Shown here: positions 1-64,000 of the stretch, piece by piece | Numbering within the stretch: position 1 is the stretch's first letter | Layout of the letters: every line of letters begins with the position of its first letter | Source of the DNA: Bacillota bacterium | GTDB lineage: Bacteria; Bacillota; Bacilli; Bu12 | Reading direction: 5' to 3' | NCBI GenBank assembly: GCA_014896485.1 | Contig: JADBKH010000007.1 | Span: 1 to 64,000, forward strand | Length of the DNA stretch: 64,000 nucleotides | Position numbers and translations under genes: made by a program | Notes under the pieces: model-generated | The model's input: only the letters and a program-made list of their open reading frames with translations | What the model was told of the DNA's origin: nothing | Databases searched by the model: none

Positions 1-26
1 GGTGGGTGAAAGGTGTGAATACATTC

Positions 27-179
27 TTATATTTTTAAATATGCGACTTCAGATGAACTCGCGTGGGTGTAGGCCAGATGGTTCCGCTGATCAACGCGCC
101 ATTCTGTTTGATGCCGCGTAATCACTTTCGGCATGCGATTTGTAGAAGACCCAAATAATTCCGATGAATGAAAGTCCAA
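27..179 (-). CDS. small hypothetical protein (50 aa)
   Basis: A 50-residue reading frame begins with TTG at 179, seven bases after a near-perfect Shine-Dalgarno (AAAGGAGG on the minus strand). The longer in-frame version from 209 has no comparable ribosome site. The peptide is hydrophilic, rich in His, Ser and Arg, with no signal peptide, membrane segment or recognised motif. It diverges from the AhpD-like gene at 289, so the 109 bases between them would hold both promoters. I do not recognise the family. The ribosome site is the main support, and this could be a chance frame. Confidence 0.35.
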   Translation of the reverse strand: MDFHSSELFGSSTNRMPKVITRHQTEWRVDQRNHLAYTHASSSEVAYLKI

Positions 180-288
180 CTGAATTCCTCCTTTATCAAA
201 GAAACACACCTATCGTTATTGTACCGCGTGCATTTCTTCCAATTCATGGGCTACAATGCAGATAAGGCGATGGAGAAGGAGGATTTTT

Positions 289-621
289 GTGGCGGAATCG
301 TATTACCTACATGAAACAGCCCGGTATCTCAGGGATCTTGGACAAGCACGGCCCGAGTTGATGGAAAAGTTTCAAGCATTTGATCAGGCTGTATTTGCGG
401 AAGGAGCAATCCCCGTCAAATACAAGCAATTGATGGCCATTACGGCAGCCCACATTACCCAATGCCCCTTCTGCATTGATGCGCATACCAGAGCAGCACA
501 GAAAGCTGGTGCCAGTGATGCTGAGATTGCCGAAGCCGTGTTTGTTGCCATGGCCATGCGAGCCGGCGGGTCGATGAGCCATGGTGCCATTGCGATGCGA
601 ATCGCCCATGATCATGGATAA
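289..621 (+). CDS. carboxymuconolactone decarboxylase / AhpD-like protein
   Basis: A 110-residue protein of the AhpD/CMD superfamily. Residues of the type ITQCPFCIDAHTRAA carry the CxxC pair plus the downstream His typical of AhpD-like alkylhydroperoxidase domains, where the cysteines reduce peroxides or act as a disulfide relay. The start is GTG at 289, because GAAGGAGG lies six bases upstream; the in-frame ATG at 256 lies before that site. A strong terminator follows at 677, so it is probably monocistronic. It sits just upstream of the TetR gene of the aromatic island. Related proteins often accompany CoA-thioester catabolic genes, but the actual substrate is not readable here. Confidence 0.85.
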   Translation: MAESYYLHETARYLRDLGQARPELMEKFQAFDQAVFAEGAIPVKYKQLMAITAAHITQCPFCIDAHTRAAQKAGASDAEIAEAVFVAMAMRAGGSMSHGAIAMRIAHDHG

Positions 622-676
622 AGCCATTGGATCGTGAGATAGGGTAGTACACAAACGAACGGTGTTCCGAGCGATC

Positions 677-705
677 ATCCTGCTAAGAGAAGGCAGGATT
701 TTTTT
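677..705 (+). terminator. rho-independent terminator after the AhpD-like gene
   Basis: A 7-bp stem (ATCCTGC/GCAGGAT) with a 9-base loop is followed by six T residues. It separates the AhpD-like gene from the TetR gene. Confidence 0.85.
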
Positions 706-757
706 GTGATACTCTTCTTTCCATGTGGGCGCAAAAACTTAGGAGGTAGAGCCAATA

Positions 758-1336
758 TTGAGGGCGGATAATAATACAAAAGAGAAGATTTTGAGTGCAG
801 CCGTAGAGCTCATGTCCAGTAAAGGCTATCGAGGCACGACGCTTCAAGAAATTGCGCAGTGCGTTGGAATTACTCAAGCTGCGCTCTATTACTATTTTGA
901 AAGTAAGGAAGCAATTTTAATAGAGATTGCACGGACGGCTGTCAAGGATGCCCAAACGGCAGTTGGAAATGCCTTAAAAGAGAATGCATCTGCGCAAAAG
1001 AGATTTGCAGATGCACTGCAAGCCTATACCTATGTTGTTCTGGGCAACAAAGGCATGAAGATCTATTTTGATGAGGTGCGTGAATTATCCGATCCAGCGA
1101 AACAGGTAGTAAAAAGGGAAGAAGCTGAACTGGTCCAGGCGTTGGCAGAAGCCTTCCGAGAGTGTCAGAAAGCAGGAATGACTGCATTTACGAGTGTTAC
1201 CCCTAGGTTTGTTACTCTGGCGGTCATTGGAATGAGCAGCTGGGCAAATCGTTGGTATGACGATTCGGGCACCTTATCCAAAAAAGAGGTGGCTGAACTC
1301 ATCACGAGAATCGCTTTGCACGGTTTGTTTAAATAA
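758..1336 (+). CDS. TetR family transcriptional regulator of the ring-degradation island
   Basis: A 192-residue TetR-family repressor. The N-terminal helix-turn-helix spans about residues 8-50 (SKGYRGTTLQEIA then ITQAALYYYFESKE). The all-helical C-terminal domain would bind the inducer, in this family often an acyl-CoA. The start is TTG at 758, eleven bases after AGGAGG at 741-746. The gene precedes paaA in the same direction. A palindrome covering the start point of the paaA promoter (1432-1445) is its obvious candidate operator. PaaR- and FadR-type TetR proteins control CoA-thioester catabolism in many bacteria, so control by phenylacetyl-CoA or a related thioester is a reasonable inference. 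Confidence 0.85.
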   Translation: MRADNNTKEKILSAAVELMSSKGYRGTTLQEIAQCVGITQAALYYYFESKEAILIEIARTAVKDAQTAVGNALKENASAQKRFADALQAYTYVVLGNKGMKIYFDEVRELSDPAKQVVKREEAELVQALAEAFRECQKAGMTAFTSVTPRFVTLAVIGMSSWANRWYDDSGTLSKKEVAELITRIALHGLFK

Positions 1337-1400
1337 AATATCTATATTAATAAAAAAGTGACCCTCTGCGGACAAGACTCAAAAAAATAATATCAATCTG

Positions 1401-1429
1401 TTGACAGCGAAGGGGGAAGAGGCTATTAT
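1401..1429 (+). promoter_or_regulatory. sigma-A promoter of the paa operon
   Basis: TTGACA at 1401-1406 and TATTAT at 1424-1429 are separated by exactly 17 bases. This is the best promoter by consensus near the island and lies 55 bases before paaA. Confidence 0.8.
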
Positions 1430-1431
1430 AC

Positions 1432-1445
1432 TTACTAACCAGTAA
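1432..1445. promoter_or_regulatory. palindromic operator, probable TetR-protein site
   Basis: A perfect inverted repeat TTACT-AACC-AGTAA begins two bases after the -10 box and spans the expected transcription start. A weaker outer repeat (ACTTA and TAAGT) extends it. The position is ideal for repression by steric block. The adjacent TetR gene is the likely binder; this is inference. Confidence 0.65.
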
Positions 1446-1483
1446 ATAAGTACGAATGGACTGGGAAGAAAGGGGAGTGTCCC

Positions 1484-2392
1484 ATGAGTGTTTCGGATTT
1501 TGAAGCGTATGTGGCGCAAGGAGGCAAAGTAGACGCGATGGATGAGATGCCCGATGAGTATCGTCAAGCGTTACTCAAAACCATCTCATTCCAAGCGTTG
1601 GCGGAAGTAGTCGGTGCACAAGTCTTTGCAGAGTGGTTGCCCAAGGCACCTACTTTTCTAAGAAAAATGATCTACACGGCCAAGATTCAAGATGAAATCG
1701 GACACGGACATGTACTCATGCGGGTTTGTGAAGATTTGGGGAAAAGCCGTTATGAAATCATGGAGGATTATTTTTCGGGTCGGTTAAAGCTGCTGAGCGT
1801 TTTTCACTATCGAATCGAAGATTGGCTCCATTTTCCGGTCGTCTCTTTGATCAGCAATACGGCTGCAATTACCCAATTCGACTCTTTGGATCATGGAAGT
1901 TATCTTCCGTATGATCGCGCTTTAAAGAAGATTTCAAAGGAAGAGTCTTTTCATTATCATCAAGCCCTCGATCTCAGTCGTACCATTCTTCGATTCGGTA
2001 CAGACGAAGAACGGAAGAGACTCAATGAAGGGCTCAACATTTGGTGGCCACGAGTACTGGGGTATTTTGGACCTTCAGATGACTCCTATTACAGGGAAAC
2101 TCGGAGTTACAAGTACCACATCAAAGTCGATTCCAACGATACGATTCGGCAGCGCTGGATTGACCGCATCGTTTCGGTTTTGAAAAGGCTCGGTCTTACT
2201 GTAGACGATCCACTGCTTCGCAAAGACGAGCAGACCGGGCGATGGAGCTATACGCCTCCCGACTGGGAAGAATGGAAGAATGTTTCCAACGGACATGGTC
2301 CTTTTTCGGAGTATTGGCTCCAAAAGACAAAAGAAGAGTACTACAAGCACGAGTGGGTGCGGAAACTACTTGAAGAAAAACAAGCGGCATGA
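1484..2392 (+). CDS. paaA: ring 1,2-epoxidase catalytic subunit, PaaA-like
   Basis: A 302-residue homologue of PaaA, the di-iron oxygenase subunit that epoxidises the ring of phenylacetyl-CoA; the E. coli protein has 309 residues. The ferritin-like di-iron site is visible as KIQDEIGHGH near residues 68-76 and KEESFHYHQ near 161-169. The family motifs FGPSDD and WWPRV are also present. It is first in an operon with paaB, paaC and paaD, with paaB starting ten bases downstream. Family knowledge says it acts with PaaC as a heterodimer and needs electrons from a PaaE-type reductase, which is not encoded nearby. Benzoyl-CoA or a related thioester is also possible as substrate, given the neighbouring ligase. 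Confidence 0.9.
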   Translation: MSVSDFEAYVAQGGKVDAMDEMPDEYRQALLKTISFQALAEVVGAQVFAEWLPKAPTFLRKMIYTAKIQDEIGHGHVLMRVCEDLGKSRYEIMEDYFSGRLKLLSVFHYRIEDWLHFPVVSLISNTAAITQFDSLDHGSYLPYDRALKKISKEESFHYHQALDLSRTILRFGTDEERKRLNEGLNIWWPRVLGYFGPSDDSYYRETRSYKYHIKVDSNDTIRQRWIDRIVSVLKRLGLTVDDPLLRKDEQTGRWSYTPPDWEEWKNVSNGHGPFSEYWLQKTKEEYYKHEWVRKLLEEKQAA

Positions 2393-2401
2393 GGTGAGCC
2401 A

Positions 2402-2722
2402 ATGGTTGAACCTTACGAAGTTTTTTTGCAGCGTAAACGAGAGGATCGTGCGGTTCATGTGGGCAGCGTTGAAGCCTACTCTTCTGAAAACGCGCTGGAG
2501 ACCGCAAAAGAGATTTATGCTCGCCGAGATATCTGTTTTCGAATCGTAGTGGTTCCGCGATCATGCATGCGGGCTACTTCTTCAGAGGAAGCAGTTTTGT
2601 TTCAGTTATCATTTGCCAAGCAATATCGCAGACCTGCTTTCTTTTCGAAGCGAATGCAGGGTATGAGCGATGAGCCTCCCATTCTTGTCGACGAGTGGAG
2701 GAGTATCGATGAGACCACCTGA
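2402..2722 (+). CDS. paaB: ring 1,2-epoxidase subunit PaaB
   Basis: A 106-residue protein matching the small PaaB subunit (opening VEPYEVFLQRKREDRAVHVGSV, with the typical NALETAKEIYARRD stretch). PaaB bridges PaaA-PaaC heterodimers in the epoxidase complex and carries no cofactor. The N-terminal two thirds are conserved, and the C-terminal tail with Phe and Arg residues is of normal length. It lies ten bases after paaA and overlaps paaC by 14 bases, which suggests translational coupling. Confidence 0.88.
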   Translation: MVEPYEVFLQRKREDRAVHVGSVEAYSSENALETAKEIYARRDICFRIVVVPRSCMRATSSEEAVLFQLSFAKQYRRPAFFSKRMQGMSDEPPILVDEWRSIDETT

Positions 2723-3413
2723 GCAAGCAGAAAAAGACGAACGCTTATTTTACTGGGCCGACGAAGAATACATGGTCGGTCAGCAGCTGGTAACACAGAC
2801 GGGCCTTTATGGACCTGATTTGGAGGAGGCTGTCACGATAGGTTCGATGGCTCAGGACCATTTGGGATATGCATACCAGCTGTTGAAACATCTTGTCTCC
2901 TCAGAGGATCGGGCGATCGATCGATATGTCTACGAGCGCAGTCCAGAGGAATACCATCTGGGACTTTTAGCGCAAGCCTGGGATCCATCGGATTGGGCTC
3001 TGATCGTCGCCAAGGAATATCTGTATGACTCTGTCTGTTTCGTCCGCGCTCAAGACTTAAAAGAGAGCGATTCGATGTTTTCTGGTTTGGCGGAGATGAT
3101 GTTGCGTGAAACGGACTTCCGAATTCGCCATTGGCGCGAGTGGCTGCGCACCCTTGGAAATTTGTCCGAAGGGAGGGAACGTGTCAACAAAGCGCTCGCC
3201 TTTGTTTTACCGATGGCGCAGCAAAGTCTGACACTTCGAGACGGCCGCGGAAGATGGTTTGAGTCGTGCGTTGAAGAGTTAGAGGCGGCTGGATATGCCA
3301 TCCCCAACCCGATCGGTTTTCCTACCGTTTCAGGAGTGCTTTCTACGACTCGGGAATTGCTCGAAGACGCGCATGGTTACTATCGCACACACCCAGAGTG
3401 GGTATGGGGGTGA
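2709..3413 (+). CDS. paaC: ring 1,2-epoxidase structural subunit PaaC
   Basis: A 234-residue PaaC homologue, a ferritin-like helical protein that has lost the di-iron site and holds PaaA in the epoxidase complex. The AQDHLGYAYQLL segment near residues 54-65 and HWREWLRTLG in the middle are typical. ATG at 2709 is chosen as start because GGAGGAG lies five bases upstream; the longer frame from 2670 lies inside paaB without a ribosome site. It overlaps the end of paaB by 14 bases, and paaD follows after five bases. Confidence 0.88.
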   Translation: MRPPEQAEKDERLFYWADEEYMVGQQLVTQTGLYGPDLEEAVTIGSMAQDHLGYAYQLLKHLVSSEDRAIDRYVYERSPEEYHLGLLAQAWDPSDWALIVAKEYLYDSVCFVRAQDLKESDSMFSGLAEMMLRETDFRIRHWREWLRTLGNLSEGRERVNKALAFVLPMAQQSLTLRDGRGRWFESCVEELEAAGYAIPNPIGFPTVSGVLSTTRELLEDAHGYYRTHPEWVWG

Positions 3414-3418
3414 AACCG

Positions 3419-3901
3419 ATGAGCACTGATGTAGACGCGCGAACGATTTGGGAAAGTGTCGAAGGCGTGGAGGACCCAGAACTCCCCATTACCATAGGAG
3501 GGCTTGGAATTGTCGAGGAAATTAAACAACAAAATGGGGAGGTAGAGGTTCACCTCGTTCCGACATTCGTAGGCTGTCCGGCACTCAATGTGATTGAAAA
3601 ACAAGTAAAGGAGAGGGTTGCGGAGATTCCTGGTGTACGTTCGGTTTCAGTCCATTGGGATTTTTCGACCAAATGGAGTCGTGATCGCATTTCAGATTCA
3701 GCTGCCCGAGGCCTTCGAGAGTACGGAGTAGAACGTCCGCAATCGGATGAAATTTGTTGTCCGTATTGCAAAAGCACTCGAGTGCACATCGAGTCCTCCT
3801 ATGGCCCAAGTCTCTGCCGGTCGGTTTACTTTTGTGACGATTGCCACAATCCATTTGAGACCATCAAGGTTTCTTCTCCACGTAGAGAGGTGCTCAATTG
3901 A
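3419..3901 (+). CDS. paaD: PaaD-like Fe-S assembly protein of the epoxidase
   Basis: A 160-residue protein with an N-terminal MIP18/DUF59 domain (VEDPELPITIGGLGIV, with FVGCPALNVIEKQV carrying the conserved Cys). A C-terminal zinc ribbon follows (CCPYCKSTRV and FCDDCHNPF). This is the PaaD architecture, thought to help mature the iron-dependent parts of the phenylacetyl-CoA epoxidase. ATG at 3419 follows a G-rich ribosome site at 3406-3410; a GTG at 3410 overlapping the paaC stop is the alternative start. The next gene starts with TTG inside the stop codon (TTGA). Where paaE is present it usually follows paaD; here an isomerase/hydratase does. Confidence 0.85.
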   Translation: MSTDVDARTIWESVEGVEDPELPITIGGLGIVEEIKQQNGEVEVHLVPTFVGCPALNVIEKQVKERVAEIPGVRSVSVHWDFSTKWSRDRISDSAARGLREYGVERPQSDEICCPYCKSTRVHIESSYGPSLCRSVYFCDDCHNPFETIKVSSPRREVLN

Positions 3902-4716
3902 ATCAAGTTGTATCCGTGGAAATTTCGGCTCCTATAGCAAAACTCCATTTCAATGGACCGCCTGTGAATGCGATGAACCTCGATTTTGTGTCCGGCTTAG
4001 AGATGGCTTTGCAACAAATTGAGGAAGAACCGGAGATTTCGGTCCTTCTTCTATTGAGCGACTTACCAAAAATTTTTTCTGCCGGTGCTGATGCAAAGTG
4101 GTTTGCACAAGTCCTTCAAGAACGCGGTGATAAAGGCTTCGTAGAGACATTTAAGGCTTTTTCTGAACGACTTCGTTCTATTATGTTGCGTTTGCATGAA
4201 GGGCCTTGGTTGTCTATCGCGGTTCTGGATGGTCATGCGGTGGCAGGTGGTATGGAATTGGCCTCAGCTTGTGATTTTCGATTTGCGTCGGACGATGACG
4301 GGCTCCTCTTTTCTTTGCCGGAAGGTTCTCTTTTCGGAGCCATACCCAGTGGGGGTGGTGGAACACAATATCTTGTGCGGTTGCTCGGAGAAGCAGCAAC
4401 GCTTGACCTGATTCTAAGCGGTGCTCAGCTTACGCCTGCTGAAGCTCATCGCATGGGCTGGGTCAACCGCCTTTTTCAAAAAAGCGAATTGTTGCCGCAA
4501 TCTGAAAAGTATGCCTTACAAGTGGGAACCCATGCGACGAGGTTTGCGATTCCTTTTGCCAAGCGGGCACTTTACGGGCTCAGTGGAAAATCGATTGGTG
4601 ATGCGATACACGAGGAACAAGCTTTGTTTTTCAATTCATTGGACAAGATCCCATTTATCGATGGTGTGCGAAACTTTTCCAAACGATATGGCGGGCACGG
4701 AGGTGAGATGGGTTGA
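3898..4716 (+). CDS. enoyl-CoA hydratase/isomerase, PaaF/PaaG type
   Basis: A 272-residue crotonase-fold protein. The two oxyanion-hole segments are FSAGADAKWFAQ (about residues 60-71) and HAVAGGMELASACDF (about 110-125). The first catalytic Glu is kept in SLPEGSLFG. The position of the second catalytic Glu is Asp in TLDLILSG, so this may act as an isomerase rather than a standard hydratase. It starts with TTG in a 4-base overlap with paaD and ends in a 4-base TTGA overlap with the thiolase gene, so the operon is tightly coupled. In the phenylacetate pathway PaaG isomerises the epoxide and PaaF hydrates the opened product; which step this enzyme serves cannot be told by eye. Confidence 0.82.
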   Translation: MNQVVSVEISAPIAKLHFNGPPVNAMNLDFVSGLEMALQQIEEEPEISVLLLLSDLPKIFSAGADAKWFAQVLQERGDKGFVETFKAFSERLRSIMLRLHEGPWLSIAVLDGHAVAGGMELASACDFRFASDDDGLLFSLPEGSLFGAIPSGGGGTQYLVRLLGEAATLDLILSGAQLTPAEAHRMGWVNRLFQKSELLPQSEKYALQVGTHATRFAIPFAKRALYGLSGKSIGDAIHEEQALFFNSLDKIPFIDGVRNFSKRYGGHGGEMG

Positions 4717-5891
4717 GAGATGTCTACGTCGGTGGCGTTGGTATGTCACGCATGGGAAAAAGGCCGGAATCTTCTTTGAAAAGTCTCACTGCTGAAGCGG
4801 TCCAAGAAGCATTGGTAGATATGGACGTAGAGATAGACGCGATTCAGCTTGCAGTATGTGGGAATTCGATGGGTGGTATTTTAAACGGGCAGCACGGAAT
4901 CCGCGGTGAGGTGTTGTTACGTCCTCTTGGATTTGGGGGGTTGCCGATTTGGAACGTCGAAAATGCGTGTGCAACTGGAGCAAATGCATTTCACTTAGCC
5001 TGGGTAGCAGTGGCTTCCGGCTTGGTAGATTGTGCACTGGCTGTTGGCGTGGAAAAGATGAACGTTGAAAAAGAGAAGGTAACCGCAGCTTTACAGGGTG
5101 CGATGGATGCGGAAGAGCGGGAAACCATCCAAAAACTCGGTAACGATCCCTTCATGAGCCTGTACGCCCAGGAGGCGCGTTCGTATCTTGAAGAGCATCA
5201 TCTCGATACGAAAATTCTCGCGAAAGTGTCGCAAAAGAACCACCGCCATGCCAGTCTCAATCCCAAGGCGCAATTTCAGCGAGAGTACGATATTGACGAA
5301 ATCCTACAGTCTCGTATAGTGGCTGATCCGCTGACATTGTTGATGTGTTGTCCGGTAACCGATGGTGCGGCAGCGATGTTGTTGATCAGTCAAAATCGTC
5401 TGTCGGAGAAAAGTCACCATCAAAAAGTCAAGGTGGCCGCTTCCGCGATGCGTTCTGGAGAATTGCCTACAGTTGCGGGGAGATGGCTTTCTTACGGACG
5501 AACGGCTCGCGAAGCATACGCCATGGCAGGTATCGGCCCACACGATATCGGAATCGTAGAAATTCATGAACCGACCGCTTACAACGAATTGAGTGCGCTG
5601 GAGCACATGGGATTGTGTGGGCCTGGAGAAGCAGCGCGCTTGCTTGAAGATGGAGCCACCTCTCTGGAGGGTCGATTGCCCGTCAATCCAAGTGGCGGAT
5701 CGCTTGGCAGAGGCCATGCAATCGGGGCCACTGGAATCGCACAGCTGGTTGAATTAACCACTCAGTTGCTTGGCAAAGCCGGTAGACGACAGGTGCATGA
5801 GACCAAGTATGCCCTTGCGGAAGTGGGGGGCGGCTTTCTAGGCAACGATGCTGCGGCAACGGGGGTAAGCATTTTGCAACGTGTCGATTGA
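4713..5891 (+). CDS. thiolase, SCP-x/SCP2 type
   Basis: A 392-residue thiolase of the SCP-x subgroup rather than the classical acetyl-CoA acetyltransferase group. The nucleophilic Cys is in ENACATGANAF (about residue 87), the His is in EIHEPTAYNEL, and GRGHAIGATG is the C-terminal active-site loop. The classical second Cys motif (CxGxG) is replaced by EVGGGFLGND, as is usual for this subgroup. The start is TTG at 4713, overlapping the hydratase stop as TTGA, with GGAGGTGAG upstream. It would cleave a 3-oxoacyl-CoA from ring opening. A second thiolase of PcaF/PaaJ type lies at 10036, so the two may serve different substrates. Confidence 0.82.
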   Translation: MRDVYVGGVGMSRMGKRPESSLKSLTAEAVQEALVDMDVEIDAIQLAVCGNSMGGILNGQHGIRGEVLLRPLGFGGLPIWNVENACATGANAFHLAWVAVASGLVDCALAVGVEKMNVEKEKVTAALQGAMDAEERETIQKLGNDPFMSLYAQEARSYLEEHHLDTKILAKVSQKNHRHASLNPKAQFQREYDIDEILQSRIVADPLTLLMCCPVTDGAAAMLLISQNRLSEKSHHQKVKVAASAMRSGELPTVAGRWLSYGRTAREAYAMAGIGPHDIGIVEIHEPTAYNELSALEHMGLCGPGEAARLLEDGATSLEGRLPVNPSGGSLGRGHAIGATGIAQLVELTTQLLGKAGRRQVHETKYALAEVGGGFLGNDAAATGVSILQRVD

Positions 5892-5934
5892 ACGGTTCTG
5901 TTTAGCAAGGTCAAAGAGGAGGTGGAGGTGTAAA

Positions 5935-6357
5935 ATGCCGTTCTCCTTTTATTGGAACGTCGCGTTGCCAGATACGGATGCGGCAGGAATTGTTTTTGCT
6001 GGGCGTTTTTTCGAATGGTTTCAAAGGGCAGAGGAGATGATGTTTGCCGAGATGGGCTATCCTTATCGGCAACTCTTTGATACCCATTTTGGAATGCCGG
6101 CTGTACACGTGGAAATTACGTACGATTCCCCACTATTCCTAGGGAGCAAGGCCCTCATTGAACTTTCGGTGAGCAATTTGACGGAGCGTGCTTACACAGC
6201 AGATTTCCACGTAAAAGAAGCAAATGAAGATCGGAAGGTAGCGGAAGGACACATACGGCATCGCTTTGTCACGCTTCTTCAGGGAAAGGGGATAGAAGGG
6301 GTACTTGTAGAAGAGGATTTGAAGAGAGCATTGGAAAAATACGAGAGTATAAGTTAA
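5935..6357 (+). CDS. acyl-CoA thioesterase, 4-hydroxybenzoyl-CoA thioesterase/YbgC family
   Basis: A 140-residue hotdog-fold thioesterase. PDTDAAGIVFAGRFFEWFQ near the N-terminus matches the catalytic Asp loop of 4-hydroxybenzoyl-CoA thioesterases and YbgC. ATG at 5935 is chosen because two overlapping purine-rich sites (AGAGGAGGTGGAGGTG) precede it; the longer frame from 5881 has none. It is the last gene of the paa operon. A thioesterase at the end of an aromatic-CoA operon commonly rescues CoA trapped in dead-end thioesters, as PaaI does in the phenylacetate pathway. That role is inferred. Confidence 0.85.
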   Translation: MPFSFYWNVALPDTDAAGIVFAGRFFEWFQRAEEMMFAEMGYPYRQLFDTHFGMPAVHVEITYDSPLFLGSKALIELSVSNLTERAYTADFHVKEANEDRKVAEGHIRHRFVTLLQGKGIEGVLVEEDLKRALEKYESIS

Positions 6358-6425
6358 CAAAATTTACATTAATATTTGATAGGATAAATAAACACATAGA
6401 AAACTCATAAGGAGGATGGAGAAGG

Positions 6426-8120
6426 ATGAAAGACCATTACCCTACTCTTGAAACGGTCCCGATGGACTGGCTTGTCTCTCCGGAGATGCAGCCTGAATAT
6501 TTGGAGCTCCTGGGATATGATGTTCCAGAAATGACCAATCTTGCCGAGCTTTTTGTAGACAATCGGGTGAGAGAAGGGCTTGGAGAGCACATCGCTGTGA
6601 TCCAAGCCGATGACGATCAGCGCTATACGTATAACGATCTCATGCATGTTAGCATGCGCTTGGCGCATGTACTTAAAAACCTAGGAGTTTTGCCGGGGGA
6701 TCGGGTGGCTATCCGATCCCCCAATCGTGTTGAGGCGTTGACCATGTTTCTCGCAATTTGGCGCGTGGGAGGGATCGCTGTCCTCACTCCGCCGCAAGCC
6801 CGGGCGTCGGAACTGCCGTTCTTCTTAAACGACACCTTGGCGAAAGTGCTGTTTGTCGCAAATAAGGGCGATTATATCGGTGAAACTTTAAAGTGTCAGT
6901 CTGAGTTTCAATCGGTAAGGCATATCGTGGCTTTTCCAGACAATACGGGTACCCCTTATCTCTCTTTGGCGGCGCTTTTGGAAGGTGTTCCCGACTTCTT
7001 TGAAAATCAGTCCATGCCACGCGATTCTTTGGCGGTAATCTGGCACACAGGGGGGACGACAGGTGTTGCCAAAGCCTGCTACCATACGATTCGCCGCGTT
7101 GTCCTCGCGGGATACGCAGGGGCCATAGGTTATGGGGTGTGCGCGGGCGATGTGCATATGATGCCTGCACCTCTGGGGCATGCCGCAGGGTGGCTCTCTC
7201 GCACCAACCTTTCGTTGCTTCATGGAATCACTTTTGTAGAACTTGAAGACTTCACGGATTATTCAAAAATCTTGCGCGCGATTGGTAAGTACCATGTCAC
7301 GTGGTTTATTGCGTTGGCAACCAGTTGGGTTGGGATGTTACATGCATACGAAGAAAGCCCCGGTACGTACAATTTGTCCTCTCTTCAGAGAGCCTACGCT
7401 CCTTTCATCTCTGCCACCGGGGGATGGCTTTACAATGCATGGAAAAACCTGGGGTTCACATTGCTCAATCCGATGGGAAGTACGGCCTTCGCAACTTGGT
7501 TTATTGCTCCCCCATTAAACCAAACAGTTCCCCCGATGTGCCTGGGGAGGCCGAATCCAGGGTACGAAGTACGCATCGTAGATGCAGAATCACAGCATTT
7601 GCAGAATGTCGCTACGGGAGAGATCGGGCGTATCGCTCTCCGAGGTTGTTCTGGACTTACGTATTGGAACAGACCAGAGGTTCAAAATCGAGATGTTCGC
7701 GAAGGGTGGGTTGTCTTAGACGATCTGGGTAAGCAAGATGAGGAAGGGAACCTGTGGTATATGGGGCGCGCGGATATGATGATATCTACCGCCGGGTATA
7801 AAGTTGCGCCGGTAGAGGTAGAAGATGTGATTTCGACACATCCGGCTGTGGAAGAGGTTGCGGTGACGAGTGCTCCGGATGCGGTTCGGGGTGAAGTGGT
7901 GATGGCCTGGATAGTACCCAAAAAAGAGGTGCACCCGGATGCTGCACTTGTAGAAGAGATCCAAAACTACGTAAAAGAGCGTATTTCACCTTACAAGTAC
8001 CCGCGACGCGTCGCTTTTGTGAAAGAGCTTCCACATGATCCGGTAGGCAAGATCATCGTCAAGCTTTTGAAAAACTGGGCGTCGTCTGAAAAGGAACCAG
8101 AAGGTCTTCTATATTGGTGA
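6426..8120 (+). CDS. acyl-CoA ligase, benzoate/2-aminobenzoate-CoA ligase type
   Basis: A 564-residue member of the acyl-adenylate-forming family. The P-loop-like motif WHTGGTTGVAKACYHT is near residues 206-221. The A5-type segment NPMGSTAFATWF, the A8 region around GRADMMISTAGYKVAPVEVED, and the C-terminal lysine in DPVGKIIVK are all present. The N-terminal part (YTYNDLMHVSMRLAHVLKNLGVLPGDRVAIRSPN) resembles benzoate- and 2-aminobenzoate-CoA ligases much more than PaaK, which is shorter and has a different fold order. A ring carboxylate is therefore the likely substrate. The start at 6426 has AAGGAGG a few bases upstream. A 68-base AT-rich gap separates it from the paa operon and could hold its own promoter. 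Confidence 0.85.
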   Translation: MKDHYPTLETVPMDWLVSPEMQPEYLELLGYDVPEMTNLAELFVDNRVREGLGEHIAVIQADDDQRYTYNDLMHVSMRLAHVLKNLGVLPGDRVAIRSPNRVEALTMFLAIWRVGGIAVLTPPQARASELPFFLNDTLAKVLFVANKGDYIGETLKCQSEFQSVRHIVAFPDNTGTPYLSLAALLEGVPDFFENQSMPRDSLAVIWHTGGTTGVAKACYHTIRRVVLAGYAGAIGYGVCAGDVHMMPAPLGHAAGWLSRTNLSLLHGITFVELEDFTDYSKILRAIGKYHVTWFIALATSWVGMLHAYEESPGTYNLSSLQRAYAPFISATGGWLYNAWKNLGFTLLNPMGSTAFATWFIAPPLNQTVPPMCLGRPNPGYEVRIVDAESQHLQNVATGEIGRIALRGCSGLTYWNRPEVQNRDVREGWVVLDDLGKQDEEGNLWYMGRADMMISTAGYKVAPVEVEDVISTHPAVEEVAVTSAPDAVRGEVVMAWIVPKKEVHPDAALVEEIQNYVKERISPYKYPRRVAFVKELPHDPVGKIIVKLLKNWASSEKEPEGLLYW

Positions 8121-8180
8121 ACCCACAAAGGAACACGGTCAGAGTCAGATTTTAATCAATACCTTTTGGAAGGTGTAAAA

Positions 8181-8930
8181 ATGGATTTTGGGCTTGGTGG
8201 GAAACGCATTCTAGTGACCGGTGCGGGGAAAGGAATCGGAGCGGCGATCGCGCTTTCTTTGGTGGAAGAAGGGGCCGTTCCCTTAGTGCATGTTCACCGT
8301 TTCGATGCTGAGGTGGATACTCTGCGACAAAAGATCGCCGCGAAATGCCCCGAAGCTCTATTCATTCAAGCGGATTTGGAAATCCAGTCGGATGTGGAGC
8401 GTTTGGCGGAAGAAGCGATTTCATCTGGACCAGTCTACGGTGTGGTGCACAATGCCGGCTGGGCGAACAACGGGCGGTTCATGGAAAGCGCCAAAGAGGA
8501 ATGGCAAAAGACGGTACAAGTCGATCTGTTGGCGATCATGACGTTGACCCAACGATTGCTTCCTGAAATGCAAAAGGCTGGTCGCGGACGTATCCTTCAT
8601 ATTGTGGGAGATTCGGCTCGCGTCGGAGAACGTGGTCTGAGTGTTTCTACAGCAGCGCGTGGAGGCGTGCTTGCCTTTGGAAAATCGTTGGCACGAGAAA
8701 TAGGCCGAGAGCAGATCACCGTCAATACGGTCGCTTTAGGATTGATTCAGACGCCTTCTACCCAGTGGTTGACCCCAGAATTGGAGCAAAAGGCCGCTCG
8801 AAATTACCCGATGGGTCGACTCGGGCGCATAGAGGACGTGGTTCCCGCGATCTTGTTTCTGTTGTCGGAAGGAGCCGGATGGATTACCGGACAGACTCTC
8901 TCTGTCAATGGAGGATACAGTATGATTTGA
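8181..8930 (+). CDS. BadH-like SDR protein lacking the catalytic residues
   Basis: A 249-residue short-chain dehydrogenase-like protein, closely parallel to the BadH-type enzyme at 16994 and alignable to it without gaps over the active site. The nucleotide-binding motif TGAGKGIG (13-20) and HNAGW (90-94) are intact. The four catalytic positions are not: Asn115 is Asp, Ser143 is Gly, Tyr156 is Ser (codon TCT at 8646) and Lys160 is Arg. ITGQTLSVNGGYSM closes the protein normally. ATG at 8181 has GGAAGG eight bases upstream. It lies between the ring-acid ligase and the BadI-like gene. It may bind a nucleotide or thioester without ordinary dehydrogenase chemistry, or form mixed tetramers with an active partner. 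Confidence 0.85.
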   Translation: MDFGLGGKRILVTGAGKGIGAAIALSLVEEGAVPLVHVHRFDAEVDTLRQKIAAKCPEALFIQADLEIQSDVERLAEEAISSGPVYGVVHNAGWANNGRFMESAKEEWQKTVQVDLLAIMTLTQRLLPEMQKAGRGRILHIVGDSARVGERGLSVSTAARGGVLAFGKSLAREIGREQITVNTVALGLIQTPSTQWLTPELEQKAARNYPMGRLGRIEDVVPAILFLLSEGAGWITGQTLSVNGGYSMI

Positions 8931-9095
8931 AAGCAAAACATAGTTTTATATTGAAAAAAGAGGGATCGGTTTGGCGCTTTAGACAGGCTCGCAAGGGTTG
9001 CCATTGGAGAAGGCAAACATTGCCCTCTTGCTTGACATACAAAATCATCACAAAAACAGGGTACGAGTCGTGCCTGTTCGGAGGATAGGTGGATC

Positions 9096-9110
9096 ACCCA
9101 CGTTGTGGGT
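9096..9110. promoter_or_regulatory. short perfect inverted repeat in the leader of the BadI-like gene
   Basis: ACCCAC-GTT-GTGGGT lies within the 227-base gap (8931-9157) between the SDR-like and BadI-like genes, 47 bases before the latter's start. It could be an operator or an RNA hairpin. The same gap has a TTGACA at 9032-9037 without a matching -10 box. Nothing else is evident in it. Confidence 0.35.
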
Positions 9111-9157
9111 AGTTGGGTAGAAGCTTACAATATCAATGAAGTGAAGGGAGAAGATGG

Positions 9158-9964
9158 ATGGCATACGAAGATATTCTTTACCAGAAGAACGAGGGCATTG
9201 CCACCATTACGATCAATCGTCCCCAGGTCATGAATGCTTTTCGTGATATGACGGTCAACGAGATGATCGATGCGTTTTACGACGCATGGGATGACAATGA
9301 GATCGGTGTGGTGGTTTTGACCGGAGCCGGAGATCGAGCTTTTTGTTCGGGCGGCGATCAAAAAGTACGCGGAGAAGGGGGATACGGGGCTTCTGGAGGT
9401 CGGGCCATGGGCATAGGTCTTGACGTGTTGACTCTCCATGAAGTGATTCGAGACATTCCCAAACCCGTGCTTGCCGCGGTCAACGGTTACGCCATCGGTG
9501 GAGGCAATGTACTGGTAACCGTGTGTGATCTGGCCATTGCTGCGGAGAGTGCGAAACTGGGACAGAGTGGGCCCAAAGTGGGTAGTTTCGACGCGGGATA
9601 TGGAACGGCGTATCTGGCGCGGGTGGTGGGAGAGAAACGGGCGCGAGAGATCTGGTATCTCTGTCGTCAATACACTGCTCAAGAAGCGTATCAGATGGGA
9701 ATGGTTAATAAAGTTGTTCCTCTCGACAGGCTGATGGAAGAAGCTTACGCATGGGCGAGAGAGATTCTGGAGAAAAGTCCGTATGCGATTCGCATGTTGA
9801 AAGCGTCGTTTAATGCGGACAGTGCCAACATAAAAGGGATCGACGAGATGGCACTGGGGGCTTTGGCGCTTTATTACGATACCGATGAAGCAATGGAGGG
9901 GCGCAATTCATTTGTTGAAAAACGCAAGCCCGATTTCCGAAAATTTTATCATAGAAATAACTAA
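9158..9964 (+). CDS. badI: ring-opening hydrolase / Dieckmann-type crotonase (BadI/MenB family)
   Basis: A 268-residue crotonase-superfamily protein of the BadI/MenB branch. [48 protein letters not shown] and the ending EKRKPDF are branch hallmarks. BadI opens 2-ketocyclohexane-1-carboxyl-CoA to pimeloyl-CoA; MenB runs a similar Dieckmann reaction in the opposite sense to make dihydroxynaphthoyl-CoA. Branch traits are mixed: NAFRDMT, GGGNVL and YYDTDE look BadI-like, while GGDQKVRG and [12 protein letters not shown] look MenB-like. No other menaquinone gene is nearby, whereas BadH, acyl-CoA dehydrogenase, hydratase and thiolase genes are, so BadI function is preferred. ATG at 9158 follows GAAGGGAG by seven bases. 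Confidence 0.75.
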
Positions 9965-9975
9965 TGAATGAAAAA

Positions 9976-10005
9976 TCGACACAATAGGGCTATTCACGCT
10001 TATAT
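9976..10005 (+). promoter_or_regulatory. probable promoter of the thiolase gene
   Basis: TCGACA at 9976-9981 and TTATAT at 10000-10005 are 18 bases apart. Transcription would start near 10012, which is downstream of the upstream GTG at 10006 and close to the ribosome site at 10023-10029. Confidence 0.45.
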
Positions 10006-10035
10006 GTGAACATGTGTTCTATGGAGGAGAACCCT

Positions 10036-11241
10036 ACGAGAGAAGCGTTCATCGTCGATGCTGTACGCACGCCCATTGGACGCCATGGCGGGGCTTTGGC
10101 AAGTGTGCGTCCAGACGACTTAGCCGCGTTGGTCATTCGGGCGCTGGTCGATCGCAATCGATTAGTGGAAGACACGATTGATGATGTCTATTTTGGCTGT
10201 GCCAACCAAGCCGGCGAGGACAATCGCAATGTTGCGCGTATGGCACTTTTATTGGCTGGGCTACCGACGAGCGTACCTGGAGCGACTGTAAACCGGCTTT
10301 GCGGTTCTGGTCTAGAGACCGTAGCTGAAGCTGCGCGTGCAGTCATGGTAGGGGAAGGAGACCTGTTCATTGCAGGTGGCGTCGAAAGAATGACGCGGGC
10401 CCCCTACGTTTTGCCAAAACCCGAGCGTGGCTTTGAGCGAGGTATGAGAACACTGTTCGATACAACCCTTGGTTGGCGTATGGTCAATCCAAAAATGCCA
10501 TCTTTGGGGTATGATCCGATCGAGATGGGTGAAACAGCGGAGAATGTCGCTGAACAATACAATATTTCACGCGAATCGCAAGATCGTTTTGCTTTCGAGA
10601 GCCAGCAAAAGACAGCACGAGCCATGCGTGAAGGCTCCTTCGAAGATGAGATCGTCCCTGCTTCCGTGCCGCAGCGAAAAGGGACGCCCAAGTTGGTCAT
10701 CCAAGACGAGCATCCACGCCCGCAAACGACAATAAAGGATCTGGCCAAGTTAAAGCCAGCTTTTCGAGAAAATGGAACGGTCACAGCCGGAAATTCCTCA
10801 GGAATTAATGATGGAGCGACAGCGGTACTGGTCATGTCGCAGGAAAAAGTGGCTCAGCTCGGCTTGACCCCCCTGGCGCGTATCCTTACGACAGCGACGG
10901 CTGGTGTTCATCCCAATTTTATGGGGCTAGGACCCATCCCTGCGACGCAAAAAGCATTAAAGAGAGTGGGACTTTCGATTTCTGATCTGGATCTGATCGA
11001 ACTCAACGAAGTTTTTGCCGCTCAATCTCTTGCATGCATTCAAGAACTTGGTCTTCCCATCGAGACAGTAAACGTCCATGGTGGCGCGATTGCACTCGGT
11101 CACCCATTGGGATGCAGTGGGGCAAGAATCTTGACCACCCTTGTCCATGAGATGAAGCGTCGGCTAACGCGCTATGGCCTGGCCACGATGTGCATTGGGG
11201 TTGGCCAAGGAATTGCGATGGTAGTGGAACGTAACAACTGA
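10036..11241 (+). CDS. 3-oxoacyl-CoA thiolase, PcaF/PaaJ type (apparent ACG start)
   Basis: A thiolase of about 401 residues with classical catalytic groups: NRLCGSG (nucleophilic Cys), ELNEVFAAQSL, GHPLGCSGAR and CIGVGQGI. Opening residues REAFIVDAVRTPIGRHGGAL and the CANQAGEDNRNVARMA segment match 3-oxoadipyl-CoA thiolases (PcaF, PaaJ). These release acetyl-CoA from dicarboxylyl-CoA intermediates, which also suits pimeloyl-CoA beta-oxidation after BadI. The start is odd. GGAGGAG at 10023-10029 points to ACG at 10036, exactly where homologues begin. In-frame GTG 10006, ATG 10012 and ATG 10021 lie before or on top of that site. If ACG is not used, ATG 10021 or 10012 would add 5-8 residues. 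Confidence 0.85.
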   Translation, partial: TREAFIVDAVRTPIGRHGGALASVRPDDLAALVIRALVDRNRLVEDTIDDVYFGCANQAGEDNRNVARMALLLAGLPTSVPGATVNRLCGSGLETVAEAARAVMVGEGDLFIAGGVERMTRAPYVLPKPERGFERGMRTLFDTTLGWRMVNPKMPSLGYDPIEMGETAENVAEQYNISRESQDRFAFESQQKTARAMREGSFEDEIVPASVPQRKGTPKLVIQDEHPRPQTTIKDLAKLKPAFRENGTVTAGNSSGINDGATAVLVMSQEKVAQLGLTPLARILTTATAGVHPNFMGLGPIPATQKALKRVGLSISDLDLIELNEVFAAQSLACIQELGLPIETVNVHGGAIALGHPLGCSGARILTTLVHEMKRRLTRYGLATMCIGVGQGIAMVVERNN

Positions 11242-11250
11242 CCACCTATG

Positions 11251-11279
11251 TTGACTGCTGCGTGAAGAGTTATTCGAAT
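11251..11279 (+). promoter_or_regulatory. probable promoter before the MmgE/PrpD gene
   Basis: TTGACT at 11251-11256 and TCGAAT at 11274-11279 with 17 bases between. The predicted start point near 11286 would exclude the in-frame ATG at 11278 and favour ATG 11326. Confidence 0.45.
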
Positions 11280-11325
11280 GCAAGCGAAGAAATCACCTTT
11301 CATGTCGTTGGGAAGAAGGCTAAGT

Positions 11326-12708
11326 ATGGCAGCTTGGACAGCGCAAGTGAGTCACTGGGTCAGTCATTTGGACTTTGCCGCACTACCTGATCCGGTCATA
11401 GAGGCAGTACGGCGCGCTGTGCTTGATACGGTAGGTTGTCTGATGGCCGGTCGAAAAGAGCCAGTGACACAGATCTTGGAAGAGAAGGCGCTTTTGCAAG
11501 GTGGCCGCGAGGAAGCAACCTTGTTGGGTACCCATGTGCGCTTGCCCGCTGAGGTTGCCGCACTGGTCAACGGAGCAAGTGCACACGCCCTTGATTTCGA
11601 CGATGTCAACAACGCCGTTCAAGGGCATCCGAGCGTAGCTATTTTTCCTGCAGCACTTGCCGCTTGCGAATGGACCGACCGCGACGGGAAGGCGTTGATC
11701 TGCGGCTATGCCGCTGGATTTGAAGTGATGGCCAAACTTGGCGAAGCGATAGGCTACGGTCATTATGAAAAGGGTTGGCATCCTACCGTGACTTTGGGAG
11801 CACTGGGTGCTGCCGCTGCGGCGGGCAACGTGCTGCAGTTGACGCCACAGCAAATGGCGGTGGCATTAAGCCTGGCGGTCTCACAAGCAGCGGGTACACG
11901 CCAAAATTTTGGCACGATGACCAAGCCTTTTCACGCAGGCAATGCTGCCCGTATTGGCGTCTTATCGGCGCGCCTGGCCAAGGCGGGCTTTACAGCAGAT
12001 ACGCATATCCTGGAGGCGCCCTTCGGGTTTTTTGCACTGTACAGCGGAGAGCCAGTCGCAAAGGAGCAAGTATCCACTGCCTTGGCTTCCATTGGAAAAA
12101 AGTGGGCGCTGCTCGAACCAGGCGTGGATGTTAAGAAGTACCCCTGCTGCTACTGGACACATCGTGCTGCCGATGCAGCCTTGGCATTGCGTAAAGAAGA
12201 AGGCGTTCGGTCCGAGGAAATCGAGCAAATCGAAGTGGCTACGCCACCGGGCGGGTTGACAGCGCTGATCTATCCGCAGCCAACGACGGGTTTGGAGGGC
12301 AAGTTCTCCATGGAATATGTCGTCTCGGCTGCTTTTTACGATGGCGCCTTGACTTTTGCGACCTTCACCGATGAAGCGGTGCAGCGCCCTGCATTGCGCG
12401 CTTTGGAGACGAAGGTGAAAAAGGAAGAGCAACCCGCTTTGGCGGACGGGACTGCAACCACTCTCAACAGTGGCCATGTCGTAGTGCGGGTGCATTTGAC
12501 CGATGGGTGTACCGCCGAGCGAAGCGTGATACATCCCTCTGGTTCAGCAAAGCAGCCGCTAAGCTGGGAGCAATTGGTCGAGAAGTTTCGCGACTGTGTG
12601 GATCATGGGGAAGCGCAGTTAAACCTAAAGGTGGCTGTTGAGCGTATTGCAGCGCTGCAGGAGGAGAGCTCCATACGCGATTGGACCGCTTCCCTTGCTT
12701 CAGGCTGA
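11326..12708 (+). CDS. MmgE/PrpD family protein
   Basis: A 460-residue MmgE/PrpD-family protein. These include 2-methylcitrate dehydratase (PrpD), cis-aconitate decarboxylase and several uncharacterised dehydratases or epimerases. Family marks are AVLDTVGCLMAGR near the N-terminus, NGASAHALDFDD (about residues 82-93), HPSVAIFPAALA, KGWHPTVTLGALGAAAAAG, KPFHAGNAARIGVLSARLA and DVKKYPCCYWTHRAADAA. ATG at 11326 follows GGAAGAAGG by six bases; longer starts at 11278 and 11302 lack a site. It precedes a class III CoA-transferase and an HMG-CoA-lyase-like gene. That combination suggests handling of a branched dicarboxylate or tricarboxylate and its CoA ester. The substrate is unknown. Confidence 0.85.
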   Translation: MAAWTAQVSHWVSHLDFAALPDPVIEAVRRAVLDTVGCLMAGRKEPVTQILEEKALLQGGREEATLLGTHVRLPAEVAALVNGASAHALDFDDVNNAVQGHPSVAIFPAALAACEWTDRDGKALICGYAAGFEVMAKLGEAIGYGHYEKGWHPTVTLGALGAAAAAGNVLQLTPQQMAVALSLAVSQAAGTRQNFGTMTKPFHAGNAARIGVLSARLAKAGFTADTHILEAPFGFFALYSGEPVAKEQVSTALASIGKKWALLEPGVDVKKYPCCYWTHRAADAALALRKEEGVRSEEIEQIEVATPPGGLTALIYPQPTTGLEGKFSMEYVVSAAFYDGALTFATFTDEAVQRPALRALETKVKKEEQPALADGTATTLNSGHVVVRVHLTDGCTAERSVIHPSGSAKQPLSWEQLVEKFRDCVDHGEAQLNLKVAVERIAALQEESSIRDWTASLASG

Positions 12709-12781
12709 GTGGGTCCTGGATAGCATGCTGTGGGTTGCGGGGCACAAAAAGCGATACCCTCGTATCTGAAGGGAGGGGGAT

Positions 12782-13924
12782 GTGGGCATCCAGTTGCAAG
12801 GATTGCGCGTGCTTGATCTGACAACCAATATCTCTGGACCGACGCTGACGATGATCCTCGGGGGTCTCGGTGCAGATGTGGTCAAAGTCGAGCGCCCGGA
12901 AGGTGACGATGGGCGGCGGATGGGGCCGTATCTCAACGGCCACGGCACTTATTTTTTGGCGATCAACCGCGACAAGCGCTCCATCCTCGCCGATCTCAAA
13001 AGTGAAACGGGGGCCGCTTTGGTGCGTGCGCTTGCGCAGCAGGCCGATGTGTTGGTGGAAAACTTTCGGCCGGGTACAGCTGAACGGTTGGGCATCGGCT
13101 ACGAGCGTCTCTCACAGAGAAATCCTGGGCTGGTCTACTGCGCTATCTCTGCCTATGGAGAGGTGGGGCCCGATGCGGAGAAACCCGGCTATGATGCGGT
13201 GCTGCAGGCGCGCACGGGAGTGATGTCGATCACCGGTCCCCTCGAGGGAGAGCCGGTGCGTGCAGGCGTCTCCTTGCTCGACGGTGGCAGTGCCTTGTGG
13301 GGCGCCATTGGCGTCTTGGCGGCCTTGGTTCAGCGGCAGCAGACCGGCAAAGGGCAGCGCGTTGCCACCTCCCTCTTTGAGACGGGCGTCTCGTGGATGA
13401 ATTACCATCTGGTCGCTTACCAAGCGACAGGCGTCGACCCTCGTCCACAAGGTGCGAGTCATACCGGTTTTGCCCCCTATGGGCGGTTTGAGACACAGGA
13501 TGCGCCGGTTGTGATCGGCATTTCCAGTGACCGCCTTTTTCAAAAGCTTTGTCGCGCGGTAGGCCACGCGGAGTGGGCAGCAGATCCAGCCTATCTTCAC
13601 AATGCCGAGCGGTTGCAGCACCGTTCGGAGCTCGATGCTGCTCTCAATGCTGTATTGATGGAAAAACCCTATGCGTCCTGGGTTGAAGCATTTGAACGGG
13701 AAGGGGTGCCTTATGCGCCGATTCAGACCGCCTCCCAGGTACTCCATGATCCGCAGACTGCAGCGCTTCAAATGATGCAAGAGGTCGTTTTGCCAGATGG
13801 GACGCATGTGCAGTTGCCGCGGCTTCCCTTGCGTTTTGACAGCCACCGTCCACCCATCCGCCGGCCCCCGCCAGAGCTCGGCGCCGATCAGCAAGAGGTG
13901 CTACACGCCTTGGGGTGGGTGTAA
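12782..13924 (+). CDS. class III CoA-transferase (CaiB/BaiF family)
   Basis: A 380-residue family III CoA-transferase. These enzymes move CoA between carboxylic acids through an aspartyl-CoA intermediate; PGYDAVLQARTG near residues 136-147 carries the expected catalytic Asp. The N-terminal LQGLRVLDLTTNISGP and VVKVERPEGDDGR and the VENFRPGTAERLGIGYE segment are typical. The start is GTG at 12782 directly behind GAAGGGAGGGGGA. The length is near the family norm of about 400. It probably activates an acid produced or used by the MmgE/PrpD enzyme upstream. Strikingly G+C-rich compared with the paa genes. Confidence 0.87.
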   Translation: MGIQLQGLRVLDLTTNISGPTLTMILGGLGADVVKVERPEGDDGRRMGPYLNGHGTYFLAINRDKRSILADLKSETGAALVRALAQQADVLVENFRPGTAERLGIGYERLSQRNPGLVYCAISAYGEVGPDAEKPGYDAVLQARTGVMSITGPLEGEPVRAGVSLLDGGSALWGAIGVLAALVQRQQTGKGQRVATSLFETGVSWMNYHLVAYQATGVDPRPQGASHTGFAPYGRFETQDAPVVIGISSDRLFQKLCRAVGHAEWAADPAYLHNAERLQHRSELDAALNAVLMEKPYASWVEAFEREGVPYAPIQTASQVLHDPQTAALQMMQEVVLPDGTHVQLPRLPLRFDSHRPPIRRPPPELGADQQEVLHALGWV

Positions 13925-13940
13925 GTTTGCGGACGGCTTT

Positions 13941-13957
13941 AGAAGCATTATGCTTCT
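13941..13957. repeat. perfect short inverted repeat between CoA-transferase and lyase genes
   Basis: AGAAGCAT-T-ATGCTTCT, two 8-base arms around one central base, in the 92-base gap before the lyase gene. An operator is as likely as a weak terminator, since no T-run follows. Confidence 0.3.
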
Positions 13958-14016
13958 TATTAAACAGAGAAGCTGAAGCAGCGTAGAAGGGGAATCCAAA
14001 AGAGGAGTGTCTCTCG

Positions 14017-14901
14017 ATGACCTTGCCGCAACGAGTCACCCTGATCGACGTCTGCCTGCGTGATGGATTGCAGGACGAGTCGGTTTTTGTACCTACACAA
14101 GCCAAGCTGCAGCTGCTGGATGCCCTTGCGCGTGCCGGTGTTCTAGAAGCGGAAGTGACTTCTTTTGTCCATCCCAAATGGATTCCTCCCTTGGCCGATG
14201 CAGATGCGTTGGCTGCACGGTTGCCGAACCTTCCACCAATGCGTTTTTGGGCGCTGGTCCCTAACCTTAGGGGATATGAACGCAGCGGCAATGCCCCTCT
14301 TTTCGGCATCACCACCGTCTTGTCGGCGACCGATGCGCACAACCAGGCCAACCTAAACTGCACTTCCCAGGAATCGTTGCGACGCCTAAAGCCGGTCATT
14401 GCAGCGGCCAAAGCGGATGGCCGAAGCGTGCGTGCTGCCATCTCGGTAGTCTTTGGCTGTCCGTTTGAAGGCGAAGTGCCCCTTCAACGGGTCGTCGATC
14501 TCTGCGAACAGCTGACTGCTGCTGGAGCAGATGAATTGGTGCTCTGCGATACGATTGGCGTCGCCCATCCACGACAAGTGGCGGAAGTGATTGGACAAGT
14601 ACGCGCACGCTTGCCGGAGATGCCGCTGACGCTGCACCTGCACGATGCCCGCGGCTTCGGATTGGCCAATATGCTTGCTGGCCTTCAGGAAGGGATCACC
14701 CGCTTTGATACCTCTTTGGGCGGCTTTGGCGGCTGTCCGTATGCACCGGGGGCGCCAGGCAACCTCGCCACCGAACGCGCCAACACTTTTTTGACCGCAA
14801 TGGGCATTGCAACCGACATTGATCAGGCGGCCATCGAAGCGGCGGCTGTGCAGGCGAAGAGCGCTGTCGCTGCGGGAGAACCCATCGACACCAAAGCATA
14901 A
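14017..14901 (+). CDS. hydroxymethylglutaryl-CoA lyase-like enzyme
   Basis: A 294-residue TIM-barrel protein of the HMG-CoA lyase/DRE-TIM group. Metal and catalytic marks are DVCLRDGLQDE (about residues 11-21, with the usual Arg-Asp pair), VTSFVHPKWIPPLADAD, LCDTIGVAHP, LHLHDARGFGLAN and GGFGGCPYAPGAPGNLATE. These lyases split a 3-hydroxy-3-methyl-acyl-CoA into acetyl-CoA and a keto acid. In leucine breakdown the substrate is HMG-CoA, but no methylcrotonyl-CoA carboxylase is present here. The MmgE/PrpD and CoA-transferase neighbours hint at another 3-hydroxy-acid such as a citramalyl- or alkylmalyl-CoA. Start ATG at 14017 follows AGGAG. The acyl-CoA dehydrogenase begins 16 bases downstream. 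Confidence 0.85.
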   Translation: MTLPQRVTLIDVCLRDGLQDESVFVPTQAKLQLLDALARAGVLEAEVTSFVHPKWIPPLADADALAARLPNLPPMRFWALVPNLRGYERSGNAPLFGITTVLSATDAHNQANLNCTSQESLRRLKPVIAAAKADGRSVRAAISVVFGCPFEGEVPLQRVVDLCEQLTAAGADELVLCDTIGVAHPRQVAEVIGQVRARLPEMPLTLHLHDARGFGLANMLAGLQEGITRFDTSLGGFGGCPYAPGAPGNLATERANTFLTAMGIATDIDQAAIEAAAVQAKSAVAAGEPIDTKA

Positions 14902-14917
14902 AATGGGAGGTGAAGGG

Positions 14918-16075
14918 TTGCAGCTGACCGCAGAACAGACAGCACTGTTAGAGACGGTACGCAGCTTTGCCCAGCGGGAGATCAAGCCGATTGTCCATAC
15001 CTACGAGGCCGAAGATCGCTATCCCTCTGAAATTGTAGAGAAGATGCAGGAGCTCGGGCTGTTCGGTTTAAACATCGCGCCCGAGTACGGCGGGGCGGGG
15101 GTCGACACCGTCACCTATGCGTTGGTCTTTGAAGAACTTTCTGCTGTCTGGATGAGTCTGGCGGGGATTTTGGGGACCCATGGCATCATGGCTTACGTGC
15201 TTCAACGCTTCGGCACTGAGGAACAGAAGCGCCGGCTGCTGCCACGCATGGCCAGCGGAGAGCTGCGCGGGGGATTGGGGTTGACCGAGCCCGATGCAGG
15301 TTCGGACGTGCAAAACCTCAAAACAACAGCAGTACGTCAGGGCGATCGCTACGTCTTAAACGGACAGAAGATGTTTATCACCAATTCCCGTTACGGGAGC
15401 GGGCTGCTCGTTTTGGCTCGCACCAATCCTTTGGCGGACAAGCCTTCTCATGGGATGAGCGCTTTTATCGTCGAGCATGACGAACAGACCCCTGGTTACA
15501 TCGTTCGTCGCCCCATTCACAAGCTTGGGTATAAGGGGGTCGAGACGTGCGAGCTCTCTTTTGAAGATCTGCAGGTGCCTCAAGAAAACCTGGTCGGGGG
15601 TGAAGAAGGCCATGGTTTTGCACAAGTGATGAGCGGGCTTGAAGTGGGACGCATCAATGTTGCGGCCCGTGCGGTGGGCGTTGCGCGGGCTGCTTTTGAA
15701 GAAGCTGTGCGTTACGCCCAACAACGCCAGACTTTCGGCCAGCCGATTGCGCAACATCAAGCGATTCAGCTGCTGTTGGCCGATATGTACACCCAGTTGA
15801 GCGCTGCGCGGCATCTGTACATCGACGCAGCCGAAAAGAAGGATCGGGGCCAACGGGCGGACCTGGAGGCCGGCATGGCCAAACTCTTTGCCAGTGAGAT
15901 GTGTGGCAAAGTGACCCTCGATGCCATGCGGATTCATGGCGGTTATGGATATACTACTGATTTCAATGTCGAGCGCTACTACCGTGATGCCCCGCTGATG
16001 ATCATCGGAGAAGGCACCAATGAGATCCAGCGTACTGTGATCGCCCGTCAACTTCTGCAGCGTTACAGAGTATAG
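14918..16075 (+). CDS. acyl-CoA dehydrogenase (candidate cyclohexanecarboxyl-CoA dehydrogenase)
   Basis: A 385-residue FAD-dependent acyl-CoA dehydrogenase. GGLGLTEPDAGSDVQNLKTTA and FITNSRYGSG are FAD-contact segments. RQTFGQPIAQHQAIQ, MRIHGGYGYTTDFNVERYYRDA and IIGEGTNEIQR (catalytic Glu position) complete the family set. TTG at 14918 is the best start, seven bases after GGAGG at 14906-14910; ATG at 14903 lies in front of that site. Followed by an enoyl-CoA hydratase (14 bases away) and a BadH-type dehydrogenase, it fits the first oxidation of cyclohexanecarboxyl-CoA (BadJ/AliB role) or of a straight-chain acyl-CoA. The role is inferred from neighbours. Confidence 0.85.
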   Translation: MQLTAEQTALLETVRSFAQREIKPIVHTYEAEDRYPSEIVEKMQELGLFGLNIAPEYGGAGVDTVTYALVFEELSAVWMSLAGILGTHGIMAYVLQRFGTEEQKRRLLPRMASGELRGGLGLTEPDAGSDVQNLKTTAVRQGDRYVLNGQKMFITNSRYGSGLLVLARTNPLADKPSHGMSAFIVEHDEQTPGYIVRRPIHKLGYKGVETCELSFEDLQVPQENLVGGEEGHGFAQVMSGLEVGRINVAARAVGVARAAFEEAVRYAQQRQTFGQPIAQHQAIQLLLADMYTQLSAARHLYIDAAEKKDRGQRADLEAGMAKLFASEMCGKVTLDAMRIHGGYGYTTDFNVERYYRDAPLMIIGEGTNEIQRTVIARQLLQRYRV

Positions 16076-16089
16076 GGTGGGGGAAACCA

Positions 16090-16902
16090 TTGGCTGTGCA
16101 GCTATCTGCTTGGGAGAGTCACCGCTGGAAGTTTCTTCTCGCGGAAAAGCTTGGTGATTTTGTTGCCTCGATTACCTTGAATCGCCCCGAAGTCCGCAAT
16201 GCTTTCCATTCAGCCATGGTCGAAGAATGGCTGGCCTGTTTTACCTTACTGGCCGATGAGCCTCAGGTACGTGCCGTGGTGATCAGTGGCGCAGGTGGGA
16301 GCTTTTGCGCTGGAGCCGACCTCAAGGAGCGCAATGCGCTGGATGTGCAGGCTTGGCATGCGCAACATCGCTTGTTTGACCGAGCGTTTGAGGCGCTGCG
16401 CAGTCTACCGATGATGACCATCGCTGCCGTAGAGGGAGCTGCAATGGGCGGTGGTTTCGAACTGGCGCTGGCTTGCGATCTCATGGTTGCTGCAGAAGGG
16501 GCCCGATTCGCCTTTCCTGAAGTCAAACGTGGCCTGATTCCTGGAGAAGGGGGCACCCAAGTGCTGGCACGACGGGTGGGTCCTGGGCGAGCCAAGCTTT
16601 ACTTGGCGAGTGGGCGGACGATCGATGCTGAGGAAGCCGAACGCATGGGGATTGCCGATCTATATGCACCTGCCGGGAAGGCGGTAGAAGTAGCCAGAGG
16701 ATTGGCGGACGAGATTGTGGTCAATGCGCCCCTTGCGGTGGCCCAGGCCAAACGTGCGGTTGACCTCGGTTTGGGCTTGCCGTTGGCCGAAGGTGTAGCG
16801 ATCGAGCGAGAGCTCTACCGTCCTTTGGTCGATACCCAAGATCGGCGGGAAGGGGTGCGGGCTTTTGTCGAAAAGCGTGCACCTCAGTTTGTCGGACACT
16901 AA
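16090..16902 (+). CDS. enoyl-CoA hydratase (BadK-like role)
   Basis: A 270-residue crotonase-fold hydratase. SFCAGADLKERN (oxyanion hole 1), AAVEGAAMGGGFELALACDL (oxyanion hole 2) and FPEVKRGLIPGEGGTQ with the first catalytic Glu are present. The second Glu position reads AKLYLASGRT and is not conserved. The ending REGVRAFVEKRAPQF is typical. TTG at 16090 follows a G-run ribosome site, 14 bases after the dehydrogenase stop. Between acyl-CoA dehydrogenase and BadH-type genes it is placed to hydrate cyclohex-1-ene-carboxyl-CoA, as BadK does. Substrate specificity cannot be read directly. Confidence 0.83.
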   Translation: MAVQLSAWESHRWKFLLAEKLGDFVASITLNRPEVRNAFHSAMVEEWLACFTLLADEPQVRAVVISGAGGSFCAGADLKERNALDVQAWHAQHRLFDRAFEALRSLPMMTIAAVEGAAMGGGFELALACDLMVAAEGARFAFPEVKRGLIPGEGGTQVLARRVGPGRAKLYLASGRTIDAEEAERMGIADLYAPAGKAVEVARGLADEIVVNAPLAVAQAKRAVDLGLGLPLAEGVAIERELYRPLVDTQDRREGVRAFVEKRAPQFVGH

Positions 16903-16993
16903 AGCAATGGAGAGAAATATCGGCAAGCAAAATGCGTGATCAAACGCATTGATCGCCCATTTCTACGGTGGGCTTTCAGAGGAGTGTATGGCG

Positions 16994-17752
16994 ATGAAAC
17001 GATTGGGCGGAAAAGTTTCGCTGATTACCGGCGCTGGACGTGGCATCGGCCGGGGGATTGCCGAAAAGTTTGCAGTTGAAGGTGCGCGGGTGGTTGTTGC
17101 CGATATTGACGAAACGGCCGCCAAAAAAAGTGCTGAAGAACTAACTTCTGCCTATCAGGTAGAGACGCTCGGCTTGTTTTGTGATGTCACCTCGCAAGAA
17201 TCGGTCAACCAAACTGTGGAACAGGTCAAACAGCGTTTTGGGCGAATCGATGTGTTGGTCAACAATGCGGGATGGGACAAGGTGGAGCCTTTCTTGGAGA
17301 GCGAAGAGAGAACCTGGGATCGTGTGATCCAAATCAATCTCTATGGTCTGTTGCATACGTGTAAGGCCGTCTTGCCCGAAATGATCGCACAAGGCAACGG
17401 CACGGTGATCAATATTGGTTCGGACGCCGGACGGGTGGGCTCCTCAGGAGAGGCGGTTTATTCGGCAACCAAAGGAGGAGTAATCGCGTTTACCAAAACA
17501 CTGGCGCGGGAGATGGCTCGGCATCAGATCAACGTCAATTGTGTCTGCCCAGGCCCGGCAGACACGCCGCTTTTTTCGGAGATCAGCTCGTACAACTCGA
17601 AGATTGCCGATGCCTTAAAGCGCAGCATTCCGTTTCGCCGCTTGGCTAAACCGCAAGATATTGCCAACGCCGTGGCTTTTTTGGCCTCGGATGAGGCGTC
17701 GTACATCACCGGACAGACGCTTTCAGTCAGTGGCGGATTGACCATGGTGTAG
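16994..17752 (+). CDS. badH: 2-hydroxycyclohexanecarboxyl-CoA dehydrogenase (BadH-type SDR)
   Basis: A 252-residue short-chain dehydrogenase with an intact catalytic set: Asn115, Ser143, Tyr156, Lys160. TGAGRGIG (12-19) binds NAD(P). NNAGWDKVEPF, SDAGRVGSSGEAVYSATKGG, CPGPADTPLF and SYITGQTLSVSGGLTM are unusually close to my memory of R. palustris BadH, which oxidises 2-hydroxycyclohexanecarboxyl-CoA to the 2-keto thioester for ring opening by BadI. ATG at 16994 sits nine bases after AGAGGAG; ATG 16988 is too close to that site. It follows a hydratase and precedes a GalT-like gene by 15 bases. The function is fairly confident given a BadI-like gene in the same island. Confidence 0.85.
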   Translation: MKRLGGKVSLITGAGRGIGRGIAEKFAVEGARVVVADIDETAAKKSAEELTSAYQVETLGLFCDVTSQESVNQTVEQVKQRFGRIDVLVNNAGWDKVEPFLESEERTWDRVIQINLYGLLHTCKAVLPEMIAQGNGTVINIGSDAGRVGSSGEAVYSATKGGVIAFTKTLAREMARHQINVNCVCPGPADTPLFSEISSYNSKIADALKRSIPFRRLAKPQDIANAVAFLASDEASYITGQTLSVSGGLTMV

Positions 17753-17767
17753 GGAGGAGGGGTTTCG

Positions 17768-18799
17768 ATGGCCATTGACTTTCATCGAGAGAAGAAGCAA
17801 ACGGTTTACCTCGATCCGCGTTCGAATTTTCAGGAACGGACCATTGAAAGCGAAATCCGACTCGACCCTTTGACGGGATTTTCGGGTCGTGTAGCACACT
17901 TTCACGGTTTGACATTGCCTGATATGGACTTCGATGCTTTGCGGCAAGCTACAGAAGGTCAATTTTGTCCATTTTGCCCGGAAAACCTGGCGCAGGTCAC
18001 CCCCAAGTTTCCCAAGCGCCTGTGGCCACAAGGGCGCATTGAATTAGGAAATGCGATCGTCTTTCCCAATCTTTCGCCCTACGATGCCTTTAGTGCTGTC
18101 ACGGTACTCACCCGCGATCATCGCATGCCGGCTACGGAATTTTCGGTAGAGGAATTGGCCGATGGGCTGGAGGCTTCGGTGACCTACTTTCGGGCAGTGC
18201 AGCAGATCGAGCCGCAGGTCGGCTACTGCCTTCTCAATTGGAACTATCTTCCGGTTGCAGGAGCGAGTCAGGTTCACCCACACATGCAGGTCTTTGCGAC
18301 CAATACAGCAGGCAATGTCCTCTATGCTGAACTCGAGGCGAGCACTAGGTATGCAAAACAGACGGGTCGTTCGTTTTGGGCAGAATACCTCGAACAAGAA
18401 GAGGCCGCTCGCGAGCGTTTCGTTGGACGACTGGGTAATATCACTTGGTTGGTTCCTTTTGTTCCTTTCTCGATCTTCATGGATGCGGAAGCAGTTTTTG
18501 AGGGAAAGAGTACGCTGACGCAATTGCAGCGTACTGACTTGATAGACTTCGCAGAAGGCCTCAAACGCTTTTTTGCCTATATGGCCTCACAACACCTCTA
18601 TGGCTTCAACTTGGCCTTTTATCCAGCGGAAAAAGAAGACGAATCCTTTTGGTTGCATGCCCGCATTTCCGCACGTGGATGGCTCAACCCGGCTGTTAAT
18701 ACGCCTGACGTGGGCACCATTCGTCATTTATACAATGAGCCGTATACCATGATCTATCCGGAACAGACGGCAGAAGCGTTGCGCTCCTTTTTCACCTGA
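17768..18799 (+). CDS. GalT-like HIT-superfamily nucleotidyltransferase/hydrolase
   Basis: A 343-residue protein of the GalT branch of the HIT superfamily. FCPFCPEN (about residues 66-73) is a zinc-binding pair. SQVHPHMQVF near residue 170 matches the HPHxQ active-site motif in which the second His is uridylylated or adenylylated; NWNYLPVAGASQ precedes it as in GalT. The start is ATG 17768 behind GGGAGGAGGGG, 15 bases after badH, so it looks co-transcribed with ring-acid catabolism, where a sugar-1-phosphate uridylyltransferase is unexpected. It may act on a nucleotide-linked or CoA-linked compound, or detoxify an adenylate. A stable hairpin follows at 18821. Confidence 0.75.
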   Translation: MAIDFHREKKQTVYLDPRSNFQERTIESEIRLDPLTGFSGRVAHFHGLTLPDMDFDALRQATEGQFCPFCPENLAQVTPKFPKRLWPQGRIELGNAIVFPNLSPYDAFSAVTVLTRDHRMPATEFSVEELADGLEASVTYFRAVQQIEPQVGYCLLNWNYLPVAGASQVHPHMQVFATNTAGNVLYAELEASTRYAKQTGRSFWAEYLEQEEAARERFVGRLGNITWLVPFVPFSIFMDAEAVFEGKSTLTQLQRTDLIDFAEGLKRFFAYMASQHLYGFNLAFYPAEKEDESFWLHARISARGWLNPAVNTPDVGTIRHLYNEPYTMIYPEQTAEALRSFFT

Positions 18800-18820
18800 T
18801 ACTCCTTAAAGCTAACACGA

Positions 18821-18849
18821 AACCGCCCACTCCTGGGGAGCGGGCGGTT
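18821..18849 (+). terminator. strong stem-loop after the GalT-like gene
   Basis: Arms AACCGCCC and GGGCGGTT enclose an inner CTCC/GGAG stem. No T-run follows, so it may be a processing or stabilising hairpin or a weak terminator at the end of the island's second operon. Confidence 0.5.
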
Positions 18850-18979
18850 GCCAATTGCGTTCTGACGCCGCTTGATCTGCTAAAATACGAGTAAACCATG
18901 TCTTTCCGATCAAATGTGGGCAATTCAGTGTAAGGCTGATGGACCTTCCTCTATATCAAAGGACGTCAAGGAGGGTAGC

Positions 18980-19378
18980 ATGGTGGCGCAAGCATTGGAA
19001 GTCTATTACGATGATAGATGCGGCCTTTGCAGTGAACTTCGCCAAAAGCTGCAGCGATGGGACTACAGACATCGTCTGCATTGGATTTCGCTGTGGGATC
19101 CGCAAGCAAGCGCAGCATTGCACATCTCACAGGATCAGCTTGCTACACGCTTGTATGTGCGGAAAATATGTGATGGCAAAGTCGCAGATGGGATTTGGGC
19201 TCTAGTAGAAGTAGCCCGTCTTCTGCCGAACTTGTGGCCGTTGACCCCAGCGTTGGCGTTCTTTGGTTACCTCGGATTTGGCTCTTTCTTATACGATTGG
19301 ATCGCTGCACGACGCTATCGCCTTTTAGGGAAGGACTTTTCTTGTCCAGCGAATGCATCGACACCCGTGGATCGTTAA
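18980..19378 (+). CDS. DCC family thiol-disulfide oxidoreductase-like protein (DUF393)
   Basis: A 132-residue protein with the defining DCC motif: YYDDRCGLCSEL near residues 10-21 holds the CxxC-type pair. A hydrophobic stretch (about residues 85-108) could be membrane associated. ATG at 18980 follows AAGGAGGG by four bases; the longer frame from 18914 has no site. DCC proteins are predicted thioredoxin-like oxidoreductases of unknown substrate. It stands between the GalT-like gene and a Gfo/Idh/MocA oxidoreductase with no clear functional tie to either. A -10-like TAAAAT at 18881-18886 is the only promoter hint. Confidence 0.78.
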   Translation: MVAQALEVYYDDRCGLCSELRQKLQRWDYRHRLHWISLWDPQASAALHISQDQLATRLYVRKICDGKVADGIWALVEVARLLPNLWPLTPALAFFGYLGFGSFLYDWIAARRYRLLGKDFSCPANASTPVDR

Positions 19379-19453
19379 GTCAAGGGATGCGCTTCGTATC
19401 GATTTGATTTGTGGTTGTTGTGCTGAGTGCATGTTTAAGAAAGGAGTTCTTGG

Positions 19454-20479
19454 GTGCTTCGTGTTGGGGTAATCGGGACTGGGTTTGGATCGTCCGTGCA
19501 AATCCCTGGGTTTTTGGCACATCCCCAAACCGAAGTGGTTGCTGTGGCCAGTGGCACGCCCGGCAAGGCAGCACAAGTTGCTGCCCGTTTTGGGATTCCT
19601 CGTGCCTACGATCGTTGGCAGGCACTTGTGGAAGATCCGCAAGTCGATGCGGTGAGTATCGCTACGCCCCCCTATCTTCATGCAGAAATCGTACGAGCTT
19701 CGTTTCAAGCACAGAAGCATGTCCTGTGTGAAAAACCGATGGCGTTGGATGTGCAAGAGGCACGGGAGATGCAGCGAATGGCAGCAACCAGTGGGTGCGT
19801 CGCGATGATCGATCATGAATTTCGTTTTCTTCCGGCCCGTGCCTATGCGAGGGCGCTCGTCCAACAAGGAGAACTGGGAGATCCTGTCTACGCAGAAGCG
19901 GTGCAAGTCACGGATCGATGGACCCAAACAAAGGAATGGAGTTGGCATCACGAAGCAACGCTAGGAGGCGGGGTTTTGGGTGCTTTGGGGTCTCACTTGA
20001 TCGATGCGTTGCGCTGCTTTTTTGGAGAGATTGCCGCATCGAGTGGTTGGAAGGCGACTCGTATCCCAACCTATTTGGACCGACAGAGCAATGAAGCTCG
20101 TTTGGCCACCGCCGAGGATACGTTTGCGATTTCTTTGCGGTTTTGCAATGGCGCATTGGGGACCATCGCGGTGACCAATACCAGCGGTGCAGCGCTAGAA
20201 AATCGGCTCTTGCTCTACGGGCGACAGGCCGTTCTCTCCATTGATGACGGAGAACATTTGCGCATTCGCCGTCTACACCATCCGGCGTGGGAACCTGTTG
20301 CGATTCCATCGGCATATCGAGCACTACCTGAAGGCCTCTCTGATCCTGAGGATCCGCGATTATCGCCCTTTCTACGTCTGGTCGATCGATGGGTACAAGC
20401 AGTCGCCGGAGAAGGACCAGCGATCCCCAGTTTTTCCGATGGATTGCGCGTCCAAGAGATTATGGAAAGCGTGCTCTGA
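19454..20479 (+). CDS. Gfo/Idh/MocA family NAD(P)-dependent oxidoreductase
   Basis: A 341-residue two-domain oxidoreductase. The N-terminal Rossmann motif is GVIGTGFGSSVQIPGF. The EKP motif appears as CEKPMALDVQEAREM near residues 92-106, and the mid-protein MIDHEFRFLPAR is typical of the C-terminal domain. The start is GTG 19454, seven bases after AAGGAG. Enzymes of this family oxidise or reduce sugars, inositols, dihydrodiols or amino-sugar derivatives. Dihydrodiol dehydrogenases belong here, so a role in ring catabolism is possible but unproven. It is the last gene before the core miaB region. Confidence 0.8.
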   Translation: MLRVGVIGTGFGSSVQIPGFLAHPQTEVVAVASGTPGKAAQVAARFGIPRAYDRWQALVEDPQVDAVSIATPPYLHAEIVRASFQAQKHVLCEKPMALDVQEAREMQRMAATSGCVAMIDHEFRFLPARAYARALVQQGELGDPVYAEAVQVTDRWTQTKEWSWHHEATLGGGVLGALGSHLIDALRCFFGEIAASSGWKATRIPTYLDRQSNEARLATAEDTFAISLRFCNGALGTIAVTNTSGAALENRLLLYGRQAVLSIDDGEHLRIRRLHHPAWEPVAIPSAYRALPEGLSDPEDPRLSPFLRLVDRWVQAVAGEGPAIPSFSDGLRVQEIMESVL

Positions 20480-20566
20480 GCGCACTTTGCAAAGCTGTAG
20501 AAAATTTCCACGGCAATGACCTCTTTCGACAAAATTTGCGATCGGTGTGCTGTCGCAGCGCCTACC

Positions 20567-20595
20567 TTGGCGCTGTTTTGCATGTGCTTTATAAT
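20567..20595 (+). promoter_or_regulatory. promoter of miaB and the mutSL operon
   Basis: TTGGCG at 20567-20572 and a consensus TATAAT at 20590-20595 are 17 bases apart, 46 bases before the chosen miaB start. It marks the boundary between island and core genes. Confidence 0.65.
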
Positions 20596-20640
20596 CCTTA
20601 CCAGTGGCTGTCGTTGACTCGGATAGAAGGGGTGGATGCG

Positions 20641-22035
20641 GTGGCGAAGAGCTACGCGATCCTGACATTTGGATGCCAAATGAATGAACATGATTCCGAA
20701 GTGATGGCAGGCTTGTTGGAGCAGGAGGGCTATCAGCCCACAGAAGATCTTTCCCAAGCCGATGTCATTTTGGTCAATACGTGTGCCATTCGGGAGAATG
20801 CGGAACAACGCGTCTTTGGTCGATTGGGTGCGCTCAAACAGTACAAGTTACGCAATCCCGGGATGATTTTAGGGATGTGCGGGTGCATGGCTCAAGAAAA
20901 GCATGTAGTGGCACGACTGCAGGAGCATTATCCATGGGTTGATTTGGTTTTTGGGACGAACAATCTCCACAGGCTTCCCGAATTGCTCCGGCAAGCGCAG
21001 GATTCGCGGCAGCCAGTCTATGAGATTTGGTCCTCTGCCCAGGATGTGCCTACCGCTTTGCCCGTACACCGTGCTGGGAAGCACAAAGCTTGGGTTTCGA
21101 TCATGTACGGGTGTGACAAGTTTTGTACGTATTGCATCGTTCCCTATGTGCGGGGAAGAGAACGCAGTCGGGAGGCAGAAGAGATCCTGCATGAGGTCGA
21201 GGAATTGGTGCAGGAGGGTGTAAAGGAAGTCACCTTGCTTGGGCAGAAGGTGAACGCCTATGGGAAAGAATTTCAAGGAGCACGACCTGGGTTTGCACAA
21301 CTGCTGCGGCTGCTCAATGGCATCGACGGGTTGGAGCGGATTCGTTTTACCAGTCCCTATCCTCGCGATTTTACAGAAGATGTGGTTACAGCGATGGCCG
21401 ATTCGGAAAAAGTCTGCGAACATGTTCACTTGCCGGTGCAATCTGGATCAAATCGGGTGCTTCGCAAGATGAATCGTGGCTATACGCGTGAGGAGTACCT
21501 TGCGATTGTCGACAGGTTGCGCAAGGCGATTCCCGATATTGCCATTACGACGGATATCATTGTCGGTTTTCCCTGGGAAACCGAGCAGGACTTTCAGGAG
21601 ACGCTCTCGCTGGTCGACGAAGTGGGTTGTGATGGGGCCTATACCTTTATCTACTCTCCGCGAGCAGGAACGCCGGCAGCAAAGTGGGACGAGCGCTTTG
21701 GGCTTCCCTATGAGGTGCGGCAAGAGCGCTTAGAGCGACTCAATGAGCGGATCTATCTGCATGCCAGGCAGCGCAATGAAGCCCTGGTAGGTCAAGAGGT
21801 GGAAGTACTGGTCGATGGTCCATCTAAAACCGATCCAGAGGTGCTTGAAGGGCGCACACGATCGAACAAACTGGTTTTGTTCCGGGGACAGCAACGCTTG
21901 ACGGGATGGTTTGTGCCCGTACGCATTACCTCTGCCCAGACGTTTCAGGTATGGGGAGAGCCTGTAGATTTGCCGCGAGCGCAAAGTGTGCCTGTTCGTG
22001 CATCTTCAAAGGTTGCACAGCTGGGATCTGCATGA
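20641..22035 (+). CDS. miaB: tRNA-2-methylthio-N6-dimethylallyladenosine synthase MiaB
   Basis: A radical-SAM methylthiotransferase of 464 residues that converts i6A37 to ms2i6A37 in tRNAs reading U-starting codons. Its three parts are visible. The N-terminal domain has auxiliary-cluster cysteines (TFGCQMNEHDSE, VNTCAIRENAEQ, GMCGCMAQEK). The radical-SAM motif is CDKFCTYCIVPYVRGRERSR, and a C-terminal TRAM domain follows. The start is GTG at 20641; a GTG nine bases upstream is the alternative, and the longer frame to 20389 lies before the promoter. miaA, which makes its i6A substrate, lies 7 kb downstream in the same gene run, as in Bacillus. Confidence 0.93.
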   Translation: MAKSYAILTFGCQMNEHDSEVMAGLLEQEGYQPTEDLSQADVILVNTCAIRENAEQRVFGRLGALKQYKLRNPGMILGMCGCMAQEKHVVARLQEHYPWVDLVFGTNNLHRLPELLRQAQDSRQPVYEIWSSAQDVPTALPVHRAGKHKAWVSIMYGCDKFCTYCIVPYVRGRERSREAEEILHEVEELVQEGVKEVTLLGQKVNAYGKEFQGARPGFAQLLRLLNGIDGLERIRFTSPYPRDFTEDVVTAMADSEKVCEHVHLPVQSGSNRVLRKMNRGYTREEYLAIVDRLRKAIPDIAITTDIIVGFPWETEQDFQETLSLVDEVGCDGAYTFIYSPRAGTPAAKWDERFGLPYEVRQERLERLNERIYLHARQRNEALVGQEVEVLVDGPSKTDPEVLEGRTRSNKLVLFRGQQRLTGWFVPVRITSAQTFQVWGEPVDLPRAQSVPVRASSKVAQLGSA

Positions 22036-22133
22036 GTCTGTGCAATGGTCGCGATACGATAACAGAGGTGTAAAGTTTCGCGGATCGTTGTAGCCCAGCG
22101 CGATTGTGACGCGATTGTGAAAGGAAGAGTGGG

Positions 22134-22496
22134 TTGCCTGAGGAAAGAAATAGTTGGCGAGAAGTTGCAAAAGAACTGGCACGTCGCTTTGCCCAATCAT
22201 CGGAAGCAGCGGACTTTCGTCGTGCGGAAGAAGCGATGTGGCAAGATCCCCAGGCCAGTGAACTACTCCAGCAATTGCGACAAGCCCAAACGCGTCAAGC
22301 ATTGGGCAATCAAGAGGCAGCAAAAGAAGTCGAACGACTGACCGATCAGGTAATGGATCTTCCAATCGTTGCGGATTTTGTCCAAGCACAAGATCGCATT
22401 TCCCGTTGCATGCGAGAGATTTCAGCGATGATTGCCAAAGAGTTGGCATTCCCTATCGATAGGTTGGACACGCGCACGGGAGACAGCTCCCTGTAA
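22134..22496 (+). CDS. ricA: RicA (YmcA), YlbF/YmcA family
   Basis: A 120-residue, almost all-helical acidic protein of the YlbF/YmcA family, placed between miaB and mutS exactly as ymcA is in B. subtilis. There RicA works with RicF and RicT to steer RNase Y processing and to promote sporulation, competence and biofilm formation. Family pattern: an N-terminal helix, then [20 protein letters not shown] and a long C-terminal helix. The start is TTG 22134 behind AAGGAAG. Only one cysteine is evident near the C-terminus. Function is inferred from family and position. Confidence 0.8.
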
Positions 22497-22623
22497 ATAC
22501 GGCCGTTGTTGTAGTGTACTCTTGTTGCCAGCAGATCAAAGCGAGATCGACTTCATCTGCCTTGGGAAAATGTCGCTCGGGCAATCCACAGAGGGGCCAC
22601 CGGGTTGGTGTGGGGGGCTGGAC

Positions 22624-25188
22624 GTGGCAGATGCGACACCGATGATTCAACAGTACTTGCGTATCAAGGAACAATATGCGGATGCGCTCCTCTTTTTTCG
22701 TTTAGGCGATTTCTACGAGATGTTTTTTGACGATGCAGTCACGGCATCGAATGTACTTGATATCGCACTGACCGGCCGAGACGCCGGTCCCATGGGGCGT
22801 GTGCCCATGTGCGGCGTTCCTTTTCATGCAGTCGAAAGTTATCTCGCCAAGTTGGTCGCACAGGGATACCGTGTTGCCATTTGCGAGCAGTTGGAGGATC
22901 CGAAGCAGGCGAAAGGTTTGGTAGAACGCGGCATTGTTCGTGTGGTGACACCTGGGACGGTGGTCGAAGAGGGTGTCTTAGACGGAAAGCAGCCTAACTT
23001 TTTGGCTGCGCTTGCGCGACAAGGTCAGCTGTGGGGAATTGCTTACGCCGATGTTTCCACCGGCAGGTTTGAAGCGACACAAGTTTCTTCGTGGGACACG
23101 GTTGTGGACGAATTGATGCGGTTAACCCCCAAGGAATTGGTGGTAGAAAGAACCTGTTTTCCGCAAGAAGAGGCAAGTGTGGAATTGCTCCATCAGCTTG
23201 GCCTGAAACGATATGAGACAGCTGTTCCATTGCTTCCTCCGCAAGGCGTGCGTTGGCGCCGTCAAGCGCCCCTGGCTTTTGCCGCGGCGGCACAACTGTA
23301 TGGCTATGTGCGCCAAACACTTCCAGAAGGCGATCCCCTCGACGAACCTCTCTATTATGATGTCAGAGGCCGCGACGTGCTCGATGCAGCGACGGTACGT
23401 AACCTGGAACTGCTCGAAAGTTCTTATCGGAACAAAGGAGGAACGCTTCTCAGCGTCATCGACCGGTGCGTGACTCCAATGGGGGGACGCCTGTTGCGCG
23501 AATGGCTGCGTATGCCTCTTTGCGAGCTCAAGCCTCTTCAATGGCGATTGGATGCAGTCCACTATCTGGTTGAGGAAGAAGAAGCGAGGATGAAGTTGCG
23601 GGAGACGTTGCAGGGCATCCATGACATCGACCGCATCCTCGGCCGTCTTACGTACGGCAACGCCGGGCCACGTGAGCTTCAAACCTTGGGCGCATCGCTA
23701 CGAGCGGCAAGTACCGTTGCGGCCCAGATCACAACGTTTCCACTGGATCTATGGGGGCCCCTGCAGGAAAGCGTCGAACCTCCCGCATGGATCGCCGATG
23801 AGATCGGCCGTGCGTTGGTCGACGAGCCGCCCACCTCGTGGAAGGAAGGGGGCTTGATCCGTTCCGGGTACAATTCGGCACTGGACGCATTGCGCCATCA
23901 GGCGGCAGAGGCAAAAGCTTGGATGGCTGCTTTAGAGAGTCGGGAACGGGAACGAACAGGTATCAAGAATCTCAAGGTCGGTTTTAACAAGGTTTTTGGC
24001 TACTACATTGAAGTGACCAAGTCTCATGCCGAACACGTGCCATCGGAATATGTGCGCAAACAGACGCTGGTCGCTGCAGAGCGTTTTACTTTCCCAGAGC
24101 TAGAAGAAAAAGAACGGGAAGTCCTCGAAGCAGAAGAGCAGGAACGCAGTTTGGAGGCGGAACTCTTTTTCGATTTACGTACCCGCATTCTCCGTGAAGC
24201 GGCCATTGTGCACCGTGTTGCCCGTGCATTGGCAGAGATCGATGTGTTGGCTAACTTGGCGCATGTCGCGACTGAGCGACGCTGGGTACGTCCTCAATTT
24301 GTCCCCGGCGCTGCACCTCGTATTCGCAAAGGACGACATCCCGTGGTTGAAGCTGCGTTGGATGTGGGCCAGTTTATTCCGAACGATGCCTACTTTGATG
24401 AGCAAGATCGCCGTATCCTGATCGTGACCGGTCCCAATATGGCCGGAAAGTCGACCTACCTGAGGCAAGTCGCTTTGATCGCTCTCTTAGCGCAAATCGG
24501 ATCCTTCGTTCCCGCTGAAGCAGCTACGCTGCCTGTATTCGATCATATTTTTACCCGTATTGGCGCTTCCGACGACTTAGCCGGAGGGGCCTCCACATTT
24601 ATGGTAGAAATGCGTGAAGTGGCGACTATCTTGCGATATGCAACTTCAAAGAGTCTGGTGGTACTCGATGAAGTCGGTCGAGGGACAAGCAGTGACGATG
24701 GGTTGGCGATTGCCCAAGCGGTCGTGGAGGCACTGGATCAACGGGCAGATGGTGCTCCTTTTACCCTGTTCGCGACTCATTATCACGAGCTGACTGAAGT
24801 GGCAGATCGTCTGAAAAGTACGTACAACCTCTCGATGCGTGTCCTGGAACGGGAAGGACGGATCACTTTCCTACGAGAGGTCCAAGAAGGGCCCGCCGAT
24901 AAGAGTTACGGAGTGGAAGTCGCACGTTTGGCCGGCTTACCACCTGATGTCTTGCATCGTGCCCAACAGCTTCTTGCGGAACGGACACGTGGGACTGCAA
25001 ACGGTCCTGTAGAATGGGGAAGCGCATTGACGTTGCAGGAGGCGACCACATCCAGAGAAGGATTGCGAGAAATTCTGGACATGCTGTTGGCTATGGACCC
25101 ACTGCGCATCACGCCGCTTGAGGCGTTAGAGCAGTTAACGACGTTACATGAGTTGGCAGAGCGCGAAGGAGAACGAACCCATGGGTAA
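22624..25188 (+). CDS. mutS: DNA mismatch repair protein MutS
   Basis: An 854-residue MutS that recognises mismatches and small loops. The mismatch-binding Phe-x-Glu is in [11 protein letters not shown] near the N-terminus. ATPase motifs are [13 protein letters not shown] (Walker A), [16 protein letters not shown] (Walker B/signature) and [13 protein letters not shown] at 22624 is chosen because homologues begin just before [15 protein letters not shown] and a GGGGGG run precedes it; upstream frames to 22432 add residues no homologue has. The stop overlaps the mutL start by eight bases. The Bacillus gene cotE that may sit before mutS is absent. Confidence 0.94.
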
Positions 25189-27058
25189 GATTTCGCGACT
25201 ACCACCTCAGATGGCCAACCTCATCGCAGCTGGAGAAGTGGTGGAAAGGCCAGCATCTGTGGTTAAAGAGCTCGTGGAAAACGCTGTCGATGCGGGTGCC
25301 CGTCATGTCTTCATCGAAGCGGAGCAGGCGGGCATTCAGCGTATCGTTGTGGTTGACGACGGTTGTGGGATAAGTCCACAAGATGCTCCTTTGGCGCTGG
25401 AGCGGCAAGCGACCAGCAAAATCAGCAAACCGGAAGATCTGATGCATCTCCAGACCCTTGGTTTTCGCGGTGAAGCGCTTGCTGCTATTGCCAGTGTGGC
25501 TGAGGTGGAACTGACGACTCGAGAAGCAGAGGCAGCTGTTGGGACGCGCGTGGTGGTTCATGGCGGTCAGCTGCAAACGTGTGAACCGGCAGCGAGTCCG
25601 GTCGGGACGCGTGTAGAGGTGCGACAGCTTTTTTATCAAACGCCTGCACGCTTGAAGTTTCTCAGGACGTTGGCGACCGAACGTGCACACCTGGAGCGCG
25701 CTGCCACCTTGCAGGCACTGGCGCATCCGGATGTCGCCATGCGACTTGTGGTCGAAGGCCGCGAGATCTTCTCGACCGCAGGAAAAGGAATGAATACCCG
25801 TTTGCTGGGAATCGCGTTTGGAAGCGAGGCAGCGAGGCGGCTGATCCCGTTTGAGGCAACCAATGTCGATTTTCAGGTGCACGGATTTGTCAGTCCGCCT
25901 GATCTCTCCCGATCAACCCGACAGCAGGAGCTCTTTTTTGTCCAGCATCGGCCGGTGGTTTCACCGCTCCTCGCATCAGCTCTGGAGGAAGCGTATCGCG
26001 GCTTTTTAACGGTGCATAGCCATCCACTGGCTCTCATTGAAGTTTCTTGTGATCCGGTCCTTTGCGACCCCAATGTCCATCCTGCCAAGCGAGAAGTACG
26101 TATCAGCCGCAGCGATGATCTGGCACGCTTGCTGGTTGAGGCCGTTCGCAGGGCTTTAGCCGGGAAGATCCATCCTGCTGAGTGGCGGGTACCGGAGGTC
26201 GCTGCCGAAGAGGAAGACGTACCCAAAGGCGAATCTGAGACTGCGGCTACGACCCATTTGCGGGTGGGAGCCAGTTGGCCAACCAAAGATCGGCCAACGC
26301 TACAGCCGGCATCGTTTCAACTGAATGAAGCAACTGTACCGTATTCAGGGGAAGGGTTGGCAAAACAGCAAGAAGAACAGTTGACGATGGGTGAGCATCC
26401 TAAAGTTTTGGGCAATACGGGATCATCATCGGCTGCTGGAAAAGTTGAAGGTGACGATTTCCTCAAAAGGTTTTCTCATCCACTTCGAGCTTTAGGTCAA
26501 ATTCTGATGACCTACATCGTGACAGAAGGTCCAGATGGCCTTTACTTGATCGATCAACACGCTGCTGCGGAACGTGTTCGTTTCGAAGAGATCCGTCAAG
26601 CAGCAAGGCAAATGGACCTGGTCGCACAGCCATTGGCGATTCCGATTTTGCTTGAATTGACTCCAAGCGAACAGACACTGCTTGAAAATCGTTTGCCCGT
26701 GCTTGAACAGCTCGGGGTAACGGTCGGAGGATTGGGTGGGGGTACCCTAATGGTGCACAGCCTGCCTCAGATCGAAGGGATCCGTTCTGAGGCAAAATTG
26801 GCTGAGCAGCTCATTCGACAGGTGATCGAGAAGGGCAGCAGTGATCTGGAGGGCATTGTCGATCCCCTCTGTGCAACGCTGGCCTGCCACAGCTGCGTAC
26901 GAGCCGGCGATACATTGCAAGCACCGGAGATCGAAGAACTACTTGCCCAATGGTTGCGCTGCCATGCCCCGTCGACCTGTCCTCACGGTCGTCCAGTGGC
27001 CCTGCATCTTTCTGCATCGGCATTGCAACGCTACTTTCGAAGGGTGCTCCCTTCATGA
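25181..27058 (+). CDS. mutL: DNA mismatch repair endonuclease MutL
   Basis: A 625-residue MutL. GHKL ATPase motifs are [23 protein letters not shown] and [14 protein letters not shown]. The C-terminal domain has the endonuclease signature [13 protein letters not shown] (DQHA-x2-E-x4-E form) with [10 protein letters not shown] and CPHGRP as the metal-site partners. It should therefore nick the daughter strand itself, as expected in bacteria without MutH. ATG 25181 lies eight bases after GAAGGAGA inside the mutS end. The next gene starts at its stop (ATGA). Confidence 0.94.
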
Positions 27059-27840
27059 CCGATGCACCGTATCTGATCACCGACACAGATCGTTCGGAAA
27101 CAAGAGAGCGTGCGCAACAGATGGCTGCATTGTTACATCTGCCCTATCTTCCGCGGCAAGGCCGTTCAATTGCAGCGCTTTGTGGGACCAGTCGAGGTGT
27201 TTTTGTGGTTGAACAGAAAGCGTTGGCTTTTTACGCGCCTGGCTCAAAAACGGCTTTTCGTTACCATCCCAGTTCGGCGATTCCCCGCATTCGTGATGCG
27301 AGCAAGGGTATAGCGGATCCTTTGCTGGTCGCCTGTGAGGTGCAAAAGGGCGATCGAGTGTTGGATGCCACGTTGGGGTTGGGGGCTGATGCGCTCGTTC
27401 TCTCGTGGGGGATCGGGGAGGAGGGAGAGCTTATTGCTTTAGAGCACAGCTTGCCGATTGCTGTCGTTGTCTGTGATGGCCTGCGTCGGTATCAGAGTAA
27501 TCGTGCAACCATCGATGCGGCGATGCGCCGCATCCGGGTCTTTCATGCTGATCATCGCCACTTTCTCCGCCATGCCGAGTCCTCCTCGTTTGATATCATC
27601 TATTTCGATCCGATGTTTGTCCATCCGCGTTATGCTTCTGCGGGGATTGCACCGCTGCGTGCCCTTGCAGATCCGCGGCCCTTGTCAGGTGATACGCTGG
27701 CCTTGGCTCGTCGCGTGGCGCGGCGGCGTGTGGTGGTCAAGGCGGAAGCGGAACAGGTGTGCTGGGGAAAGGCCGATCGTCTGATTCGAACGCACAGTGG
27801 TCTCTATTACCATGTGTTTGAGGCAGCAAGTCGGTCGTGA
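27055..27840 (+). CDS. class I SAM-dependent methyltransferase, DUF548/RsmJ-like
   Basis: A 261-residue methyltransferase. Motif I is VLDATLGLGADALVLSWGIGEEG, with the acidic ribose-binding residue in LIALEHS. FDIIYFDPMFVHPRY resembles the DPMFP catalytic segment of RsmJ (16S rRNA m2G1516 methyltransferase). The N-terminal RETRERAQQMAALLHLPYLPRQGRS also fits DUF548. The start ATG overlaps the mutL stop (ATGA), and the stop overlaps the miaA GTG start (GTGA), so mutL, this gene and miaA form one tightly coupled unit. A nucleic-acid substrate is likely; which one is not clear. Confidence 0.8.
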   Translation: MTDAPYLITDTDRSETRERAQQMAALLHLPYLPRQGRSIAALCGTSRGVFVVEQKALAFYAPGSKTAFRYHPSSAIPRIRDASKGIADPLLVACEVQKGDRVLDATLGLGADALVLSWGIGEEGELIALEHSLPIAVVVCDGLRRYQSNRATIDAAMRRIRVFHADHRHFLRHAESSSFDIIYFDPMFVHPRYASAGIAPLRALADPRPLSGDTLALARRVARRRVVVKAEAEQVCWGKADRLIRTHSGLYYHVFEAASRS

Positions 27841-28766
27841 CGGAGCGCAAACCCCTGCTGTGCATCGTCGGTCCGACCGCTGTCGGTAAAACAGCGTTGG
27901 CATTGGAGGTAGCCCGCTCTCTACATGGAGAGATCGTTTCTGCGGATGCATTGGCGGTCTACCATGGCATGCGCATCGGAACCGCACAGCCGACGGCGGT
28001 GGAACGCGAAGGGGTTGCCTATCATTTGATTGATTTTCTTCCTCCTGACAAGATGTTTTCCGTTGGTCAATATCAACAGCTGGCAGAGACTTGTCTTCAG
28101 GTTATCCGGCAACGCGCGCATCTTCCGATCCTTTGTGGGGGCAGCGGGCTGTATGTCGATGCAGTGATCAAACGCTACCGCTTTGCGGGGCAACCCGCTT
28201 CTGTGCAACTGCGTCAATCCTTGCAGAAGCGGTTGGAGACCGAAGGATTGGAAGAGCTTGTGGAAGATCTTCGCCGGCGTGATCCGCATACTTGGGCGAG
28301 GATCGATCGGCGCAATCCTCGTCGCGTGCTACGCGCCCTCGAAGTCGCCTTGCAACGTCCCCAAGATGGGCAGGAAGACCGATACGATCGTCTGCGCGGC
28401 GAAACGTTGCCTGCGATCAAAATTGGATTGACACTGCCGCGAGAACAGTTGTATCGGCAGATCGAGATGCGCGTGGATGCTATGATAGCCTCTGGTTGGC
28501 TCGAGGAGGCAGAAAGGCTAAAGGGTCACTACCCGCACTTGAGCCAGACTGCATGGTCGGCCATAGGCTATAAGGAATTGTTTGCTTACTTGGATGGCCA
28601 ACTTTCCCTTCAAGAGGCCGTAGCAAAGATCAAGCAGCGAACCCGTCACCTTGCCAAGCGACAGTGGAGCTGGTTCCGCAGGGATCCGGAAATACAGTGG
28701 TTGGATGCTTCTGACGGCATCGCTGCCTGTGCTGAAGAGATCGTTAGGCGTTTCGCTGATCTTTGA
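27837..28766 (+). CDS. miaA: tRNA dimethylallyltransferase MiaA
   Basis: A 309-residue MiaA that transfers dimethylallyl to A37 of tRNAs reading U-starting codons. The P-loop GPTAVGKTALALEVA is at the N-terminus. DALAVYHGMRIGTAQPT, VAYHLIDFLPPDKMFSVGQYQQ, GGSGLYVDAVI and the late TRHLAKRQWSWFRRDPE are family marks. GTG start in a 4-base overlap with the methyltransferase. It supplies the substrate of MiaB upstream, and hfq follows as in many bacteria. Confidence 0.93.
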   Translation: MTERKPLLCIVGPTAVGKTALALEVARSLHGEIVSADALAVYHGMRIGTAQPTAVEREGVAYHLIDFLPPDKMFSVGQYQQLAETCLQVIRQRAHLPILCGGSGLYVDAVIKRYRFAGQPASVQLRQSLQKRLETEGLEELVEDLRRRDPHTWARIDRRNPRRVLRALEVALQRPQDGQEDRYDRLRGETLPAIKIGLTLPREQLYRQIEMRVDAMIASGWLEEAERLKGHYPHLSQTAWSAIGYKELFAYLDGQLSLQEAVAKIKQRTRHLAKRQWSWFRRDPEIQWLDASDGIAACAEEIVRRFADL

Positions 28767-28872
28767 TGCTCCAATTGTTTGGGCGGCTTGCAGGAGTCGC
28801 ATATAGAAGGGAGAATAGATCTTCAAAGAGAGATTGTTTGCTGCCATGATCAAATGAGGGGGCTCGCCCGCG

Positions 28873-29115
28873 ATGAGTAATAAACAGGTCAATTTGCAAG
28901 ATGCATTTCTCAATCAAGTACGAAAAGAAGCGATACCGGTTATTGTCTTTTTGATGAATGGGTATCAACTGCGAGGATTTGTACGTGGATTCGATAATTT
29001 TACAATAATTTTAGAAACAGACGGAAAACAGCAGATGATCTATAAGCATGCCATTTCGACATTTGTGCCGGCACATCATGTCAATTTGCAACCGGAGGAA
29101 CCTGCAGAAAATTAA
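28873..29115 (+). CDS. hfq: RNA chaperone Hfq
   Basis: An 80-residue Hfq with the Sm1 motif ([25 protein letters not shown]) and the Sm2 KHAISTFVP. The NLQD segment and the Tyr/Lys of the Sm2 loop form the proximal RNA site; the C-terminal tail is short as in Bacillota. A purine-rich site precedes ATG 28873. It lies 106 bases after miaA and ends at a strong terminator. Confidence 0.94.
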
Positions 29116-29160
29116 AAGGGGACGACGATCGCGGGCCTCCCCTCTTCACTGATGGCCAGT

Positions 29161-29190
29161 GCCTCGACACGTTGTCGAGGCTTTTTCTTT
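29161..29190 (+). terminator. rho-independent terminator after hfq
   Basis: A 9-bp perfect stem (GCCTCGACA/TGTCGAGGC) with a 3-base loop is followed by TTTTTCTTT. Confidence 0.92.
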
Positions 29191-29199
29191 CCTCATTCG

Positions 29200-29216
29200 T
29201 GTCATTTTTTATGACT
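29200..29216. promoter_or_regulatory. GlnR/TnrA box upstream of amtB
   Basis: TGTCA, seven bases, TGACT: this fits TGTNA-N7-TNACA with only the last base different. The box is centred about 51 bases before the predicted start point, the distance at which TnrA activates nrgAB in B. subtilis. Confidence 0.8.
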
Positions 29217-29223
29217 ATTTGTG

Positions 29224-29252
29224 TTGCATGTTTGAACGCACCATCGTATAAT
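29224..29252 (+). promoter_or_regulatory. promoter of amtB
   Basis: TTGCAT at 29224-29229, 17 bases, then TATAAT at 29247-29252. The poor -35 half fits a promoter that needs activation from the adjacent GlnR/TnrA box. Confidence 0.75.
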
Positions 29253-29287
29253 CCCTCCAGAATTGAAGGAAAAGGGGGAGGGAAGAC

Positions 29288-30607
29288 ATGCCGAGTCCAT
29301 CTGCTGAAATGGTCGCCGCGGATTCTATTTGGGTCGTGCTCACGGCTGTCTTGGTCATGTTTATGCAGGCGGGATTTGCACTCTTGGAGACAGGGTCAAC
29401 ACGCTCCAAAAACGCAGGGCACGTCGCTTCCAAGAACTTGTTGAGTTTTGGTATTGCAACTCTGGTGTTTTTTGCCGTCGGCTTTGGCATTGCTTTCGGC
29501 AATGGCAACACCATCATTGGTACCTCAGGCTTTTTCCTCAATGTCAGCGACAATCGTGTCAACGACGTTTTTTCTTCTCTCAGTTTTTCGACGGTCCCTT
29601 TGGGAGCCAAGTACCTGTTTGAACTGGTTTTCGCTGCAGTCTCGCTCGCTATCGTGTGGGGAGGGCTTGCCGAACGCGCCAAGCTGATCGTTTACTTTAT
29701 CTTTGGCATTGTCTTTTCGGCGATCATCTACCCGGTCATTGGGCACTGGATTTGGGGAGGTGGTTGGCTCTCCGAATTGGGCATGCAAGACTTTGCCGGC
29801 TCAACAGTTGTTCACTTGCAAGGTGGCGTCGCCGCCTTGATCGGAGCCATTCTGCTTGGGCCGCGCATTGGCAAGTTCAATGCAGACGGTACCCCCAACA
29901 ACTTGCGTGGACACAATCTGGTCTATACCGTTTTAGGGACGTTTATCCTGTGGTTTGGTTGGTTTGGCTTTAATCCCGGTTCAACTTTGGCGGCCAGTGG
30001 CGCATTCTTTGCTTACGTGGCGATGACGACCAACATCGCTGCTGCAGCAGGCGGCGTAGTGGGGATGTTGGTCGCTTGGGCCCATTCGGGCAAGCCAGAT
30101 ATTGTTGCAATGGTGAATGGTGTCCTCGGGGCACTGGTGGCCATCACAGCAAGTTGCGCCTATGTGGAACCAGGTGGGGCTGTCATCGTTGGCGCAGTCG
30201 CTGGGTTGATCAGCTATTTCGGGGTTTTGATGGTGGAACGCTGGTGGAAAGTCGATGATCCCATCGGTGCCTTTGGCGTTCATGGCCTCTGCGGTATCTG
30301 GGGGACCCTCGCAACGGGATTTTTGGCTTCTCCTCGTCTTGTTCACACCGTGGGCATCGGAAACCCGGGCCTTTTTTACGGTGGGGGAGTACACCAGCTA
30401 TTGGTACAGTTGGAAGGCATCCTTGCTTGTGGTGCTTTCACCGCCGCAGCAAGTTTCATCGTGCTCTATGCCATCAAGAAGACAGTGGGTTTGCGCGTCA
30501 CTTCGGAAGAAGAACTCCTTGGCCTCGATATGTCCGAGCACGGAACGTGGGGCTATCCTGAAGTCTTTGAAGATCGGACTGCGGCAGCAAACGATTCACA
30601 AAAGTAA
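29288..30607 (+). CDS. amtB: ammonium transporter AmtB
   Basis: A 439-residue Amt/Rh transporter with about eleven hydrophobic segments. The pore twin histidines are His176 (TVVHLQGG) and His332 (FGVHGLCG). The outer Trp/Phe and DFAGSTVVH signatures are normal. The short cytoplasmic tail lacks extra domains. No PII gene (glnK) follows, unlike most amtB genes, because a bidirectional terminator comes next. It sits between hfq and spoVK, where Bacillus has other genes. Control by nitrogen status is strongly suggested by the box at 29200. Confidence 0.93.
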   Translation: MPSPSAEMVAADSIWVVLTAVLVMFMQAGFALLETGSTRSKNAGHVASKNLLSFGIATLVFFAVGFGIAFGNGNTIIGTSGFFLNVSDNRVNDVFSSLSFSTVPLGAKYLFELVFAAVSLAIVWGGLAERAKLIVYFIFGIVFSAIIYPVIGHWIWGGGWLSELGMQDFAGSTVVHLQGGVAALIGAILLGPRIGKFNADGTPNNLRGHNLVYTVLGTFILWFGWFGFNPGSTLAASGAFFAYVAMTTNIAAAAGGVVGMLVAWAHSGKPDIVAMVNGVLGALVAITASCAYVEPGGAVIVGAVAGLISYFGVLMVERWWKVDDPIGAFGVHGLCGIWGTLATGFLASPRLVHTVGIGNPGLFYGGGVHQLLVQLEGILACGAFTAAASFIVLYAIKKTVGLRVTSEEELLGLDMSEHGTWGYPEVFEDRTAAANDSQK

Positions 30608-30634
30608 CCTGTTTCTACGAGGAACTGCCCAATC

Positions 30635-30667
30635 TAAAACGGCCACCTTTGCAAGGCGGCCGTTTTA
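30635..30667. terminator. terminator after amtB
   Basis: Stem TAAAACGGCC/GGCCGTTTTA with an inner CCTT/AAGG helix. T residues end both arms, so it can act in either direction. Confidence 0.8.
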
Positions 30668-30752
30668 GCGCAGACGGACAAGGGCTTCCGCATAGATTGG
30701 ATTCAGGTTTTGCGGCGACGCTAAAGACTGCGGCATGAGGGAAGGACGCGAT

Positions 30753-31691
30753 GTGATCAAATCGAAGGAGAACCTAAAGGATTCGGTCAAGAGTGCGAGT
30801 CTGACGTCAGGACGAGTTTCTGAGAAAACCTCCTCCGAGCGATCCCTAGAAATGCCCCGTCTTTTGCCGGAAGAAAACCAGGCACAACATGCTCTCCTGT
30901 GTGAGTTGGAAGAACTGGTGGGCTTGGGAGAAGTCAAGTCCCTGGTGAAAGAGATTTATGCCTATACGGAGATCCAGAAACGACGTCAGGCGGTTGGGTT
31001 AAGTGGGGATGCGCTGGTTTTGCATATGGTTTTCAAGGGAAATCCAGGAACCGGGAAAACGACGGTTGCGCGGTTGCTGGGTAAAATGTTTGCGGCAATG
31101 GGGATTCTCTCCAAAGGACATATGGTTGAAGTCGAGCGGGCTGATTTGGTAGGTGAATATATCGGACATACCGCTCAGAAGACGCGCGAACAGGTACTGA
31201 AGGCACTGGGAGGGGTCCTGTTCATTGATGAAGCGTATTCGCTGGCCCGAGGGGGGATAAAAGACTTTGGCCGGGAGGCAATCGATACGCTCGTCAAAGC
31301 AATGGAGGATCACCGCAACGATTTTATCCTGATCTTGGCCGGTTACCGTGTGGAGATGGAGTATTTTCTACAGAGCAATCCGGGGCTGCCGTCACGGTTT
31401 CCCATCCAGGTTGAGTTCCCGGACTATACTGCGGTCGAGCTGTTGCAAATTGCAGAACAGATGCTGGCCAAAAGAGATTACGAACTAACCCCCGTAGCTC
31501 GGCAGCGCCTGTTGTTATTTCTCGAAGATCAAGTGGGACGTCATATGCGCAACTTTGGAAATGCGCGATTGGTACGCAACTTGATCGAAAAAGCGATACG
31601 CCGTCAGGCAATGCGGTTGATCGATCGACCGTTTCTCTCAAAAGAGGAGCTGATGGTCATCACTGCAGAAGATCTCATTCTTTCTATTTAG
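30753..31691 (+). CDS. spoVK: stage V sporulation protein K (AAA+ ATPase, CbxX/CfqX type)
   Basis: A 312-residue AAA+ ATPase. Walker A is KGNPGTGKTTVARLLGKMF, Walker B is GGVLFIDEAYSLARG, and sensor and Arg-finger segments follow (LILAGYR, NPGLPSRFP). This is the SpoVK/CbbX family; SpoVK is needed late in spore maturation. The start is GTG 30753, six bases after GGAAGGA. ATG 30735 is also in frame but lacks a site. About 70 variable residues precede the ATPase domain. The run spoVK-ynbB-glnR-glnA matches the Bacillus order. Confidence 0.87.
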   Translation: MIKSKENLKDSVKSASLTSGRVSEKTSSERSLEMPRLLPEENQAQHALLCELEELVGLGEVKSLVKEIYAYTEIQKRRQAVGLSGDALVLHMVFKGNPGTGKTTVARLLGKMFAAMGILSKGHMVEVERADLVGEYIGHTAQKTREQVLKALGGVLFIDEAYSLARGGIKDFGREAIDTLVKAMEDHRNDFILILAGYRVEMEYFLQSNPGLPSRFPIQVEFPDYTAVELLQIAEQMLAKRDYELTPVARQRLLLFLEDQVGRHMRNFGNARLVRNLIEKAIRRQAMRLIDRPFLSKEELMVITAEDLILSI

Positions 31692-31810
31692 CTTAAGCCG
31701 AGACGATCCATCTTGTGTTGAAGCTGCTGTGTATTGAAAATGGGGCTACGCTTCACAAACTGTGTATAGGTCGGGTAGGATATTGCTTTACCCGAGAATG
31801 GAGGAGCACG

Positions 31811-33091
31811 ACGGCCGTAGAAGAATGGCACGCTTTTTATGCAGAATTCGTACAAGCCCATGATTTGGATCCAGCTCTGGCCCTGCTTGCCGCTGAGGTG
31901 GAGGAACAGATTACACCCGTCTTGGAAGGTATCCGTCGCCGTTCTTTCTCATGGACAAGCCGCATTTTGCAGGGCTTTGCTGCTTGTGGACTTCAAGAAA
32001 GCGATTTGTGGGGAAAAAGTGGCTACGGCTATGGGGATCGTGGACGTGCAGTGTTGGAAGCAGTTTATACACAACTGTTTAAGAGCGAGGCAGCGCTGGT
32101 ACGGCCCCAGATCGTTTCAGGGACCCATGCCTTGGTCCTGGCCGCTCGAGCGGCTGTACCTGTCGGCAAAGAACTGCTATGTGCAGCACCGCCTTATGAG
32201 ACGCTGCAGACTGCTTTTGATTTGCATGGGGAGGTAGGCCAGTTTGAAGGACGCACTGTGCGCATTGTGGGAAAGGCAAATGCCACGTTGCCCACTCCCC
32301 AAGAGATTGCGACTGCTGTCGGCCCACAGACGGCTGCACTCATGTTGCAACGATCGCGGGGATACCAGCTCCATCGCGGCGTGATGACCAACGCTCGTTT
32401 AAACACCTATCTCCAAGCCATCCGCGCAGCCGGCGTTCAAGTTCCGATCCTTGTCGACAATTGTTACGGGGAATTTGTGGAAGAAGAAGAGCCGACTGCA
32501 CTTGGGGCAGATTTGGTGGCCGGCTCTCTCATCAAAAATCCTGGAGGCGGGATTGCACTGACAGGCGGATACTTGGCCGGTCGCAAAATGCTCGTGCAAG
32601 CAGCAGCCTCCTCCTTGATTGCGCCTGGCCTAGATGGAGAGGTGGGGCCAACAGCCCCCTTGTTGCGTGGGATGTTGCTTGGACTTTTCCTGGCTCCCCA
32701 AATGGTTGCGCATGCACTATCGGGTGCCGTCTTTCTTGCAGCCCTTTTTGAAAAACTTGGTTTTCCTGTTTCTCCACAATGGAAGGAGCCGCGCGGGGAC
32801 ATTGTCCAGTCCGTGACGTTGGGCAGTAGGGAACGGTTGCTTGCCTTCTGCAGAGCTGTTCAAGCCCATTCTCCGATCGACGCAAATGCGCTTCCCGAAC
32901 CTGGGAGACTGGCAGGGTACGATTCACCCGTTGTCATGGCTGCTGGAAATTTTGTGCAGGGTGGATCTTTGGAACTTTCGGCTGATGCGCCATTGCAATC
33001 GCCGTACACGGTCTTTTGGCAAGGCGGATTGTCCGAAGGCCAAACGCGCATTGCCGCCCTGGCAGCGGCTGCGGCAGTTACGACGTTGTGA
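31811..33091 (+). CDS. ynbB: YnbB-like PLP enzyme (methionine gamma-lyase/aluminium resistance family), apparent ACG start
   Basis: About 426 residues of the Met_gamma_lyase (aluminium resistance) family, a fold-type I PLP enzyme. GKSGYGYGDRGRAVLEAVY, RPQIVSGTHALVLAARA, ILVDNCYGEFVEE and the Schiff-base lysine segment VAGSLIKNPGGGIALTGGYLAG are clear. The start is unusual. GGAGGAG at 31800-31806 is followed by ACG codons at 31808 and 31811 and no ATG, GTG or TTG within range. Homologues begin about here. The only in-frame canonical start upstream is TTG 31715, which has no ribosome site and would add 32 unlikely residues. The gene lies just before glnR as in Bacillus. Its metabolic role is unsettled even there. 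Confidence 0.82.
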   Translation, partial: TAVEEWHAFYAEFVQAHDLDPALALLAAEVEEQITPVLEGIRRRSFSWTSRILQGFAACGLQESDLWGKSGYGYGDRGRAVLEAVYTQLFKSEAALVRPQIVSGTHALVLAARAAVPVGKELLCAAPPYETLQTAFDLHGEVGQFEGRTVRIVGKANATLPTPQEIATAVGPQTAALMLQRSRGYQLHRGVMTNARLNTYLQAIRAAGVQVPILVDNCYGEFVEEEEPTALGADLVAGSLIKNPGGGIALTGGYLAGRKMLVQAAASSLIAPGLDGEVGPTAPLLRGMLLGLFLAPQMVAHALSGAVFLAALFEKLGFPVSPQWKEPRGDIVQSVTLGSRERLLAFCRAVQAHSPIDANALPEPGRLAGYDSPVVMAAGNFVQGGSLELSADAPLQSPYTVFWQGGLSEGQTRIAALAAAAAVTTL

Positions 33092-33092
33092 A

Positions 33093-33108
33093 TGTCACAT
33101 TTCTGACA
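33093..33108. promoter_or_regulatory. GlnR-type box before glnRA
   Basis: TGTCA, six bases, TGACA: the same half-sites as the amtB box but with one base less between them than the standard N7. It lies just upstream of the glnR -35 region, centred near -48. Confidence 0.65.
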
Positions 33109-33113
33109 TGCTC

Positions 33114-33142
33114 TTGACGAAAAGGGAAAGAATCGATACTCT
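33114..33142 (+). promoter_or_regulatory. promoter of glnRA
   Basis: TTGACG at 33114-33119, 17 bases, then TACTCT at 33137-33142, six bases downstream of the GlnR-type box. Confidence 0.6.
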
Positions 33143-33198
33143 TATAAGGAGAGATGAATCGTGGAATGACCAAGCAAGACATAAAGGTGGGCGATGGT

Positions 33199-33609
33199 AT
33201 GGAAGATTTGCGCCGGAGCGTTGCGCTTTTCCCCATGGGCATTGTCATGAAACTGACAGGACTGACGGCACGGCAGATTCGTTATTACGAGACCCATCAT
33301 CTTGTTTCTCCGGAGAGGACCAAAGGACATCAGCGGCTTTTCTCACTCAACGACATCGATCGTTTGCTCGAAATAAAAAAATTGATCGATCAAGGATTGA
33401 ATATTGCTGGTATCCAAGCGGTTTTGGGTGGGCAGGCAGCCCCGCCGGCGACGGAGAGTCGCCAGAAGCGGGAGCAGCGCCTAGAGCGGGAACGTTTGAC
33501 CGAGGCGGATGTTCATGAAATGCTTGAGACGTACTTGGCCTCTCGGGGTGCAAGTAGTCTTAATGAAGCTTTGCCGTTGGGAGAGCTTTCACGTTTCTTG
33601 CGTTCGTGA
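33199..33609 (+). CDS. glnR: nitrogen regulator GlnR (MerR family)
   Basis: A 136-residue MerR-family repressor, almost the length of B. subtilis GlnR (135). The winged helix runs from [34 protein letters not shown] to [22 protein letters not shown]. The C-terminal tail ([16 protein letters not shown]) would sense feedback-inhibited glutamine synthetase. ATG 33199 is chosen: AAGGTGG lies eight bases upstream and homologues begin at this point. ATG 33154 is too close to its own site and would add 15 residues. Lies 55 bases before glnA and is probably autoregulated through the box at 33093. Confidence 0.92.
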
Positions 33610-33664
33610 TACGTTACTGCCATCCTATTGCTCATGTAGCCAAGGGTATCTGAAGGAGGAAGCG

Positions 33665-34999
33665 ATGGCGCGTTATACGCGGGAAGAGATCTTACGTGAA
33701 GCGGACGAAGCAGGCGTTAATTTTATCCGTCTGCAGTTTACCGATCTGCTCGGCATTCTCAAAAACGTTGAGATTCCACGCAATCAGTTGGAAAAAGCGC
33801 TCGATGACAAGATCATGTTTGACGGTTCCTCTATTGAAGGATTTGTCCGCATCGAGGAATCGGACATGTATCTCTATCCGGACTATGATACATGGATGGT
33901 TTTCCCATGGCGTCCCGAAGGGAACGTGGTGGCGCGTTTGATCTGTGACATTTACAATCCTGATGGGACGCCTTTCTTGGGCGATCCGCGCAGAGTGCTG
34001 CGTCGCCAAGTTGAACATGCCAAACAGATGGGCTTTTCCGCGATGAATGTGGGTCCTGAAGCGGAGTTCTTCTTGTTTAAGCTGGGCGAAGATCATCAAC
34101 CCACGACGGAGCCGAGTGACGAAGGGTCGTACTTCGATCTGGCGCCGGTCGACGTCGGTGAAAACTGTCGGCGGGATATCGTCCTCCTTTTAGAACAAAT
34201 GGGGTTTGAAGTAGAGGCAAGCCATCATGAGGTGGCGACTGGCCAACATGAAATTGATTTCAAGTATGCCGACGCGATTACCACAGCGGACAATTTGATG
34301 ACGTTCAAATTGGTGGTTCGCACAGTGGCCCAGCAGCACGGCCTTCATGCGACGTTCATGCCAAAGCCGGTCTTTGGCATCAACGGCTCGGGGATGCATT
34401 GCCACCAGTCTTTGTTTTCGGGCAATGAGAATGTCTTCTACGATCCTGCAGATCCGATGGGGCTTTCTTCGACGGCCCGCTCTTATATCGCTGGTATCCT
34501 GCGCCATGCCCGCGGTTTTGCGGCGATTACAAATCCGACGGTCAATTCATACAAGCGTTTGGTTCCCGGCTATGAAGCTCCCGTCTATGTCGCATGGTCC
34601 GGGCGCAACCGTAGTCCTCTCGTGCGGGTACCGGCTTCGCGTGGTCTCTCGACGCGTATTGAGGTACGCAATCCGGATCCTGCTGCAAACCCTTATCTTG
34701 CTTTTGCCGCCATGCTTGCAAGCGGATTGGATGGTATCGATCAAGAGCTCAATCCACCTGTGCCTGTCGATCGGAACATCTACACGATGAACGAGCAAGA
34801 GCGTCGGCAAGAAGGCATCGTGAGTCTGCCTGCCGATCTCCATGAAGCTTTGGAGGCTTTAAAGGCTGATGCTGTCGTCACCGAAGCATTGGGAGAACAC
34901 GTACTGACGCGGTTCATCGAAGCAAAATCGATTGAGTGGGATATGTTTCGGACGCAAGTCCACCCTTGGGAACTCAAGCAATACTTTACAATGTATTGA
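33665..34999 (+). CDS. glnA: glutamine synthetase type I-alpha
   Basis: A 444-residue glutamine synthetase, the exact length of the B. subtilis enzyme. It makes glutamine from glutamate, ammonium and ATP and, when feedback-inhibited, controls GlnR. Signatures are [33 protein letters not shown], the ATP site [19 protein letters not shown] and [21 protein letters not shown]. The adenylylation loop of the enteric enzyme is absent, as expected. ATG 33665 follows AAGGAGG by seven bases. It converges with lexA over a perfect palindrome. Confidence 0.95.
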
Positions 35000-35023
35000 T
35001 CATATTGATCCCATAGACTTTCT

Positions 35024-35067
35024 TGATCAAAAGGAACGGCAGGAATTCCTGCCGTTCCTTTTGATCA
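35024..35067. terminator. 44-bp perfect palindrome, bidirectional terminator of glnA and lexA
   Basis: Two 22-base arms meet at GGAATTCC with no mismatch and no fixed loop. Both arms end in CCTTTTGATCA on the outgoing strand, giving a short U-run for either direction. The lexA stop codon lies inside it. Confidence 0.85.
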
Positions 35068-35682
35068 TTGCCAGAGGCGCAGCAGCCCAACTACTTTGCC
35101 GACAATGGTGACGTGATCGTAAAAAAGCGGAGCCATGACAGGGTTTTCGGGCTGCAGACGGACGCGGTTTTGCTCGATGAAAAGGCGTTTGATGGTCACT
35201 TCGTTGGTATTGACCAGCGCTACGACGATATCTCCGTTGGCAGCAGTGGGAGTCGCATGTACCAGTGCCAAATCTCCATCCAAGATGCCGGCTTCGATCA
35301 TGCTTTCACCGCTGACGCGAAGCAAAAAATAATCCTCTGGACGCGCCCACCCTGCAGGGATGGGATAGTATCCTTCGATATTTTCTACGGCTGTAATCGG
35401 TGCACCGGCTGTGACCTTGCCAATGAGCGGAATGTAGGCGGTCGGTTCCCGTACCGTAGCTTCGGGCAGATCTACCAGCTCGATCGCACGAGAGCGCTGT
35501 CCGTAGCGCCGGATATATCCTTTGCGTTCCAGATTGGCCAAATGGCTGTGAACTGTGGCAGTGGAATGAATTCCAAGGGCTTCGCCAATTTCACGGACCG
35601 ATGGCGGATAACCACGTAGCGCGAGCTGTCTCCGAATGAAGGAAAGGACCTCCTGTTGTCTGCGTGTCAATTCCTCCGCCAT
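35065..35682 (-). CDS. lexA: SOS repressor LexA
   Basis: A 205-residue LexA. The winged helix (RGYPPSVREIGEALGIHSTATVHSHLANLERKGYI) covers residues 23-57. The self-cleavage site is Ala92-Gly93 (KVTAGAP); Ser127 (VSGESMIEAGI) and Lys165 (TIKRL) form the catalytic dyad. It represses DNA-damage genes until RecA filaments trigger cleavage. A LexA box lies between its promoter and start, so it is self-regulated. The usual cell-division partner yneA is not upstream; a small unknown gene is. Confidence 0.95.
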   Translation of the reverse strand: MAEELTRRQQEVLSFIRRQLALRGYPPSVREIGEALGIHSTATVHSHLANLERKGYIRRYGQRSRAIELVDLPEATVREPTAYIPLIGKVTAGAPITAVENIEGYYPIPAGWARPEDYFLLRVSGESMIEAGILDGDLALVHATPTAANGDIVVALVNTNEVTIKRLFIEQNRVRLQPENPVMAPLFYDHVTIVGKVVGLLRLWQ

Positions 35683-35709
35683 CCCATCACCTCTAAAGCC
35701 CTTATCGTA

Positions 35710-35723
35710 CGATCATTTGTTCG
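35710..35723. promoter_or_regulatory. LexA (SOS) box of lexA
   Basis: CGATC-ATTT-GTTCG, one base away from the Bacillota consensus CGAAC-N4-GTTCG. It sits just downstream of the lexA -10 box. Confidence 0.75.
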
Positions 35724-35729
35724 ATTGCT

Positions 35730-35758
35730 ATTATAGCAGCTTTGTACTGCCATGAAGA
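35730..35758 (-). promoter_or_regulatory. promoter of lexA
   Basis: On the minus strand, TCTTCA (35758-35753), 17 bases, then a consensus TATAAT (35735-35730). The LexA box begins seven bases further on. Confidence 0.6.
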
Positions 35759-35786
35759 CCCACTGCACCTGGATATCTCGCTAAAA

Positions 35787-35993
35787 CTAGCGGCCGTTCT
35801 CACGTTGATGTAGGGAGTGGTAAACGCCGATCATTTCTTCAAACTCTTCATAGCTGACAGTAAGGCGCGACTGAGGACGCTGTAACGCATCATAGGCACA
35901 GATGAGCAGAGAGCCTGGCATGTAGGGTATCATGGTAAGGAATTCTCCATGGATGCTTTGCGGATCTGGATTGACGGGACGCTTACGAAACAT
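35787..35993 (-). CDS. small hypothetical protein (68 aa)
   Basis: A 68-residue frame from ATG 35993, with GAAGGTG six bases upstream on the minus strand; the longer frame from 36011 has no such site. The protein is mixed in composition, with LTMIPYMPGSLLICAYDAL in the middle and no clear signal peptide or domain. It diverges from the unassigned gene at 36045 across 51 bases and lies upstream of lexA in the same direction. I do not recognise the family. Confidence 0.5.
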   Translation of the reverse strand: MFRKRPVNPDPQSIHGEFLTMIPYMPGSLLICAYDALQRPQSRLTVSYEEFEEMIGVYHSLHQRENGR

Positions 35994-36044
35994 ATTGATC
36001 ACCTTCAGCAAAACGATAGCACAAAAGAGGAGGCAAACAGGTGC

Positions 36045-36632
36045 ATGTGGGAGGGCGATCCTGGATTTTCTTACTACCTTCGCTGGTTACGTCAGGCTGG
36101 ACCTTTGGCATCCTACCTGAGCCAAGAGCCCTTTTGGGAATGGGAGTTACCACAAGAATGTAGTCAAATCGCCTTGGGACAAGCGGATTCTGCCGATTCA
36201 CCTGTTGCGGGTGTGGTGCGGCGGGATGCACGTACGTTGTGGATCCTTCCACTGGAGGCAGCGTCTGCAGTGCAAAGCATTCGCCAATGGGCACGGGAGG
36301 GGGGCGTGGTACCTCTTCTCGTGCCACATCCAGCCACCTTGCGGACTCCGGAGATGCGCCAATGGCAGCAGGCGTTATGGCTTTCATCGGCGGTTTTGCC
36401 CCATTCGGCCTTCCCTTCCCAAGGTGTGCTACTTTTGGTCGCTGCAAAGCGAGGACCCAATGAGACGTTTCGTACGCTGGGCCCCCAAGATATGCCACCT
36501 GATTTCTTGCTGGCGGCGATGGGGATGGACAGGGCGTTCTTCTTTGAACCACTTGGCGACGATTTGACGATGTATGCTCGTTACCTGCAAGATAGCGGAG
36601 TAACGGTACGCGTGATCCAATCCTTCAAGTAA
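36045..36632 (+). CDS. hypothetical protein (195 aa)
   Basis: A 195-residue protein of unknown family. ATG 36045 follows AAGAGGAGG by eleven bases; the longer frame from 35949 overlaps the divergent small gene. It is rich in Trp, Pro and Gln with alternating strands and helices (for example ARTLWILPLEAASAVQSIRQW and FPSQGVLLLVAAK). That pattern might be a soluble alpha/beta domain, perhaps a degenerate nucleotide-binding fold. No catalytic motif is evident. It precedes a methyltransferase-like gene by 106 bases in the same direction. Confidence 0.6.
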   Translation: MWEGDPGFSYYLRWLRQAGPLASYLSQEPFWEWELPQECSQIALGQADSADSPVAGVVRRDARTLWILPLEAASAVQSIRQWAREGGVVPLLVPHPATLRTPEMRQWQQALWLSSAVLPHSAFPSQGVLLLVAAKRGPNETFRTLGPQDMPPDFLLAAMGMDRAFFFEPLGDDLTMYARYLQDSGVTVRVIQSFK

Positions 36633-36738
36633 AGGGAATGGATGAATCGTTCGATCTTCTGACAGCGCTCGATGAAATTTCAGGGAAAGGAGAGCACACG
36701 AACTTTCACTGGAAGGAAGTTCGATCCTGTGGGAAGCG

Positions 36739-37554
36739 ATGAGCAGTGGAGGATATGGGGTACAGGGATGGCATTCGGATGAAGAAGCGCTTCCACCAAA
36801 GTGGGTTACGTTGGCAACGTTGGCCCACCCGACCAAGCGCTGGCTGTGGTCACTCCCCTTGCACCGAGAGGTAGCAGCGGTCGTTGAACTGACATCACTG
36901 TACTCGGATAAGCCGATGACAGCGATCGATGTAGGCAGTGGATATGGATTGTGGACAGCCTTGCTGGCAGGAGAAGGTATTCAAACCGTCGGAATTGAGC
37001 GTGATATGGAAAGGGTGCAGTGGGCCCGCGATCACTTTGGAAGTGCAAAGGCAACTTACCACTGTGCTTCTATTGATGCCGTTGCAGAGAAATGGTCAGG
37101 CTGTTCGATTGCCTTGGTCTCTTGGTGCCCTCCCGGGATTGACTGGCGTTCAGAGATGACTACGTTGGCCCCCCAACTGCTATGGGAGATTGGGATGCCT
37201 GGAGGCGTTGGGACCAGTGTTCCAACGCATTACCGAATGGTAGCGAGGTGGCGCTCGCCAAGTTGGGTCGATGTACTCAACGCTGCGTTGGCACATTGGC
37301 ATGCTGGAAGGGGCGAGGGAAACATTCGGTGGTTGCCAGAGGGAAGCACTGTAAATACAGTTTTTGCCCGTGAAGAACGTCTGACGACTGCAGTAAAGAT
37401 TGCCTGGGCGAGACGCTGGCAGGTTGCTTGGAAGGCGACGATTCAAGCGCCTGAGGGTTATCCATGGGAAGCAGGATACGCGGCCTTAGGCTTGTTGCCT
37501 GCAACCCCAACTGTAACAGGTGAGAGGCTTTGGGACATCGAGCTGTTTGACTGA
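36739..37554 (+). CDS. class I SAM-dependent methyltransferase-like protein
   Basis: A 271-residue protein whose central part is a class I methyltransferase fold. Motif I is TAIDVGSGYGLWTALLAGEGI near residues 60-80, with the ribose-binding acid in VGIERDMERVQWARDHF. The later segment SIALVSWCPPGIDW stands where motif IV would be; WCPP is only loosely like a catalytic NPPY/DPPY. The C-terminal half is rich in Trp and unfamiliar. The start is ATG 36739 behind a weak GGGAAG. The target is unknown; it might pair with the preceding unassigned gene. Confidence 0.65.
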   Translation: MSSGGYGVQGWHSDEEALPPKWVTLATLAHPTKRWLWSLPLHREVAAVVELTSLYSDKPMTAIDVGSGYGLWTALLAGEGIQTVGIERDMERVQWARDHFGSAKATYHCASIDAVAEKWSGCSIALVSWCPPGIDWRSEMTTLAPQLLWEIGMPGGVGTSVPTHYRMVARWRSPSWVDVLNAALAHWHAGRGEGNIRWLPEGSTVNTVFAREERLTTAVKIAWARRWQVAWKATIQAPEGYPWEAGYAALGLLPATPTVTGERLWDIELFD

Positions 37555-37595
37555 GGTATAATTCGTAAGTGCAAACAGGAACGAGGAGGAAAAAG

Positions 37596-38996
37596 ATGGA
37601 GGAAGCATTCCGGATTGCCCACGATTCCCTTGGTGACGTCTATGTGCCGGCAAAGGCCTACTGGGGACCCCAAACACAACGTGCCAAAGAAAACTTTCCC
37701 ATTAGCGGCCTTCACCTGCCGCGACGGTTTATCCGTGCACAGGGCATCATCAAGGCGGCAGCTGCCAAGGCCAACGCTGCCCTTGGCTTGCTCGATGCTC
37801 GCAAGGCTGAAGCGATCCAACAAGCAGCAAAGGAAGTGATCGAAGGCAGGTGGGACGACCAGTTTGTTGTTGATCTGTATCAGGCAGGAGCCGGCACATC
37901 TCAGAATATGAATGCTAATGAAGTGATTGCCAATCGAGCAGCGGAATTGTTGGGGGGCAATGTAGGAGATACCTCGCTCGTACATCCCAATGATCATGTC
38001 AATATGGCCCAATCGACCAACGATACGATTCATGTGGCCATCCACATTGCAGGGTTGGAGGCGATCGTTCATGATTTGCTGCCTGCGTTGGATAACTTGA
38101 GCGACGCCTTCTCGCAAAAGGCGGAGGAATTTGACGGTGTAGTCAAAGCAGGCCGCACCCATCTGCAAGATGCCGTCCCTGTTCGCTTGGGACAGGAATT
38201 CTCAGGTTATGCCCGCATCGTGCGCCACCTTCGCGAGCAGCTGGGAGCAACCAGCCAGGTATTGCAGGAGATTGGGATGGGCGGAACGGCGACTGGGACC
38301 GGACTGAATGCACATCCTCGATTTCGTGCATTGGCAATAGAAGCGATCAATGAGCAGACCGGATTGCGCTTTCGCGAACCGGAGAACATGTTCGCTTTCA
38401 TGCAGAACCTGGATGCCGTTGTCGAAGTAAGTGGGGAGATTCGGGCGATTGCTACGGCACTGACCAAGATCGCCAATGATTTGCGTTTGCTAAGTTCTGG
38501 GCCCTATACCGGCTTTGGCGAGATCAACCTGCCAGCTGTGCAACCGGGAAGCTCCATTATGCCCGGTAAAGTCAATCCTGTCATGGCAGAGATGCTCAAT
38601 ATGGTCTGTTTTCAGGTGATTGGCTGTGATCAGACCGTAATGATGGCTGGACAGGCAGGGCAGCTCGAGCTCAATGTGATGATGCCTGTCGTTGCGGGGA
38701 ATCTTTTGCATGAGATCAATATCTTGGCCAATGCCTGTAACGTTGTAGCGGACCGGTGCATCCGCGGGATTACGGCCGACGCCGAACGTTGCCACTGGTA
38801 TGCCGAGCACACCCTGGCTTTGGCCACGCACCTCAACCCCATTATCGGCTACGACAAGGCTGCCGAAATCGCAAAAGAAGCCCAGCGGACCGGTAAAGCG
38901 GTACGCGAAGTGGCACTGGAGCGGGGTGTTCTCTCTCAAGAGCAGCTTGACAAGGTCTTTGATTACTACGCGATGACCGAGGGAGGCATCGCCTGA
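37596..38996 (+). CDS. fumC: class II fumarate hydratase
   Basis: A 466-residue fumarase of the tetrameric, iron-free class that interconverts fumarate and malate. GAGTSQNMNANEVIANRA, the catalytic HPNDHVNMAQSTND, GRTHLQDAVPVRLGQEF and the superfamily signature GSSIMPGKVNP are all present. ATG 37596 follows GAGGAGGA. A consensus TATAAT lies at 37557-37562 but no good -35 is visible. Aspartase and related lyases share these signatures, but the length and residues here fit FumC best. Confidence 0.92.
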   Translation: MEEAFRIAHDSLGDVYVPAKAYWGPQTQRAKENFPISGLHLPRRFIRAQGIIKAAAAKANAALGLLDARKAEAIQQAAKEVIEGRWDDQFVVDLYQAGAGTSQNMNANEVIANRAAELLGGNVGDTSLVHPNDHVNMAQSTNDTIHVAIHIAGLEAIVHDLLPALDNLSDAFSQKAEEFDGVVKAGRTHLQDAVPVRLGQEFSGYARIVRHLREQLGATSQVLQEIGMGGTATGTGLNAHPRFRALAIEAINEQTGLRFREPENMFAFMQNLDAVVEVSGEIRAIATALTKIANDLRLLSSGPYTGFGEINLPAVQPGSSIMPGKVNPVMAEMLNMVCFQVIGCDQTVMMAGQAGQLELNVMMPVVAGNLLHEINILANACNVVADRCIRGITADAERCHWYAEHTLALATHLNPIIGYDKAAEIAKEAQRTGKAVREVALERGVLSQEQLDKVFDYYAMTEGGIA

Positions 38997-39062
38997 TTTG
39001 CATTTCGCTCGAATCGTTCGCGTAGTTGGGTAAGATTGAATACTCTGGGAGGGAGAGGGGAG

Positions 39063-41204
39063 ATGGAGCTGCGGCGCACGGTCTGTCCGCATGATTGTCC
39101 GGATGCCTGCGGTATCCTTGCTCAAGTGGATGCCGAACAGAACCGCGTCATTCGCGTTTCGGGTGCAGTGGACCACCCGTTCACACGAGGGATGCTTTGT
39201 GGCAAAGTCGCACATTACGAGGCGCGTATCCATGCCCCAGGACGTCTTTTGACGCCATTGCGTCGAAGTGGGCCAAAAGGTTCTGGGCAATTTGAACCGT
39301 GTTCCTGGGAAGAGGCGCTGGAGCTTATCGTAAGACAGTTGCAGGCTACATTACACGATTACGGCGGTCAGGCTGTTTTGCCCTATTGGTATGCAGGAAC
39401 GATGGGCCTGCTGCAAGAACAGGCAGGTATGCCCTTTTTTCGGGCGATCGGAGCATGTGAATTGGACCGCACGATCTGTTCTGCTGCAGCCGATGCCGGT
39501 TGGGAAGCTGCTGCAGGTGGGGCAAGCGGCTCAGATCCTGAAGGTGTCGTCGACAGTGACTGCATTCTCTTATGGGGATCCGATGCTGCCTCGACAAATA
39601 TGCATTTTTTCAGTCTGGCCCGCCAGGCGCAGCGTCGTGGTGCACAGGTGATCGTAATCGATCCTTGGCAGAGCAAAACTGCAAAAGGCGCTGACTGGTG
39701 GATCCATCCGTGCCCTGGGACAGACGGTGCGTTGGCGTTGGGACTAATGCATCTGATTGTGGCCCATCACCGGGAGGAGACAGCTTTTCTCGATCGCTTT
39801 ACCGAAGGGTTCGAACAGCTGCGCCAAGAGGTATTGCCCCAATGGACAGTAGAACGCGTGGCAAGAATCTGTGGGATTGCAGAAGGGGAAATTAAGGCGT
39901 TGGCACGACGCCTGGAACAGGCACGTGCACCATTTCTGCGCATTGGCGTCGGTATCTCGCGGCATCCCAATGGCGCGATGACTGTCCGTACCCTGGTCAG
40001 CTTGGCAGCGGTTCTCGGTGCGTTCGAGAAGCTACCAGGCGGCGGCTGCCTGCTCTTTACAGGTGGTGCGCCGCTTAGGCGGGCGGTGATCGAACGTCCC
40101 GATTTGCGTCAACCGGGCCGACGGGTGGTCAATATGTCTCGCCTGGGAGAGGCACTGACAGAGCTTGAGGCTCTACCGATTAAGTTTCTGTTTGTCTACT
40201 CCAGTAATCCCGCCAATGTTGCTCCGATGCAGGGAAAAGTACGATGGGGATTGGCGCGGGAAGATCTGTTTACCGTGGTTCACGAGCAGTTTCTGACCGA
40301 TACGGCCCGATACGCCGATCTTGTCCTGCCGGCAACGACAATGGCCGAACATGCCGATGTCTACCGCAGTTACGGCCATTACTATTTACAGCTTTCCCAT
40401 GCGATCATCGCACCTCAAGGCGAATCGTGGAGCAACTGGCGTCTCTTTTCGACGTTGGCCCGCCGGATGGGCCTGACAGACCCCCTCTTTCTGCGTAGCG
40501 AAGAAGAGTTGTTGTCAGAGTTGGTCAAGCGCCAGTCCGATGGGTTTCCGGAGGGCCTCAGTGATGAGTCGTGGGCGAAGTTGTGGCGGGGGGAACCGGT
40601 CCGGGTTGGAGTGGTACCGGGAAGCAATCCATTGGCTGATTCAAAGACAGGTGCTCCACGTCATAAGATTCGCTTCTACAGCCAAAAATGGCAGCAAATT
40701 GCAGGAGCCGGCGCACTTAACTGGGTTTCGTATCGGCCGGCTGGATTACCAGAATTGTCGAATCCTAGCTTCAATGAGACGAATGAGGAGACGAATGAGA
40801 CGATGACATTGCCGCAAGGTTGGCTCCGCTTGGTGACAGCCCCTGGGCACCTGTTTTTGAACACTTCTTTTCAGCCTGTCGAAGCGCTTCGCCAGAAAGA
40901 GCGCGGTCCACAGCTGTTGATCCATCCCAACGATGCCCAGCGATGCGGCTGCACCGATGGCATCATGGTCTACGCCGAAAATGCCTTTGGTCGTGTGCGT
41001 TTTCGGCTCGTTGTCACCTCAGATGTTCCAGAAGGCGTGGCTGTTGCCCCGGGAATCTGGGACGATGTGGCGCATGGTCGATCTCCTGGTGTCAACGCGC
41101 TGGTCTCCGAGCGAGTATCTGATTTTGGTGGAGGTCCCACGTTTTACGCAAGCGCCATTCGGGTCCTCCCCCTAATGTCTGATAATAAGTATTCTGTAAA
41201 GTAG
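39063..41204 (+). CDS. molybdopterin-dependent oxidoreductase (formate dehydrogenase/YoaE-like)
   Basis: A 713-residue catalytic subunit of the DMSO reductase superfamily. Cys8, Cys12, Cys16 and Cys46 form the N-terminal 4Fe-4S site (C-x3-C-x3-C-x29-C). Guanine-dinucleotide binding regions appear as LLWGSDAASTNMHFF, VIDPWQSKTAKGADWWIHPCPGTDGALALGL and FVYSSNPANVAPMQGK. The last third (LVTAPGHLFLNTSF to AENAFGRVRFRL) is the usual C-terminal barrel. No electron-transfer or membrane subunit gene follows, so it is solitary, like B. subtilis YoaE. ATG 39063 has GGGAGGGAGAGGGG upstream. The metal ligand residue could not be assigned by eye; substrate unknown. Confidence 0.85.
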   Translation: MELRRTVCPHDCPDACGILAQVDAEQNRVIRVSGAVDHPFTRGMLCGKVAHYEARIHAPGRLLTPLRRSGPKGSGQFEPCSWEEALELIVRQLQATLHDYGGQAVLPYWYAGTMGLLQEQAGMPFFRAIGACELDRTICSAAADAGWEAAAGGASGSDPEGVVDSDCILLWGSDAASTNMHFFSLARQAQRRGAQVIVIDPWQSKTAKGADWWIHPCPGTDGALALGLMHLIVAHHREETAFLDRFTEGFEQLRQEVLPQWTVERVARICGIAEGEIKALARRLEQARAPFLRIGVGISRHPNGAMTVRTLVSLAAVLGAFEKLPGGGCLLFTGGAPLRRAVIERPDLRQPGRRVVNMSRLGEALTELEALPIKFLFVYSSNPANVAPMQGKVRWGLAREDLFTVVHEQFLTDTARYADLVLPATTMAEHADVYRSYGHYYLQLSHAIIAPQGESWSNWRLFSTLARRMGLTDPLFLRSEEELLSELVKRQSDGFPEGLSDESWAKLWRGEPVRVGVVPGSNPLADSKTGAPRHKIRFYSQKWQQIAGAGALNWVSYRPAGLPELSNPSFNETNEETNETMTLPQGWLRLVTAPGHLFLNTSFQPVEALRQKERGPQLLIHPNDAQRCGCTDGIMVYAENAFGRVRFRLVVTSDVPEGVAVAPGIWDDVAHGRSPGVNALVSERVSDFGGGPTFYASAIRVLPLMSDNKYSVK

Positions 41205-41379
41205 AGGTCGTTCTTTTGATGACGTTTGTGTTAGGATACGTTGCAGTCGTACAGTTCTTCCGATACGATAAGCACAACTACCGATAAGTGTGACATCGTC
41301 AGCTTTGGGGAAAGCATTTTCTACAGGAACGCCTACTTTGAACGTCTAATTTAAATGAGGGTGGGTTGATCCAACCACC

Positions 41380-42552
41380 ATGCGAATTGCGATCTTTACG
41401 GAAACGTTTCCGCCCATGGTAGATGGTGTGGTGACACGCCTTTTGGGAACGATTGAGGAGCTGGTGAGCTCAGGGAATGAGGTATTGGTTGTCGCCCCCT
41501 TCCGAAGCGAGCCTTCTTATCATGGGGTACCAGTGGTTCGATTGCCCGGACTGCCCTTTGCGCTTTATCCGGAGAAAACGGTCTGCGGACCGAGTCTCGA
41601 GTTGAAGCGACGTCTGACTCTCTTTCGCCCGGAAGTCATCCATGCGGTCAACCCTATCGATATTGGGGCAATTGGTGTAGCAACTGCCAAGATGCAGGGC
41701 ATTCCATTGGTCTGTTCTTATCACGCGCGTCTGCCTGAGTACACGGAATATTATCATATAGGCTTTCTCAAGCCGGCCGCATGGACGGCATTGCGTCTGC
41801 TTCACAACCGTGCTCAGGTCAATTTGGCCACCTCTCAAGCAATGGTTCAGGAGTTGCGTGACCATGGAATTCAACGTGTGCGCTTGTGGGAGCGTGGGAT
41901 CGACGCTAACCGATTCGGACCCCAGCACTATAGCACCCAAATGCGCGAAAGGCTGTTGGGAGGCCGTGATCCACAGACACCTGTTCTCCTATATGTAGGC
42001 CGGCTCGGTTGGGAAAAGGGGCTCGATCAGCTCCGCCCTCTTCTTACCAGTAGGCCAGATATCCAACTGGCCTTTGTCGGCGAAGGTCCTGCCCGCCTAC
42101 ACTTACAAAAAGCTTTCAAAGGTACTTCTACGGTTTTTACCGGGAAGCTTGAAGGAGAGGCATTGGCAAAAGCTTATGCCTCTGCAGATGCCCTCCTCTT
42201 CCCCTCTACGACTGAAACCCTCGGTCTGGTCGTGTTTGAGGCGATGGCCTCAGGTTTACCTGTCATCGCTGCGCGGAATGGGCCACTTTTGGAGACAATT
42301 CGTCCATATGAAAATGGCCTTTTGTTTACTCCCGGTGAGGTAGAGGATATGGTGAATCAGATCGACTGGTTGGTTGGGCATGAGCAACAGCGCCAGGAGA
42401 TGGGTCATCATGCCTACCGATTTGCCCAATCGCTGGGCTGGCGAATGCCCACCCAACAGCTACTAGACGACTATCAACGCGCCATCCGCCGATATCATCG
42501 TCAAAACAAGGTACGCCGTCCTGCTGCTTCACCAGCACGAGAACGTATTTGA
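41380..42552 (+). CDS. GT4 family glycosyltransferase (mannosyl/glycolipid type)
   Basis: A 390-residue GT-B glycosyltransferase. The N-terminal FTETFPPMVDGVVTRL with a glycine-poor acceptor loop resembles SQD2/MgdA-type transferases that add sugars to lipids. The C-terminal half has LLYVGRLGWEKGLDQL, the nucleotide-sugar motif STTETLGLVVFEAMASGLPVIA (E-x7-E form) and a family-typical end. The positively charged tail might touch the membrane. Starts at ATG 41380 after a 175-base gap with no other feature; a GGTTG-ATC-CAACC hairpin is close to the start. Ends 14 bases from the convergent GNAT gene. Confidence 0.85.
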   Translation: MRIAIFTETFPPMVDGVVTRLLGTIEELVSSGNEVLVVAPFRSEPSYHGVPVVRLPGLPFALYPEKTVCGPSLELKRRLTLFRPEVIHAVNPIDIGAIGVATAKMQGIPLVCSYHARLPEYTEYYHIGFLKPAAWTALRLLHNRAQVNLATSQAMVQELRDHGIQRVRLWERGIDANRFGPQHYSTQMRERLLGGRDPQTPVLLYVGRLGWEKGLDQLRPLLTSRPDIQLAFVGEGPARLHLQKAFKGTSTVFTGKLEGEALAKAYASADALLFPSTTETLGLVVFEAMASGLPVIAARNGPLLETIRPYENGLLFTPGEVEDMVNQIDWLVGHEQQRQEMGHHAYRFAQSLGWRMPTQQLLDDYQRAIRRYHRQNKVRRPAASPARERI

Positions 42553-42566
42553 GTCGAGAGCTTCAA

Positions 42567-43055
42567 TCAACCCGTTTGATCACGGGTAAATTGCGTATCC
42601 AGAAGCGATTGCGCGTCTACTTTACTTTGATACAGGCGGCCAATGGCAGGTAAACCATTCGATATAAACAGTTGGTGTGCACGGATTCGGTTGCTTCCGG
42701 CTTCGAGCCGTACCCAGTGAGCACGTCGCTGTGCCGCTTGCGCGTAAGCAGCTCGAAGCAAGGCTTTTCCAATGCCGCGTCCGCGAAAAGCAGGTGCAAC
42801 GATCAAATCGGCGATCCACGCTTCTGGAGTCAACCAATTGAGACGGTTACGGAAGTAAAGCGACAGAAAACCGACCACTTCTGCAGACAACTCTTCCGCT
42901 ACCAACAAACAAGAATCTGGATCGTCCAATTGAAAAAGGTACCGTTTGCGAAATGCTTCATACTCTTGATTGTCTTTGGGAGCTGGGCGATCGAGTTCAA
43001 TCAGCAGGTTCATTGTCTCGTCGAAATCCTGTGGGAGCGCTTGCCGAATGGTCAT
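42567..43055 (-). CDS. GNAT family N-acetyltransferase
   Basis: A 162-residue acetyltransferase. The acetyl-CoA-binding motif is in IADLIVAPAFRGRGIGKALLRAAYAQAAQ (R-G-x-G-x-G/A form), followed by WVRLEAGSNRIRAHQLFISNG. The start is ATG 43055; the longer frame to 43247 runs into the HD-protein gene. It lies 19 bases after the HD gene in the same direction, suggesting co-transcription with nfo and HD. The substrate is not evident; small-molecule or N-terminal acetylation are both possible. Confidence 0.83.
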   Translation of the reverse strand: MTIRQALPQDFDETMNLLIELDRPAPKDNQEYEAFRKRYLFQLDDPDSCLLVAEELSAEVVGFLSLYFRNRLNWLTPEAWIADLIVAPAFRGRGIGKALLRAAYAQAAQRRAHWVRLEAGSNRIRAHQLFISNGLPAIGRLYQSKVDAQSLLDTQFTRDQTG

Positions 43056-43074
43056 TGCATCCTCACACTCCCCT

Positions 43075-44361
43075 TTAGCTGACTTGATCCGCTGCCACCT
43101 GATACTCTGAAGGATGGCCAAAGTACCGCTCGCAGACCTCCTGGGTTTGTTGGCGTTGTGGCCCGGGTACGAAGACATAGAAGCGCCAAAGCCTGCGATA
43201 ATTTTCAGCAAGAGCACGTACTTCACCGCCCGCTGCTTCATCCTCATCTAATGAATGCAGACCCGAAGGTGTTACACAGGGCATGGCTGCACTTTTCATC
43301 CAACTGCGTTTTGGCACGTAGAAAACTACCTCTTGCGGTGGAAGATCCAAACGAGCTGCTAGTTTTTCCTCCGCACGGCGGCGATTGCCCGCATTGAGAT
43401 AGAAGCGTCGCTCCAAATCTTGAATTTCATCGGTGGATAACGTTCGCGGCGTCAAGGCGTATGCACGCTTGAGCAGATGACGCTCGCGCACAGATCGTGC
43501 AAGTGCACGAATGGAAGTCCCGTGCGGGTAGTGATCGGGTATCTCCTCCAGACAGTCCAACAACGATTCGTCGCCCATCTGCAGAAGCGCTTGTTCAGTG
43601 AGAACCCCATCTTGATCTGCCCATTCCACTGCTTTGGCGATCATCGCACCGGAAACACATTTGGTGTGATGGTAGTAAAGGCGTTCCGTCAAATAGTAGC
43701 GCATATGTAAAATCTGCAGTACTTCCGATCTTCGATCAGATCGTTCGAGTCCGTGCTCGCTGAATTCCAGTGTCAGATGGTCGTTTGCGATGGAAAAGGC
43801 CTGTAGGATCCGTTGGTCATAGCGAACCGATAGCCCAGCGTACATAGCGTCACGACTCACGTAATCAAGCATATCCGCATCGAGTGCCCCCGAGAAAATC
43901 TCATAGGTCCAGGCTTGTGGCGATGTTGCCGAAAGCAAGGACCAGATGAGATCGGTATCGTAACCTGCCAGGGCAGTGGCATCCCGCAGTCCATCCTCCC
44001 AAAGCCAACGCAACCTTACCCCACTGTCGTGGCGTGGATAGACGTGACGTTCATCTTCGAGCGTGTGCCCGAAAGGAACATGGGTGACGTCATGCAGAAG
44101 TGCTGCTGCGCGGATGGATGCAGCGAATTCCTCAGAGACCTGGCTGGGATGCTTGATTTGGAGGATACCTAAAATTTCGGAGGCTTTTTGCATCGTGCCC
44201 AAAGAATGTTCGAAGCGCGTATGCGTACATCCTGGATAGACCAAGGCAGCGGTACCCAGTTGCTTGATGCGACGCAATCGCTGTATCCAAGGGGTATCGA
44301 TGAGCTGACATTCTCTTTCACTGAGGGTCATATCTCCGAAGACGGAGTCACGCAGGATCAT
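43075..44361 (-). CDS. HD-domain phosphohydrolase, dNTPase-like
   Basis: A 428-residue HD-superfamily protein of the dGTPase/SAMHD1-like group. Metal ligands are visible in order: His in THTRFEHSLG, His-Asp in AALLHDVTHVPFGHTLED and Asp in GALDADMLDYVSRD. These enzymes usually remove triphosphate from deoxynucleotides. ATG 44361 is used because it overlaps the nfo stop as ATGA and GGGGAG lies eight bases upstream; the longer start at 44382 has no site. Strict coupling to endonuclease IV suggests a role in DNA repair or pool cleaning. Confidence 0.82.
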   Translation of the reverse strand: MILRDSVFGDMTLSERECQLIDTPWIQRLRRIKQLGTAALVYPGCTHTRFEHSLGTMQKASEILGILQIKHPSQVSEEFAASIRAAALLHDVTHVPFGHTLEDERHVYPRHDSGVRLRWLWEDGLRDATALAGYDTDLIWSLLSATSPQAWTYEIFSGALDADMLDYVSRDAMYAGLSVRYDQRILQAFSIANDHLTLEFSEHGLERSDRRSEVLQILHMRYYLTERLYYHHTKCVSGAMIAKAVEWADQDGVLTEQALLQMGDESLLDCLEEIPDHYPHGTSIRALARSVRERHLLKRAYALTPRTLSTDEIQDLERRFYLNAGNRRRAEEKLAARLDLPPQEVVFYVPKRSWMKSAAMPCVTPSGLHSLDEDEAAGGEVRALAENYRRLWRFYVFVPGPQRQQTQEVCERYFGHPSEYQVAADQVS

Positions 44362-45200
44362 GCGGCCGTCTCCCCGACCCATTGATGCAGCAGCGCAATC
44401 TCGTCCGCATATTCTTCCTCTTTTTCCACAGGAGTTTCCAGCAAGAGTGGGACGTTTGCAAATGCAGGAGACTGGGCGATCGCTCGCAGTCGGTCTAGAC
44501 CGATTTCCCCTTTGCCGAGTAGCTGGTGGCGATCACGATGACTTAAAAAACCCGTCATACTGTCATTAAAGTGTACGGCCTTGATCAAAGGCAAAGCACC
44601 ACAATGCTGAAGACGCTCCAATGCTTTTTCCCAATTGTCATAGTCAAGGGCACCAGCGGCAAACGCATGGCAGGTATCGTAGCAAAAAGCGATACGTTCT
44701 TGCTGAGCACTTTGTGCACGGATTTCCATCAGCTCTTCAAAAGTTGTGCCAAGTTCGCTCCCCTGCCCTGCCGTATTTTCCAGCAGCAAAATTGCTTTAC
44801 CGTGAAAGCGGTCGAGCACTTCATCCATCGTATCCACCATTGTACGACGCCCGGCGTCTTCTCCTTGGCCGACGTGTTTTCCGCAGTGGACCACCAAGTA
44901 AGGCGTATGAAAGGCGTCACAAATTTCCAGATCGTTGACAAGCGATTCGACGGTCTTTGTATGTAAGTCTTTATCCGGCGTACTCAGATTGGTCACATAA
45001 GGCGAATGGGCAACCGTCAATAGGCCGGCTTGATCAGCAGCTGTCGCCCCCTTCTCTGCTTCTTTGGCATCGAGATGGCGAAGACGGTTCGAACGCGGAT
45101 TTTTCGGAAAATATTGGAAGGCAGTGGCATTTAATTCAATTGCCTTCTCCACCGTCTTTACAAAGCCTTTCGATGTACTCAAATGACAACCGACGCGCAT
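44358..45200 (-). CDS. nfo: endonuclease IV (AP endonuclease)
   Basis: A 280-residue endonuclease IV that cuts 5' of abasic sites. Metal-binding segments are present in order: VAHSPYVTNLS, YLVVHCGKHVGQG, ILLLENTAGQG, CYDTCHAFAAG, AVHFNDSMTGFLSHRDRH, KGEIG and LLLETP. The starting residues MRVGCHLSTSKGF are canonical; ATG 45200 follows AAGGGAGAA by about seven bases. Frames extending upstream run into tRNA-Trp. Lies 51 bases after the tRNA and overlaps the HD gene by four. Confidence 0.93.
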   Translation of the reverse strand: MRVGCHLSTSKGFVKTVEKAIELNATAFQYFPKNPRSNRLRHLDAKEAEKGATAADQAGLLTVAHSPYVTNLSTPDKDLHTKTVESLVNDLEICDAFHTPYLVVHCGKHVGQGEDAGRRTMVDTMDEVLDRFHGKAILLLENTAGQGSELGTTFEELMEIRAQSAQQERIAFCYDTCHAFAAGALDYDNWEKALERLQHCGALPLIKAVHFNDSMTGFLSHRDRHQLLGKGEIGLDRLRAIAQSPAFANVPLLLETPVEKEEEYADEIALLHQWVGETAA

Positions 45201-45251
45201 CCTATTTCTCCCTTTTCCAATGCATTCCATATAAGTTCCTGCATATAAAGA

Positions 45252-45327
45252 TGGCAGGGGAGGCGGGACTCGAACCCACAACACCCGGTTTTGGAGACCG
45301 GTGCTCTGCCAATTGAGCTACTCCCCT
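45252..45327 (-). tRNA. tRNA-Trp (anticodon CCA)
   Basis: A complete cloverleaf on the minus strand. The acceptor stem is AGGGGAG/CTCCCCT with G as discriminator base and an encoded 3' CCA. The D-loop (TAGCTCAATTGGCAGAGCA), the anticodon stem CCGGT/ACCGG with loop CTCCAAA, and GTTCGAGTC in the T-arm are all in place. Anticodon CCA reads UGG. Confidence 0.97.
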
Positions 45328-45339
45328 ACAACGACAAGG

Positions 45340-45368
45340 ACTTTAACAGATCCCGTAGGCTTTGGCAA
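45340..45368 (-). promoter_or_regulatory. promoter of tRNA-Trp
   Basis: On the minus strand TTGCCA (45368-45363), 17 bases, TAAAGT (45345-45340) with a TG one base before the -10. The start point would be about six bases before the tRNA. Confidence 0.75.
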
Positions 45369-45432
45369 GAGGAGGACCGGTGCCCTAAAAGCAGTGTAGG
45401 ATTGCGATTGGGCTCCCTTGAAACAGGTGAAG

Positions 45433-46245
45433 CTACCCCATCCATTCGCGCCGCAATCGGACCCGAATGTCTTCTTCTGCGACCAGTCGAAGTATTTGCG
45501 AGGTTTCAATGAGACGAGAACTGGTCCGTGCACCAAGCAATGCGGCAATTTGTTCCAGCGAGAGATTGGTTGTCACGACGGTGGGTCGTTTATATAGACT
45601 ACGCTCGTTGAGCAGGCTATAGATCTGGTTCACTGTCCACTCACTGTAATTGTGTACCCCCAAATCATCCATTACCAGGTAAGGGACCGTATATGCCCAC
45701 TGTGCATAGACGGGATTGCCTTGGTCACGCCTCATAGATTCTCGCAAGGCTTCCAGGAAATCTGGAACTACGAGAAAGAGTACTTCTTCATTGCGTTGAA
45801 GCAGACGATTGACGATCGAGGCTGCCAGGTGCGTTTTGCCTCGTCCCACTTCACCCATAAACAAGAGCCAACCGGGATCCTGTTTGAGCCGGTCTGTTTC
45901 TGCAAATCGTTTGGCTTGTTGTAATGCAAAAGCAGCCAACGCACGATAAGAATGCCCTGTTTCAGGATCGATCCGATCGGCGCTGTAGTACTGAAGCGAA
46001 AAATTTTCGAAGCGTTCCTCGCGTAGTTTGGGAGGAAGTCGACTGGCATCTTCTAACCCACGTTGTTTGGTATCAAGGATACAGTTACAGAGTCTAGCAC
46101 GCTCTCCCTGCGGTGTCTGTATGAGGATGACGCCGGTGTCTAGGCATCGCTCACAGTGGAATTGGCGTGGTCTCCATCCTCGTGTTTGTAAGACATGCTT
46201 CCATTTTGCTAGCGGCTGCTGCAAAAGGGTACCAATCGGTTCCAC
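45433..46245 (-). CDS. dnaI: primosomal helicase loader DnaI
   Basis: A 270-residue DnaC/DnaI-type AAA+ protein that loads the replicative helicase. The short N-terminal part has a probable zinc site (Cys31, Cys34, Cys53, Cys55). Walker A is LLFMGEVGRGKTHLAASIV and Walker B is VPYLVMDDLGVHNYSEW; TTNLSLEQIAALL carries sensor I. It is shorter than B. subtilis DnaI (311), mainly in the helicase-contact domain. It follows the DnaD-like gene by 14 bases. In Bacillus dnaI pairs with dnaB, so a DnaD/DnaB-type partner next to it makes sense. Confidence 0.85.
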   Translation of the reverse strand: MEPIGTLLQQPLAKWKHVLQTRGWRPRQFHCERCLDTGVILIQTPQGERARLCNCILDTKQRGLEDASRLPPKLREERFENFSLQYYSADRIDPETGHSYRALAAFALQQAKRFAETDRLKQDPGWLLFMGEVGRGKTHLAASIVNRLLQRNEEVLFLVVPDFLEALRESMRRDQGNPVYAQWAYTVPYLVMDDLGVHNYSEWTVNQIYSLLNERSLYKRPTVVTTNLSLEQIAALLGARTSSRLIETSQILRLVAEEDIRVRLRREWMG

Positions 46246-46259
46246 CCTCTCCCCCCTCC

Positions 46260-47024
46260 CTACTCTTGCTGATCTGCCGCATCCCTGGGAAGATCGATGG
46301 AATAAAGAAAATGATACTGTTCTCGAAAGGCGGCAACCTCTTCGTCAGTGGTCACGCGCTTATGTACTTGCGGTTTTCGCTTTTGATTTTGTTGGGACTC
46401 GAAATTGCGTTCTTCTTCGAGTGCTTCGTCAATGGTTCGGATGCCTTTCATGTGCCACTCGTGCAGGATGCGGCCGATATATTGGAGACTACGCTTTCCT
46501 CGAACGATGGCCCGTCGCAGTGCTTCGATAACCAAGGATTCCGCAAATTGGTCCTCAGTCACCCAGTGGGAGATCGTCTCATACTCCATGGGGGTCATGG
46601 GGCGGCCAAATTCTTGTTCAAACGCGTGGAGCAACCGGTCTGAAAGGGCCGGAGGTGAAATCGGATGATTCTCTTGAGAAGCGTACTGCTCTTCCATAGC
46701 TACCACTTGGGCCAGTTCACGGTACAACCCCTCTAAAGAGAGTCGATCGCCTTCTTGCCGTACCAAGCCACGCTGCAGCAAATCTTGAAGTAAGCTCGCG
46801 ATTTCTGCTGCCTTGATCGACATGCAAACTTCGAGTTCGCTGGGCTGCGGAAGCGGGCGACCTTGCTGCTGGGCAACGATCAAATGGAGCAACAAGACCA
46901 TTTCCGACTCTGAGATATCCAGTTTGGCGTAAGACGACAAAAGCGCAATTGGGATGGCTGTAAATCCCTGCTGCAGCACCGAAAGCAGTCCATCTTCCAC
47001 GCCAAAACTGTCTTGTCCCACCAC
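46260..47024 (-). CDS. dnaD: DnaD-domain replication initiation protein
   Basis: A protein of about 254 residues with a winged-helix-like N-terminal half (IPIALLSSYAKLDISESEMVLLLHLI, MSIKAAEIASLLQDLLQRGLVRQ) and a C-terminal DnaD/DnaB domain. SLQYIGRILHEWHMKGIRTIDEA is the diagnostic Y-x-x-x-I-L-x-x-W motif. GTG 47024 lies five bases after AAGGAG; GTG 47021 is the alternative, and the longer frame to 47111 has no ribosome site. Followed by dnaI. It may combine DnaD and DnaB roles in remodelling the origin; DnaD is the better match by length (232 in B. subtilis). Confidence 0.82.
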   Translation of the reverse strand: MVGQDSFGVEDGLLSVLQQGFTAIPIALLSSYAKLDISESEMVLLLHLIVAQQQGRPLPQPSELEVCMSIKAAEIASLLQDLLQRGLVRQEGDRLSLEGLYRELAQVVAMEEQYASQENHPISPPALSDRLLHAFEQEFGRPMTPMEYETISHWVTEDQFAESLVIEALRRAIVRGKRSLQYIGRILHEWHMKGIRTIDEALEEERNFESQQNQKRKPQVHKRVTTDEEVAAFREQYHFLYSIDLPRDAADQQE

Positions 47025-47151
47025 GGTCACTCCTTGAAGTCCATTATATCTCGCTGCAAGCCAAGACGCTTCTCCCCTCAAAGCTACATAAGCTCGGTTT
47101 TGTTCGGCCACGCTACGTGAAGGAGACGAAAACGAACAAAGGAGGCTTTTT

Positions 47152-47628
47152 ATGGCGCAGACTGTAGTGGGAACCTTTAACCGTCGTCAAGAGGCAGAGC
47201 GAGCTGCTGAGAAACTGCACGATGCTGGTTTTTCAGAGAATGAGGTCTCAATTGTTTCGAAAGATGAGAACCGCCAAAACCAGGATCGAAATGCCCGTGA
47301 AACGGATTCTGTAGGTAATGGCGCGGCTTGGGGGAGCGGAATTGGGGCAGCAGCAGGTCTGGCCGCTGGCGCAGGTTTATTGATGGTTCCAGGCATCGGT
47401 CCCCTGTTGGCCATGGGGCCAATTGCCGCTGGATTGATGGGAGCAGCTGGAGGTGGCCTGGCTGGGACGCTGATGGACTGGGGCATTCCCAAAGATGTCG
47501 GCGACCGTTATGAGCAAGCTGTCAAGCAAGGGAGAACGATCTGCGCGGTTCACTCAAAAGATCATCATGTGGATGATGCGGCAGAAATCTTGCGCCAAGA
47601 AGGCGCTCAAGACGTTAGCGTTCACTAG
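47152..47628 (+). CDS. YflT-type general stress protein (DUF1269-like) with glycine-rich hydrophobic core
   Basis: A 158-residue protein with an N-terminal YflT domain (VVGTFNRRQEAERAAEKLHDAGFSENEVSIVSKD). A long Gly/Ala-rich hydrophobic segment (about residues 60-105) looks like two glycine-zipper helices. The C-terminal half (RYEQAVKQGRTICAVHSKD and VDDAAEILRQEGAQDV) repeats the heavy-metal-like fold. Such proteins are induced by general stress in Bacillus, and the hydrophobic core suggests membrane insertion. Starts ATG 47152 behind AAAGGAGG; no clear sigma-B promoter seen. A strong terminator follows. Confidence 0.8.
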   Translation: MAQTVVGTFNRRQEAERAAEKLHDAGFSENEVSIVSKDENRQNQDRNARETDSVGNGAAWGSGIGAAAGLAAGAGLLMVPGIGPLLAMGPIAAGLMGAAGGGLAGTLMDWGIPKDVGDRYEQAVKQGRTICAVHSKDHHVDDAAEILRQEGAQDVSVH

Positions 47629-47654
47629 TTAGTACGGAATGACATGAAGAGAGA

Positions 47655-47684
47655 GCCCATCACAAAGAGTGATGGGCCCCTTTT
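47655..47684 (+). terminator. terminator after the stress protein gene
   Basis: A perfect 9-bp stem GCCCATCAC/GTGATGGGC with a 5-base loop, then CCCTTTT. It also lies beyond the 3' end of the convergent aspB gene. Confidence 0.88.
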
Positions 47685-47720
47685 ACGGGTACAGAAAAGC
47701 GGGGCTATTGGGCGAGAAAC

Positions 47721-48932
47721 TTATTCCATGGGTCCATCCTGCAGGCTGTAGGCAAATGCGCTGATCCGCTGGAATCCCCGCTGCAGCTCTTCGAGCGAAG
47801 TGGCATAAGAGATGCGCAAATGGTGATTCGATCCAAAACTGGTCCCCGGAACGACCGCAACCTGTGCTTCGTCGAGTAAGGCAGCAGCCGCATCGTCAGC
47901 ATTTTCTAGCAGACGGGTCTCGCTGCGTTTACCGAGCCAACCACTGATATCCATCCACACATAAAAAGCACCTGCAGGTGGAATGCAGTTGATGCCGGGA
48001 ATGCGGGCAATCGCTTCCAAGCAAAAGCTGCGGCGCTGTACAAAAGCGTCGTACATCCCACGTATGGCTTCCTGTGCCTCGCGCAAGGCGGTGATGGTGG
48101 CCGCTTGAGCAAACGACGTCGGATTGGAAGTGCTTTGACTCTGGAGGTTGACCATGGCATCGATCAACGGCTTTGGTCCCGCAGCGTACCCGATGCGCCA
48201 CCCCGTCATCGCATACGTCTTTGAAGCGCCGTTGATGGTAAGCGTATGGTTAAATGCTGCTGAAGAAAGTGCAGCGACGCTGCAAGAAGTTGGGAAATCT
48301 TCATAGAGAAAATGTTCATAAATCTCGTCACTGAAAATCATCAAATCTGCATCAAGCGCCACATCGACAATATCAGAGAGTTCCTTGGTATTATAGACTG
48401 CTCCTGTCGGATTGTTGGGCGAATTGAGGACAAGAACGCGCGAGTGTGTCGTAATGGCTTGTCTGAGCTGGCGAGCATCTATTTTGCCATTTCGTTTCGG
48501 GTCACCTGGAACAAAGACAGGAATACCATCTGCCAGTTTGACTTGTTCCGGGTAGGTTGTCCAATAAGGGGTCGGGATCAAGACTTCATCGCCAGGATTT
48601 AGCAACGCTTGAAAAGCGAGATAGAGTGCGTGCTTGGCCCCTGAGGTCACGACAATGCTGTCAGGAGTATAGCGCAGGCCATTCTCTTGGCGGAATTTCT
48701 CTGAGAGCGCTTTCCGCAATTCAAGCGTGCCGGCAGAAGGCGTATACTTGGTCGCTCCAGCCCGCATCGCAGCATTGGCCGCATCGATAATGACGTCGGG
48801 AGTATTGAAGTCAGGCTCACCCGCACCAAAATTGATGACATCGTGCCCACTCTTCTTGAGTTCATTGGCTCGAGCTGTGATGGCCAGTGTTGCGGAAGGG
48901 GCTAGTGCAGCGACACGTTGGGCGAGACGCAA
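47721..48932 (-). CDS. aspB: aspartate aminotransferase family enzyme (AspB)
   Basis: A 403-residue class I PLP aminotransferase. PLP and substrate motifs are INFGAGEPDFNTPDVI, SPNNPTGAVY, FSDEIYEHF and TINGASKTYAMTGWRIGY with the Schiff-base lysine. The TTG at 48932 is chosen: it lies seven bases after AAGGAG and gives MRLAQRVAALAPSATLAITA, matching AspB homologues. The annotated-length alternative at 48938 is one base from the site. ypmA precedes it as in Bacillus (ypmA-ypmB-aspB, here without ypmB). It likely interconverts aspartate and oxaloacetate. Confidence 0.9.
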   Translation of the reverse strand: MRLAQRVAALAPSATLAITARANELKKSGHDVINFGAGEPDFNTPDVIIDAANAAMRAGATKYTPSAGTLELRKALSEKFRQENGLRYTPDSIVVTSGAKHALYLAFQALLNPGDEVLIPTPYWTTYPEQVKLADGIPVFVPGDPKRNGKIDARQLRQAITTHSRVLVLNSPNNPTGAVYNTKELSDIVDVALDADLMIFSDEIYEHFLYEDFPTSCSVAALSSAAFNHTLTINGASKTYAMTGWRIGYAAGPKPLIDAMVNLQSQSTSNPTSFAQAATITALREAQEAIRGMYDAFVQRRSFCLEAIARIPGINCIPPAGAFYVWMDISGWLGKRSETRLLENADDAAAALLDEAQVAVVPGTSFGSNHHLRISYATSLEELQRGFQRISAFAYSLQDGPME

Positions 48933-48947
48933 ATGCAAGCTCCTTTC

Positions 48948-49181
48948 TCAGGTAGGACGCTGTGAGGTGTGTTCCTCGTGGTAAACATGGATCTCGAGCC
49001 GATCTGGCGTCGTAGACTTGGCGAGTCCAAAGACGTATCCCTCGTTGCGTAAGAGTCGGTTTAGAAAATCGACAACTTCATACAGATCCTCATGATAAGC
49101 AACCAACTTCGTCGCAATACGAGGCAAAGAGGATCGCTCGACTGCCTCATCGATATCCGGACGTTTCGTTTCAGCACTCAT
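48948..49181 (-). CDS. ypmA: YpmA-like protein (DUF4264)
   Basis: A 77-residue protein with the DUF4264 core: KLVAYHEDLYEVVDFLNRLLRNEGYVFGLAKSTTPDRLEIHVYHEE resembles B. subtilis YpmA. It lies 15 bases upstream of aspB, with dinG a few genes away, as in Bacillus. The N-terminal 20 residues are variable. ATG 49181 is preferred; GTG 49196 is also in frame and neither has a strong site. The function is unknown even in B. subtilis. Confidence 0.75.
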   Translation of the reverse strand: MSAETKRPDIDEAVERSSLPRIATKLVAYHEDLYEVVDFLNRLLRNEGYVFGLAKSTTPDRLEIHVYHEEHTSQRPT

Positions 49182-49324
49182 TTGTTCTTCGAACACGTAC
49201 CATACGCCCCCACAAACGGACCGATTTCGTCTTCCAGCATTGGCATTCGGACGGTCATCTCAACAGATGATGTCATCATCCATGCTCTCTGCTCCGGTCA
49301 GACTACGGACGAGGGGGTGAAGGA

Positions 49325-49537
49325 ATGTCGGGCTCGATACCTGCGTTGGGTGAGCCGCTGCTTTCCACAGCACTCGAGCACCATTTGGTGTACCATCTCG
49401 CAGACGCACTCGAACTGCTCGACCGAGAGAACGAAGAGAGAGAGAAGCCCTTTGGTTTCCAACCCAATGGTATGTTACCCGATCCTGTTGTCAAGTTCAC
49501 GTTGCGTCCACTTCCCGATCTCTGGTCGCAACTCTGA
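49325..49537 (+). CDS. small hypothetical protein (70 aa)
   Basis: A 70-residue reading frame. ATG 49325 is preceded by GGGGGTGAAGGA. The peptide has a predicted amphipathic helix (STALEHHLVYHLADALELLDRENEERE) and a Pro-rich end. A rho-independent terminator on the same strand follows 44 bases later, which supports a real transcript. It diverges from ypmA across 143 bases that contain a 15-base palindrome (49266-49280, GATGATG-T-CATCATC). I do not recognise the family. Confidence 0.55.
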   Translation: MSGSIPALGEPLLSTALEHHLVYHLADALELLDRENEEREKPFGFQPNGMLPDPVVKFTLRPLPDLWSQL

Positions 49538-49580
49538 GCTAGATACAGATCCATTATCGTTGGCATCCATCCACCCACCA

Positions 49581-49606
49581 GGGGCGCATTAAAGATGCGC
49601 CCTCTT
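49581..49606 (+). terminator. terminator after the small gene at 49325
   Basis: Stem GGGCGCAT/ATGCGCCC with loop TAAAG, then TCTTT. It lies head-on to the 3' end of the deaminase gene. Confidence 0.8.
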
Positions 49607-49619
49607 TAGGATGGATTTG

Positions 49620-50912
49620 TTACCCAAACCGTTTCGCACGCTGGTTTACTTCAGCACGGATTTTCTCCATGTCCAACGATTGTACCACGCCGTTTTGTAC
49701 CACTTGCTCCCCGGCAACAAAGACATCTGAAACGTGCTCAGAAGGAAACGTGTGTAGAAGTGCGTCGAGAGAACCGGGCAGTGGCAGTGACTCCCAACAC
49801 ATCGGATCAAACAAGAAACAATCGGCAGGATCTCCGACCTCGAGACGATGTTTCATGCCGAACAGTGCGTGATAGGCGGTCTGTGTTGCAGCCGAGATCC
49901 AAAAGGAAGCTTCCCCTACTTCAGCCATGCCACTGCTGCCCTTCTCCAGCAAACCAGCCAGACGTATCTCTGACCAAACATCGAGCCGGTTGTTGCTTGC
50001 CGGCCCATCGGTACCCACAGAGAGTGAAACGCCTGTAGATCGCATTGCGTGGGTAGGTGCAATTCCACTGCCCAGCTTCAAGTTGCTGGTGGGATTATGC
50101 GCAACAGTGACGTTGGGATGGGCAAGCGTCTGTAAGTCCTTATCGTCGAGCCAGACACAGTGTGCCGCCAGAACACGATGTTCAAACATGCCCAGGCGAC
50201 GTAAGCGTTCGGTCGGACGCTCTCCAAATGCTTTCAAAGAAGCAGTGACCTCGTCGTATGTCTCTTGGAGGTGAATGTGGACAGGTACGTCGTAACGCTC
50301 CGCCAGATCAAGGAGTTGCGCCATCAACGTGTCATCAACGGTATAAGGTGCATGTGGGCCAACCGCAGCGTAAAGATGTCCGCTTTGATCTTCCTGGGCC
50401 AGTTGGAGAAGTGCTTCACTTTCTCCCAACGCGCGAGCTTGTTCTGGGCCATTTGTTACGCCTCTGGACAAAAGTGCACGTATGCCACTTTGAAGTACAC
50501 CTCGCGCAACTGCTTCTTCGAAAAAGTACATATCCGCAAATGCCGTCACGCCGTGACGCAACATCTCTCCTATGGCAGCAAGACTCGCCCAATAGATATC
50601 ATCCTCTTTGAGTTGTGCTTCCCACGGAAAAATGCGCTGTGTAAGCCAACGGTTGAGAGGAAGTGCTTCAGCCTTGCCTCGAAAAAGCGTCATGCCACTG
50701 TGCGTGTGCGTATTTGCCAATCCTGGAAGAAGCCAAGCTCCTTGAGCGTCGATATGTCGTTGCGCATGAATCGTCTCAGGAGGGGTACCGGTGCCGCGGT
50801 CGGTAATCCATCCATCCGAAAAGACAAGATACGTGTTGTCTTCCCATCCAGCTGATTGTGTTTCCGATGCTCCTCGAAAACATCGTGCGTTTGTGATGAC
50901 AGTAGTCAGCAC
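49620..50912 (-). CDS. mtaD: 5-methylthioadenosine/S-adenosylhomocysteine deaminase-like amidohydrolase
   Basis: A 430-residue amidohydrolase of the ATZ/TRZ (MtaD) group. Metal ligands are in ANTHTHSGMTLFRG (HxH), VHIHLQETYDE, RVLAAHCVWLDD and VGTDGPASNNRLD. The Glu near the third His fits a mononuclear deaminase. Family members remove the amino group from methylthioadenosine, SAH or related purines; triazine or guanine hydrolases are alternatives. GTG 50912 lies four bases after GGGAGGG. Located just downstream of dinG on the same strand. Confidence 0.82.
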   Translation of the reverse strand: MLTTVITNARCFRGASETQSAGWEDNTYLVFSDGWITDRGTGTPPETIHAQRHIDAQGAWLLPGLANTHTHSGMTLFRGKAEALPLNRWLTQRIFPWEAQLKEDDIYWASLAAIGEMLRHGVTAFADMYFFEEAVARGVLQSGIRALLSRGVTNGPEQARALGESEALLQLAQEDQSGHLYAAVGPHAPYTVDDTLMAQLLDLAERYDVPVHIHLQETYDEVTASLKAFGERPTERLRRLGMFEHRVLAAHCVWLDDKDLQTLAHPNVTVAHNPTSNLKLGSGIAPTHAMRSTGVSLSVGTDGPASNNRLDVWSEIRLAGLLEKGSSGMAEVGEASFWISAATQTAYHALFGMKHRLEVGDPADCFLFDPMCWESLPLPGSLDALLHTFPSEHVSDVFVAGEQVVQNGVVQSLDMEKIRAEVNQRAKRFG

Positions 50913-50921
50913 TTTCCCTCC

Positions 50922-53756
50922 CTACAAGATAGGTTGCCCTGCGATGGATGGTGTGACCCAATGACGTACTTCTTCAGCCAAGTCGCTGCTGTGGACAAGA
51001 CGTACCGCAGCTGGAGGCAGAGCCTGCAGAAAAAGCCTACCATATGAAGCATCGACGATACGTCGGTCGTAGACAATGACGGCCCCGCGATCTGCTGCTG
51101 TCCGGATGAGCCGTCCGAAACCCTGTTTAAAACGCAGGACAGCCTGTGGAACCGTCAATGCCAAAAATGGATTTCCTCCCTCCTGGCCAAGTCGTTCAGA
51201 GCGCGCTTCCAGTACAGGATCGTTGGGCGTTGGAAAAGGGAGTCGTAAGATGGCTACGCAAGAAAGAGTTGGTCCTGGGATGTCAATGCCTTCCCAGAAG
51301 GTGTTGGTTCCGATTAAGACAGCTCTTGGATTGCGTGTAAACTGGCGTACCAATCGGTTGCGAGAGCCATCGACGCCTTGTCCCAAAACCGTGATCCCAG
51401 AATCGGAGAGCTGCCGTTGCAAACGCTGATAGACAGCATGCTCCATCTGATAGGAAGTGCAAAGGACCAAGGTACGGCCATCGAGCGCCTTGATCACTTC
51501 TGCCAATGATTCTGCTGCCGCCGCAGCAAAGACGGCTTCTTTCTCTTTGACGGTGACCATATCGGTTGGTATCAATAACAATGCTTGGCTGGGATAATGA
51601 AAAGGAGAAGCAACACTGAGTTCCAGCGGCTTGTCCCCTTGTAGATTCAAGCCGAGTCGTTCACGTAAGAAGGCAAAGGAATCTGCAACCGTGAGGGTCG
51701 CCGAGGTCAGAATGACGGCTCGCTTGGTGCGAAACAAGGAATTTGACAAAAGCTGAGCAACATCGGTTGGAGCGCTGTTGAGTACAATGCGCGCCGGGCC
51801 GCCATGTCGTGCAGCTTCGTGGTCGACTTCGATCCACAGAGTCTGATCTTCTGGCTCCTTGCCCTCTTCCCAGGCGTCTGAAGCATCTGCAAAAAGCGTC
51901 AAGGTCTTTGCCGCAGCGATAATCCGGCGCAAGGGGCCTACAAGACGGGCCATACGATTGGCGTCACTGTCCTGCCCCTCTACCAATAGGAGCAATCGTG
52001 CGACTGCATCGTCGAGCTCTTGCAACACCGCTGTGGTTGACCGCGCTGCTTCCGCAAGATTGCCGATACGATCGCTGCTCATGCGCTGGGCCGTCAAACG
52101 CACAGCACCGTTTTCGAAATGCAGGTCCGTTGCAACGGTATGTAGTCCAGCAAAAAAGAGCGCACTTGATTCTTGCAGGCGGTTGAAAGGATCTTTGAGT
52201 GCAGCAATCGCTTCCCCCAATTCCCCTTTTTCCCGTTGCATCGCGATGGCCAGTTCGTCGTTGCACCGTCGCAATAGCCGCTGGTAAGTCTCTTCCCGTA
52301 AAGTGGTACCGAATTGTTTGGTTGCCACCTCATCGAGGTGATGGGCTTCATCAAAAATGATGTTTCGATAAGGAGGCAATAGGCGACTTTCCGCTGCCTG
52401 ATCCGAGAGCACCAATGCATGGTTTGCAATTACCAGATCCGCTTCCTGAGCGATGCTGCGTTCCCGATAAACATAGCAGCGTGAAAACCATGGGCAGTGT
52501 CGATGTGTGCAACTTTCGACGTCCGCAGCAAAGTCAGGCCAAAACTTCTGCTCTTGGGGACGAAAACCCATTCCTTCACGTTCGAGTTTTTCAGTGGAGG
52601 CGATCATGAGCGACAGTTTGGCCAAAAAGATGCGTTCGTCGGCAGAAAATGCTCCCGGATCGGCCAGCGCTTCTTCTACCTTACGCAAGCACACAAAATT
52701 TCCGCGCCCCACCATTTTTGTCGCGCGAAAAGGAACCGGTAATGCCTTAGAGAGCAGTGGAAGATCCACATCGAGCAGCTGCTGCTGCAGCGTAAGGGTG
52801 TACGTTGAGACAACGACGCGATCGTGATTACGTACGGCCCATAGAAGGCTCGGAACCAAGTACGCCAATGATTTACCTGTTCCTGTTCCCGCTTCGGCCA
52901 GAAGATGGTTTCCATCGTTGAGCGCTCGTGCGACCTGTTGTGCGACCTGACGCTGCTGGACACGCTCTTCAAATTCTTGTACGACTTGAGCTAAGGTGCC
53001 CTCAGGACCCAAGACTGCATCGACTTCCTGTTGAGCAATCGGCTCTTCTGTCGGTTCAGGAGGATCTACCTGCTCATGCAGCCATACCGGGGCATCGACT
53101 GCCATTCCTCCCATCACAAAAGTATGGGAATTTTCCCCAGTTTGGCCGTAGCCGGCCTCAATTGCTTTTTGGAAGAAAGAACGTAGCGGCCAATGAGCGC
53201 TTTCGGTCAACCGAACGGCCTGCTGTAAGGAAACCACGGGCAAACGATCCAAACGCTCGAGTAATTGTTGAAAGAGACGTAAGGTGGCCCAAGCGTCCGA
53301 CAGTGCTTGGTGGGGTGCGTCGTGATTCAATCCCAGTCGCTCACTCAGGCTCTCTAAGGCGTAACTAGGCAAGCCAGGCAAGAGCGCTTGACTCAGATCC
53401 AGCGTATCATAGACAGATCCGGAGAAAGCTGGGTAGCCGCACCGATCGAGCATCCGATTTAAAAAGGCAAGGTCAAAAGCAATTTGATGTCCAACCAATG
53501 CCGCACCGTCCAGTAGCGGGAGCAAATGGTTCACCACTTCTTCTACCGATGGAGCGACGGCGACGTCTTGTTGTTGAATTCCGGTTAAGTGCACGACGAA
53601 AGGTGGAATGATCTGTTCGGTATGCACGTAGCTCCCATAAGGGTGCTCGCCGGTGGCATCCCAGCGAATCAGCCCTACCTGGATAATCTCTCCATGATCG
53701 GGGTCGGTTCCAGTCGTTTCAAAATCGAGAACCGCGACGGGCTCCGGCCATTTCAA
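50922..53756 (-). CDS. dinG: DinG-family helicase fused to a DnaQ-type 3'-5' exonuclease
   Basis: About 944 residues. The N-terminal DEDDh exonuclease has LDFETTG (Asp11, Glu13), Asp95 and His149/Asp154 in HQALSDAW. The C-terminal XPD/DinG helicase has AEAGTGTGKS near residue 290 and DEAH near 470. Four cysteines between them (about 356, 416, 421, 427) repeat the 5- and 6-residue spacing of the E. coli DinG Fe-S site. TTG 53756 is chosen behind an AAGAAGGG site nine bases upstream; an extra 12 residues are possible from TTG 53792. It follows the TPR gene by only four bases. Likely removes R-loops or forked DNA and may degrade ends. Confidence 0.87.
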   Translation of the reverse strand: MKWPEPVAVLDFETTGTDPDHGEIIQVGLIRWDATGEHPYGSYVHTEQIIPPFVVHLTGIQQQDVAVAPSVEEVVNHLLPLLDGAALVGHQIAFDLAFLNRMLDRCGYPAFSGSVYDTLDLSQALLPGLPSYALESLSERLGLNHDAPHQALSDAWATLRLFQQLLERLDRLPVVSLQQAVRLTESAHWPLRSFFQKAIEAGYGQTGENSHTFVMGGMAVDAPVWLHEQVDPPEPTEEPIAQQEVDAVLGPEGTLAQVVQEFEERVQQRQVAQQVARALNDGNHLLAEAGTGTGKSLAYLVPSLLWAVRNHDRVVVSTYTLTLQQQLLDVDLPLLSKALPVPFRATKMVGRGNFVCLRKVEEALADPGAFSADERIFLAKLSLMIASTEKLEREGMGFRPQEQKFWPDFAADVESCTHRHCPWFSRCYVYRERSIAQEADLVIANHALVLSDQAAESRLLPPYRNIIFDEAHHLDEVATKQFGTTLREETYQRLLRRCNDELAIAMQREKGELGEAIAALKDPFNRLQESSALFFAGLHTVATDLHFENGAVRLTAQRMSSDRIGNLAEAARSTTAVLQELDDAVARLLLLVEGQDSDANRMARLVGPLRRIIAAAKTLTLFADASDAWEEGKEPEDQTLWIEVDHEAARHGGPARIVLNSAPTDVAQLLSNSLFRTKRAVILTSATLTVADSFAFLRERLGLNLQGDKPLELSVASPFHYPSQALLLIPTDMVTVKEKEAVFAAAAAESLAEVIKALDGRTLVLCTSYQMEHAVYQRLQRQLSDSGITVLGQGVDGSRNRLVRQFTRNPRAVLIGTNTFWEGIDIPGPTLSCVAILRLPFPTPNDPVLEARSERLGQEGGNPFLALTVPQAVLRFKQGFGRLIRTAADRGAVIVYDRRIVDASYGRLFLQALPPAAVRLVHSSDLAEEVRHWVTPSIAGQPIL

Positions 53757-53760
53757 CCTA

Positions 53761-55197
53761 TCATGCCCTTCTTTCGACAGCGTTGTCGGCAAAGCACCGT
53801 TCAGCAGCGCGGATGGCCTCCTTCAAATTCTCCGTGAAACCGGTGAGATCACCCGCTTGTAAAGCGGAAAAACCTGCGAACAGGTAAAAGCTCCAGCGAT
53901 GTTCATCGCTCTGAAAGATACGCGAAAATGTCTGATAGGCTTCATTGTAACGTTTTCGGCGCAAAAGTGCGATCCCTTGCTCGTAGGTTGCGATGGGGGC
54001 TTCGCTGTGGGTATGCTGCAAGAGCGCTTGTGTTACGTGTTCCGCCTGCTTGGGATTCTCCTCCCAGAGGGCCCTTAGATACCCATGTAATCCCAAGCGG
54101 TGGATCTTTGCTTCGGAATCTTGGAATGTTTTCGTAAAGATGCGGATTGCCCGCTTGTACTGGCCCATTGCAAGTGCATTCCACCCCAAATTTACTAGGA
54201 TGACCGGGTTTTTTGGATCAATGAGATGAGCTTTGAGCAGCAGCGCGCGGCTTTCATCGTATCGCTGCGCTATCAAAGCATGTAGGCCGAGATTGTTCAA
54301 CGCAACCGCAGAAGCCGGTTCATACCTCAAAACGTGGCGATATGCTCGCTGAGCCAGTTCGTCTTCTCCCCTGCGCTCATAGAAAAGGGCCACTTCAAGC
54401 TGTACATCCGTCTGTTGCGCAAACGTTCGCTGTAGCTGTTCCATCACCACGCGTGCTGCTCGTTCTTCCCCCATCGCTTCTAAACTGAGGGCGTAACAAC
54501 ACATCGCTTGTGCATCGCGAGAATTTTGTTCCATCGCATTGCGGAAAGCGTTGGCGGCCTCTTCGTAGGCGCCTTGCCGAAACAGCAGGACGCCGAGGTT
54601 AAAGTTGATTTGCGTTAGCGTTGGTTGCAGGGCTTGTGCCCGATGCAAATCGGCTTCGGCTTCTTCGATCTGCCCGGCTTGACTTCGCACGATCGCTGAC
54701 CAGCAGAGCGTCACCGCCTTGACAAGCGATGATGTTGCCTGCTGGACCGCCTGTCCCAAAGAGGTGATGGCGCATTTTGGATCATCCATTTGGTAAGCGA
54801 CGATGCCGAGATATAGATGCCCCAACGGAAAGTGAGGTGCCAAATCCACTGCTCTCTGCAACGCAGAACGGGCCTGCGGCAGCAACCCGAACTCATAATA
54901 CCCCAATCCCTTGCGAAACGTCTCGATGACCTGTGGAGGGCCATGGACCAGAAAACGGACCTCTTCGGGCAACTGCAGATTCTCTTGCTGCGATTGGGCT
55001 GGGGCTTGCTGTTGGAGCAGGCGCAAAGCTTGGGCAACCCGCATCCAAGTTGCAAAGTACCGCGTCACTTCTGCTTGCAGCACTTCCATTTGCTTTAGAC
55101 CCTCGCGACGGCGTTGGGGATCTTCGCTCTGCAGACTTTGGTAAACTTGATCGATCTCCTGTAAAGCTTTGTCGGCCCACTCGTCCACACAACTCAT
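53761..55197 (-). CDS. tetratricopeptide repeat protein
   Basis: A 478-residue soluble protein built almost wholly of TPR helices. Recurrent 34-residue units with the usual small and aromatic residues run from about residue 90 to 460, for example QINFNLGVLLFRQGAYEEAANAFRNAM and VALNNLGLHALIAQRYDESRALLLKAH. The N-terminal 60 residues are a charged helix. No enzyme domain or signal peptide. It lies nine bases downstream of panD and four bases before dinG, so it belongs to the pan-dinG transcript. It probably scaffolds proteins; the partner is unknown. Confidence 0.8.
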   Translation of the reverse strand: MSCVDEWADKALQEIDQVYQSLQSEDPQRRREGLKQMEVLQAEVTRYFATWMRVAQALRLLQQQAPAQSQQENLQLPEEVRFLVHGPPQVIETFRKGLGYYEFGLLPQARSALQRAVDLAPHFPLGHLYLGIVAYQMDDPKCAITSLGQAVQQATSSLVKAVTLCWSAIVRSQAGQIEEAEADLHRAQALQPTLTQINFNLGVLLFRQGAYEEAANAFRNAMEQNSRDAQAMCCYALSLEAMGEERAARVVMEQLQRTFAQQTDVQLEVALFYERRGEDELAQRAYRHVLRYEPASAVALNNLGLHALIAQRYDESRALLLKAHLIDPKNPVILVNLGWNALAMGQYKRAIRIFTKTFQDSEAKIHRLGLHGYLRALWEENPKQAEHVTQALLQHTHSEAPIATYEQGIALLRRKRYNEAYQTFSRIFQSDEHRWSFYLFAGFSALQAGDLTGFTENLKEAIRAAERCFADNAVERRA

Positions 55198-55206
55198 CTC
55201 CCGGTG

Positions 55207-55599
55207 CTAGTTTGCACCGAGATAAGGGCCGGCTTGCTCACCTGACAAAGTGGCAACAATGTGATTCTCCGCATCAAGCAGAAGAACGGTGGGTTGAAAG
55301 GAGCGTAGCTCTTCAGGCGAAAACAATCCATACGCGATGACGATAATCTCATCACCCGGTTGGAAGAGTCGCGCCGCGGCCCCATTAAGACAGAGTGTGC
55401 CGGAGTTACGAGCACCTTTGATGGCATAAGTCTCAATACGAGCACCGGTGGTGATGTTGAGGACCTGGACACGTTCATTTTCCAGAATGCCGGCGCGTTC
55501 CAACAGTGCTTCATCGATCGTGATGCTGCCGACATAATCGAGGCGGGCGTCGGTCACCCGTCCGCGGTGGAGCTTTGCATGCATCATCTGTCGTATCAC
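55207..55599 (-). CDS. panD: aspartate 1-decarboxylase PanD
   Basis: A 130-residue pyruvoyl-dependent enzyme making beta-alanine for pantothenate. The self-cleavage site is Gly24-Ser25 in YVGSITID, which leaves the pyruvoyl group on the beta chain. KLHRGRVTDARLDYVGSITID and NGAAARLFQPGDEIIVIAYG are diagnostic. GTG 55599 overlaps the panC stop (GTGA). Third of the panB-panC-panD set. Confidence 0.93.
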   Translation of the reverse strand: MIRQMMHAKLHRGRVTDARLDYVGSITIDEALLERAGILENERVQVLNITTGARIETYAIKGARNSGTLCLNGAAARLFQPGDEIIVIAYGLFSPEELRSFQPTVLLLDAENHIVATLSGEQAGPYLGAN

Positions 55600-56501
55600 T
55601 GCAGATCTGTCCCTTGAAAAAAGCGATCGGGTGGGAGTATCTCTCCATGCGGCGAAAAAAGCATGTTATCGATGAGCCGCGTGTTTCCGATATGCACTGC
55701 CATGGCACAGAGGAACGGTGCAGTGATCTGCTGTACCTCTTCCAAGGTAAACGGATCGACAAGGGCGACATATTCAACGCGTAGACGCTCATCTTCTCCC
55801 AAAAACGTTTCGATATGACGTGATAGCTGTCGCGGATCACGTTCTCCCGCAATCAGCAGGGATTGCAGCTGAAGCAAGGAACGGTAGAGTGCTGTCGCAG
55901 CGACACGTTCTTCGCCGTTTAAATAGCGATTCCGCGAAGAAAGGGCGAGACCATCGACTTCACGGACCGTCGGACAGACAACCATCTGGACCGGAAGAAA
56001 AAAGGCTGCAATCATCTGTTCGATAATACGTGCCTGCTGAAAGTCTTTTTGGCCAAAGTAGACCCTTTCTGGCTGGACGATTTCGAGCAATTTCAGAACA
56101 ACGGTGGCAACGCCGTTAAAATGTCCAGGACGCGATGCACCGCACAGAAGAGTGCCTAGTCTTCCAACGTCTACTTGGAAAGTGGTCGACAAGGTCGGAT
56201 AGATCTCCTCAACACTAGGTAAAAAGAGAAGATGGGCCCCAGCTTCCGCTGCACGTTGCTGGTCATGCTGGAGATCGCGTGGATAACGGGCAAAGTCTTC
56301 GTTTGGGCCAAACTGTGTCGGATTGACAAAATCAGAGACGACAACAAAATCGTTTTCCATCGCTGCGTGGCGGATCAGCGCCTGGTGACCGCCGTGAAGT
56401 GCGCCCATGGTTGGCACCAAAGCGATACTTGCCCCTTGAGCATGCACTTGTTGCAGACGGTTGCGGACTTCACTGACGGTAGAAAGCAAAACAACACTCA
56501 T
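55596..56501 (-). CDS. panC: pantothenate synthetase PanC
   Basis: A 301-residue synthetase joining pantoate and beta-alanine with ATP. VPTMGALHGGHQALIR (HIGH-like), VNPTQFGPNEDFARYPRD, RVYFGQKDFQQARII and ALSSRNRYLN (KMSKS-like) are present in order. ATG 56501 overlaps the panB stop as ATGA. Confidence 0.94.
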   Translation of the reverse strand: MSVVLLSTVSEVRNRLQQVHAQGASIALVPTMGALHGGHQALIRHAAMENDFVVVSDFVNPTQFGPNEDFARYPRDLQHDQQRAAEAGAHLLFLPSVEEIYPTLSTTFQVDVGRLGTLLCGASRPGHFNGVATVVLKLLEIVQPERVYFGQKDFQQARIIEQMIAAFFLPVQMVVCPTVREVDGLALSSRNRYLNGEERVAATALYRSLLQLQSLLIAGERDPRQLSRHIETFLGEDERLRVEYVALVDPFTLEEVQQITAPFLCAMAVHIGNTRLIDNMLFSPHGEILPPDRFFQGTDLQ

Positions 56502-57334
56502 TGGGAAGTTCCTGCATCATTAAAGTTGGGAAAAGAAGCATGGCGCACTTCTGCTTCCGCAGGGAAAGTGCCCGCTGTGACAGCCTCGTTATAGGCTCGC
56601 AATGCTTCGACCAACGGTGTGCGGAGATCGGCGAAGCGGCGGACGAACTTAGCAGGCCGAGGGTTAAAGCCAAGCATGTCGTGGGTCACCAAAACCTGGC
56701 CGGAGGTTTTGCGGCCTGCTCCAATGCCGATGGTAGGAATGTGTAACGTCTTGGTTACCCGTTCCCCCACCTCTTCGGGGACCGACTCGAGCACGATGGC
56801 AAAAGCACCTGCAGCTTCCAATTGCTGGGCAGCCTCCAGCAGTTTCTCGGCTTCTACTTCGGTACGCGCTTGCATACCATAACCCCCCAGTTGGTGAACC
56901 GATTGGGGGGTGAGACCCAAGTGCCCCATCACAGGGATCCCCGTCTGTACGATGGCAGAAACGCGATCACAGACCGCCGTGCCACCCTCCAGTTTGACGG
57001 CTTGAGCCCCACCGATTTGCACCAATCTACCAGCGTTAGCAATCGCTTCAGAAACCGACACCTGATACGAAAGAAAGGGCATGTCTGCGACGATGAAAGG
57101 TGTTTCAGTAGCACGAACCGTGGCCTGCGTGTGGCGAATCATATCTTCCATGGTGACCTGCAGGGTACTTTCGTATCCCAACACAACCATTCCCAAGGAA
57201 TCTCCGACCAGCAGGAGTGGAATGTCTGCTTCTTCTGCAGCCTGCGCCAGAGGAGCATCGTAGGCGGTCACCATGGGAATCGGTTGACCGGCTTCATAGC
57301 GGGAGCGAATTTGCGAGAGCCGAAGACGTGCCAT
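56498..57334 (-). CDS. panB: 3-methyl-2-oxobutanoate hydroxymethyltransferase PanB
   Basis: A 278-residue ketopantoate hydroxymethyltransferase. PMVTAYDAPLAQAAEEADIPLLLVGDSLGMVVLGYESTLQVTMEDM, VKLEGG and GHLGLTPQSVHQLGGY are diagnostic. ATG 57334 is preceded by AGGAGGAGAAGGAGGG; the longer frame to 57544 lies within the upstream gene. It overlaps the DUF2520 gene by 41 bases and panC by four. Confidence 0.94.
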   Translation of the reverse strand: MARLRLSQIRSRYEAGQPIPMVTAYDAPLAQAAEEADIPLLLVGDSLGMVVLGYESTLQVTMEDMIRHTQATVRATETPFIVADMPFLSYQVSVSEAIANAGRLVQIGGAQAVKLEGGTAVCDRVSAIVQTGIPVMGHLGLTPQSVHQLGGYGMQARTEVEAEKLLEAAQQLEAAGAFAIVLESVPEEVGERVTKTLHIPTIGIGAGRKTSGQVLVTHDMLGFNPRPAKFVRRFADLRTPLVEALRAYNEAVTAGTFPAEAEVRHASFPNFNDAGTSQ

Positions 57335-58157
57335 TTTTTCCCTCCTTCTCCTCCTGTGCAGGTGATACTTCTGAAAGGGATGCGAGCAGCAACTGTGAAA
57401 GTTGCCGATAGCACGCTGCCAAGCCTGGTGCCCGATTTTGCAGAGCGGAGAGATGGTGCTGCACGGTCTGAACGTCTCCGCGTACCAACGGGCCCGTAAA
57501 GCCCGTCGCTCCCTTGGTACGGACAGCGCGCCATCCTGAATCAAGCAGGGAAGTAATCAGTTCATCGGCTTCTTGAAAAGTAAATCCGAGAGATCTCAGC
57601 TGCATGGCGATCTTTTGTAACAGTGCAGGGACAAGATTGGCTGTCAAGGCACAAAGCGCATGGTAGGTGGCCCGATCTGTGCCTGGAAATCGTAAAAGGT
57701 GTGCGCCTGTCGATGCGGCAATTCTTTCTGCTGCCACTTTTGCTGCTGGTGCATCTGCTTCTGCAACCAAAGGGGCTTGCTGGAGGGACTGATCAAAGCC
57801 TTGGAGAGAGACACAAGGATGAAGAGCTAGGCGTGGCCATCCAGCAGGCAGGATATGAGGGCCCCATGTACCAGCCAAGTGGATGAAGACGCTGTGTGGC
57901 AAAATCAAACCAGAGCGTGCATAACGCTCAGCTACCGGTGCAATCAGAGTGTCTGGTACGGTAAAGAAGATCCAATCTGCAGAGGATAACGCGGCACTGG
58001 GTTGTGTGTACACAGGGGTGTGCAGTTTTTCTGCCAATTGTTGGGCAGTCTGTAGGGATCTCCCCCATACCCCGACAGGAAGGTGCCCTGCTGCCTTCAG
58101 CGCACCGGCCAGTGTACTGCCCGCATGGCCTGGTCCGACAATCGCAAAATGGGCCAT
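57294..58157 (-). CDS. Rossmann/DUF2520 protein, candidate ketopantoate reductase (PanG-like)
   Basis: A 287-residue protein with an N-terminal NAD(P)-binding motif (AHFAIVGPGHAGSTLAGALKAAGH) and a helical C-terminal DUF2520 domain (FPGTDRATYHALCALTANLVPALLQKI; LDSGWRAVRTKGATGFTGPLVRGDVQTVQHH). ATG 58157 follows GAGAAGGGG. It is first in the pan operon and overlaps panB by 41 bases. Ketopantoate reductase is the pathway step not otherwise encoded here, and the DUF2520 group includes PanG-type ketopantoate reductases. Such a role is a strong context inference, though not proven by active-site residues I can name. Confidence 0.78.
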   Translation of the reverse strand: MAHFAIVGPGHAGSTLAGALKAAGHLPVGVWGRSLQTAQQLAEKLHTPVYTQPSAALSSADWIFFTVPDTLIAPVAERYARSGLILPHSVFIHLAGTWGPHILPAGWPRLALHPCVSLQGFDQSLQQAPLVAEADAPAAKVAAERIAASTGAHLLRFPGTDRATYHALCALTANLVPALLQKIAMQLRSLGFTFQEADELITSLLDSGWRAVRTKGATGFTGPLVRGDVQTVQHHLSALQNRAPGLAACYRQLSQLLLASLSEVSPAQEEKEGKNGTSSALANSLPL

Positions 58158-58190
58158 GCTTTCCCCTTCTCTCCACTGATCCCGCCCATG

Positions 58191-58213
58191 AAAAAAGCGC
58201 CAACGACAGGCGC
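58191..58213 (-). terminator. terminator-like hairpin in the leader of the pan operon
   Basis: On the minus strand GCGCC-TGTCGTT-GGCGC is followed by six T residues, ending 34 bases before the first pan gene and about 110 bases after its predicted promoter. It could end birA transcripts or act as an attenuator. Confidence 0.65.
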
Positions 58214-58329
58214 CCTCTTCTACGGGTTCGACCTCTGCTGTCTTCGCCGTTTGGTCGAAGCAGCCCATCGTTTTGGATGAGTCCGGGATCGTTACAAAGC
58301 TCGTATGCATTCTGCTATACGGCAGTCCA

Positions 58330-58358
58330 AGTATAACTGAGGAAATGTCAGCTTACAA
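58330..58358 (-). promoter_or_regulatory. probable promoter of the pan-dinG operon
   Basis: On the minus strand TTGTAA (58358-58353), 17 bases, TATACT (58335-58330). The leader it would produce is about 165 bases, and includes paired segments 58227-58233 and 58253-58259 (TTCGACC/GGTCGAA). Confidence 0.55.
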
Positions 58359-58401
58359 GTGCCGGTCTCAAGATGCTTCTGTTGCCGTGCAGGTTGCCTG
58401 T

Positions 58402-59205
58402 TTACGATGGATGAGACGGACGGATGCGTCGAACATCGCCTGCAGTAAAACGCAATATTTTTTTCGATTGCGCACGGACCAACAGGGCGCCGCTATCATC
58501 AATTCCACACGCTTCCCCTTCCACGACAGTTTCCCCTTGGGCAGGAAGAATACGTACCCATTGTCCGTACAACATATCTCTGCGATGAAAAGCATCCGAA
58601 ACGGCATGGCGTAACGTTTCAGGCTGCTCAAGCAAAGGAGACCAAGCCTCTATCCTCTCGTAAAGCCCCCATGCAGCATCGTGCGATGAAAGGCTTCGGC
58701 CACACAATGCACTTACAGCGTTGCTGCCTGGTGGCAAAAGCATAGGATCGACATTCACATCGATGCCGACGCCACAGACGATCTTCTGTTGGGCTCTGGG
58801 GAAGGAAATGGTTTCGCAGAGGATGCCCCCCACCTTTTCGCCATGGACCAACAGATCGTTCGGCCAACGCAAAGATACCTCCAATCCACTCGAACGCTCG
58901 ACCATTTCTGCTGCGGCGATCCCGATCACAAGCGGATAGAGCGTAGCTGTCTGAGGGAACAATGTCAGTAGGAAGCTTGTCCAGAGTCCACCCACAGGCG
59001 ATGTAAAAAAACGCCCCTGTCGTCCTCTCCCGCCGCGTTGAATGGCTGCAAAAACCCAGGTCCCAACAGGTAACCCATCCTGTGCAGCTTGGCGGAGCCA
59101 AGTATTGGTCGAGCCAATTACCGGAAAGTAGAGCCCTGGATCGCCCGGCCAACAGGAGACAGAGTGAAACGGTGAAGGATGGAAACAGACGCCTGCGGGA
59201 TACAT
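58402..59205 (-). CDS. birA: biotin-protein ligase without DNA-binding domain
   Basis: A 267-residue biotin-[acetyl-CoA carboxylase] ligase. The catalytic loop GGRGRQGRFFTSPVGGLWTSFLL and the RWPNDLLVHGEKVGGILCE segment are diagnostic; the C-terminal SH3-like domain is present. The N-terminal winged helix of the B. subtilis-type protein (325 residues) is missing, so it cannot act as the biotin-operon repressor. ATG 59205 lies just behind the mgsA stop, with GGGGGTTGAGG upstream. Co-directional with mgsA and dapB. Confidence 0.9.
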   Translation of the reverse strand: MYPAGVCFHPSPFHSVSCWPGDPGLYFPVIGSTNTWLRQAAQDGLPVGTWVFAAIQRGGRGRQGRFFTSPVGGLWTSFLLTLFPQTATLYPLVIGIAAAEMVERSSGLEVSLRWPNDLLVHGEKVGGILCETISFPRAQQKIVCGVGIDVNVDPMLLPPGSNAVSALCGRSLSSHDAAWGLYERIEAWSPLLEQPETLRHAVSDAFHRRDMLYGQWVRILPAQGETVVEGEACGIDDSGALLVRAQSKKILRFTAGDVRRIRPSHPS

Positions 59206-59211
59206 TTGTCC

Positions 59212-59634
59212 TCAACCCCCTTCAGTCGGCAACGGGGGTTGAGGGGAAGAAGAATGCCAACGCATGAGGCCGTGCTGAATCCCGCGAATCAAGACTTCGG
59301 CTGTGGCAATGTTGGTCGCCACAGGGATGTTATGAACATCACAAAGTCGTAATAAAGCATTGATATCTGGTTCGTGGGGTTGTGCCATCAAGGGATCTCG
59401 GAAAAAGAGGACCAAATCGATGGCATTCGCTGCAATCAGCGCACCGATCTGTTGATCTCCCCCCAAAGGACCTGGCTGGAATCGGTGAACAGGCAGTCCC
59501 GTCGCTTCGGTAACACGTAATCCTGTTGTGCCGGTAGCATACAAGGTGTGGCGTTGGAAGATGTCTTGATAAGCTACGACGAAGGTTACCAGTTGCTCTT
59601 TGAGACGATCATGCGCGATCAGCGCGATCCGCAT
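59212..59634 (-). CDS. mgsA: methylglyoxal synthase
   Basis: A 140-residue methylglyoxal synthase that converts dihydroxyacetone phosphate to methylglyoxal and phosphate, bypassing lower glycolysis. [36 protein letters not shown] and the catalytic [20 protein letters not shown] are in place. ATG 59634 follows AAAGGGGAAAGGA; the longer frame to 59700 overlaps dapB without a site. Directly between dapB and birA as in Bacillus. Confidence 0.93.
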
Positions 59635-59662
59635 GGATCCTTTCCCCTTTCCAACGTGCTGC

Positions 59663-60472
59663 TCAGTCGACGATATTTTCCAAGCCGTAAACAAAGCCAA
59701 TCCAACTGCGTACTTTTTGGATGGCTAGACGCACGCCCGGCATGAAGTCTTCCCGGGACAATGAATCGTGTCGGAGAGAGAGTACTTGTCCATGGCCCCC
59801 AAAGAGGACCTCATGATGGGCTACATAACCGGGTAGCCGAACAGAATGAATGTGCATCCCTTCGTAGGTAGCACCTCGGGCACCATCGAGTTTTTCAAAG
59901 GCATCTGGATGACCTTGCAAATGAGGTTGTCGAGCTTCGGCGATCAACTCTGCCAGCCGCAACGCAGTTCCAGAAGGTGCGTCCCGCTTCTGATCATGAT
60001 GCATCTCGATGATTTCGACGTCAGGTAAATAACGCGCTGCTTGCTGTGCGAAACGCATCAGCAAGACTGCTCCCAGGGAGAAATTGGGGCAAGCAAAACC
60101 GCCGATCCCTTGCTGACGGCACGCATGATCGAAGCGCTGTATCTCATCATTGGTCAGCCCAGTCGTCCCAATGACAGGGGAAACCCCATTGGCGATGGCG
60201 ATGTCGACGTTACGGATCACGGCCTGTGGGTTGGTGAAATCGACCAGTACATCTGGCTTTCGCGTAGAGAAGACATATTGAGGATCGTCTTCTAATGGAA
60301 CGCCCAATGGCGCCACTCCTGCGACAACACCAGCATCTTCTCCCAACCGTGAGACGTCGATAGCACCCACCAGTGCCAGGTCGCTTGTCTGTGCGATCAT
60401 GCGGATAACTTCCCGCCCCATGCGACCCTTGGCACCAGCGACAACCACCCGGATCGGTGTCGATTCAGCCAT
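59663..60472 (-). CDS. dapB: 4-hydroxy-tetrahydrodipicolinate reductase DapB
   Basis: A 269-residue reductase of the lysine, diaminopimelate and spore dipicolinate pathway. The dinucleotide motif [17 protein letters not shown] and the catalytic segment [22 protein letters not shown] are clear, as are GTTGLTNDE and [19 protein letters not shown] 60472 follows GGGGAGGAA. It lies 18 bases after folE on the same strand. Confidence 0.94.
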
Positions 60473-60490
60473 TGCTTCCTCCCCACGGTT

Positions 60491-61057
60491 TTAGCTCCGA
60501 CCATTTGCGATCAGCGACATCACCTCGCTGCGCGACGAAAGGTTTTCTTTGAAAACGCCGCGCATTGCAGAGGTCACGGTTTTCGAACCAGGTTTGTGTA
60601 CGCCCCGTAAAGTCATGCACATGTGTTCTGCCTCTACCACTGTCGCTACCCCAACTGGCTCGAGCTGTCTTTCAATGATATCGGCAATCGAAGTGGTGAG
60701 CCGTTCCTGCACCTGGGGGCGACGTGCTACCATATCGACGACACGGGCCAACTTCGAAAGACCGGTGATCCGTCCGTCGCGTGGAATGTAGGCGACGTGG
60801 GCAACACCGAAAAAGGGCAGGAGGTGGTGTTCGCACATAGAAGCGAAGCCGATGTCGCGCACGAGTACCAACTCATCGTAGCTTTCGGTAAAGAACACTT
60901 GGATCTCCTCGGCTGCATTTCGCGACACGCCTTGAAAGAGTTCCTCGCACATCGCCGAGATTCGTCTGGGTGTATCACGCAAGCCCGGGCGATCCGGGTC
61001 TTCACCAATACCTTCAAGCATCAGGCGCACGCCTGTTTCTATTTTTTTATGATCCAC
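60491..61057 (-). CDS. folE: GTP cyclohydrolase I FolE
   Basis: A 188-residue homodecameric enzyme that converts GTP to 7,8-dihydroneopterin triphosphate for folate. Zinc and catalytic segments are [22 protein letters not shown] and [21 protein letters not shown]. The start is GTG 61057, behind GGAAAGGA and in line with homologues; the longer frame to 61198 lies before the promoter. dapB follows after 18 bases. Confidence 0.93.
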
Positions 61058-61094
61058 TGTTTCATGTCCTTTCCGCTCGATGATCCTGGGCGAA

Positions 61095-61123
61095 AGTGTA
61101 GCACAGTGCTTTGCGAGTGCGAA
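61095..61123 (-). promoter_or_regulatory. promoter of folE
   Basis: On the minus strand TTCGCA (61123-61118), 17 bases, TACACT (61100-61095) with a TG one base before it (extended -10). It lies just past the 3' end of the YitT-type gene. Confidence 0.55.
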
Positions 61124-61133
61124 AAGATTCCTG

Positions 61134-61964
61134 TCAATAGGGTTCGCCAAAGCCCTCCCCAAGTACTTCATGGATGGTTGAAACTGTGACAAAAGCATGC
61201 TGATCGACAGTTCGAACCAAATTTTTCAATCGAACTACTTCGTTGCGACTGACGACACAGTAGAGCACCGGGCGTTGCTGATGTGTATAGCCGCCTTCAG
61301 CATGAAAGATGGTGACACCGCGATCGAGTTCGTTGAGAATCTGATGAGTAATTTTTTCCGGATTCTCCGTGATGATCATCACTTGTTGTGCGGAGGAGAG
61401 ACCGGATTGAACGAGATTGATCACTTGCGCAGCGACAAACAAAGCCAGGGCTGAGTACATGGCCGTCTCTACACCGAATACGATCCCTACCCCAATCATG
61501 ACAAGGACGTCGAACGAAAAGAGCGCACTGCCCATCGCCCATCCAAGATAGTGGTGTAAAATCCGCGCAATGATGTCTGAACCGGCTGTCGTGCCACCTG
61601 TTCGAAAGATAAGCCCCAAACCCAGCCCCAAGGCAGCGCCTCCGTAGACCAAGTTGAGCAGCACATTGCTGACGCCCGTTTGGATAGTGGGGAGAAGATC
61701 GATGGCGAAGGAGACGGCAACAGTGGCAATGATAGTTCGTATGGCAAATTGTCTACCGAAAAGATGCCAGCCAAAGAAAAAGAGAGGAACGTTCAGCAGT
61801 AGATTGATTCGTCCGATTGGCCACCCCGAAAAATGGTGGAGAATAATTGAAATACCCGTGAACCCACCTTCAGAAAGGTTTGCAGCAAGAATAAAAGCAT
61901 TGAGTCCGTAAGCATAGATGACGGCACCTCCCAAAATGGAGAGGTAGTCCCAAACACGTTTCAC
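61134..61964 (-). CDS. YitT family membrane protein
   Basis: A 276-residue protein of the YitT family. About five or six hydrophobic helices (for example [31 protein letters not shown] and [25 protein letters not shown]) are followed by a soluble C-terminal DUF2179 domain ([28 protein letters not shown]). GTG 61964 lies six bases after GGGGGAG. Members are probable membrane transporters or regulators of unknown substrate. Comes after the mecA terminator; folE begins 77 bases beyond its stop. Confidence 0.85.
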
Positions 61965-61995
61965 CAAACGCTCCCCCTGCTGTATTGTTAACCCA

Positions 61996-62028
61996 AAAGT
62001 GCCGTTGACCTTGGGCCAACGGCACTTT
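61996..62028 (-). terminator. terminator of mecA
   Basis: A perfect 12-bp stem AAAGTGCCGTTG/CAACGGCACTTT with a 9-base loop; on the minus strand the second arm ends in TTTT. Confidence 0.88.
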
Positions 62029-62061
62029 ACCGATGATTTCGCACTGCGCGAGTGGGTACAG

Positions 62062-62628
62062 TTACAACGGAAAAGCGGTGGCCAGACGCTCGATCGCCCC
62101 ATTTTCGATGAAGGGCTTCCCGTACTCTTGGAGTACGGCCAGCGTCACGTTGTTGATCTCCCCGTACTCACTGAGGATGCTGTACAGCTGATCCTCTTCT
62201 TCTTCGTCGCAGTGAATTACAAGGTGAAAGAGATCCCCATATCGGTAGAGGGAGGCACCTTCTACACCAACATCGTAAAGGGTATGGGCGGCATCGACCG
62301 CATCCTCAAAGTCCGAAAACGAACAAACCATATCGGGATCAAACGGTTCCTCTGCGGCTTCGTCTTCTTCCTCGCTCTCTTCATCTCGCTTGGTGATCAC
62401 GACGACAAAGCCAGATGGTAAGACGAAAGCTTCGATGACGAGCGTATGGCCCTCGATCGAAAACCCGACTTCTTCGTAGGCGAGGTCAATCATCTCCCAA
62501 AAGAGCTCTTGCGCTTTAGAACCACTACCATTGCGCCAGAACTCTTCGGGATCGATGGCGCGTTCTTCAAGATCCTTGTAACTTACAAAGATCTTGACCT
62601 GATTTGGAGTAACACGTTCAATACGCAT
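62062..62628 (-). CDS. mecA: adaptor protein MecA
   Basis: A 188-residue ClpC adaptor. The N-terminal domain (MRIERVTPNQVKIFVSYKDLEERAID then ELFWEMIDLAYEEVGF) recognises substrates such as ComK. A charged, acidic linker follows (about residues 80-100, SEEEDEAAEE). The C-terminal domain (YGDLFHLVIHCDEEEEDQLYSILSEYGE) binds ClpC. ATG 62628 is chosen from homologue length; the longer frame to 62685 adds an unrelated basic stretch. A possible promoter is TAGACG (62726-62721) and TATGAT (62702-62697). Terminator at 61996. Confidence 0.9.
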   Translation of the reverse strand: MRIERVTPNQVKIFVSYKDLEERAIDPEEFWRNGSGSKAQELFWEMIDLAYEEVGFSIEGHTLVIEAFVLPSGFVVVITKRDEESEEEDEAAEEPFDPDMVCSFSDFEDAVDAAHTLYDVGVEGASLYRYGDLFHLVIHCDEEEEDQLYSILSEYGEINNVTLAVLQEYGKPFIENGAIERLATAFPL

Positions 62629-62723
62629 TCTCGCCCATCCCCTCGTTCTGCGAGCCTTCGCAGATGCGCCGACAAGGGCCATCAAATGTAGTTCTCATCA
62701 TAGATCATGTAGGAGGGTGTCGT

Positions 62724-64000
62724 CTACTTCTCTTGCGCAGCGAGCGTTTCGCTGACTGTTGGGTTGTTTTCTCCAAGTGTCTTGCGGCCCAATGCATCGA
62801 GGATGCGTTGGGCCAATTTGTCTCCGATACCAAGAGAACGAAAATCGTCGATAGTGGCGTTGGCAATGGCTTCTACGGAACCGAAATGACGCAACAGCTG
62901 ATCTCGACGTTTTGGGCCTACACCGGGGATCTCCTCGAGCATCGAATGCATCACCTGTTTGTTATGACGGTTGCGATGGAAGGTGATAGCAAATCGATGG
63001 ACCTCATCTTGAATCCGCGTAAGCAATAAAAATGCGGCGGCATGTGGATCCAAGGGCAACGGGTGCGGATCCTCGTTGAAGAAGGCCTGGTGGGTCCGAT
63101 GGCGATCATCTTTTGCCAGACCAAGCACCGGACACGAAAGGCCGAGTGCTCCCAGCGCCTCGCGTGCTGCATGGATCTGCAGGGGACCGCCATCAACGAC
63201 TATGAGATCGGGAAGGACGGCTCCCGTATCGAGCACCCGGCGGTAACGACGCGTGATCACTTCTTTCATACTGCCATAATCATCGCCTCCCGCAGTCTGG
63301 AGTTTGTACTTTCGATAGGAGGAACGTTCTGGTTTACCGTCGACAAAGACGACCATTGCGGCAACTGGATCTGCTCCATGGATATGTGAATTATCGAATG
63401 CTTCAATGCGATGGATCATAGGGAGTTTTGTTGCTTCGGCAAGCTCGATAAGCGCCCTTTCGGCTCGTTCCGCCTCTCGTTGGCGCGCGCGTAGATCGTT
63501 TTGTAAAGCGATTTCCGCATTTTCACAGGCGAGTTTTACCAATTGTTTCAAAAAACCACGTTTGGGGACGTGTATACGTGTGCGCAACAACTGGGCGATG
63601 TTTTCCTGCTCTTCTTGACCGAGCTTGCCTGCCGGCAGGACAATGCTAGCAGGTACGGCATGTCCATTGGTATAGAATTGGACGAGGAATGAGCCGAGTG
63701 CATCGCTTTCCTGTTCATAGATGTCAAAGAGATCGGCTTCTCGCTCGACCATTCGGCCTTGACGTATATGCAGAATTTGAATGGCCGCTCGTCCGCCGCT
63801 GCTTGCAGTACCGATAATGTCTCGATCGATACGGTCTTGCGTTATGACTTTTTGATCTTCCATCACGGCATCGAGCGCATTGATCTGATTGCGAAGCTCT
63901 GCTGCCTTTTCAAAAGCCTGTTTGTCCGCTGCTGCACGCATCTGCTGCTCAAGTTGCTGACGGACCTTGTTGGCTCCTCCATTCATGAAGCGACGGATGC
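62724..64000 (-). CDS. uvrC: excinuclease ABC subunit C, 3' part
   Basis: The C-terminal 425 residues or so of UvrC; the gene runs off the window at 64000. The visible part has the UVR (UvrB-binding) motif (RQQLEQQMRAAADKQAFEKAAELRNQINAL) and the RNase H-like nuclease domain (RIEAFDNSHIHGADPVAAMVVFVDGKPERSSYRKY, PDLIVVDGGPLQI). A C-terminal helix-hairpin-helix pair closes it (LEEIPGVGPKRRDQLLRHFGSVEAIANA). The N-terminal GIY-YIG domain should lie beyond the edge. Codons upstream of Met 63986 stay open to the window end. Confidence 0.93.
   Translation of the reverse strand, partial: IRRFMNGGANKVRQQLEQQMRAAADKQAFEKAAELRNQINALDAVMEDQKVITQDRIDRDIIGTASSGGRAAIQILHIRQGRMVEREADLFDIYEQESDALGSFLVQFYTNGHAVPASIVLPAGKLGQEEQENIAQLLRTRIHVPKRGFLKQLVKLACENAEIALQNDLRARQREAERAERALIELAEATKLPMIHRIEAFDNSHIHGADPVAAMVVFVDGKPERSSYRKYKLQTAGGDDYGSMKEVITRRYRRVLDTGAVLPDLIVVDGGPLQIHAAREALGALGLSCPVLGLAKDDRHRTHQAFFNEDPHPLPLDPHAAAFLLLTRIQDEVHRFAITFHRNRHNKQVMHSMLEEIPGVGPKRRDQLLRHFGSVEAIANATIDDFRSLGIGDKLAQRILDALGRKTLGENNPTVSETLAAQEK

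Follow-up and report, generated by a model that had tools for sequence, protein, structure and literature searches.

Does a Paa-type oxygenase encoded beside BadH- and BadI-type ring-opening enzymes in a Bacillota genome belong to one catabolic route with them, and on what substrate would such a route act? The DNA analysed here (the window, 64,000 nucleotides) covers positions 1 to 64,000 of contig C63 in a 2.17-Mb draft genome that is 96% complete and is the sole member of its family among the genomes sampled. Since the window begins at base 1 of the contig, the left end of the island is truncated by the assembly.

Organization of the island

From 758 to 17752 every gene is on the + strand, TetR through BadH; 3' of badH lie a GalT-like gene and then, as judged by sequence, the core genes miaB and mutS. 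The features are as follows.

758–1336, +, TetR-family regulator (TetR_C_24; Pfam)
1401–1429, +, predicted promoter TTGACA-17-TATTAT, 5' of paaA (11 of 12 consensus positions; consensus match only)
1430–1447, unstranded, probable TetR operator, palindrome TTACTaaccAGTAA, immediately 3' of the promoter
1484–2392, +, PaaA-like catalytic di-iron subunit of a divergent clade (E. coli D126 to N, E49 to F; profile score, alignment, tree)
2402–2722, +, PaaB-like subunit (PF06243, 64.7 bits; under the TIGR02157 cut-off)
2709–3413, +, PaaC-like structural subunit, shortened (PF05138; 75/133 bits; alignment)
3398–3901, +, PaaD, Fe-S maturation type (TIGR02159, 123.6 bits, above cut-off)
3898–4716, +, crotonase ECH1, probably the isomerase/hydratase that partners the oxygenase (36% to the crotonase immediately 3' of paaD in genome Bu37)
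4713–5891, +, SCP-x-type thiolase (PRK06064 family, 306 bits; Cys and GHA motifs)
5881–6357, +, hotdog acyl-CoA thioesterase (4HBT_2; Pfam)
6426–8120, +, AMP-forming acyl-CoA ligase (model scores; P-loop and C-terminal Lys)
8166–8930, +, SDR1, SDR fold lacking the catalytic Ser, Tyr and Lys, directly 5' of badI (alignment, motif check)
9158–9964, +, BadI, 2-oxocyclohexanecarboxyl-CoA hydrolase type (synteny, residues, tree)
10006–11241, +, PaaJ/PcaF-type 3-oxodicarboxyl-CoA thiolase (67-68% to the thiolase of the G040 and G020 paa operons; 600/605 bits)
11278–12708, +, MmgE/PrpD family protein (Pfam; far under PrpD equivalog cut-offs)
12782–13924, +, class III (CaiB-type) CoA-transferase (model score)
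14017–14901, +, HMG-CoA lyase (NF004283, 326 bits, cut-off 246)
14897–16075, +, acyl-CoA dehydrogenase (catalytic EGT motif; 42% to the dehydrogenase 3' of badH in G020)
16090–16902, +, enoyl-CoA hydratase ECH2, possible BadK (model score)
16949–17752, +, BadH, 2-hydroxycyclohexanecarboxyl-CoA dehydrogenase type (57-75% identical to SDRs whose genes adjoin badI in related genomes)

The gene set described in an earlier note on this DNA is confirmed in part. The open reading frames from 1484 to 17752 run in one direction and encode PaaA-, PaaB-, PaaC- and PaaD-family proteins, two crotonases, two thiolases and an acyl-CoA dehydrogenase, together with a ligase of the AMP-forming kind, a hydrolase of BadI/MenB type and a BadH-type SDR that has the YxxxK motif. 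The cluster also includes genes that the note had not listed, namely the TetR regulator (758), thioesterase (5881), SDR (8166), MmgE/PrpD protein (11278), CoA-transferase (12782) and HMG-CoA lyase (14017).

Junctions within the cluster are mostly overlapping or shorter than 100 bp, the sole long intergenic gap being the 228 bp directly 5' of badI. Promoter-like and terminator-like sequences occur across the region at chance level overall, so only the site before paaA is used here; it is backed by the palindrome, as the exact sequence TTACTN4AGTAA occurs once in the 2.17-Mb genome, before paaA. The earlier proposal of one regulon is favoured by the single strand, the short gaps and the one predicted promoter and operator, and is weakened by the 228-bp gap; a single regulon is a plausible prediction. 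GC content is about 0.50 between paa and badI (0.46-0.53 for the genes paaA through the thiolase at 10-11 kb) and climbs to 0.56-0.60 over the genes MmgE through ECH2 (11.3-16.9 kb), and in view of this step the island may be a patchwork pieced together from two sources.

A divergent PaaABCD-type oxygenase

The PaaA, PaaB and PaaC proteins all score below their NCBIfam cut-offs (265/280, 49/85 and 75/133 respectively), and PaaD is the only Paa subunit above its own (124/108). The PaaA-like protein is similar over its full length to the solved PaaA in an ungapped alignment, from which the predicted fold is clear. Its nearest relatives are encoded by the metagenome-assembled genome Bu37, labelled Alicyclobacillaceae (49%; G071, L064/L083), a Chloroflexi contig (50%; L084) and a Streptomyces plasmid (45%; L171). 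In a tree with broadly sampled canonical PaaA proteins, these four proteins from three phyla form a clade with 100/100 support on a long branch. TetR genes also adjoin the divergent paaABCD genes of Bu37 and of the Chloroflexi contig. Used as lone query against 85,000 species genomes, the window PaaA gave no match; a two-sequence alignment as query recovered the Chloroflexi member. A clade-profile search of 399 Bacillota genomes found, besides the window, canonical PaaA only.

The di-iron ligands of E. coli PaaA are Glu42/Glu72/His75 and Asp126/Glu155/His158 (PMC7497051), and Lys68 forms a bridge with Glu49, Glu72 and Asp126 (PMC4498308). Five of the six ligands (Glu42, Glu72, His75, Glu155 and His158) and Lys68 are retained in all four clade members, and Asp126 is replaced by Asn in each. 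The lysine bridge is dismantled, with Lys68 and Glu72 retained but Phe or Ser in place of Glu49 (Glu48 in the clade comparison) and Asn in place of Asp126; all four also have Gln37 in place of the canonical His37. Among canonical PaaA proteins, His37 and the Glu49 equivalent are present in 111 of 111 and Asp126 is read in 106, the motif being unmatched in the other five.

A genome-wide model search shows no PaaK ligase (best score 22.6 bits, cut-off 646; genome 96% complete), and no PaaZ ring-opening enzyme is seen within the island. A PaaE reductase is likewise not found in the genome, which is weak evidence because the G040 paa operon also shows none by eye. A second PaaA match (C18:5532) is a distant lone protein scoring 82 bits and was rejected as a second epoxidase. 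Given the sub-cut-off PaaA, PaaB and PaaC scores, the altered Asp126 and Glu49, the separate clade and the lack of PaaK, the products of 1484-3901 are classified from these defining features as a divergent PaaABCD-type clade and not as a phenylacetyl-CoA epoxidase, so that the action on phenylacetyl-CoA assumed in the earlier note is not upheld. The complex most likely still acts as an oxygenase on some CoA ester.

BadI, BadH and their partners

The protein at 9158 scores above the cut-offs of MenB models (400/380 and 379/343) and below that of the NCBIfam BadI model TIGR03210 (370, cut-off 467.6); these scores are ambiguous, and context decides for BadI. In seven relatives (G040, G005, G020, G028, G029, G006 and G047) the closest homologues of 9158 (63-76%) adjoin a homologue of 16949 (57-72%), and with Bu37 included the BadI orthologues beside BadH homologues are 63-79% identical. 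The loci of the seven mostly include a ligase and a dehydrogenase and are thus bad-ali clusters, and several of these genomes have second, MenB-like copies located elsewhere. The tree splits off 24 MenB proteins with 9158 outside (branch 98/100). Six positions distinguish 12 BadI from 24 MenB proteins by fixed residues, and at five of them 9158 agrees with BadI. No MenD in the genome scores above cut-off (59 bits versus 244). Homology, synteny, residues and tree together identify 9158 as a true BadI, and its assignment as MenB was rejected with the caveat that an AU test forcing 9158 to join MenB gives p 0.14; the tree check suggested in the earlier note thus comes out on the BadI side, with an exclusion from MenB that is not firm.

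The 16949 protein (16994 in the earlier note) has an intact YxxxK motif and the other catalytic residues by alignment, and groups in the tree nearest to BadH of Bu37 and G040. Its score against the NCBIfam BadH model (306) is below the cut-off of 431, and it is identified as BadH by homology, synteny, residues and tree.

AliA and AliB orthologues are absent from the island, where the identities to those of G040 are 26% and 32%; the best matches elsewhere in the genome reach 35% and 39%. Ligase 6426 is 26-30% identical to the ligases of other bad clusters and at that level was rejected as an orthologue of the Bu37 or AliA ligases. It scores 192 bits with TIGR02262 (cut-off 375) and 175 with the AliA model (cut-off 792), and generic fatty-acyl ligase models score higher, so the label 'benzoate-type' given to it previously is not confirmed. 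In G020, a CoA-transferase, a dehydrogenase, an HMG-CoA lyase and an SDR1 homologue are found ~7 kb from badI.

Because bad-ali clusters are published from Gram-positive and aerobic bacteria and function under oxic conditions (PMC9795900), the BadH/BadI half is of a known type, and the contrast that had been drawn between aerobic Paa enzymes and Bad enzymes is weaker than claimed.

A proposed route for a substituted ring acid

The composite catabolic island with its new oxygenase variant is real, and a composite route for alicyclic acids, as first suggested in the earlier note, is probable; the BadI and BadH identities are backed by synteny, residues and trees. We propose, in a judgment that is about evenly balanced, that this is a TetR-controlled aerobic island whose enzymes degrade, by way of CoA esters, an alicyclic acid with a six-membered ring. 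The acid would most likely be of monoterpenoid or naphthenic type, with an alkyl or alkenyl group on the ring. Ligase 6426 would form the CoA ester of the ring acid, and an oxygen function would be introduced at C2 by dehydrogenation and hydration (14897 and 16090), by the divergent PaaABCD with ECH1, or by both. BadH would oxidise the resulting 2-hydroxy ester to its 2-oxo counterpart, whose ring BadI would open hydrolytically to a pimeloyl-type CoA; the dehydrogenase, hydratase and PaaJ-type thiolase would then shorten this chain.

By the logic of beta-oxidation, an unsubstituted ring ends at glutaryl-CoA and HMG-CoA lyase is superfluous. A ring substituted at C4 would instead give a 3-substituted glutaryl-CoA that after dehydrogenation and hydration could be cut by HMG-CoA lyase 14017, and the CoA-transferase and SCP-x thiolase could handle the branched oxo acid released. 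For limonene, a sequence of dehydrogenation, hydration and HMG-type cleavage has been proposed to follow ring opening of BadI type (PMC12583861), and BadH/BadI-type enzymes have been proposed for monoterpene ring opening in Castellaniella (PMC4109377). In gene content, the HMG-CoA lyase, CoA-transferase and branched-type thiolase point more to a ring acid with a substituent than to benzoate or unsubstituted cyclohexanecarboxylate, and the MmgE/PrpD protein perhaps suits such a route too.

That the divergent PaaABCD oxygenates the alicyclic acyl-CoA ring and so feeds BadH and BadI, an O2-dependent entry to a route known only as oxygen-independent, is a tentative suggestion and on balance rather unlikely. 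A literature search found no paper on Paa-type oxygenases with Bad genes, nor on cyclic-ketone carboxylation before BadI. Bu37 is a second Bacillota with the divergent oxygenase and carries the closest BadI (79%) and BadH (75%) found; its oxygenase and badHI are on separate contigs. The Streptomyces plasmid has no BadI, and the Chloroflexi genome shows none, its best match (60%) adjoining a MenD-like gene by eye (L198). The oxygenase is therefore not tied to BadI, and its link with BadH and BadI, which rests on one operon and the one co-occurrence in Bu37, is suggestive only.

Alternative explanations

These observations bear most directly on a credible, if minority, explanation in which the island is an ordinary bad-ali cyclohexanecarboxylate pathway with a non-orthologous ligase and dehydrogenase, and the PaaABCD-like oxygenase with ECH1, the SCP-x thiolase and the thioesterase is a separate neighbouring pathway. 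The island has the ligase, dehydrogenase, hydratase, BadH and BadI that would in principle be enough for such a pathway (PMC9795900), and the GC shift, the gap before badI and the occurrence of the oxygenase apart from BadI all accord with it. However, badI falls in the paa half of the cluster before the PaaJ thiolase, on the same strand and with badH 7 kb away, which supports the unity of both halves, as do the predicted promoter and the genome-unique palindrome 5' of paaA; the junctions are short or overlapping, badHI are present in both sampled Bacillota genomes that have the oxygenase, and plain cyclohexanecarboxylate requires neither HMG-CoA lyase nor CoA-transferase.

An aromatic acyl-CoA epoxidase route, with PaaABCD acting on benzoyl-CoA or a similar ester in the manner of BoxB, followed by crotonase steps and BadI as ring hydrolase, is improbable. 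The Bu37 oxygenase locus has the order oxygenase-crotonase-aldehyde dehydrogenase, resembling an epoxidase, ring hydrolase and semialdehyde dehydrogenase, and that genome also has an acetophenone-carboxylase-like cluster; but the window island lacks an aldehyde dehydrogenase, model scores do not mark its ligase as benzoate-type, and epoxidation of benzoyl-CoA does not directly yield the 2-oxo alicyclic ester that BadI requires. Much less probable again is a drifted standard phenylacetate pathway with inserted Bad genes: PaaD above its cut-off, a PaaJ-type thiolase resembling those of paa operons and a missing PaaE that is not decisive are outweighed by the low PaaA, PaaB and PaaC scores, the loss of Asp126 and Glu49 and the genome without PaaK. 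Least credible of all is that 9158 is the genome's MenB for menaquinone synthesis, where the model scores and the AU result are set against the lack of MenD and the tree, residues and synteny.

Comparison with known systems and significance

The island, read as a composite route for a substituted ring acid, has in common with the bad-ali clusters of Rhodopseudomonas palustris and Aromatoleum sp. CIB (PMC9795900) BadH and BadI types and ligase, dehydrogenase and hydratase genes, and with Gram-positive bad-ali clusters a TetR-type regulator. It differs in having a ligase and a dehydrogenase that are no orthologues of the AliA and AliB of related clusters and in the separation of badI from badH, and it adds the Paa-like oxygenase, HMG-CoA lyase and CoA-transferase. 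With the phenylacetyl-CoA epoxidase PaaABC(D)E it shares the subunit set, the order A-B-C-D, five di-iron ligands and Lys68, but it departs from it in Asp126 to Asn, Glu49 to Phe, a 100/100 clade of its own, and a host in which PaaE and PaaK are not found and an island in which PaaZ is not seen. BadH/BadI-type ring opening is common to the island and to the mrc (Castellaniella defragrans, PMC4109377) and lrc (PMC12583861) systems, and lrc also has the CoA-transferase and HMG-type cleavage of 3-substituted glutaryl-CoA of our proposed route. Those systems act without oxygen and no Paa-like oxygenase is described there, unlike in the island, and LrcC is described as a member of the HMG-CoA synthase superfamily whereas the island has an HMG-CoA lyase. 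BoxB, the benzoyl-CoA epoxidase, is a di-iron oxygenase too, with a ring acyl-CoA as substrate, but the window protein is closer to PaaA and has no adjoining BoxC/BoxD set.

BadH and BadI in aerobic Gram-positives are thus already known; what is new is the Paa oxygenase variant with an altered metal site in an apparently aerobic host. PaaA and PaaC serve as genome markers for phenylacetate degradation (PMC13186573), and this clade, with its changed metal site and the lack of PaaK in the window's genome, is an exception to that rule. The clade is also a natural test of the roles of Asp126 and the lysine bridge. If the oxygenase does feed BadH and BadI, aerobes would gain a second entry into saturated rings such as those of naphthenic and monoterpenoid acids.

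An altered SDR beside BadI-type hydrolases

The gene immediately upstream of badI in the window encodes a short-chain dehydrogenase-like protein, SDR1:

8166-8930, + strand, SDR1

Alignment shows that its catalytic Ser, Tyr and Lys are all gone, with SxxxR at the position of the YxxxK motif. The same Tyr-to-Ser and Lys-to-Arg changes are present in its homologue in the related genome G020 (L067 2417-3232), and in SDRs encoded immediately upstream of BadI paralogues in the genomes G040 (L073 6848-7675) and G013 (L080 10251-11024). Judged by sequence, SDR1 and these three counterparts are a conserved altered SDR that goes together with BadI-type hydrolases.

PaaABCD-like proteins and quinone genes

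The window PaaC-like subunit (2709-3413) lacks ~25 residues from a region that its relatives have in the alignment. The divergent PaaA is also encoded on a Streptomyces plasmid:

L171 6850-17361, NZ_CP120998.1, Streptomyces plasmid cluster

This cluster encodes the divergent PaaA, a PaaB-PaaC fusion and PaaD, together with two KAS III proteins, an SDR, a crotonase, a ligase, a transporter and a P450, and looks biosynthetic. Elsewhere in the host genome, a solitary distant PaaA/PaaC-like protein (contig C18, L071 2896-6239) has an adenine-deaminase-like amidohydrolase nearby, as seen by eye; paaABCD of Bu37, a MAG labelled Alicyclobacillaceae, is likewise preceded by an adenine-deaminase-like gene (L064 930-2714). 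Searches of the whole host genome turned up no MenD and no MqnA/MqnD-type protein.

Carboxylase-like clusters

Acetone/acetophenone-carboxylase-like subunits and a CoA ligase cluster with BadI-type hydrolases in both G040 (L073 417-10632) and Bu37 (L201 2862-17120). A literature search on cyclic-ketone carboxylation ahead of BadI found no paper. The two clusters would suit a route in which a cyclic ketone is carboxylated and the product activated to its CoA ester, with ring opening of the BadI type as the next step.

Follow-up and report, generated by a model that had tools for sequence, protein, structure and literature searches.

The pSDR gene and its surroundings

The window analysed here is a stretch of 64,000 nucleotides from a Bacillota bacterium (contig JADBKH010000007.1). 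One of its genes, located between an acyl-CoA ligase and a crotonase gene (Table 1), encodes a protein that has the SDR fold and lacks the SDR catalytic tetrad, referred to as pSDR in the following. Its frame (8181-8930) is open throughout, giving 249 residues, and is preceded by a ribosome-binding-like sequence, in agreement with an earlier note on this DNA. The protein has the Rossmann-type fold and the length of about 250 residues of the SDR superfamily. The AlphaFold model (pLDDT 92.7) is confidently of this fold, and its best Foldseek matches were FabG-type dehydrogenases and other SDRs, with a TM of about 0.9. FabG-type models were also the best NCBIfam matches, and the score against the model of BadH (2-hydroxycyclohexanecarboxyl-CoA dehydrogenase, TIGR03206) was 155.5 bits, below the cut-off of 431.2.

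Table 1. Features of the pSDR gene and neighbouring genes in the window
Feature	Position	Strand	Basis
AMP-forming acyl-CoA ligase, ending 60 bases before pSDR	6426..8120	+	
Ribosome-binding-like GGAAGGTG, 5 bases upstream of the pSDR ATG	8168..8175	+	Read from sequence
pSDR, SDR-fold protein without the SDR catalytic tetrad, 249 aa	8181..8930	+	Translation, alignment, AlphaFold
Codons 13-20, TGAGKGIG; glycine-rich motif retained in the window protein	8217..8240	+	Alignment
Codon 115, Asp replacing tetrad Asn; D/C/T/G across the family	8523..8525	+	Alignment
Codon 143, Gly replacing catalytic Ser; Gly invariant in the family	8607..8609	+	Alignment
Codon 145, Ser, invariant in the family	8613..8615	+	Family alignment
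Codon 156, Ser replacing catalytic Tyr; S/A/T/G across the family	8646..8648	+	Alignment
Codon 160, Arg replacing catalytic Lys; Arg invariant in the family	8658..8660	+	Alignment
Codon 186, Leu replacing Pro of the PG motif; Leu invariant in the family	8736..8738	+	Alignment
BadI/MenB-type crotonase	9158..9964	+	TIGR03210 370 bits, below cut-off; MenB models pass theirs
Intact BadH-like SDR, candidate partner of pSDR	17003..17752	+	TIGR03206 306 bits, cut-off 431

When pSDR was aligned with the intact BadH-like SDR encoded in the same window (17003-17749; 38% identity), the Asn, Ser, Tyr and Lys of the tetrad were confirmed to have been replaced (N115D, S143G, Y156S and K160R). The comparison had been described as ungapped; this holds between residues 115 and 160, but short gaps occur near residue 82 and around residue 199. 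The nucleotide-binding motif and the fold are retained, as had been claimed. Among the classical SDR features, TGxxxGxG is thus present, whereas the Asn-Ser-Tyr-Lys tetrad is absent and the PG motif reads LG. The NNAG motif is HNAG, its first Asn being replaced by His and the NAG part being kept.

The pSDR gene lies within a long run of genes on the same strand, including PaaA-, PaaC- and PaaD-like, thiolase, CoA-transferase, acyl-CoA dehydrogenase and BadH-like genes, and the BadH-like SDR gene is found 8 kb away, not adjacent. The PaaA-, PaaC- and PaaD-like genes are located at 1484-3901; PaaD scores above its NCBIfam cut-off, PaaA falls just short and PaaC is a weak match. A small ORF (2402-2722) occupies the PaaB position, and no PaaE-like reductase was noticed in this run. 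The Paa-like genes possibly encode an oxygenase that acts on something other than phenylacetyl-CoA. Downstream, the region 10006-17752 holds a 3-oxoadipyl-CoA-type thiolase (just below cut-off), an MmgE/PrpD-like gene (assigned by eye), a CoA-transferase, an HMG-CoA-lyase-type gene, an acyl-CoA dehydrogenase, a crotonase and the BadH-like SDR, and by its gene content looks like an alicyclic acid degradation cluster.

Conserved replacements in the pSDR family

The family alignment comprised 19 members, namely the window copy, those of four other Bacilli genomes and those of Alphaproteobacteria (rhizobial plasmids and two genomes); it includes near-identical plasmid copies, and invariance was scored on ten representatives. 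Orthologues with an intact Ser-Tyr-Lys set, which would have spoken against a conserved loss, were not encountered, as none of the 19 members carries Asn115, Ser143, Tyr156 or Lys160. Gly143, Ser145, Arg160 and Leu186 occur without exception, both among the 19 and among the ten representatives. Variation is seen at position 156 (Ser, Ala, Thr or Gly) and at position 115 (Asp, Cys, Thr or Gly). Since Ser143 and Lys160 are each present in 27 of 27 intact comparison SDRs and Gly and Arg take their places in every pSDR, the replacements at 143, 156 and 160 go beyond chance. N115D alone is not diagnostic, because two intact SDRs of the window genome (L004 and L007) also have Asp115. Leu186 is likewise shared with the two nearest intact SDRs. 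Going by the alignment, the set of replacements is a trait of the family and not peculiar to the window copy.

Further conserved parts are the C-terminal segment TGQ...GG..M and residues 169-171, both invariant among the representatives. The alphaproteobacterial pSDRs all have TGxxxDxG instead of TGxxxGxG. The other members carry NNAG, apart from the one in Bacilli genome G241, which has NNAA. Many of the relatives retain an NY-x-RS stretch after strand 2, which we take to resemble the NADP(H) motif of FabG enzymes. This NADP(H)-type segment and the fold are what pSDRs have in common with the FabG-type 3-oxoacyl-ACP reductases, in which Ser-Tyr-Lys, unlike in pSDRs, is complete. The pSDR signature can be written GDS-x-R ... 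(S/A/T/G)xxxR. No chain in the PDB alignments inspected carries this signature, and hence no function can be transferred to pSDR from the PDB.

Occurrence and genomic setting

Among 400 genomes of the class to which the window genome belongs, three others have a close pSDR relative (G236, G020 and G241), and a further pSDR-bearing Bacilli genome, G1181, belongs to the order of G236. A profile search of Bacillota returned mostly ordinary SDRs and nothing above 260 bits beyond the window gene. In addition, pSDR genes were identified in 19 plasmid records of Rhizobium, Sinorhizobium, Agrobacterium, Aminobacter and Bradyrhizobium. A DNA signature revealed two more carriers (loci L065 and L066) among 289 alphaproteobacterial genomes and no pSDR in the 203 gammaproteobacterial or 217 actinobacterial genomes sampled. 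One further match (L063 in G967) has a stop in its frame and was attributed to chance. With carriers in few Bacilli and Alphaproteobacteria and none in the sampled Gammaproteobacteria and actinobacteria, the family is sporadic and known here from these two groups.

The earlier note had suggested collecting orthologues next to acyl-CoA ligase and BadI genes, and pSDRs near BadI, BadH and ligase genes do carry the same substitution set. In G236, G1181 and G020, a BadI-like gene (64–68% identical to the window crotonase) and a BadH-like gene (61–68% identical to that of the window) are found less than 10 kb from pSDR. The ligase of G236 has cyclohexanecarboxylate-CoA ligase as its best match (520 bits, cut-off 792). 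In G1181 the acyl-CoA dehydrogenase between pSDR and BadI appears to be present only as a fragment, an ORF of 163 aa (L067:8846-9376), whereas it is full-length in G236. On the rhizobial plasmids, pSDR is located alongside xanthine-dehydrogenase-family genes, a crotonase and a ligase gene. The plasmid cluster is conserved in rhizobia (L025, L026, L068, L069 and L076), with pSDR, molybdenum-hydroxylase subunits, a lactonase-like MBL protein, a crotonase and a ligase. Inspection of ORFs suggested a similar setting, with a crotonase, ligase or CoA-transferase gene, in G241, L065 and L066; at the loci of these and the other numbered genomes, genes were named by their similarity to proteins of the window or by the reading of ORF starts. 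The pSDR genes thus belong to acyl-CoA ring-acid clusters, accompanied by BadI and an intact BadH in the window and three of the other Bacilli genomes, and by molybdenum-hydroxylase genes in Alphaproteobacteria. No BadH-type SDR was found within about 9 kb of pSDR at the alphaproteobacterial genome loci, in G241 and in several plasmid copies, which means that a linked SDR partner is not universal; on one plasmid the distance to an SDR is 8.4 kb.

Descent and selection

A first tree that included very divergent SDRs split the pSDR clade, probably owing to long branches, and was repeated without them. With the diagnostic columns and long-branch rows removed, 13 of the 14 pSDRs tested formed one clade (support 96/92). 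The remaining one, from G241, was placed beside two intact SDRs (86/70), and a single clade of all 14 was not rejected (p-AU 0.3). The pSDR clade groups with intact SDRs of the ‘SDAGRxGE..LAVYAAAK’ type (joint group 99/95), exemplified by one on contig C48 of the window genome and one from Solimonas (L009). These share Leu186 with pSDR, but keep the catalytic residues.

The pSDRs had been regarded as BadH-like, and the resemblance is real in that they share with BadH the SDR fold, a similar length and BadI-type surroundings, and TIGR03206 is the best model for two pSDR relatives. Descent from BadH is, however, unsupported. The pSDRs score 156–218 bits against this model (cut-off 431), lack the catalytic Asn, Ser, Tyr and Lys, and fall outside the BadH sequences, which form a clade of their own (100/100). 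Judged by the tree, pSDR is not simply a duplicated BadH that decayed; it is nearer to another SDR group.

The dN/dS values (NG86) of the rhizobial pSDR copies, the relatives in which selection was assessed, were 0.04–0.13 in most pairs, pointing to strong purifying selection and not to neutral drift. Higher values in a near-identical Aminobacter pair (0.32) and in the most diverged pairs (0.20–0.27) are unreliable because of small counts or saturation. Six matched pairs were compared with the neighbouring enoyl-CoA hydratase (crotonase): in five of them pSDR had the lower dN/dS, and in the sixth the two values were about the same. No branch of the clade is as long as that of the window copy (1.63; its sisters have about 0.5), and some relaxation in this copy is possible. 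Of 46 positions without variation among nine other members, it keeps 39, at an overall identity of 38–44%, and has lost the other seven, N90H among them. When drift was simulated with all divergence unconstrained and indels left out, at most 1% of the frames were open at 60% identity and none of 400 at 44%. A random pseudogene was rejected as the sole account, given that the replacements are common to distant lineages and the frame is intact.

Possible roles of pSDR

Classical Ser-Tyr-Lys dehydrogenation by pSDR is very unlikely, judging from its residues. As the same replacements occur in distant bacteria and next to ring-acid genes, the clade does not simply consist of broken dehydrogenase copies and has probably retained its fold for a job other than ordinary dehydrogenation. 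Of the earlier proposal of a non-dehydrogenase role under selection, the conserved substitutions and the purifying selection in relatives stand, whereas the descent from BadH is unsupported; the 16994 protein, suggested for pull-downs, is a candidate partner through its place in the gene cluster.

Our first choice, held tentatively and at somewhat less than even odds, is that pSDRs are a conserved SDR-fold clade that may have abandoned the carbonyl/alcohol chemistry of Ser-Tyr-Lys and retained a modified pocket for a non-dehydrogenase role. Such a pocket would be lined by small residues at the former Ser and Tyr sites, the invariant Arg in place of Lys and the invariant Ser145. Ligands that could still bind there are NADP(H), a ring intermediate carried as acyl-CoA, or the two together, and pSDR would then serve a ring-acid pathway either by a step other than dehydrogenation or by binding a ligand. 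This reading is favoured because Gly143, Ser145 and Arg160 are invariant and because there are lineages without a linked intact SDR. Counting against it, the window copy is the fastest-evolving member, with its seven lost invariant positions. The more specific version, that pSDR is a non-redox (or unconventional) SDR-fold catalyst acting on ring-acid CoA thioesters with an Arg/Ser/Gly pocket, in alicyclic (BadI-type) as well as molybdenum-hydroxylase-type pathways, is rather unlikely.

A close rival is that pSDR could be a non-catalytic subunit of a mixed SDR tetramer, shaping the stability, specificity or allostery of an active SDR, which in the window would be the BadH-like protein encoded from 17003. 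By analogy, this is a possibility to be taken seriously, with a chance of roughly one third. A solved precedent (7pcs) exists in BbsCD of toluene degradation, which von Horsten et al. (among the references of PMC10818641) reportedly described as an SDR tetramer containing pseudoenzyme subunits. Its BbsC subunit is an inactive SDR belonging to a CoA-thioester degradation pathway and a sequence relative of pSDR (7pcs_A was matched by the motif segment). In all four BadI-type Bacilli loci an intact BadH-like SDR and BadI are encoded less than 10 kb from pSDR, and the invariant TGQ...GG..M segment and residues 169-171 would suit a kept tetramer interface. However, BbsC shares one enzyme with the active BbsD, whereas pSDR has no adjacent partner gene, the window's own BadH-like gene included. 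A linked BadH-type SDR is also missing at G241, at the two alphaproteobacterial genome loci and at most plasmid copies inspected with long flanks. Furthermore, a scaffold has no need of invariant pocket residues and would be expected to let positions 143 and 160 drift, which argues for the retooled pocket.

It is improbable that pSDR is an NADP(H)-dependent enoyl- or dienoyl-CoA reductase with another acid/base set. The comparison is with 2,4-dienoyl-CoA reductase, another SDR in which the Tyr of YxxxK is missing and the Lys is retained. The Gly-rich motif of the window protein and the NYxRS-type residues of its relatives are consistent with such an activity, and Ser145, by its offset from residue 160, is presumably at the position of the catalytic Tyr of that enzyme. 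Nevertheless, the loss of Lys makes this the weaker reading, as pSDRs always have Arg160 where dienoyl-CoA reductase keeps Lys; there is no Tyr at 145 to replace the lost one, and all alphaproteobacterial pSDRs have TGxxxDxG.

Least probable, and by a rough estimate very unlikely, is that the window copy is a decaying gene, drifting while the family is functional elsewhere: its long branch and its lost positions (N90H and six others) would fit, but an intact frame of 249 codons hardly arises in the simulated drift, most family-invariant positions survive despite the low overall identity, and the pocket signature, the ribosome site and the operon-like position are kept.

Should the retooled pocket be catalytic, one of the largest enzyme superfamilies would gain a further chemistry; should pSDR be a partner subunit, the BbsCD finding would extend to another type of degradation pathway. 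A limited search of the open-access literature on SDR pseudoenzymes returned nothing on the pSDR family, and the plasmid records annotate its members generically as ‘SDR family oxidoreductase’ or ‘3-oxoacyl-ACP reductase family protein’. On this basis the clade appears undescribed as far as could be found. Taken in their classical sense, the names oxidoreductase and reductase are very unlikely to fit these proteins. The signature lets such proteins be recognised and their annotations corrected; as a DNA pattern, it picked out all ten pSDR loci and nothing else from a set of 60 loci.
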